In this document: positions 1 to 20,910 of the stretch, piece after piece
Layout of the letters: the number at the start of each line of letters is the position of its first letter
Position numbering within the stretch: the stretch's first letter is position 1
Virus record (IMG/VR): IMGVR_UViG_3300043438_000397
Span: 1-20,910 of that record
Length of the DNA: 20,910 bases
DNA from: a virus
Strand: one strand, 5' to 3'
Made by a program: the position numbers and the translations under genes
The notes under the pieces: model-generated
The model's database searches: none
What the model was told of the DNA's origin: nothing
The model's input: only the letters and a program-made list of their open reading frames with translations

Positions 1-1295
1 CCAGCTTTTTGTGTCAGGCGAACATCTTTGCCTTCAAATTGATCGCTCACTCCAACATCACTTGGTCCGAGATTGCTCATGGTCATTCTCACCTTGTCTT
101 CAACTTTGACCCATCTTGATCCGTTGTATCTAAACAACCTATAAGGGAAGTAATCTTTACGTAGACAGAATTGACCATCTGCAGGAGCTATCGGAAAGGC
201 TATACCGGCTGTGAATGGCGCACCGTTTGGAGGAACTCCGCCGCCTACTAGGTATCCGTTATAACCAGATACTTCTGATGATAACAGAGCAGTGGCAGCA
301 GTGGCCCCTACATATACGGGAGTACCATCGGTGTTGTACAAGAGATTGCCGTCTTCATCAGTGGCCTGAGTTTCTAGACTAGCGTCTAATTGACTGGTAT
401 CTGCGCTGACTAATACCGGCAATTGATTTTCATCCACTGTCAACGTGTAAAACTGTGTGGTATCCGAGCCGCTTCTCGGAGCATCTGCTTCAGCCTGATC
501 GAGAACTGCCTGAGTGATCTGCATTTCTTTTTCGTAGGTGCTCATTATGTTTCGTAGGCTGTCGGCTAGTTCATAATAGACAGCATTAGGAGGCGCAACT
601 CCGGTAACTTCTTGTAGCACTGTATAATGTTTTCCATCCAGTCCAGTAACAACATCGCCTGGATAGTAGGTCACAGCTGCATTGTATGTGCCAACCATTG
701 CATCTTTGTTGGCAACTTGATCTAGTATTTCTTTGAATTCTTGACTGTCAACCAGTGGTTTACATTTGGCACGATATAGATGCGGATACCAAGTAACTGA
801 AAATCCTTCCGCGGCTCGATTTACTTCCTCAATCACATAGAATCTTTTTAGAGCAAATTGAAAATCATTGAGAGCATGATCGTCTTTGAGATGTGGCAGT
901 TCAATAACATCCCCACTGATCAATTTACGACCTAATTTTTCAATAGTATCGTTGATGTGAAAGGTTATAAAAACTGTGTCGTTTTGTAAAAATAATCCAA
1001 ACTGACTGAGATTGAAATCTAGATCTTGTAGACTGTACACACCTCGCATTACGTAAATGTCGGGATCGTATTTGCGATCTCTATTTTCTAGGAACAGCAA
1101 ATCCTGTATCTGTGTAGGATCGCTTGTGTTATACACGGGTAGAGTAGGCGAGGCTGGATTACCTGTAGATCCGGGTCCTAGATATCGATGTATAAAAACA
1201 TCAGTACCTCCAACCTGGAACATTTCCCAGATATTTTTATCTATAAATTTATAATCATTGCCCTTTTCGGGACGGTAAAGACTTAGTCTTGGCAT
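1..1295 (-). CDS. gp14: gp14-like neck protein, C-terminus cut by window edge
   Basis: An open frame of 431 codons starts with ATG at 1295 (minus) and runs off the window at position 1 without a stop. The central part (about residues 75-190) has the layout of the T4 gp14 neck protein: a QFGLFLQNDTVFITFHIND segment resembles the T4 pattern in which an FG.Q..DEVTLSI motif is followed by a 'GRK...GD.I..P' motif and a short beta-rich domain. T4 gp14 closes the filled head and joins it to the tail. At 431+ residues it is much longer than T4 gp14 (256 aa). The extra C-terminal part contains a 'PADGQ...YNGSRWVKV' module that also occurs in the sheath protein here. Start chosen because the first codon follows a minus-strand TAAATA box at 1303-1308; no Shine-Dalgarno is present. 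It is divergent from the gp13-like gene. The family call rests on motif memory, so it is moderate. Confidence 0.55.
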   Translation of the reverse strand, partial: MPRLSLYRPEKGNDYKFIDKNIWEMFQVGGTDVFIHRYLGPGSTGNPASPTLPVYNTSDPTQIQDLLFLENRDRKYDPDIYVMRGVYSLQDLDFNLSQFGLFLQNDTVFITFHINDTIEKLGRKLISGDVIELPHLKDDHALNDFQFALKRFYVIEEVNRAAEGFSVTWYPHLYRAKCKPLVDSQEFKEILDQVANKDAMVGTYNAAVTYYPGDVVTGLDGKHYTVLQEVTGVAPPNAVYYELADSLRNIMSTYEKEMQITQAVLDQAEADAPRSGSDTTQFYTLTVDENQLPVLVSADTSQLDASLETQATDEDGNLLYNTDGTPVYVGATAATALLSSEVSGYNGYLVGGGVPPNGAPFTAGIAFPIAPADGQFCLRKDYFPYRLFRYNGSRWVKVEDKVRMTMSNLGPSDVGVSDQFEGKDVRLTQKA

Positions 1296-1302
1296 AGTAG
1301 TA

Positions 1303-1308
1303 TATTTA
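1303..1308 (-). promoter_or_regulatory. late-promoter core for the gp14-like gene
   Basis: The minus-strand reading is GGTAAATATA, a match to the T4-type late promoter core (TATAAATA). It ends 7 nt before the ATG at 1295. This is the only minus-strand or plus-strand ATG-proximal box here with a 7-nt rather than 5-nt gap. It sits back to back with the plus-strand box at 1317-1323 in a 33-bp intergenic gap. Confidence 0.5.
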
Positions 1309-1316
1309 CCGCTACG

Positions 1317-1323
1317 ATAAATA
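1317..1323 (+). promoter_or_regulatory. late promoter core ATAAATA for the gp13-like gene
   Basis: ATAAATA ends 5 nt before the ATG at 1329. T4 late transcripts start about 5-7 nt after this element, so the predicted RNA would begin at or next to the start codon. No Shine-Dalgarno sequence lies between. The 14-mer TAAATAACAGTATG is repeated exactly in front of the gp17 gene. Confidence 0.65.
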
Positions 1324-1328
1324 ACAGT

Positions 1329-2087
1329 ATGAGCCAAATAGACCAATCCAAGCAAGAAGTTTTTAGTTATTGCAAAGCCATGCTGGGCGACGGCATGATT
1401 GATGTAGAACTAGATCCCGTACATTACGAAACTGCACTAAACAGAGCATTAGGCGTGTTTCGACAGCGTTCAGACAATGCTGTTGAAGAAAGTTATGCGT
1501 TTTTAACACTGAGAGAAAACCAGCAAGAATATATTTTGCCAAAAGAAGTACAACAGGTGCGACAGATATTTCGTAGATCAGTTGGTTCAAGAAGCGGCAA
1601 CGGCACAGGCGGCACAGTATTTGAGCCATTCAACATGGCCTATACCAACACCTATTTGTTGAGTTCAACAAATATGGGAGGACTACTGACCTACGAATTG
1701 TTCAGTGGTTATCAAGAATTAGTGGGCAAGATGTTTGGATCTTTCATCAATTTTACTTGGCAACCGCAGAGTCGCAAGATAATGATTCAACAGCGTCCTA
1801 GAGGCGACGAAGAAGTAATGTTATGGGTCTATAACACCAAGCCAGATTTTGCCATCATTGACGATACCTATGCTGGACAATGGATCAAAGATTATAGTTT
1901 GGCCAACTGCAAGATGATGCTAGGACAAGCCCGTGAAAAGTTTGCTCAAATTGCTGGACCTCAAGGCGGAAGCAGCCTAAACGGTGCAGCAATGAAAGCA
2001 GAAGCCACGGCTGAAATTGAAAAACTCACAGATGATTTGATAAAATTAGTACCAGGCGGCCAGGGATATACTTTTATTATAGGTTGA
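1329..2087 (+). CDS. gp13: gp13-like neck protein
   Basis: The 252-aa product resembles the gp13 neck protein of T4-like phages, which with gp14 forms the head-to-tail connector collar after DNA packaging. The N-terminus shows the family pattern of a short helix, then 'I.VELDP.HYE.ALNRAL..FRQRS' (about residues 24-47), then a beta segment ending in 'YILPKEVQQVRQIFRR' (about 67-83). The rest is mixed alpha/beta and ends in a Gly-rich tail; there is no signal peptide or membrane segment. T4 gp13 is about 309 aa, so this is a compact version. It pairs with the divergent gp14-like gene. The start is fixed by the late box 5 nt upstream. Its TGA stop (2085-2087) overlaps the -35 hexamer of the next gene's predicted promoter. 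Identification is from motif resemblance only. Confidence 0.6.
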   Translation: MSQIDQSKQEVFSYCKAMLGDGMIDVELDPVHYETALNRALGVFRQRSDNAVEESYAFLTLRENQQEYILPKEVQQVRQIFRRSVGSRSGNGTGGTVFEPFNMAYTNTYLLSSTNMGGLLTYELFSGYQELVGKMFGSFINFTWQPQSRKIMIQQRPRGDEEVMLWVYNTKPDFAIIDDTYAGQWIKDYSLANCKMMLGQAREKFAQIAGPQGGSSLNGAAMKAEATAEIEKLTDDLIKLVPGGQGYTFIIG

Positions 2088-2112
2088 CCGCAGCAATATT
2101 CTCCTGTATACT
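2084..2112 (+). promoter_or_regulatory. sigma70-like early promoter for the dNMP kinase
   Basis: TTGACC (2084-2089), a 17-bp spacer and TATACT (2107-2112) form a near-consensus host-type promoter. The predicted start is about 2118-2120, giving a leader of only about 14 nt that carries GGAG. The -35 overlaps the stop codon of the gp13-like gene. The same -35 hexamer and the same spacing occur in front of gp32. Confidence 0.65.
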
Positions 2113-2132
2113 TTATACAGTTGGAGAATATT
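2095..2132 (+). promoter_or_regulatory. hairpin that buries the kinase Shine-Dalgarno
   Basis: AATATTCTCC (2095-2104) is exactly complementary to GGAGAATATT (2123-2132). Inside it, TGTATA (2105-2110) pairs with TATACA (2114-2119), leaving a CTT loop and a 3-nt bulge. The stem holds about 16 base pairs and its 3' arm contains the Shine-Dalgarno GGAG (2123-2126), ending one base before the ATG at 2133. RNA reading through from the upstream late gene would form it. RNA starting at the internal promoter near 2119 would lack the 5' arm. Confidence 0.75.
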
Positions 2133-2789
2133 ATGATTATTGGAATTTGCGGTTTTATTGGCTCAGGAAAAGACACAGTTGCAGACTACCTAGTGAATTT
2201 TCACGAGTTCCGTAGAGAAAGTTTTGCATCAACTCTTAAAGATGCAGTGGCAGCAGTTTTTGGCTGGGATCGAGTCATGCTCGAAGGCCGTACCAAAGAA
2301 GCTAGAGAATGGCGCGAGCAGGTTGATCCATGGTGGGCCGCTAGACTTGATATGCCTACATTGACTCCGAGATGGGTGTTGCAATACTGGGGTACTGAAG
2401 TTTGTCGTAAGGCATTCCACGATGATATCTGGATTTCTAGCCTAGAAAACAAACTGCGTAACAGTCGAGATAATATTGTTATTTCAGATTGCAGATTCCC
2501 CAATGAAATTGAATCACTAAAACGTGCAGGAGGCAGCATTGTTTGGGTACAAAGAGGCATACTGCCTACCTGGTATGCAGATGCAGTTAGTGCTAATCAA
2601 GGCAACAATGTGGGATTGAATGCCATGAAAATGCGCAAGATACACGCCAGCGAGTGGGCTTGGCTAGGTAGTGATTTTGATGTGGTCATTGACAACAACA
2701 GTACTATTGATGATCTTTACAGACAGTCAGCCAGTCTAGTAGTCAGCGACAAGATCGCCCTGTCGCCAAGTGATTCCTTCTTTGCCTAG
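2133..2789 (+). CDS. gp1: deoxynucleoside monophosphate kinase (T4 gp1-like)
   Basis: The 218-aa product has a P-loop near the N-terminus (GFIGSGKDT, residues 7-15) followed by the dNMP-kinase-type 'ESFASTLKDAVAAVFGW' segment, a 'LQYWGTEVCRK..HDDIW' segment (about 84-100) and 'VISDCRFPNE' (about 116-125). These match the T4 gp1/phage deoxynucleotide monophosphate kinase family, which phosphorylates dNMPs to dNDPs to supply phage DNA synthesis. The usual family length is 220-250 aa. ATG 2133 is chosen over an in-frame TTG at 2121 because GGAG (2123-2126) lies 6 nt upstream of it, inside the would-be longer coding part. An early-function gene is thus embedded among late structural genes, with its own sigma70-like promoter and an SD-masking hairpin. 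Its last 54 nt overlap the convergent HNH-like gene. Confidence 0.85.
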   Translation: MIIGICGFIGSGKDTVADYLVNFHEFRRESFASTLKDAVAAVFGWDRVMLEGRTKEAREWREQVDPWWAARLDMPTLTPRWVLQYWGTEVCRKAFHDDIWISSLENKLRNSRDNIVISDCRFPNEIESLKRAGGSIVWVQRGILPTWYADAVSANQGNNVGLNAMKMRKIHASEWAWLGSDFDVVIDNNSTIDDLYRQSASLVVSDKIALSPSDSFFA

Positions 2790-3071
2790 TATTTGAGCAC
2801 AGTTTGAACACACAGTTTTTAAATTGTTATGACGACAGTTGTCTAGATTGCCGTCCATATGAAATACTTTAAAAACTTCTTTGTGGGCGCAACGAAATCC
2901 ACATTTGTCGCATTGATTTTTAATTCGATACCCGGAGCGATACCATCTAGGAATACCAAAACCTAGACCATTAGCCATGCAGATTTCGCACAGGCTTCGA
3001 TAATAGATCTTGTTGTTCTTTTTATAGTTAACAGCACGGGGTCTAGAACCGCATTTACACAAAGGTCTCAT
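2736..3071 (-). CDS. HNH-type zinc-binding protein, possible endonuclease
   Basis: The 111-aa protein is rich in paired cysteines: CKC near residue 5, CEIC (about 28-31), CDKCGF (about 54-59) and C..C near residue 90. The C-terminal half reads 'FHMDGNLDNCRHNNLKTVCSNC', the beta-beta-alpha-metal core of HNH nucleases, in which the H-DGN...NNL..LC..C pattern carries the catalytic and zinc residues. A canonical 'HH' doublet is replaced by FH, so activity is uncertain. Such small free-standing HNH genes in T4-like phages are often mobile nicking enzymes. The gene runs against its neighbours and overlaps the kinase 3' end by 54 nt. That it is real is supported by its cysteine pattern and by a TAAATA box exactly 5 nt before its ATG. 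It could also be a zinc-ribbon DNA-binding protein. Confidence 0.7.
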   Translation of the reverse strand: MRPLCKCGSRPRAVNYKKNNKIYYRSLCEICMANGLGFGIPRWYRSGYRIKNQCDKCGFRCAHKEVFKVFHMDGNLDNCRHNNLKTVCSNCAQILGKEGITWRQGDLVADY

Positions 3072-3076
3072 ATAGT

Positions 3077-3082
3077 TATTTA
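3077..3082 (-). promoter_or_regulatory. late promoter core for the HNH-like gene
   Basis: The minus strand reads TTAAATAA with TAAATA ending 5 nt before the ATG at 3071, the same spacing as at the plus-strand late genes. No Shine-Dalgarno sequence is present, so a leaderless mRNA is predicted. Confidence 0.55.
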
Positions 3083-3146
3083 AAAGAAGTAAGCCTTTTC
3101 AGCCCCTTTGCCATCTTGTATATCCTGGGGTTTTTTTGTGATGGCG

Positions 3147-3153
3147 CTAAATA
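3147..3153 (+). promoter_or_regulatory. late promoter core CTAAATA for the sheath gene
   Basis: CTAAATA lies 34 nt upstream of the sheath ATG. A start about 5-7 nt downstream gives a leader of roughly 29 nt that holds a clear Shine-Dalgarno AGGAGA (3175-3180), 7 nt before ATG 3188. The abundant sheath thus has a proper leader, unlike most late genes in this window. Confidence 0.6.
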
Positions 3154-3187
3154 ATAGTACATTGATTTAACCCTAGGAGACAGTCGA

Positions 3188-6100
3188 ATGGCACTAACAT
3201 CACCAGGCGTAGAAGTACAAGTAATTGACGAGAGTTTTTATACTCCAGCTGAACCAGGTACGGTTCCGTTAATTGTTGTAGCCACTGCTGAAAACAAAAT
3301 AAACGGAGCTGGCACAGGCACAGCTTCAGGTACCACTGCAGCCAATGCAGGCAAGGTATTCAAAATGACCAGTCAACGAGAACTTGTTGACACATTTGGT
3401 TCACCGTTCTTTGAAAAGACAGTATCGGCTAGTCCTATACACGGTGGCGAAAGAAACGAATACGGTCTACTAGCTGCTTACAGCTTGTTGGGCGTTTCAA
3501 ATTCTGCATTTATCCTACGTGCAGATATCAACCTAAATGAATTAGAAGGTCAAACAGATGCACCGGGAGCGGATCCAGCTGACGGCAAGTGGTGGGTAGA
3601 CACACAAACTACTACTTGGGGAATCAACGAATGGAATGGCTTGGCATTAGCAGACAGCGGTCAAAAATTTACTGCTAAAACCCCATTGGTACTCACAGAC
3701 GCTGATCTTGACAACATCAACAGCAATGCTCCAAAAACATCGGTAGGCACAATAGGTGATTATGCTGTGGTGTTTCAAACAGCCGCAGGCGACGGAACAT
3801 TTTTAGCTGATGATGAACTGGTAAGAATGTACTACAAGAGTGCAGGCAATGCCACTGCTGGTATCACAGCCGGTACATGGGTACTAGTTGGTAGTCCTAA
3901 CTGGACAGCTAGTCATCCCACAGCATTCAGTTCTGCAGCAGTGACTGGTACATTATCAGGTACATTGATTATCAATGACGTAAGCATCACAGTGGGTGTT
4001 AGTCTTGCTGCCTGTCTTTCCAGCATCAATACTCTAATGAACGGCAGCGGTATCACAGCCACTGTCAGCAACAACAGATTGTATCTATACAGCGACGGTA
4101 CTTCCACAGCCACAGACGGTGATTCCACTGCGACCGCAGGCGGAACAGGTAGTATTGTTATCAGTGGAACAGCACTGGGTACTGGTACTGGTAAATTGAA
4201 CATTGTTGCCGGCACATATATGTGCCCAGTACTTGCCCAACAACCACACACCAGCATACCGTTGTTTAAGAGATCAGATTTTGGATCTACTGTAAATGCT
4301 CGTCCTACAGGTTCTGTATGGTTAAAAACAACTGAGCCAAACAACGGATCTCGTTGGAGAGTAAAACGTTACAATCAAACTACTGATTCGTGGATGGCTA
4401 ATGAAGCACCCCTGTATGCAACCCCGCACTCTGCACTATACTTTCTAGATAAATCCGGTGGCGGCGCAAATCTTCCTAAAGATGCATTATTTGTACAAAC
4501 AAATGCTAGAGAAGATGCAGGATCATATTCTGCTACCACTGGGGCAGTGAATGGTTTTGATGCCATGGATGAAACATTGGCTACTACTACATTTAGATTG
4601 TGGAAAAGAGCAGCCAGCGGCACAACTGCAATTAAATCTAAAATTGTTACTACAGGCACACTGAGTGCAATATCAAGAACTTTCACAATCAAACAGTCAA
4701 TTGTTGGCGATGCGGCACTAAGTGCAGCAAGTACATTTACATTTACAGCAGCAGCTACAGCCGATGATGCATTCACTATTGCAGGATTGATTAATGGTGC
4801 TAACTATGTTGACAGTGCTGGCGATGCTATCACAAATAATGTAGTGGCCAGTGTTACTACCAATAACGAATTGGTACTCACACACAAGACAGGTGGCGAC
4901 ATTAGACTAACTGATGTCACAGGCACTTGTATTGGTACATTGTTTGCAGCCTACAATCTAGCAACAGGTGCTGGAACTAGTAATTTCTATGCATTGTCAA
5001 GTGGGTTGGCCACAGGTGCACCAGAAAGTTATTTGGCTTCTTTGTGGATCCCACTGGTCAATGATGTGTTTGCCGCTACCCCAGATGCTCCATTAGAAGA
5101 ACCAGCAGATGGTCAACTATGGTATAATCCTGCGTTTGGCGATGTGGATCTAATGATACACAATGGCACAACCTGGGTAGGTTATCAAAACTTTACAGGA
5201 TACACTGGTACTGATCCTGAAGGGCCGATTGTATCTGCTTCAATGCCAGAAACACAAACTGACAGTACTGCACTAGTCAGCGGTGACATTTGGATCAGCA
5301 CAGCTGATCTAGAAAATTTCCCAAGCATATACAAATTCAATCCTGATGCAGGTACAAAACTTGCACAAAAATGGGTATTAGTTGACAAGACTGATCAAAC
5401 TACAGAAGAAGGTGTTTTATTTGCAGATGCTCGTGCAGGTACTACCGGTGGATCAGCTACTGCTGCACCCACTGGATCAATCAAAGACTTGTTGACCAAC
5501 AACTTCTTAGATCCAGACTCGCCAGATCCAGATCTATATCCCAAGGGTATGTTGCTATGGAACCTACGTAGAAGTGGTGGAAATGTCAAGAAATACAACA
5601 ATGGTTATATTGACACCACAGCAGACAACGAAAGACAATCTGGATCACCTAGTATGGAAGCATACTGGCCAGATCGTTGGACCACAGCTAGTCCTAACAA
5701 TGAAGATGGTTCAGGCAGCTTTGGTCGCAAGGCACAAAGATCAGCTGTGGTTGCTGCACTAAAGAGTGCTATTGACACCAGCGAAGAAGCACGTGACGAA
5801 GAACGCAGAAACTTCAATATAATTGCTTGCCCTGGATATCCAGAAGCACTTAGCAATTTGATCAACTTGAATCTGGATCGCAAGGTCACAGCTTTTGTGG
5901 TTGGCGATACACCATTGCGTCTAAAGAGCGATGCAACAAGCCTAACAACCTGGGGTACCAACGCTAACCTAGCACTGGACAACGGAGACAACGGTATTGT
6001 TACCTATGACGAATATGCAGCGGTTTATTATCCAAATGGATTTACCACTGATCTTACAGGTGCTAACGCTGTGGTTCCGGCCAGTCACATGATGCTGAGA

Positions 6101-6658
6101 ACTATTGCTCTAAGCGACCAAGTGAGCTTCCCTTGGTTTGCACCGGCAGGAACACGTCGTGGCGGTATTACCAATGCCACAGCAGTGGGATACATTGATT
6201 CGTTGACAGGTGAATTCCAAAGCGTTGCCCTAAACAACGGACAGCGTGACACACTGTATGATCTAAAAGTCAATCCAATTCCGTTCTTTGTAGGCACAGG
6301 ATTGGTAGCTTATGGTCAAAAGACTCGTGCAAGAAATGCATCATCACTGGATCGTATCAATGTGGCACGTCTAGTTGTATATCTACGCAGTCAGTTGACA
6401 AAACTAGCTCGTCCATATATCTTTGAGCCAAACGATTCTATCACTCGTGATGAAATTAAACAAGCTGTAGAAAGTTTGATGCTAGAACTAGTAGGTCTAA
6501 GAGCTATCTATGACTTTGCAGTAGTATGCGACGAAACCAACAACACACCAAGTAGAATTGATCGTAATGAATTATATGTAGATGTTGCCATTGAGCCAAC
6601 CAAGGCCGTTGAATTTATTTACATACCATTGCGTCTCAAGAACACAGGTGAGATTTAA
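3188..6658 (+). CDS. gp18: contractile tail sheath protein, giant form
   Basis: The N-terminus (SPGVEVQVIDESFYTPAEPG) is the hallmark of cyanophage/pelagiphage-type gp18. The C-terminal 280 residues, from about 873, carry the conserved sheath core: 'FNIIACPGYPEAL', 'VGDTPLRL', 'FPWFAPAGTRRG', 'DLKVNPIPFFVGTGLVAYGQKTR' in pieces, 'RLVVYLRSQL', and the closing 'VEFIYIPLRLKN'. Sheath subunits stack around the tube and contract to drive it into the cell. At 1156 aa it far exceeds T4 gp18 (659 aa). The excess lies between residues 125 and 870: four 'PADG..W...YNG..W' modules (about 129-154, 370-400, 637-665, 696-725) and two Thr/Ala/Ser-rich beta domains resembling flagellin-hook-IN repeats (about 240-345 and 480-600). 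These probably decorate the tail exterior. Start set by AGGAGA 7 nt upstream. Confidence 0.93.
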   Translation: MALTSPGVEVQVIDESFYTPAEPGTVPLIVVATAENKINGAGTGTASGTTAANAGKVFKMTSQRELVDTFGSPFFEKTVSASPIHGGERNEYGLLAAYSLLGVSNSAFILRADINLNELEGQTDAPGADPADGKWWVDTQTTTWGINEWNGLALADSGQKFTAKTPLVLTDADLDNINSNAPKTSVGTIGDYAVVFQTAAGDGTFLADDELVRMYYKSAGNATAGITAGTWVLVGSPNWTASHPTAFSSAAVTGTLSGTLIINDVSITVGVSLAACLSSINTLMNGSGITATVSNNRLYLYSDGTSTATDGDSTATAGGTGSIVISGTALGTGTGKLNIVAGTYMCPVLAQQPHTSIPLFKRSDFGSTVNARPTGSVWLKTTEPNNGSRWRVKRYNQTTDSWMANEAPLYATPHSALYFLDKSGGGANLPKDALFVQTNAREDAGSYSATTGAVNGFDAMDETLATTTFRLWKRAASGTTAIKSKIVTTGTLSAISRTFTIKQSIVGDAALSAASTFTFTAAATADDAFTIAGLINGANYVDSAGDAITNNVVASVTTNNELVLTHKTGGDIRLTDVTGTCIGTLFAAYNLATGAGTSNFYALSSGLATGAPESYLASLWIPLVNDVFAATPDAPLEEPADGQLWYNPAFGDVDLMIHNGTTWVGYQNFTGYTGTDPEGPIVSASMPETQTDSTALVSGDIWISTADLENFPSIYKFNPDAGTKLAQKWVLVDKTDQTTEEGVLFADARAGTTGGSATAAPTGSIKDLLTNNFLDPDSPDPDLYPKGMLLWNLRRSGGNVKKYNNGYIDTTADNERQSGSPSMEAYWPDRWTTASPNNEDGSGSFGRKAQRSAVVAALKSAIDTSEEARDEERRNFNIIACPGYPEALSNLINLNLDRKVTAFVVGDTPLRLKSDATSLTTWGTNANLALDNGDNGIVTYDEYAAVYYPNGFTTDLTGANAVVPASHMMLRTIALSDQVSFPWFAPAGTRRGGITNATAVGYIDSLTGEFQSVALNNGQRDTLYDLKVNPIPFFVGTGLVAYGQKTRARNASSLDRINVARLVVYLRSQLTKLARPYIFEPNDSITRDEIKQAVESLMLELVGLRAIYDFAVVCDETNNTPSRIDRNELYVDVAIEPTKAVEFIYIPLRLKNTGEI

Positions 6659-6661
6659 TGA

Positions 6662-6668
6662 ATAAATA
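6662..6668 (+). promoter_or_regulatory. late promoter core ATAAATA for the tube gene
   Basis: ATAAATA begins four bases after the sheath stop codon. The predicted leader of about 14 nt contains CGGAG, 9 nt before the ATG at 6689. The tube can therefore be transcribed on its own as well as with the sheath. Confidence 0.6.
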
Positions 6669-6688
6669 CAATATCGGAGCATAAGACA

Positions 6689-7324
6689 ATGGCAATTACA
6701 TCATTAACAAATTACTCGATTAACCCATCTGGTGCTGGTTCAAATACCGGTATGTTGATGCCGAAACTAAAGTATCGCTTCCGTGTTACTTTACTAGGGT
6801 TCGGCACATCGTCTAGTACAGAACTTACCAAGCAGGTTATGGACGTTACTCGACCAAAAGTTTCTTTTGAAGAAATACCAATCGAAATTTACAATTCCAA
6901 GATCAAAATTGCAGGCAAATACACCTGGGAAAATATTACGCTGAACCTCAGAGATGATGCCAGCAGTACTGTTATCAAATTAGTTGGTCAACAGATTCAG
7001 AAGCAGTTTGATTTTCATGAGCAGGCCAGCGCCCGCTCTGGTATTGACTACAAGTTTACCACACGTATCGAAATACTAGACGGCGGCAACGGCGCTGCTG
7101 CTCCAGTAGTTTTAGAAACTTGGGAATGCTATGGATGCTTCTTGCAAAACACTGACTACGGTGATTTGAACTATACAACCAATGAACCAGCCACTGTGGC
7201 TTTGACTATTGTTTATGACAATGCAGCGAACACTCCAGATTCACTTGGTGTTATTGGCGTAGGTACAGCTGGCACAAAGCGATCAGCAGGTAGTGCTCTA
7301 GCAGTAGGTAGCTCAGGTATTTAA
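6689..7324 (+). CDS. gp19: tail tube protein
   Basis: The 211-aa product is a gp19-type tube subunit: the hexamer that stacks into the rigid inner tail tube through which DNA passes. Visible family features are 'KYRFRVTLLGFG' near residue 27, 'QVMDVTRPKVSFEEIPIEIYN' (split by the family's loop), 'YTWENITLNLRDD' and the C-terminal 'ETWECYGCFLQNTDYGDLNY' and 'PATVALTIVYDNA' strands. T4 gp19 is 163 aa; the longer size is typical of marine relatives, and the extra residues are a Gly/Ala/Ser-rich tail. It directly follows the sheath gene and is closed by a strong terminator. GGAG at 6676-6679 supports the start. Confidence 0.9.
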   Translation: MAITSLTNYSINPSGAGSNTGMLMPKLKYRFRVTLLGFGTSSSTELTKQVMDVTRPKVSFEEIPIEIYNSKIKIAGKYTWENITLNLRDDASSTVIKLVGQQIQKQFDFHEQASARSGIDYKFTTRIEILDGGNGAAAPVVLETWECYGCFLQNTDYGDLNYTTNEPATVALTIVYDNAANTPDSLGVIGVGTAGTKRSAGSALAVGSSGI

Positions 7325-7340
7325 TTAATACCGTAACTCT

Positions 7341-7369
7341 AAAAAGCCCGAATTATTCGGGCTTTTTTT
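7341..7369 (+). terminator. intrinsic terminator after the tube gene
   Basis: AAAAAGCCCGAA (7341-7352), a TTA loop and TTCGGGCTTTTT (7356-7367) form a 12-bp stem followed by more T residues. It ends the sheath-tube transcription unit and lies just ahead of the next late promoter box at 7374-7380. Confidence 0.9.
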
Positions 7370-7373
7370 ATGC

Positions 7374-7380
7374 ATAAATA
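7374..7380 (+). promoter_or_regulatory. late promoter core ATAAATA
   Basis: ATAAATA ends 5 nt before ATG 7386 and starts a few bases after the terminator T-tract. No Shine-Dalgarno sequence is present, so a leaderless mRNA is predicted. Confidence 0.65.
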
Positions 7381-7385
7381 ATTGT

Positions 7386-8468
7386 ATGACTAGTAAGTTA
7401 ACAAGATTTTTAAATAACATTGACCGTGGACCCAAAGGTGTAGTTGGTAATTTTCAACACGCCACAAGAATATTTGTTGACAACAATTATCGCCTGGCCC
7501 CTAGAACAAAATTTCTTTATTATGCTGTATTTACAGGAGCAGAAAGAGAAGTCAGCCTGTTGATCAAATCTACAGATTTGCCTAAATTTAATTTTGATAT
7601 GGCCAATAAGAATGTGTATAATCGTACCAAACAGATTTATAAGAAAATAAATTACGAACCTATTAATCTAACATTTCATGACGATAATGCTGGTCTCATG
7701 CATTCTATGTATTCGGCCTACTATTCACATTATGCCTATGACGGAGGAAACGAACAAGGCAACCATCCCATGAGTCTTCTGAATTATTCTGGAGCATATG
7801 GAATGGGCTTTGCTACTCCTGTAAACTTTTTTAGAAAAATAGCATTATATACTCTGAGTAGACAGAGATTCAACGGATATGAACTGCTGGCACCAAGAAT
7901 CAAATCTTGGTCGCACGGACAGGTAGATTATACTGCAAACGAAAGTTTAGATAACACAATGACTGTTGAGTACGAAGGTGTAAGGTATCTTTCAGGCAGT
8001 GTGGCCTACGGAAAACCCGATGGTTTTGCAAGCCTATCGTATGATGTTGAACCAAGTCCCAATGTCTTGGGAGCAAGACTGGGACTAGGAAATGTGCTCG
8101 GTCCATTTGGAGATATACTAGGTGGCGTCGAGTCTGTATTCGGCGATGTAACCAAAAAGAATATATTGAAGAATCCAGGCGGATTTATAACTACAGCAAT
8201 TTCTCAAATTAATACCTATAAAAACAACGGGGGTCAATTCCCCACAGTGGATGGAGTTATTGGAGAATTTAAAAATCCTGCAAATATTTTAACAGCGGCC
8301 AACACCGTTGGCGGTATAGTAGGAGCCAGTTTTCCTAAAATAGGAGCAGCATTAGGATCTATTGTAGCTACCACTGCCACTAAAAAAGTTTTGCAAACGC
8401 AGGCCGCTAATAATACATTCCCACAGTCATCTGGTAGTACTAACGAAAGTCCAGGTGAATTTCCATGA
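7386..8468 (+). CDS. tail-tube-fold structural protein, gp54/gp19-like
   Basis: The 360-aa product has an N-terminal half that reads like a tube-fold protein: 'TKFLYYAVFTG' strand, 'LLIKSTDLPKFNFD' (the T4 gp19/gp54 'V...P...' strand), 'NRTKQIYKKINYEPINLTFHDD' and, at about residues 170-205, 'PRIKSWSHGQVDYTANESLDNTMTVEYEGVRY', which matches the closing beta-sheet of gp19/gp48/gp54. In T4, gp54 is the baseplate protein that starts the tube. The C-terminal 150 residues are Gly/Ala/Asn-rich and look flexible, unlike T4 gp54. Placement right after gp18 and gp19 fits a tail role. An alternative is a marine-specific second tube or baseplate-hub protein. The ATGA overlap with the next gene implies coupled translation. 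Confidence 0.6.
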   Translation: MTSKLTRFLNNIDRGPKGVVGNFQHATRIFVDNNYRLAPRTKFLYYAVFTGAEREVSLLIKSTDLPKFNFDMANKNVYNRTKQIYKKINYEPINLTFHDDNAGLMHSMYSAYYSHYAYDGGNEQGNHPMSLLNYSGAYGMGFATPVNFFRKIALYTLSRQRFNGYELLAPRIKSWSHGQVDYTANESLDNTMTVEYEGVRYLSGSVAYGKPDGFASLSYDVEPSPNVLGARLGLGNVLGPFGDILGGVESVFGDVTKKNILKNPGGFITTAISQINTYKNNGGQFPTVDGVIGEFKNPANILTAANTVGGIVGASFPKIGAALGSIVATTATKKVLQTQAANNTFPQSSGSTNESPGEFP

Positions 8469-8836
8469 GCACAATTAATTTACCAGAAGTTGCAAAAACA
8501 GACAGTGCTGCAAGTACAAAATTATTTTTTGATACCTACGGCCAACGACCTTTGGAATTTGGAGCCAATGAAGTTACTGCCAGTATAGGATTTTTTACAG
8601 GTAGGGGATTTGAAGAGGAAGCTGCCATGACCACAGCCATGACCATACTGCGTCAGGCCAAAATAGATGGCGTCCAAGTTTTTGAAATACTGGATACCCT
8701 AAAAGACCTCAACGGCACACAACTCAGTGCAGTGGTAGCACAGATTCTCAACAAATATCGCCCCAACACATCTTCATTGGGATTTAGAGCTCTGAACGTT
8801 ATCAAGATAAATCAAACTAGAAACATTTTACCATAA
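8465..8836 (+). CDS. conserved T4-like phage protein of unknown function
   Basis: The 123-aa protein has no signal peptide or membrane helix. The central part, 'ASIGFFTGRGFEEEAAMTTAMTILRQAKIDGVQVFEILDTLKDLNG', is predicted helical and resembles a small protein that recurs near tail genes in marine T4-like phages. The remaining sequence ends in 'SSLGFRALN', then a basic tail. Its start overlaps the stop of the tube-fold gene (ATGA) and its own stop overlaps the start of gp4 by one base (TAATG), so it is translated in a tight chain with them. That suggests a stoichiometric part of the virion or its assembly, but no activity can be assigned. Confidence 0.8.
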   Translation: MSTINLPEVAKTDSAASTKLFFDTYGQRPLEFGANEVTASIGFFTGRGFEEEAAMTTAMTILRQAKIDGVQVFEILDTLKDLNGTQLSAVVAQILNKYRPNTSSLGFRALNVIKINQTRNILP

Positions 8837-9273
8837 TGGCCAAATTTGCTCAAGGAAGATTCGAAATGAAAAATCCTAGCAAATATGTTGGGACCAAAAC
8901 ACCATTGGCAAGATCAAGTTGGGAATTTGTATTCATGCGAATGTTAGATGAACATCAAGGCGTAGAAAAGTGGGCTAGCGAAAGCATACAAATACCCTAC
9001 AGAGATCCGTTGACAGGAAAATATACCATATATGTACCTGATTTTTTTATCACCTACGTTGACAAGAACGGAGCAAAACATGCGGAAGTGGTTGAAGTAA
9101 AACCAGCCAGTCAAACGCTGTTAGCCAACGTTGGCAAGAGCGTTTATAATCAACAACAATATATAAAGAATATGGCCAAATGGGAAGCTGCTACTAAATG
9201 GTGTAAGCAGCAAGGTATTAAATTCCGTGTGGTCAACGAAGAACATATTTTTCATCAAGGTTCAAAACGCTGA
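8836..9273 (+). CDS. gp4: head completion protein with nuclease fold, gp4-like
   Basis: The 145-aa product matches T4 gp4 in length (150 aa) and pattern: 'NPSKYVGTKTPLARSSWE' at residues 13-30, 'KWASESIQIPY' (45-55), 'YVPDFFI' (66-72) and 'EVVEVKP' (84-90), ending in 'KWEAATKWCKQQGIKFRVVNEE'. E30, D69, E87 and K89 fit the catalytic set of PD-(D/E)XK nucleases. In T4, gp4 is needed to finish the filled head before tail joining. It lies in the late block just before the small terminase gene, overlapping the previous stop by one base. The TGA stop is part of the TGATAAGTA sequence that holds the next promoter box. Confidence 0.88.
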   Translation: MAKFAQGRFEMKNPSKYVGTKTPLARSSWEFVFMRMLDEHQGVEKWASESIQIPYRDPLTGKYTIYVPDFFITYVDKNGAKHAEVVEVKPASQTLLANVGKSVYNQQQYIKNMAKWEAATKWCKQQGIKFRVVNEEHIFHQGSKR

Positions 9274-9279
9274 TAAGTA
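9274..9279 (+). promoter_or_regulatory. variant late promoter core TAAGTA
   Basis: ATAAGTA differs by one base from the common core but ends exactly 5 nt before ATG 9285, as at the other leaderless late genes. It overlaps the end of gp4. The spacing match is the main support. Confidence 0.4.
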
Positions 9280-9284
9280 TTGCT

Positions 9285-9773
9285 ATGACAAAGAAACTTG
9301 AAGAATTATTCAATTTAGACGACAAACAGATAAATGTTGTGCCTAAGTCTATCAACGAAGAATTAGTAGAAAAAGCTACAGAAGTAAAAACACTAGATGA
9401 AAGCATTGAAGCTGTTAATCAAATTACTAAAAATTTGCCGCAGATAAGTGAATTAAATGATCTAAATGACAACGAGTTGGACAATCTTGCTAGTAAAGCA
9501 GAAAAAGCCTACGACGATCTAATGGATCTAGGTATGAATGTTGAAGTTCGTTACAGCGGCCGGATATTTGAAGTAGCAAGCAGTATGATGGGTAATGCTA
9601 TTACAGCAAAAGCAGCAAAGATTGATAAAAAGCTAAAAGCTATAGATTTACAATTAAAAAAATACAAGATTGACAAAGACAATAACGAAGATCCAAATGA
9701 CGTAATCAATGGACAAGGGTATGTAATTACAGATCGCAACGAGCTCATTAAAAAATTAAGCGGCAAAGCATAA
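9285..9773 (+). CDS. gp16: terminase small subunit
   Basis: The 162-aa protein has the length of T4 gp16 (164 aa) and resembles cyanophage gp16: an N-terminal 'LEELFNLDD' segment, a Glu-rich helix, then 'LPQISELNDLNDNELDNLASKAEKAYDDLMDLGMNVEVR' in pieces and a central helical hairpin 'IFEVASSMMGNAITAKAAKIDKKLKAIDLQLKKYKID' that forms the oligomerising coiled coil in this family. gp16 rings regulate the gp17 motor and bind the DNA end to be packaged. Unlike T4, where gene 16 directly precedes 17, four ORFs lie between them here. It follows gp4 by 11 nt; no Shine-Dalgarno sequence is seen, and its TAA is part of the next promoter box. Confidence 0.78.
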   Translation: MTKKLEELFNLDDKQINVVPKSINEELVEKATEVKTLDESIEAVNQITKNLPQISELNDLNDNELDNLASKAEKAYDDLMDLGMNVEVRYSGRIFEVASSMMGNAITAKAAKIDKKLKAIDLQLKKYKIDKDNNEDPNDVINGQGYVITDRNELIKKLSGKA

Positions 9774-9776
9774 ATA
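9770..9776 (+). promoter_or_regulatory. late promoter core ATAAATA
   Basis: ATAAATA overlaps the TAA stop (9771-9773) of the small terminase gene and ends 5 nt before ATG 9782. No Shine-Dalgarno sequence is present. Confidence 0.65.
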
Positions 9777-9781
9777 CTAAC

Positions 9782-10351
9782 ATGAAACCATTTACAGAAT
9801 ATCTTGCTGAAAGCAAAAAAATCTATAACTTTAAAGTCAAAGTGGCTGGAGAATTGCCCGAGGCATTTCAGGAAAACTTGAAGACAGCACTAGATCGCTG
9901 CAAATGTATCAAGTTAGAAAAAATCAAGACTACCCCAATACAGGCATTGCCTTTGGACTTTCCCACAATGAAAAATTGTGAAGTAACTGTGTTCGAAGTA
10001 ATTTGTGAATATCCTATTACTGGACCAGAAATAACCAATGATGTAAAAGCACTGGGACTTGACGAGGCTTGCTTTCGTGTTAGGGGCGGCAGTGAGCCTA
10101 CAGAAGCTGACCAAGTTCTACTAGACAATGAGCCATCAGGTGAGTCTCTGTTGCTGGATTCCAACTACAAAGAAAATACCAATGTCAAACACAAAGATTA
10201 TTTTGGTGATGACTTTAACAAAGGTTTTTTAAAAGACCTTGAAAAAACTGCAAAACAACGTAAAAAAGATCAAACTGGGCCAACAGAATACAAGCTGCCC
10301 AAAGGCAAGACTGACAAGTTAGGTCTTAAAAGCGCAATGGGGAGTAAATAA
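9782..10351 (+). CDS. conserved head-region protein of unknown function
   Basis: The 189-aa product begins 'MKPFTEYLAESKKIYNFKVK', a start style shared by several marine T4-like virion proteins. Residues 15-100 form a small alpha/beta domain with 'VAGELPEAFQENLKTAL' and 'TPIQALPLDFPTMKNCEVTVFEV', resembling a ferredoxin-like fold; this is inference. The C-terminal half is hydrophilic, Lys/Asp-rich and ends in a basic, Gly-containing tail, so it may be disordered or bind nucleic acid. Similar proteins occur in other aquatic T4-like phages, as far as can be recalled, without a tested role. Its stop overlaps the next gene's start (TAATG), and the context between gp16 and gp17 suggests prohead or packaging work. 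Confidence 0.8.
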   Translation: MKPFTEYLAESKKIYNFKVKVAGELPEAFQENLKTALDRCKCIKLEKIKTTPIQALPLDFPTMKNCEVTVFEVICEYPITGPEITNDVKALGLDEACFRVRGGSEPTEADQVLLDNEPSGESLLLDSNYKENTNVKHKDYFGDDFNKGFLKDLEKTAKQRKKDQTGPTEYKLPKGKTDKLGLKSAMGSK

Positions 10352-11232
10352 TGGACTTTAATCAACTGTTAGCCAAGATGAGAGACTTGGATCAACCAAC
10401 TACACAATCAATGCCTGCTACAGAAGCTTGTGGCGATGCACCTATGCCAATGAGCATGCCACCGTCAATGAATGATCAAGCACCGCCTGCTCATCCTAGT
10501 ATGAGTGTAAATCTTAATGCACAAGGTATGGACAACATCGAAAGTTTAATAAAACTCATGACCAAGGTTAATCCAGATATGATTAATCAGCCAGCTAAGA
10601 TGATGCCAATGCCCGCTATGACTGCAATGCCATCATTGACTCCTCCAGGACCTAGCATATCTGCCATAGGTGATCTCGGCAATCTAGATGCTGGCCCGTT
10701 AAAGATGCTGCCAGACCTAGACATGGACGAACCACACGATGAGCCCGATGCAGATAATATGGGTGGCCCAAGTGACAATGACTCTGATAATATGCCCGGA
10801 GACAATGACCTTGACAAAGACTCAAGCGATCAAGGTGACGACGGTGACGATAGCGACATGGAAAAAGATGACGACAAGAAAAATGAATATGTCAACGAGC
10901 CGGAAGAAGAATACAAAGACATTGACTATATGGTCAACAAACTTGCCGGTGGTATGAATGGCCCTAAAGGCACATATCCCAAAGTAGCAGGTGGTGACAA
11001 TCCTATGCAACGTGTTGAAGCTGTTGATCTGAGAACTTCTATTAGAAATGAATTACGCAATCGGTTATCAGAAGTTAAATCTCATCAATCTGCCACCACA
11101 ATGAAGCACGTTAAAAATCCAACAGCAGGCGAAAAGAAAGCTGCCAAAGACATCAAGCCAGGTGTAGCTGGATATAAAGATCGTATAGATATGTTAAAGT
11201 CGGCAGAAGCCGATGGCAGATTAAAAGATTAA
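10351..11232 (+). CDS. Met/Pro/Asp-rich head-region protein, scaffold-like composition
   Basis: The 293-aa product is strongly biased. Residues 1-125 are rich in Met and Pro with repeated 'PMPM', 'MSMPP' and 'MMPMPAM' stretches. Residues 126-185 are dominated by Asp, Gly, Ser and Glu. The remainder is charged, with 'YKDIDYMVNKLAGGMN' and a helical 'LRTSIRNELRNRLSEVKS', ending in a basic tail. No enzyme motif is present. The composition resembles internal scaffold or core proteins of T4-like proheads (such as gp67/gp68/gp22 types), but this is only an analogy. The Shine-Dalgarno GGGGAG (10339-10344) is 6 nt before ATG 10351, inside the previous gene; the TAAATA that touches the ATG is probably just stop-codon context. 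Confidence 0.75.
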   Translation: MDFNQLLAKMRDLDQPTTQSMPATEACGDAPMPMSMPPSMNDQAPPAHPSMSVNLNAQGMDNIESLIKLMTKVNPDMINQPAKMMPMPAMTAMPSLTPPGPSISAIGDLGNLDAGPLKMLPDLDMDEPHDEPDADNMGGPSDNDSDNMPGDNDLDKDSSDQGDDGDDSDMEKDDDKKNEYVNEPEEEYKDIDYMVNKLAGGMNGPKGTYPKVAGGDNPMQRVEAVDLRTSIRNELRNRLSEVKSHQSATTMKHVKNPTAGEKKAAKDIKPGVAGYKDRIDMLKSAEADGRLKD

Positions 11233-11242
11233 GGAGCTATAA

Positions 11243-11623
11243 ATGGGATCATTTACAAGAACAAACGGACTCAGCTGTACAGTAGGAACCCTGTATAATT
11301 TAAATGCAAATGCATTTTTGATTACTGTAAAAAACGCCGGAGCCAGTGCTATCGATCTAAGAGCAGAAGATGATGCTGTAGATGAAGTCGTGGAACAGAT
11401 TGTTAAAGAAATTAATCCTTTAATGTTTTTTGTTACCAATAGCAGTGCAGGCACAATACACGTGGTTATGGATCAAAGTGTAAATTTAGCCTCAGAACTG
11501 CAGGTACGGATTAGAAGAATTGGCATCGACGGTGGTGGCGCAACTACCACAAGCATCGGTCCCAACGACATTGACATTAGCGGAACTACAGTAGCCGCAG
11601 CAGCCAGTATTACTGTAGCATAA
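11243..11623 (+). CDS. small predicted beta-rich virion protein, function unknown
   Basis: The 126-aa product starts 'MGSFTRTNGLSCTVGTLYNL' and contains 'AFLITVKNAGASAIDLRAEDDAVDE', then a 'MFFVTNSSAGTIHVVMD' strand, a basic 'LQVRIRRIG' segment and an Ala/Thr/Ser-rich tail ending TVA. The pattern of short strands suggests a capsid-decorating or minor structural protein; similar small proteins are known in marine T4-like phages but without a firm role. It has a strong Shine-Dalgarno AAGGAG (11231-11236) 6 nt before the ATG. Sequence around its stop codon (GTAGCATAAAAAATA) is repeated 310 bp downstream, after the next ORF. Confidence 0.75.
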   Translation: MGSFTRTNGLSCTVGTLYNLNANAFLITVKNAGASAIDLRAEDDAVDEVVEQIVKEINPLMFFVTNSSAGTIHVVMDQSVNLASELQVRIRRIGIDGGGATTTSIGPNDIDISGTTVAAAASITVA

Positions 11624-11637
11624 AAAATAAAAAACCC
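11615..11637 (+). repeat. direct repeat R1, copy 1
   Basis: A segment spanning the stop codon of the 126-aa gene is nearly identical to 11925-11946: both begin GTAGCATAAAAAATA. It flanks the small ORF together with repeat R2. Confidence 0.75.
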
Positions 11638-11654
11638 AGCGGCAAAGTAGAAGT

Positions 11655-11677
11655 AGTAACCAAGATTGGAAAGAAAT
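11655..11677 (+). repeat. direct repeat R2, copy 1
   Basis: This 23-nt stretch matches 11884-11906 with one mismatch (AGTAAC-C/T-AAGATTGG...). It contains the ribosome-binding region of the small ORF (GGAAAG). Confidence 0.8.
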
Positions 11678-11680
11678 AAA

Positions 11681-11881
11681 ATGAACACATTATTCACGGC
11701 TTATAGTAAAGGATTCTCAACTGCTGACGAAGCCGATCAACACCGAAAAAAGTTGATGCATCCAGATGAGTATGGAGTTTTTGGTATTTGGTCTGACGAT
11801 TTCACCCACAGTCTGTGGTGCATTATGCCGAAAGCAGCACTGGAAATCCTTCAACCAAACTCTGAGATAATAGATGCATAG
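11681..11881 (+). CDS. small protein of unknown function between repeats
   Basis: The 66-aa product has a helical N-terminus ('STADEADQHRKKLMHPDE') and a 'YGVFGIWSDDFTHSLWCIMPK' core suggestive of a small alpha/beta fold. No family is recognised. ATG 11681 is preferred over an in-frame TTG at 11666, because the TTG lies within the repeated leader and GGAAAG (11668-11673) sits 7 nt before the ATG. The gene is bracketed by R2 copies (11655-11677 and 11884-11906), as if it were inserted or left by a local duplication. It lies ahead of the terminator and promoter of gp17. Confidence 0.6.
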   Translation: MNTLFTAYSKGFSTADEADQHRKKLMHPDEYGVFGIWSDDFTHSLWCIMPKAALEILQPNSEIIDA

Positions 11882-11883
11882 AC

Positions 11884-11906
11884 AGTAACTAAGATTGGAA
11901 AGAAAT
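11884..11906 (+). repeat. direct repeat R2, copy 2
   Basis: This copy matches 11655-11677 at 22 of 23 positions. Here no full ORF follows, only codons resembling the tail of the 126-aa protein (reading ...VVA-stop at 11922-11933). Confidence 0.8.
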
Positions 11907-11924
11907 GTAAATGATCCCAGTGTG

Positions 11925-11946
11925 GTAGCATAAAAAATACAAAACC
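11925..11946 (+). repeat. direct repeat R1, copy 2
   Basis: This copy of the stop-codon region at 11615-11637 again reads GTA GCA TAA in the same frame relation, then A-rich sequence. It may be a relic of a second copy of the 126-aa gene's 3' end. Confidence 0.7.
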
Positions 11947-11974
11947 AAATAGGCTCTTCGGAGCCTATTTTTTT
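11947..11974 (+). terminator. intrinsic terminator upstream of gp17
   Basis: AAATAGGCTC (11947-11956), a TTCG tetraloop and GAGCCTATTT (11961-11970), followed by more T residues, form a textbook terminator. It isolates the head-protein unit from gp17, whose promoter box follows four bases later. Confidence 0.93.
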
Positions 11975-11977
11975 CAG

Positions 11978-11983
11978 TAAATA
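11978..11983 (+). promoter_or_regulatory. late promoter core TAAATA for gp17
   Basis: TAAATA ends 5 nt before ATG 11989. It lies in the same 14-mer (TAAATAACAGTATG) that precedes the gp13-like gene. There is no Shine-Dalgarno sequence. Confidence 0.65.
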
Positions 11984-11988
11984 ACAGT

Positions 11989-13578
11989 ATGGCAAAATCA
12001 CTAGACGGCAATTTAATCAAAAAGGCTCATGCACCTCAACGATACACGTTAGAGGAAGTCAAGCATCTAGAAGCCTGTATGGATCCTGTTGACGGTCCGT
12101 TATATTTTTGTAAAAACTTTTTAAAGATTCAACATCCTGTTCGTGGATCAATTCCGTTTGTGCCCTACGAGTACCAAGAACGATTGATTCAATCATATCA
12201 CAACTACAAACAGTCTATTGGTATGCTGCCTCGTCAGATGGGTAAGACCACCTGTGCCACAGGATACTTACTATGGTATACACAGTTTGTGCCAGAAGCT
12301 CAGGTGTTAATTGCGGCTCACAAGTATGAAGGTGCGCAGGATATCATGAATAGGTATCGATTTGGCTATGAAAATCTTCCTGATTTTATTCGTGCTGGTG
12401 TTTATTCATACAACAGAAATACCATTGAATATGACAACGGTGCTCGTATACAGGCAGTAACCACAACAGAAAATACAGGTCGTGGTAAATCTCTTTCACT
12501 GATCTATTGTGATGAGTTTGCATTTGTGCAACCGCCAGAAAAAGCCAAAGAGTTTTGGACTGCATTATCACCTACTCTGTCAACAGGTGGTAAATGTATT
12601 ATTACATCAACTCCAAACTCAGATGAAGATCAATTTGCACTTATTTGGACAGAAGCTCAAAACCGTTTTGATGAATTTGGCAATGAAACTGAATTGGGCA
12701 AAAACGGATTTCACAGCTTTTTTGCACACTGGAATGAACATCCTGATCGCGACGACGCCTGGGCTCAAACAGAAAGAGCCAAAATAGGCGACGAAAGATT
12801 TCGTAGAGAATTTGATTGCGAATTTTTGATCTTTGACGAAACACTGATTAATGCTGTTAAACTTGCAGAACTCAAAGGCATCGATCCCATAATGACCATG
12901 GGACAAACACGGTGGTATAAAGAAATTGATGCTAGATGTACCTATCTAGTTTCATTGGATCCCAGTCTTGGTACTGGTGGAGACTATGCTGCCATCCAGG
13001 TGTTTGAAATGCCCAGTATGATTCAGGTAGCTGAGTGGCGTCATAATCTAACTCCTATACAGACTCAAGTAAAACACCTAAGAGAAGTATGCAAATACAT
13101 TCAAGACAGAAGCACAGAACTAGGCGGTGCAAGTTCGCAGATCTACTACAGTGTAGAAAATAATACCTTGGGCGAAGCTGCATTGATTGTGATCAATAAT
13201 ATAGGCGAAGAAAACTTTCCCGGACTGTTTCTAAGTGAACCTATACGCAAGGGACACGTTCGAAAATTCCGTAAAGGATTCAATACCACACACCGTACAA
13301 AAATAACCACTTGTAGTCAGCTCAAACATATGCTAGAAACACAAAAGATGAAGATCAATAGCAAGCCTTTGATTTCTGAATTAAAAACTTTTGTAGCTCA
13401 CGGAGTAGGATTTGGAGCCAAGACCGGAGAACACGATGATCTTGTGAGTGCAACATTGCTGATACTGCGTATGGCCACTATTCTCAGCGACTGGGATCCT
13501 AAGATCTACGAAAAAATGACTGAAAAACTCACAGAAGATCAAATGCCAATGCCGATCTTTGTCAGCAGCGGCTTTTGA
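11989..13578 (+). CDS. gp17: terminase large subunit (packaging ATPase-nuclease)
   Basis: The 529-aa product carries all parts of a T4 gp17-type motor. The ATPase has Walker A 'PRQMGKTT' (81-88), Walker B 'LIYCDE' (171-176, D175 and catalytic E176) and the coupling motif 'ITSTPN' (205-210). The RNase-H-like nuclease has 'SLDPSLGTGGDY' (D323), 'YSVENN' (E390) and 'GEHDDLVSA' (D483/D484), the three acidic metal ligands. It pumps DNA into the prohead and cuts the concatemer. T4 gp17 is 610 aa; the shorter form is usual among marine relatives. The gene sits after, not before, gp18 and gp19, and is separated from gp16. No Shine-Dalgarno sequence is seen. The TGA stop overlaps the next promoter box. 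Confidence 0.97.
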   Translation: MAKSLDGNLIKKAHAPQRYTLEEVKHLEACMDPVDGPLYFCKNFLKIQHPVRGSIPFVPYEYQERLIQSYHNYKQSIGMLPRQMGKTTCATGYLLWYTQFVPEAQVLIAAHKYEGAQDIMNRYRFGYENLPDFIRAGVYSYNRNTIEYDNGARIQAVTTTENTGRGKSLSLIYCDEFAFVQPPEKAKEFWTALSPTLSTGGKCIITSTPNSDEDQFALIWTEAQNRFDEFGNETELGKNGFHSFFAHWNEHPDRDDAWAQTERAKIGDERFRREFDCEFLIFDETLINAVKLAELKGIDPIMTMGQTRWYKEIDARCTYLVSLDPSLGTGGDYAAIQVFEMPSMIQVAEWRHNLTPIQTQVKHLREVCKYIQDRSTELGGASSQIYYSVENNTLGEAALIVINNIGEENFPGLFLSEPIRKGHVRKFRKGFNTTHRTKITTCSQLKHMLETQKMKINSKPLISELKTFVAHGVGFGAKTGEHDDLVSATLLILRMATILSDWDPKIYEKMTEKLTEDQMPMPIFVSSGF

Positions 13579-13584
13579 TAAATA
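13578..13584 (+). promoter_or_regulatory. late promoter core ATAAATA
   Basis: ATAAATA overlaps the gp17 stop codon and ends 5 nt before ATG 13590. The spacing fixes that ATG rather than the in-frame TTG at 13575 as the start. Confidence 0.65.
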
Positions 13585-13589
13585 TAACT

Positions 13590-15584
13590 ATGGATGCAAC
13601 AAACAATATTGCCACTGATCTATTCTACAAAATACGTAGTAGATTTTCTGGCCTAAAATTAGGCAACGACACAGGTGCTATCACTATCAATCCCGAAGAA
13701 GCAAGATTCTTTGATTTTGATTACAAAGACGGCGAAGCAGCTATTGGTCATGTAAGTATTAGCCTGGCGGAGGATAATTCTATTAAAGTTTATTTCAGTA
13801 CAGGAATAACAGAAAGCATGGATACCTTACAGAAAGAAGGCTGGTATGGATTCTTAAAAGAATTACGGTTGTTTGCCAAAAGAAGATTAATGAGTTTTGA
13901 TACTAGAGATATTGCCAAAGACAATCTAGATCGTAGAGACTTTGAGTTTTTAAGTCAATACAATGCACCAAAACAATCACAACCAAATACACCCCCCACC
14001 GTTGGAGAATCAATTATGAGCGAAAGCGCAATGTATGGCAGCAAGAACGTCAGCTTCCAAAAATTAATGGACACACGTTTAATCATCAAACACAGCAAGG
14101 CAGTTATGGACGACACTGCCCCTGGTAGTAGAACAAGAAACATCGGTGCATTGTTTGTGGAAAATCAAGACGGTGAAAGATTTAAATATCCTTTTATCCA
14201 CCTAGCTGGTGCTCGTGCTATGCAACGTCACGTAGCCAATGGCGGATTGCCCTATGACGAACTTGGAAAAAGCATTGTTGGTATGAGTGAAGAAATTGCG
14301 CAACTAAAAAGTTTTGAAAGTTATGTTGTGCGCAATGATCTAATGAATTCAATGAACAACTCTATTGTAGAACGATCATCACAATATCTAAATGGACTAA
14401 GAGAACAAATCAAAGCACTGGCCAAGCAAGGCCATTACGAGGCATACAAAGAAAATTTCCAGGCAATGGAACCCTTAGAGATTCCACAAGACGTAGTAGA
14501 ACAGTACACAGATCAATTTACAGTAAGAAATTTCAAAGAAGATATCAAATCAGTATTTCCTGTTCTATATAGAATAATGAAAGAAAACGAAATAGGCTAT
14601 GACGACATAGTCGAAATGACGCAACCAGACGTAGTAGAAAACGAGGTTGCTGCAAATTACAACGATCCATTTGCTAGGTTTGAAACTTGGGCAATGGGAC
14701 TAGGCGAAGCTAGTGCAATTGCTAGCGAAGATCAAGAAGAAAAATCAGCAGCAGTAAGAGAATTACAAGAATTAGTAGGACAACATTTTCCAGCAGGTGT
14801 AGATGGCACAAACGCTATCGAAAGCCTTAAAGGCATAATTGAAGATCCACAATTGTTTCAAGAAATTAAAGAACAATCAAAACAAGATCCAGACAGCTGT
14901 GTAAGAGGTCTGATAAAAGAATGGTTAGAGCAAAATGCGCCCGATACTCTAGAACAATTAGACTTCGGAGATTTTGTTCCACCAGAAGGTGAAGCGCCGG
15001 CGACTGACCAAGGGGGTGATATAACAGCGCCAGAAGCACCACAAGAGGGATCCGATGGTCCAAATAAAAGCGATGTTCCTGCTTTTATGCGAAAAGCCAA
15101 AGGTGACGATGATTGGAAAATGAGCACCAAGGATATGGATGACGAACAAACAAAATCGCCAACCAGTTCCGCTGGGCTAGCACGTAGAAAACAAGAACTA
15201 GGTATGGGGGAAGCTGATACTGAACCATCTAAAAAAGATGATGACGACAATTCTCCTCCTTGGGATGCAGATGATGAAAAGTCAAATTTTAAAAAGCCCA
15301 ACAATCCTAACAGAACAGGCCGAGATAGTGCTAGAGCATTAGCACAGCGAGGCATGCAGTCTAAAATGGATGTTCAAGAGTTAGCAGAATTTGTTCATAC
15401 ATTTTATGATCGTGAATCAGGTACATTCCCTAAAGGCCCAGAAGGCGTTGCTATTATGGTAGGCAAGAAGTTTGGTGAACAAGCAGAAATGGTTGCTCGC
15501 AAAATGGTAGAAAGAATGGCACCACAACAGCAAGATCCGCAGATTGCAGAACTTGCTCGTATTAGAGAATTGGCAGGCTATTAA
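13590..15584 (+). CDS. large conserved phage protein of unknown function
   Basis: The 664-aa product is not assigned to a family. Visible parts are an N-terminal alpha/beta domain (about 1-125, with 'YFSTGITESMDTLQKEGWYGFLKELRLFAKRR'), a Gln/Pro/Thr linker (about 126-140), a second domain with 'RTRNIGALFVENQDGERFKYPFIHLAGARAMQRHVANGG' in pieces and a long helical part, an acidic low-complexity stretch (about 460-580), and a helical C-terminus ending 'IAELARIRELAGY'. It has no membrane segment. Late promoter and position after gp17 suggest a virion or packaging protein. An in-frame ATG at 14016 has its own GGAG (14004-14007) just after the linker, so a shorter 522-aa form may also be made. A terminator follows. 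Confidence 0.85.
   Translation: MDATNNIATDLFYKIRSRFSGLKLGNDTGAITINPEEARFFDFDYKDGEAAIGHVSISLAEDNSIKVYFSTGITESMDTLQKEGWYGFLKELRLFAKRRLMSFDTRDIAKDNLDRRDFEFLSQYNAPKQSQPNTPPTVGESIMSESAMYGSKNVSFQKLMDTRLIIKHSKAVMDDTAPGSRTRNIGALFVENQDGERFKYPFIHLAGARAMQRHVANGGLPYDELGKSIVGMSEEIAQLKSFESYVVRNDLMNSMNNSIVERSSQYLNGLREQIKALAKQGHYEAYKENFQAMEPLEIPQDVVEQYTDQFTVRNFKEDIKSVFPVLYRIMKENEIGYDDIVEMTQPDVVENEVAANYNDPFARFETWAMGLGEASAIASEDQEEKSAAVRELQELVGQHFPAGVDGTNAIESLKGIIEDPQLFQEIKEQSKQDPDSCVRGLIKEWLEQNAPDTLEQLDFGDFVPPEGEAPATDQGGDITAPEAPQEGSDGPNKSDVPAFMRKAKGDDDWKMSTKDMDDEQTKSPTSSAGLARRKQELGMGEADTEPSKKDDDDNSPPWDADDEKSNFKKPNNPNRTGRDSARALAQRGMQSKMDVQELAEFVHTFYDRESGTFPKGPEGVAIMVGKKFGEQAEMVARKMVERMAPQQQDPQIAELARIRELAGY
14004..14018 (+). 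promoter_or_regulatory. possible internal ribosome-binding site and start
   Basis: GGAG (14004-14007) lies 8 nt before an in-frame ATG (14016-14018, residue 143 of the 664-aa protein), at the boundary between the Pro/Gln linker and the second domain. Internal in-frame starts yielding a second product are known for phage genes. Since the main start lacks a Shine-Dalgarno sequence, this site could be efficient. Confidence 0.4.
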
Positions 15585-15604
15585 AATTTAATGCTAAACA
15601 GATC

Positions 15605-15628
15605 GGGCACTTAGGTGCCCTTTCTTTT
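15605..15628 (+). terminator. intrinsic terminator after the 664-aa gene
   Basis: GGGCAC (15605-15610), a TTAG loop and GTGCCC (15615-15620) are followed by TTTCTTTT. It closes the gp17 transcription unit. The remaining bases to 15718 hold an AT-rich TATATAT stretch (15668-15676) but no convincing -35/-10 pair. Confidence 0.85.
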
Positions 15629-15718
15629 GGCTAAATTGATTGTCAACGAATTCACAGGCTACCGCGTTATATATATGTAGGGGTAGAAATTCCTACTTAA
15701 CCAAAAGGAAACTTTAAA

Positions 15719-15952
15719 ATGAAATCAGCAATCGCAATCCTCGCTACCGTGTTCGCAGTATCAGCATTTGCACAAGCACCTGCCAAGAAAGAAGAAGCCA
15801 AGCCAGCAGCACCAGCTGCCGCAGCAAGTGCTCCAGCAGCACCAGCTAAGGTTGAAGCCAAGAAGGAAGAGAAAAAGCCTGCAAAAAGTGAGCCTGCTAA
15901 GAAAGAGCCAGCTAAAGCAGACGCAAAGCCAGCCGCTGCTCCAGCGAAGTAA
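15719..15952 (+). CDS. exported Ala/Lys/Pro-rich low-complexity protein
   Basis: The 77-aa product begins with a clear signal peptide (MKSAIAILATVFAVSAFA, cleavage expected after AFA at residue 18). The mature part is nearly all Ala, Lys, Pro and Glu ('KKEEAKPAAP', 'PAKVEAKKEEKKPAKSEP' style), basic and probably extended. No catalytic domain exists. Similar short exported Ala/Lys/Pro-rich proteins are common in Gram-negative bacteria, notably betaproteobacteria, so it may have been captured from a host; the codon usage looks more GC-rich than the neighbours. In the periplasm it might alter the envelope or bind polyanions, which is guesswork. The Shine-Dalgarno AAGGA (15705-15709) lies 9 nt before ATG. 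Only one base separates its stop from the frame of the next ORF. Confidence 0.75.
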   Translation: MKSAIAILATVFAVSAFAQAPAKKEEAKPAAPAAAASAPAAPAKVEAKKEEKKPAKSEPAKKEPAKADAKPAAAPAK

Positions 15953-15953
15953 A

Positions 15954-16130
15954 TTTGATTTAGAAGACAGTGACCTCATAATAGACGATGAGGTCACTTA
16001 TGGCCGTAATCGACGAAGCGCAGAGTTTGGCAAGTTAGTTGAAGATGACGAACTATCAGACTATGTAAAGTTTAGATTATGGCTGGCTAGACAAAGAGCA
16101 ATGGCCAAATATAAAGAAGTCCATGGTTAA
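15954..16130 (+). CDS. small acidic conserved-looking ORF without a normal start
   Basis: An open frame immediately after the exported protein's stop encodes about 58 residues with natural composition: 'FDLEDSDLIIDDEVTYGR', 'SAEFGKLVEDDELSDYVKF' and 'RLWLARQRAMAKYKEVHG'. The charged helical end looks like a real phage protein. No ATG, GTG or TTG occurs in frame between 15953 and the conserved part; the frame is +1 relative to the upstream gene. Upstream, the same frame only mirrors the low-complexity gene. It may start at a rare codon such as ATA (15978 or 15981) or CTG, be reached by frameshifting, or reflect an indel in the assembly. The start given is only the beginning of the convincing stretch. 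A perfect 11-bp hairpin lies inside it. Confidence 0.5.
   Translation, partial: FDLEDSDLIIDDEVTYGRNRRSAEFGKLVEDDELSDYVKFRLWLARQRAMAKYKEVHG
15969..15998 (+). repeat. perfect 11-bp inverted repeat
   Basis: AGTGACCTCAT (15969-15979) and ATGAGGTCACT (15988-15998) pair perfectly around an 8-nt loop. It starts 16 nt after the stop codon of the exported protein and has no T-tract, so it is not an ordinary terminator. It may stabilise the upstream mRNA, affect recoding, or bind a protein as DNA. Confidence 0.8.
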
Positions 16131-16145
16131 GCCCTGGGCTTTTTT
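16129..16145 (+). terminator. weak intrinsic terminator
   Basis: AAGCC (16129-16133), a CTG loop and GGCTT (16137-16141) are followed by TTTT. The stem is only 5 bp and overlaps the stop codon of the preceding ORF. It separates this unit from the gp32 promoter region. Confidence 0.5.
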
Positions 16146-16181
16146 ATTGGCAAAATAAAATCAAAAATAAACAAAAAATCA

Positions 16182-16210
16182 TTGACCTTGCTAAATAAAA
16201 AGCGCATAAT
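16182..16210 (+). promoter_or_regulatory. sigma70-like promoter for gp32
   Basis: TTGACC (16182-16187), a 17-bp spacer and CATAAT (16205-16210) give a near-consensus host-type promoter with a start near 16217 and a leader of about 50 nt. The spacer contains a CTAAATA late-type box (16191-16197), so both early and late transcription of gp32 are plausible, as in T4. Confidence 0.7.
16191..16197 (+). promoter_or_regulatory. late promoter core CTAAATA upstream of gp32
   Basis: CTAAATA is identical to the box before the sheath gene. It lies 69 nt before the gp32 ATG, within the spacer of the sigma70-like promoter. Confidence 0.45.
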
Positions 16211-16224
16211 AACATATGTGCATA

Positions 16225-16261
16225 AGGCATATAAACATTTTAGGCATAACATAGGAGGCAT
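16225..16261 (+). repeat. AGGCAT repeats in the gp32 leader
   Basis: AGGCAT occurs at 16225-16230, 16242-16247 and 16256-16261; the last overlaps the strong Shine-Dalgarno AGGAGG (16253-16258), 8 nt before ATG. The leader is A/T-rich and looks poorly structured. T4 gp32 represses its own translation by binding such a leader, so this could be the autoregulatory site. Confidence 0.5.
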
Positions 16262-16266
16262 TTAAA

Positions 16267-17268
16267 ATGGCAACTCTCGCAGAAATCCGTGCAAAACTTC
16301 AAGAAGCACAATCAAAGTCCACAGGACAATCCACAGGCGGTGGAGACAACGCAATTTACCCACATTGGAATATGCAAGAAGGCAAAGAAGCGGTTATCCG
16401 TTTGCTACCCGATGGCAATTCAGCCAATACGTTTTTCTGGGTAGAACGTGCAATGATCAAATTGCCGTTCGCAGGCATCAAAGGTGAAACAGATTCACGA
16501 GCCGTGCAGGTACAGGTTCCTTGTGTAGAAATGTACAACGACGGTACAGCCTGTCCGATCCTGACAGAAGTTCGTGGCTGGTTTAAAGACAAGGCTCTGG
16601 AAGAAATGGGTCGTAAGTATTGGAAGAAGCGTTCATACATCTTTCAAGGGTTTGTGGTAGAAGATCCTATTAAGGAAGATAGAATTCCAGAGAATCCTAT
16701 CCGTCGATTCATTATCGGTCCACAGATTTATCAAATTATCCGTTCAGCACTGATGGATCCAGAGTTGGAAGAATTGCCAACTGACTACATGCGTGGCGTT
16801 GACTTCCGTATTGCTAAAACTAGCAAAGGTGGTTTTGCTGACTACTCTACCTCAAAGTGGAGCCGTCGTGAACGTGCAATTGCCGATGCAGACAAAGCAG
16901 CAATTGAACAGTTTGGATTACATAATCTCAGCGACTTCTTGCCCAAGAAGCCAACAGACGTCGAGCTCAAGGTCATGAAAGAAATGTTTGAAGCGTCAGT
17001 TGACGGTGAAGCATATGATATGGATCGTTGGGGTCAATACTTCAAACCAGCAGGTATGGGTCAAGCAACAGGTGATCCCAATAAAGCTGCCGCACCACGT
17101 GCCGCAGTAGCCGCTCCAGTAGCCGCAGCCGAAGAAGATGCTCCTTGGGAAGAGCCTGCTACTCCAGCAGTAAAGGCAGCAGCACCAGCAGCATCAGCAG
17201 CACCTACTGGTGAAAGTGCAAGTCGTGCGCAAGATATTCTTGCGATGATTCGTAACCGTCAAAAGTAA
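16267..17268 (+). CDS. gp32: single-stranded DNA-binding protein
   Basis: The 333-aa product (T4 gp32: 301 aa) coats single-stranded DNA in replication and recombination. Features: an N-terminal basic helix ('LAEIRAKLQEAQ') for cooperative self-binding; an OB-fold core with 'YPHWNM...AVIRLLPDG', 'FFWVERAMIKLPF', 'RKYWKKRSYIFQGFVVEDP', 'NPIRRFIIGPQIYQII' and 'DYSTSKWSRRERA'; then a long Ala/Pro-rich linker and an acidic patch 'EEDAPWEEP' before a final helix 'RAQDILAMIRNRQK'. The T4 zinc site seems reduced: C86 and C96 keep the T4 Cys77/Cys87 spacing, but Leu99 and Gly73 stand where T4 has Cys90 and His64. It is driven by its own promoter, has a very strong Shine-Dalgarno, and precedes uvsX and a uvsY-like gene, its recombination partners. 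Confidence 0.95.
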   Translation: MATLAEIRAKLQEAQSKSTGQSTGGGDNAIYPHWNMQEGKEAVIRLLPDGNSANTFFWVERAMIKLPFAGIKGETDSRAVQVQVPCVEMYNDGTACPILTEVRGWFKDKALEEMGRKYWKKRSYIFQGFVVEDPIKEDRIPENPIRRFIIGPQIYQIIRSALMDPELEELPTDYMRGVDFRIAKTSKGGFADYSTSKWSRRERAIADADKAAIEQFGLHNLSDFLPKKPTDVELKVMKEMFEASVDGEAYDMDRWGQYFKPAGMGQATGDPNKAAAPRAAVAAPVAAAEEDAPWEEPATPAVKAAAPAASAAPTGESASRAQDILAMIRNRQK

Positions 17269-17281
17269 ATCGTTGTAGACA

Positions 17282-17307
17282 AGAGTACGAGCCCGCGCTC
17301 GTACTCT
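17282..17307 (+). terminator. strong hairpin after gp32, terminator or processing site
   Basis: AGAGTACGAGC (17282-17292), a CCGC loop and GCTCGTACTCT (17297-17307) pair perfectly over 11 bp. The following CTTTCATTTC is only moderately T-rich, so it may attenuate rather than stop transcription, allowing more gp32 than UvsX to be made. Confidence 0.65.
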
Positions 17308-17329
17308 CTTTCATTTCAGGAGAATAATA

Positions 17330-17539
17330 ATGGCAAGAGTACAAAAAATTAATGAGAACTTCTCTCTAAGTTTTAACAGCAGAGAAGACCAAACAGGCGA
17401 TACAGTAGCAGACATTGATGTTAGATTTGACAACCCCAAGGATGATTCTGTTATAATTAATAGATTAAACACTTGGCTTATAGCAATTGGTCGTACTGAC
17501 ATTGTTGTAAGTCCAAAGAAACTACCAAAGGGTGAATAA
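17330..17539 (+). CDS. small protein of unknown function upstream of uvsX
   Basis: The 69-aa product has an N-terminal strand pattern ('KINENFSLSFNSRE'), an acidic 'DTVADIDVRFDNPKDDS' segment, a helix 'VIINRLNTWLIAIG' and a basic end. No family is recognised. Shine-Dalgarno AGGAG (17319-17323) precedes the ATG. Its TAA overlaps the uvsX ATG (TAATG), so the two are translationally coupled; a small regulator or accessory to the recombinase is possible but unsupported. Confidence 0.7.
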   Translation: MARVQKINENFSLSFNSREDQTGDTVADIDVRFDNPKDDSVIINRLNTWLIAIGRTDIVVSPKKLPKGE

Positions 17540-18618
17540 TGGCAAAAGCATTCGATATCAGTAAATTTAGAAAGTCAATTACTAAATCTATCGACGGTTT
17601 AAGTATTGGCTTCAACGACCCAACAGACTGGGTCAGTACAAACAACTACGCATTAAACTATCTTATCAGTGGATATTTTGATCGTGGTATTCCACTAGGC
17701 AAGGTAACTGTGTTTGCGGGTGAAAGTGGTGCAGGTAAAAGTTTTATCTGTTCAGGTAATCTAGTCAAGAACGCACAAGCACAGGGCATTTATCCTATCT
17801 TGATTGATACAGAAAATGCGCTAGATGAAAAATGGTTACACGCTCTCGGAGTTGATACAAGTCCAGACAAGTTGTTAAAACTTAACATGGCCATGATTGA
17901 TGACGTGGCAAAGACTATCACAGAGTTTATTGCAGAATACAAAACAATGGATGAAGCAGATCGTCCCAAGATCTTGTTTATCATAGACAGCTTAGGTATG
18001 CTGTTGACGCCTACAGACGTTAATCAGTTCCAAGCTGGTGATATGAAAGGTGATATGGGCCGTAAGCCTAAGGCATTGACAGCACTGGTTCGCAACTGTG
18101 TTAATATGTTTGGCGCCTACAACATTGGTATGGTATGTACCAATCACACCTACGCAAGTCAAGATATGTTTGATCCAGATGACAAGATCTCCGGTGGACA
18201 AGGTTTCATCTACGCAAGTTCGATCGTTGTTGCTATGCGTAAATTAAAATTGAAACTTGATGCAGACGGCAACAAGACTACAACTGTACAAGGTATTCGT
18301 GCAGCTTGTAAGATTATGAAAACTCGTTATGCAAAGCCGTTTGAAAGTGTACAGGTTGAGATTCCTTATGAAACAGGTATGAGTCCATACAGTGGATTAG
18401 TCGACTTGTTCGAAGCCAAAGGTCTGCTCAAGAAGGAAGGTAATAGTCTTGTCTACACTACCAAAGACGGTGAGATCATCAAGCAGTTCCGCAAGGCCTG
18501 GGAACGCAACGAAAAAGACGGTCTCGACATTGCAATGGCAGACATTTCTAAACACGGTGAAATTTCCACTTCTGAGATAACTACTACAGTTGAACCAGAC
18601 TTGGAGGTCACTGAATGA
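17539..18618 (+). CDS. uvsX: RecA-like recombinase UvsX
   Basis: The 359-aa product matches T4 UvsX (about 390 aa): Walker A 'GESGAGKS' (61-68), the 'LIDTENALDEKWLHALGVD' segment with the catalytic Glu (E92), Walker B 'ILFIID' (145-150), DNA-binding loop region 'DMKGDMGRKPKALTAL', and 'GMVCTNHTYAS' and 'ISGGQGFIYASSIVV' strands. It forms filaments on gp32-coated single-stranded DNA and performs strand invasion for recombination-dependent replication and repair. The C-terminus is acidic, a typical interaction tail. It overlaps the gene before it by one base (TAATG) and the gene after by four (ATGA), forming a recombination operon with a UvsY-like gene two positions downstream. Confidence 0.96.
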   Translation: MAKAFDISKFRKSITKSIDGLSIGFNDPTDWVSTNNYALNYLISGYFDRGIPLGKVTVFAGESGAGKSFICSGNLVKNAQAQGIYPILIDTENALDEKWLHALGVDTSPDKLLKLNMAMIDDVAKTITEFIAEYKTMDEADRPKILFIIDSLGMLLTPTDVNQFQAGDMKGDMGRKPKALTALVRNCVNMFGAYNIGMVCTNHTYASQDMFDPDDKISGGQGFIYASSIVVAMRKLKLKLDADGNKTTTVQGIRAACKIMKTRYAKPFESVQVEIPYETGMSPYSGLVDLFEAKGLLKKEGNSLVYTTKDGEIIKQFRKAWERNEKDGLDIAMADISKHGEISTSEITTTVEPDLEVTE

Positions 18619-18845
18619 AAGAAGATTTAATTGCAGATATTTGGACATTGGTGTTAGAACACATTCCTGAGAAACATCGTAAAGATGTGGCAGCAGATTT
18701 TGTTAATACACTAATAGATTATGGTATCAAAGAAAGCGTACTTGACGGCCTCAAAGGTGTTGACACATATCTTGATACTGCAATTGATTATGCAATTGAC
18801 GGAGAAGAGATTGAGGATGAAGATAGTTACGAAGATGAGGAATAA
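18615..18845 (+). CDS. small acidic protein between uvsX and uvsY-like genes
   Basis: The 76-aa product has helices 'LIADIWTLVLEHIPEKHRKDVAADFVNTLIDYGIKESVLDGLKG' in pieces and a strongly acidic C-terminus ('EEIEDEDSYEDEE'). A similar small protein follows uvsX in several marine T4-like phages, as recalled, with no known role. It overlaps uvsX (ATGA). The acidic tail might contact DNA-binding partners such as gp32 or UvsX; that is inference. Confidence 0.8.
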   Translation: MKEDLIADIWTLVLEHIPEKHRKDVAADFVNTLIDYGIKESVLDGLKGVDTYLDTAIDYAIDGEEIEDEDSYEDEE

Positions 18846-19301
18846 ATGAATTGGTACGATCGTGTTTCTAAAGATATCTCAAATATCCCAGATGCTGTGG
18901 CCTATTATGAAGCTGAATTAATTCATGCAAAACAAGATGTCCGTGTAGCAGGAAACATTGAAAAAGCCTCTGCACAGATGCCTGGCATTGTAGAAAATCG
19001 ATTTAACCAACTTCAAGAAATTGAAGGTATTTTAGAATATCTCAATATCGAACTTCGTAGACTCCGCAGTCAACACTTTCGCAAGTATCTTGAAACCTAT
19101 CAACGTCAGTTAAGCTCTAGAGACTGTGAAAAGTTTGTCGAAGGCGAAGCTGATGTTGTTGATTTCGAAAAGATTATCAATGATTTTGCCTTGCTACGCA
19201 ACAAATGGTTGGGCATTATCAAGGCTCTAGACATAAAACAATGGCAGTTAAGCAATATTGTAAAACTACGTACAGCTGGCCTAGAAGACGCCAGTCTTTA
19301 A
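18846..19301 (+). CDS. uvsY: UvsY-like recombination mediator
   Basis: The 151-aa product (T4 UvsY: 137 aa) is mostly helical, with a long coiled-coil-like middle ('NRFNQLQEIEGILEYLNIELRRLRSQHFRKYL' in parts) and a C-terminal 'LRNKWLGIIKALDIKQWQLSNIVKLRTAGLED' stretch whose pattern resembles the end of T4 UvsY ('...ALDAIKSRGFAIKHIQDMRAFEAG'). UvsY loads UvsX onto gp32-covered DNA. ATG follows the previous stop directly, with GAGGA (18837-18841) as ribosome-binding site. Its place behind gp32 and uvsX supports the call. The rest of the protein diverges, so a marine-specific recombination protein remains possible. Confidence 0.6.
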   Translation: MNWYDRVSKDISNIPDAVAYYEAELIHAKQDVRVAGNIEKASAQMPGIVENRFNQLQEIEGILEYLNIELRRLRSQHFRKYLETYQRQLSSRDCEKFVEGEADVVDFEKIINDFALLRNKWLGIIKALDIKQWQLSNIVKLRTAGLEDASL

Positions 19302-19307
19302 ATACTG

Positions 19308-19313
19308 TATAAT
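19308..19313 (+). promoter_or_regulatory. isolated TATAAT -10 element
   Basis: A perfect TATAAT lies 7 nt after the uvsY-like stop, and 21 nt before the next ATG. No good -35 lies at 16-18 bp and no MotA-type box is evident, so its use is uncertain. Confidence 0.35.
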
Positions 19314-19315
19314 AT

Positions 19316-19335
19316 ATGCAGATAAATATCTGCAT
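19316..19335 (+). repeat. 20-bp palindrome over the late box and start codon
   Basis: ATGCAGATA (19316-19324), AA and TATCTGCAT (19327-19335) form a perfect 9-bp inverted repeat. It contains the TAAATA box (19323-19328) and the first two bases of ATG 19334. It could be an operator or chance; an RNA starting upstream would also form a hairpin that hides the start codon. Confidence 0.7.
19322..19328 (+). promoter_or_regulatory. late promoter core ATAAATA
   Basis: ATAAATA ends 5 nt before ATG 19334, the recurring late spacing. This fixes 19334 rather than the in-frame ATG at 19316 as the start. Confidence 0.55.
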
Positions 19336-20089
19336 GAAAATAATATTAGTTACAGGTGGATTTGACCCCTTACACAGTGGTCATATTGAATATTTTAAAG
19401 CCGCAAAACAATTAGGCAATCTTTTGATTGTAGGCATTAACAGCGATGCTTGGCTCACACGTAAAAAAGGCAGAGCATTTATGCCTGCCGCTGAACGCAA
19501 AGCTATTATTGAAAACTTACATCAAGTACACAAAGTAATAGAGTTTACCGACAATGATGATAGTGCTATAGATGCTATTAGACAAGTACAGGAACTTTTT
19601 CCTAGAGATAAAATAGTATTTGCTAACGGCGGTGACAGAACCAAAGATAACATTCCTGAAATGGTCTTTGAAGATGTAGAGTTTGTGTTCGGAGTCGGCG
19701 GAGAGAACAAAGCCAATAGTAGTTCTTGGATACTTAATGAATGGCGAGCACCCAAGACAGGCCGGTCTTGGGGATACTATCGAGTGTTGCATGAAGTTAA
19801 CAATCATGTCAAACTCAAAGAACTCACGGTCAATCCCAAGACCTGCCTCAGTATGCAACGTCATCAAGACCGTGCAGAACATTGGTTTGTGGCCGAAGGC
19901 ACCGCCACAGTCTATACTATAGATCGCAGCTCAGACATGGATCTGTTAGGCGAATATACACAACATCAACACATACATATTAATACAACTCAATGGCATA
20001 AGTTATGCAATGAGACAGATCAACCCTTGCGAGTTATTGAAATTCAATATGGTGAAAATTGTGTAGAAGAGGACATAGAAAGAAAATGA
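19334..20089 (+). CDS. nucleotidyltransferase-cupin fusion for sugar activation
   Basis: The 251-aa product joins two domains. Residues 1-137 are a cytidylyltransferase-like fold with 'VTGGFDPLHSGHIEYF' (HSGH motif, 14-17), 'LIVGINSDAWLTRKKG', 'ERKAIIENL' and 'ENKANSSSWIL', as in glycerol-3-phosphate cytidylyltransferases and heptose-1-phosphate adenylyltransferases. Residues 141-249 are a mannose-6-phosphate-isomerase type II cupin: 'GRSWGYYRVL', 'LSMQRHQDRAEHWFVAEGTA' (metal-binding H177, H183) and 'HIHINTTQWHKLCN' followed by 'RVIEIQYG'. In bacteria this cupin normally follows a GDP-mannose pyrophosphorylase domain. It likely makes or tunes an activated sugar for capsule or LPS-like glycans. 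It overlaps the GT8 gene by four bases (ATGA). The substrate cannot be told. Confidence 0.85.
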   Translation: MKIILVTGGFDPLHSGHIEYFKAAKQLGNLLIVGINSDAWLTRKKGRAFMPAAERKAIIENLHQVHKVIEFTDNDDSAIDAIRQVQELFPRDKIVFANGGDRTKDNIPEMVFEDVEFVFGVGGENKANSSSWILNEWRAPKTGRSWGYYRVLHEVNNHVKLKELTVNPKTCLSMQRHQDRAEHWFVAEGTATVYTIDRSSDMDLLGEYTQHQHIHINTTQWHKLCNETDQPLRVIEIQYGENCVEEDIERK

Positions 20090-20763
20090 TTAATATTTTT
20101 ATCGGTTACGATCATCGAGAAGCTATCGCATATCATGTATGCGCTAACAGTATAATCAGGCATTCTAGTAAACCAATTTCGATTACACCACTTGCATTAA
20201 AAAACATGCAAGATTATCAAGAAACGCATACCGACGGTAGTAATCAGTTTATCTACAGTCGTTTCCTTGTTCCACATCTAATGGAATATAAAGGTTGGGC
20301 AATCTTTATGGATGGCGATATGTTGGTCCGTGACGATATTGAAAAATTATGGGCTCTTAGAGACGACAGTAAAGCAGTAATGGTAGTTAAACACGATTAC
20401 AAAACCAAGATGACAGAAAAGTACCTTGGCGCTAAAAACGAAAACTATCCTCGAAAGAATTGGTCAAGTGTTATTCTTTGGAATTGTGGTCATGCTGCAA
20501 ATAAAGTAGTAACACCTGAATTTATTGAAACTGCTACAGGCGCCCAACTTCATAGATTTACTTGGCTTGCTGATGAGTTAGTTGGGGAATTGCCTAAGGT
20601 ATGGAACTGGCTACCCGATGAATTTGGCGCGAACCAAGATGCAAAATTATTGCACTATACACTAGGAACACCTAGCTTCCACGACTTTGCTACTACTCCA
20701 ATGGGAGATGAATGGCACCGTGAACGCATTTATACCGATTACTGTCTACAGCGCAATCTATGA
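20086..20763 (+). CDS. GT8-family glycosyltransferase
   Basis: The 225-aa product has the GT-A fold pattern of family 8 (LPS galactosyl/glucosyltransferase and glycogenin type): 'IFIGYDHREAIAYHVCANSI' at the N-terminus, a 'FIYSRFLVPHL' segment, the metal-binding DxD in 'IFMDGDML' (D76, D78), 'WSSVILWNC' and a C-terminal 'LLHYTLGTPSF' (H190), where family members place a second metal ligand. It moves a sugar from a nucleotide donor onto an acceptor, perhaps a surface glycan or phage protein. ATG 20086 is preferred over in-frame GTG 20059 because it overlaps the previous stop (ATGA) and keeps the conserved N-terminus. It is coupled to the sugar-activating gene before it and the partial gene after. 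Confidence 0.9.
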   Translation: MINIFIGYDHREAIAYHVCANSIIRHSSKPISITPLALKNMQDYQETHTDGSNQFIYSRFLVPHLMEYKGWAIFMDGDMLVRDDIEKLWALRDDSKAVMVVKHDYKTKMTEKYLGAKNENYPRKNWSSVILWNCGHAANKVVTPEFIETATGAQLHRFTWLADELVGELPKVWNWLPDEFGANQDAKLLHYTLGTPSFHDFATTPMGDEWHRERIYTDYCLQRNL

Positions 20764-20910
20764 TTTTTCTAAGTAAAGACGGGGAGGACGAGTACATTAA
20801 TTTGTTTGCCCTGGGATGCAAGACTGCACCAATATCAACAGAAGATTTTGTTTACGCAGATTCTCAAGATCCAATTATCCTAAGAGGAATCCTTAAACAT
20901 AAAATAATGA
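20760..20910 (+). CDS. partial ORF, function unknown, runs off window
   Basis: An open frame starts with ATG 20760, overlapping the GT8 stop (ATGA), and stays open for 50 codons to the window end. It reads 'MIFLSKDGEDEYINLFALGC' and later 'DPIILRGILKHKIM'. This resembles the start of a protein that accompanies GT8 genes in some marine T4-like phages, as far as recalled, but no activity is known. Translational coupling supports a shared glycan-related role. Confidence 0.65.
   Translation, partial: MIFLSKDGEDEYINLFALGCKTAPISTEDFVYADSQDPIILRGILKHKIM

Follow-up and report, generated by a model that had tools for sequence, protein, structure and literature searches.

Organization of the Locus

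The window analysed here (the whole stretch of 20,910 nucleotides, positions 1 to 20,910 of IMG/VR record IMGVR_UViG_3300043438_000397) is a fragment of an uncultivated giant phage related to T4. Pfam gave no match for eight of ten window proteins, megablast of the window against phages returned no match, and a gp17 search of genome contigs for a host link found no relative. The hexamer TAAATA precedes the sheath, tube, gp17, and head/neck genes, and none was found within 40 nt of the gp32, UvsX, and UvsY genes of the window. The relevant features are listed below, N5 denoting a gap of five nucleotides between hexamer and start codon and SD a Shine-Dalgarno sequence.

1303..1308, minus strand: TAAATA, N7, before the minus-strand gene with start 1295, divergent from the 1329 gene; gap 7 also in the relatives G001 and G002
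1318..1323, plus strand: TAAATA, N5, before ATG 1329 of a head-tail adaptor-like gene (1329-2087); gap 5 in all 22 orthologues, the window counted among them
3077..3082, minus strand: TAAATA, N5, before ATG 3071 of a 111-aa gene without assigned function
3148..3153, plus strand: TAAATA, gap 34, before sheath ATG 3188, with SD AGGAG at 3175-3179; leadered class
6663..6668, plus strand: TAAATA, gap 20, before tail-tube ATG 6689, with SD CGGAG at 6675-6679; leadered class
7341..7369, plus strand: terminator-like hairpin followed by a T run, its end 5 nt from the TAAATA at 7375; seen in the sequence, absent from the hairpin list
7375..7380, plus strand: TAAATA, N5, before ATG 7386 of a second tail-tube-like gene
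9274..9279, plus strand: TAAGTA, N5, before ATG 9285 of a weakly small-terminase-like gene (E 0.00065)
9771..9776, plus strand: TAAATA, N5, before ATG 9782 of a virion structural protein gene; its TAA is the preceding gene's stop codon; gap 5 in 67 of 67 orthologues
11947..11970, plus strand: terminator-like hairpin of 10 pairs, just 5' of the gp17 promoter
11978..11983, plus strand: TAAATA, N5, before ATG 11989 of the large terminase gene (gp17)
13579..13584, plus strand: TAAATA, N5, before ATG 13590 of a virion structural protein gene
16253..16258, plus strand: SD AGGAGG of the gp32-like gene 16267; TAAATA absent within 40 nt
19323..19328, plus strand: TAAATA, N5, before ATG 19334, within a palindrome (19316-19335)

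The exact arrangement TAAATA-N5-ATG occurs at seven places, six on the plus and one on the minus strand, and together with the single TAAGTA variant these are the eight starts named in a first-pass annotation of this DNA, all of which are present. The same annotation described the eight as lacking an SD, which is borne out by the absence of AGGA, GGAG, and GAGG from the 18 bases 5' of each ATG, and it assigned SD sequences to 3188, 6689, and 16267, where they are indeed found, the first two genes additionally carrying TAAATA upstream of the SD. An SD is kept at sheath, tube, and capsid genes and is missing at the terminase and several head/neck genes. The site at 1303-1308 had been overlooked; the start at 1295 is 33 nt from that at 1329. 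The stretches holding the two hairpins fold at -16.6 kcal/mol (7330-7374) and -13.9 kcal/mol (11930-11977).

Conservation and Statistical Support of the Spacing

The fixed spacing had been taken as a sign of selection on promoter-to-start distance, and the orthologues support this, since they hold a gap of 4-5 nt while the letters of the spacer vary. For the gene at 3071 the gap is 5 in all 41 records (window included), which carry 25 distinct upstream sequences; it is 4 (44) or 5 (23) in all 67 orthologues of 9285, and 5 in 56 of 60 orthologues of 7386, the others having a gap of 4 (one) or a misplaced alignment start (three). For gp17 a gap of 4-5 is found in 73 of 79 orthologues, with no TAAATA within 40 nt in the remaining six, and more distant orthologues carry a near-start TAAATA in 119 of 149 cases. 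The gene at 13590 has a gap of 4-5 in 71 of 81 orthologues, the other ten being apparently one codon off register, and that at 19334 has a gap of 5 in 15 of 31, with a further 14 after register correction and none in two; 19334 is the conserved start because some relatives, L016 among them, lack the in-frame ATG at 19316. At the leadered genes the gap is 31-34 in 34 of 42 sheath orthologues and 19-23 in 24 of 60 tail-tube orthologues, no TAAATA lying within 40 nt in the other 36.

In the shuffled control that had been proposed for this arrangement, the seven exact sites of the window compare with a mean of 0.356 and a maximum of 4 in 1000 dinucleotide shuffles, none of which reached seven, and no gap from 0 to 30 scored above 5 in any shuffle; tolerating one mismatch gives a milder excess of 19 sites where 10.7 are expected, the largest of 100 shuffles giving 18. 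Among 80 related loci, TAAATA stands at gap 5 before ATG 364 times and at most 57 times at every other gap from 0 to 39. A peak of this kind could arise by chance or from counting near-identical loci, and many of the 80 are close relatives; in this redundant set control hexamers reach 84-131 at single gaps (TTAAAA 131 at gap 0) because homologous sites are repeated, and the peaks of ATAAAT (223, gap 6) and AAATAT (148, gap 4) stem from their overlap with TAAATA sites. De-duplicated and single-contig counts were therefore made. The de-duplicated loci retain 193 TAAATA at N5, against 2 in a cyanophage control, and TAAATA at N5 ranks first of all hexamer-by-gap pairs in each of the two large relatives G001 and G002 (353 and 364 kb). 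Near-start TAAATA is also the top pair in phage HTVC008M, in contig G023, and in the portions of G011 and G012 that were read, and the exact hexamer keeps this rank even in stretches of 57-59% GC. With the peak persisting in single contigs and after de-duplication, and chance ruled out by the shuffles and the hexamer-by-gap ranking, we give this explanation almost no weight.

Two Positions of TAAATA in Large Relatives

In G001 and G002 the gaps between TAAATA and start codon are bimodal, falling at 3-8 nt (near-start) or 16-34 nt (leadered), with a peak at N4-N5 and a trough at N9-15 in the large contigs and with counts in these two dropping sharply from N4 to N3. The suggestion of a genome-wide style is thus upheld insofar as N5, together with N4, is enriched in relatives over other gaps and other hexamers, but it needs amending, as the near-start arrangement is one of two modes and N4 is used too, even dominating in one lineage. 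The sites at 16-34 nt are comparable in number to the near-start sites, and about half of them have an SD: in G001 and G002 combined, an SD accompanies 50 of 93 sites at the longer gap (25/43 and 25/50) and 1 of 75 at the shorter one (0/46 and 1/29). The corresponding fractions are 10/19 and 2/17 in HTVC008M, and 17/61 and 1/19 in XacN1.

As start codons at N4-5, G001 and G002 together use 55 ATG, 1 CTG, and neither GTG nor TTG, whereas the preference is less exclusive in HTVC008M (13 ATG, 1 TTG) and XacN1 (10 ATG, 3 GTG, 1 TTG); at N6-8, G001 uses 14 ATG, 1 GTG, 1 TTG, and 3 CTG. The base before the ATG is a pyrimidine in 39 of 45 near-start versus 23 of 43 leadered sites in G001 (p 0.0009) and in 24 of 29 versus 28 of 50 in G002 (p 0.026), as would be expected at a transcription start site. 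This signal is weak in HTVC008M (15/17 vs 11/19, p 0.065) and absent in XacN1 (11/19 vs 30/61) and G012 (17/38). A run of five Ts just 5' of TAAATA is about as common at near-start sites (6/45 in G001, 4/29 in G002) as at leadered ones (4/43 and 6/50). One gene caller itself favours TAAATA-N4-6, which makes its start choices circular; its coordinates were used only for the annotation of G001, and no statistic given here rests on it.

Some near-start genes lie just behind another gene and may be expressed from longer RNAs as well. On a stronger version of this explanation, main translation would come from longer transcripts started upstream, TAAATA-N5 being no promoter but an AT-rich, SD-less context, a kind of translation initiation that is known in general, or a TAA stop with restart. 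Several sites do lie closely behind an upstream gene (at 9782 sharing its stop codon), and in the PA5oct orthologue of 9285 TAAATA is just 2 nt before the ATG, too short a distance for a start on AUG. Against it, terminator-like hairpins sit directly 5' of the promoters of 7386 and 11989, divergent pairs have no upstream gene (1295/1329; 18916/18943 in HTVC008M), the same hexamer, accompanied by an SD, is found 20-34 nt 5' of the sheath and tube genes and 21-32 nt 5' of orthologues in some sister phages, and its top rank survives at 57-59% GC. The hairpins and divergent pairs argue against stop and restart, which we reject, and we consider the longer-transcript explanation as a whole improbable. 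Many orthologues of the minus-strand gene at 3071 have AAAAGG about 13 nt 5' of the ATG, which is a weak point: on a longer RNA this sequence would be available as an SD, if a poor one.

Proposed Mechanism and Its Distribution

The reading that we prefer, and hold with considerable confidence on the strength of these sequence comparisons, is that gp55-type late promoters are fused to start codons in a broad group of uncultivated phages, where they would yield leaderless mRNAs. The near-start elements conform to the T4-type octamer (TATAAATA-like, core TAAATA), of whose two bases 5' of TAAATA only the nearer shows a mild preference, for A (51-59%, G001 and G002), and TAAATA would represent the core of a late promoter of T4 type that is recognized by RNA polymerase bearing a phage gp55-like sigma factor. 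Of the homologues whose search had been recommended, gp55 was found in six of seven larger relatives from the window's clade (E 1e-80 to 4e-77), the exception being the 116-kb fragment G006, whereas the clade gave nothing convincing for gp33 (one weak match in seven relatives, E 0.04) or gp45 (weak matches in two of seven, E 0.003 and 0.006); the promoters would presumably depend on gp55.

The T4 late promoter element is described as spanning -13 to -6 (PMC1524935); as it ends at -6 and +1 follows after five more bases, +1 would fall on the A of the ATG at N5. With 4-5 nt (at most 8) separating the element from the start codon, transcription would start at the A of the AUG or no more than about 3 nt away from it, and a large share of the TAAATA-promoter genes in the window phage and its relatives would yield leaderless mRNA, presumably translated by 70S ribosomes that bind the 5'-terminal AUG. 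Leaderless mRNAs show a strong preference for AUG in E. coli and Caulobacter, some bacteria accepting GUG (PMC9031893), and the near-start sites of G001 and G002 share this preference as well as the lack of an SD, XacN1 being less clean in its start codons.

Bacterial promoters differ by a few nucleotides in where transcription starts. The promoter could therefore fire 1-4 nt 5' of the ATG, giving very short leaders instead of none, as the gaps of 6-8 nt at 14 ATG sites in G001 and 5 in G002 might suggest; in both genomes the sharp N3/N4 edge and the pyrimidine preceding the ATG favour +1 on the A, and such leaders would in any case be functionally near leaderless. We rate this variant as slightly less probable still than the longer-transcript explanation.

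Returning to leaderless mRNAs, bulk virion genes (sheath, tube, capsid) keep an SD, and protein dose may be set by which of the modes a gene uses. Taken further, and only as a speculative whole that we think rather unlikely to hold in all its parts, a broad radiation of T4-like, uncultivated jumbo phages would use one late sigma factor for two translational classes with the promoter-AUG gap as the switch, SD-led mRNAs serving bulk virion proteins and leaderless ones low-copy parts, the latter class being tuned to late-infection ribosomes (70S-favouring, perhaps phage-modified), so that promoter position would set both dose and timing of translation. The description of these mRNAs as late finds support in the genes of the window but not across all near-start genes. 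A PHROGs scan of G001 took in 20 of the 37 near-start genes and 10 of the 35 leadered ones, each of at least 100 aa; of the 20 near-start genes (none an orthologue of a window gene), nine had no family, five only families of unknown function, and six a name, with just one of these virion-like. Near-start genes of G001 encode an oxygenase and an HNH endonuclease alongside many unknowns, and TAAATA also stands at gap 21 before its ribonucleotide reductase gene.

The near-start mode was found in many uncultivated giant phages and not in T4; most cultured jumbo relatives examined are without it, XacN1 showing a smaller peak, and a scan for XacN1 relatives found none. In a quick gp17 tree (61 rows from 332 proteins after 85% de-duplication, loci of less than 7 kb around gp17 dropped), the leaderless label needs 8 changes, against a shuffled mean of 20.4 with none of 500 shuffles as low, and one clade of 38 rows holds 32 leaderless ones; the tree has long branches (XacN1) and its outgroup is not one side of a branch. 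G011 and G012 lie outside this clade yet show the mode genome-wide, the surroundings of their gp17 genes having scored 1 and 2 near-start sites.

These patterns indicate that T4-type late transcription, a textbook system, serves to produce leaderless mRNAs in much of that system's uncultivated diversity. Nature provides one gene in leaderless and SD-led form for comparison, as for the 9782 gene and its relatives, and the near-start element aids annotation by fixing start codons.

Comparison with Known Systems

T4 (PMC2988020, PMC1524935) resembles the window phage in the TAAATA core, which precedes the window's virion and packaging genes, and in gp55, of which the relatives carry a homologue; it differs in spacing, as had been claimed, for T4 itself has no N5 peak (3 sites at gap 5 before open frames of 50 codons, the best TAAATA gap being 28). 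The jumbo phages CBB and GAP32, distant relatives of the window phage, are described with ATAAATA before structural genes and a gp55 gene, gp33 and gp45 not being reported (PMC5259590); in the 80 kb read, all 17 sites counted at these distances lie at gap 16-34, 11 of them with an SD, and gap 4-8 has none. PA5oct, the nearest named phage by gp17, likewise lacks the near-start mode.

Late mRNAs of Thermus phages are known to be leaderless. So is the lambda cI mRNA (PMC9031893), and both are alike in having AUG at the 5' end, but their promoters differ and do not involve T4-type late transcription. Phage transcripts are described as often leaderless in general (PMC5312081); no report of leaderless late mRNAs in T4-like phages was found among the matches listed from the open-licence PMC literature. 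In Deinococcus, -10 motifs next to open reading frames have been demonstrated by experiment to give leaderless mRNA (PMC12340547), and Deinococcus-Thermus thus resembles the window phage in placing an element a few base pairs before the start codon, beside a class with ribosome-binding sites; there it is a bacterial -10 (TANNNT, about 6-7 bp) read by the host sigma, whereas the window phage has a late-type TAAATA at 4-5 nt.

A cultured parallel is the Pelagibacter phage HTVC008M, distant kin by gp17 (30%), which has 12 sites at N5 and homologues of gp55, gp33, and gp45, and which offers a cheap and precise test. A survey of pelagimyophages describes its late-promoter method as having failed (PMC7029224), and near-start placement may be one reason why late promoters went undetected in that group.

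Near-start promoters in the window

The window, a 20,910-base virus record, belongs to a T4-like phage. Its close relatives are uncultivated contigs, the largest of 364 kb. The gp17 protein of the window shares 53% identity with its counterpart in Pseudomonas phage PA5oct and 51% with the one in Sinorhizobium phage Phosso, both jumbo phages. Genes are named below by their start positions.

2736-3071 (minus), 111-aa gene between a kinase-like gene and the sheath gene, found in 41 records; no match in PHROG or Pfam
3188, tail sheath
6689, tail tube
7386, second tube-like gene
8836, head closure
9285, weakly small-terminase-like gene (E 0.00065)
11989, large terminase gp17
16267, gp32
17539, UvsX
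18846, UvsY
19334-20089, cytidylyltransferase-like domain plus mannose-6-phosphate isomerase/cupin domain
20059, glycosyltransferase-8-like gene, following the 19334 gene

The first-pass annotation had listed eight late-type promoter elements ending five nucleotides before an ATG (N5) and had predicted leaderless late mRNAs from them; all eight are where it placed them, seven as exact TAAATA-N5-ATG and one as TAAGTA-N5-ATG. Chance spacing does not account for the seven, since 1000 dinucleotide shuffles gave a mean of 0.356 and a maximum of 4, and the best count at any gap (nucleotides between element and start codon) from 0 to 30 was at most 5. Tolerating one mismatch makes the excess smaller: 19 sites where 10.7 are expected, a count reached in 0 of 100 shuffles. 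Of the 18 TAAATA on both strands together, 7 have the exact N5 gap. One further near-start site (gap 3-8), the ninth, was overlooked earlier: it precedes, at gap 7, a minus-strand gene whose start at 1295 is only 33 nt from that of the divergent plus-strand 1329 gene.

Some of these sites have further features. The divergent elements at 1293-1331 are separated by 9 bp, and their counterparts in the 353-kb relative G001 abut as TATTTATAAATA. The 19323 promoter lies inside a perfect palindrome at 19316-19335, ATGCAGATA-AA-TATCTGCAT, possibly an operator or a structure, and GCAGATAAATATCTGC is found again in several orthologues. The 9285 gene is preceded by TAAGTA (9274-9279), as are all 22 distinct orthologue sequences shown of 32, perhaps reflecting a different promoter strength.

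Conservation of the spacing

In 80 loci retrieved with gp17 (1.17 Mb, redundant), TAAATA precedes ATG 364 times at gap 5 and 0 to 57 times at each other gap from 0 to 39, while control hexamers in the same redundant set reached up to 131 at one gap, two TAAATA-overlapping hexamers being set aside. De-duplicated on the initial 60 bases of each gene, the set holds 193 sites at gap 5, and gap 4 has 15. Spacer letters differ among orthologues, so that distance is conserved more than sequence.

Near-start promoters by gene: relatives found with gp17 (TAAATA or TAAGTA; window included where matched); more distant loci
1329: 22/22; –
3071 (minus): 41/41; –
7386: gap 5 in 56/60, gap 4 in one; 14/22
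8836: –; 12/86
9285: 67/67 (gap 4 in 44, gap 5 in 23); 67/87
9782: 67/67; 17/85 (promoter at least 16 nt upstream in 68)
gp17: 73/79, none in 6; 119/149
13590: 71/81, other ten apparently one codon off register; 59/78
19334: gap 5 in 15/31, 14 more after register correction, none in 2; –
Tail tube: –; 0/37
gp32: –; 0/132
UvsX: –; 0/102
UvsY: –; 1/70

Two modes of gene start

The relatives G001 and G002 (364 kb) have 31 and 25 open frames, respectively, at gaps 4 and 5, only 5 and 3 at gaps 9-15, and a second hump at 16-34, which we call leadered. Shine-Dalgarno (SD) sequences, counted as AGGA, GGAG or GAGG, accompany 0/46 and 1/29 near-start sites and 25/43 and 25/50 leadered sites in G001 and G002, respectively. 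When all hexamers at gaps 0-39 were ranked before ATGs opening at least 80 codons, TAAATA at gap 5 was the most enriched pair in G001 (17 vs 0.6), G002 (14 vs 0.38) and Pelagibacter phage HTVC008M (12 vs 0.56), outranking SD sequences in all three, whereas the best TAAATA gap in T4 is 28 (8 vs 0.61).

The modes divide by gene. The sheath promoter lies 31-34 nt upstream in 34/42 orthologues, and that of the tube 19-23 nt upstream in 24/60, with none within 40 nt in 36; both genes have SD in the sequences shown. The capsid gene of G001, G002 and HTVC008M has an SD and lacks TAAATA in the 90 nt shown. From these three gene kinds we infer that abundant proteins retain SDs, which may serve to set dose. 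The 9782 gene, near-start in only 17/85 more distant loci, seems to have switched promoter mode within the group. Near-start genes in G001 are not restricted to virion parts: of 20 scanned, window orthologues excluded, 9 lack a family match, 5 belong to unknown families and 6 are named, including a phosphoesterase, an oxygenase, a peptidase and an HNH endonuclease. As a separate observation, a major capsid gene match in another contig (G004:C1:114681-115856, L574) contains one internal TAA, for which an intron, a frameshift or readthrough are options.

Predicted transcription start on the AUG

According to PMC1524935, the late promoters of T4 read TATAAATA and span -13 to -6; the element ends at -6 and is followed by five bases and then +1, so that N5 places the predicted +1 on the A of ATG. 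The base just before ATG is a pyrimidine in 39/45 near-start against 23/43 leadered sites in G001 (p 0.0009), 24/29 against 28/50 in G002 (p 0.026) and 15/17 against 11/19 in HTVC008M (p 0.065); further contigs gave 29/32 against 20/34 (G023), 14/18 against 11/17 (G011) and 17/38 against 7/14 (G012), and the named phage XacN1 showed no difference.

Start codons at gaps 4-5 in G001 and G002 together are 55 ATG, 0 GTG, 0 TTG and 1 CTG; at gaps 6-8 in G001 they are 14 ATG, 1 GTG, 1 TTG and 3 CTG, and at gaps 4-5 in XacN1 10 ATG, 3 GTG and 1 TTG. These counts agree with PMC9031893, by which leaderless translation prefers AUG in E. coli and Caulobacter, with GUG being accepted by some bacteria.

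The promoters of 7386 and 11989 are directly preceded by the ends of terminator-like hairpins, an arrangement seen by eye at four G001 and three G002 near-start genes among the sequences listed; T5 runs precede TAAATA about as often at leadered as at near-start sites. Divergent near-start pairs (window 1295/1329; HTVC008M 18916/18943, where two outward-facing TAAATA at N5 have four bases between them) would leave no room for leaders. The TAAATA-N5 finding is real; judged from sequence, its best reading, a very probable one, is that the mRNAs would be leaderless.

Spread across phages

After de-duplication, loci near Phosso gp17 have 108 sites at gap 5 and 0-14 at other gaps, and those near PA5oct gp17 have 67 at gap 5 and 0-18 elsewhere, except 35 at gap 7; 57/80 and 48/80 loci, respectively, carry two or more near-start sites. 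Loci near the HTVC008M protein gave 18 at gap 5 and 16 at gap 6 (at least two sites in 16/70, none in 31), and the negative control, loci near cyanophage S-PM2, gave 2 at gap 5. A gp17 tree of 61 representatives contains one 38-row clade (SH-aLRT 99), in which 32 loci have at least two near-start sites, 3 have one and 3, PA5oct included, have none; one more locus with at least two sites, L390, lies outside it, and rows near Phosso/Atu_ph07 and CBB/121Q carry at most one.

Counted over entire records, exact N5 matches outnumber the reversed pattern in G001 (20 vs 5) and G002 (14 vs 4). Other contigs gave 40 vs 0 (G011, 578 kb), 27 vs 0 (G012, 500 kb), 30 vs 3 (G023), 30 vs 20 (G010) and 5 vs 2 (G013), cyanophage contigs 2 vs 5 (G020) and 5 vs 1 (G021), and named phages 10 vs 5 (T4), 15 vs 12 (PA5oct), 15 vs 9 (Atu_ph07), 4 vs 10 (CBB), 5 vs 17 (RaK2), 11 vs 1 (XacN1) and 14 vs 4 (HTVC008M). 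In 200 kb of each of G011 and G012 (57-59% GC), the top pair is again TAAATA at gap 5 or 4. G012 (L605-L614) favours gap 4 over gap 5 (30 vs 7), and a C frequently precedes its TAAATA; the motif and its spacing may be changing in concert there, perhaps with gp55. For G013, Atu_ph07, Phosso and CBB, no TAAATA near-start peak appeared in the stretches covered, and G022 (60 kb) had too few sites for ranking.

TAAATA is itself scarcer than Markov expectation in G001 (0.67), G002 (0.38) and T4, PA5oct, S-PM2 and HTVC008M (0.59-0.78), and not rarer in XacN1; stray promoters or in-frame TAA codons may be what is avoided. The strongest pair in XacN1 (L178-L197) is TATAAT at gap 27 (18 vs 0.77), a predicted fixed-spacing sigma-70-type promoter class alongside TAAATA-N5.

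Comparison with known late-transcription systems

Of the T4 late-transcription proteins expected elsewhere in these genomes, the sigma factor was found and its partners were not convincingly so: six of seven larger relatives encode a gp55-like protein (phrog_12791, E 1e-80 to 4e-77), and sliding clamp (gp45) and gp33 models gave nothing solid in the seven. For phage CBB, PMC5259590 likewise reports no gp33 or sliding clamp; HTVC008M has homologues of gp55, gp33 and the clamp. In the sister phages Phosso, Atu_ph07, 121Q, CBB and PA5oct, orthologues of 9782, 13590 or 1329 differ in having TAAATA placed 21-32 nt upstream, in most cases with an intervening SD, and the 45 nt listed for their gp17 genes contain no such hexamer; the PA5oct orthologue of 9285 has TAAATA 2 nt upstream of ATG. 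Neither the promoter nor the kind of mRNA is new; what would be new is how the two are combined, with start codons fused to a late-type phage promoter over a broad group of uncultivated phages.
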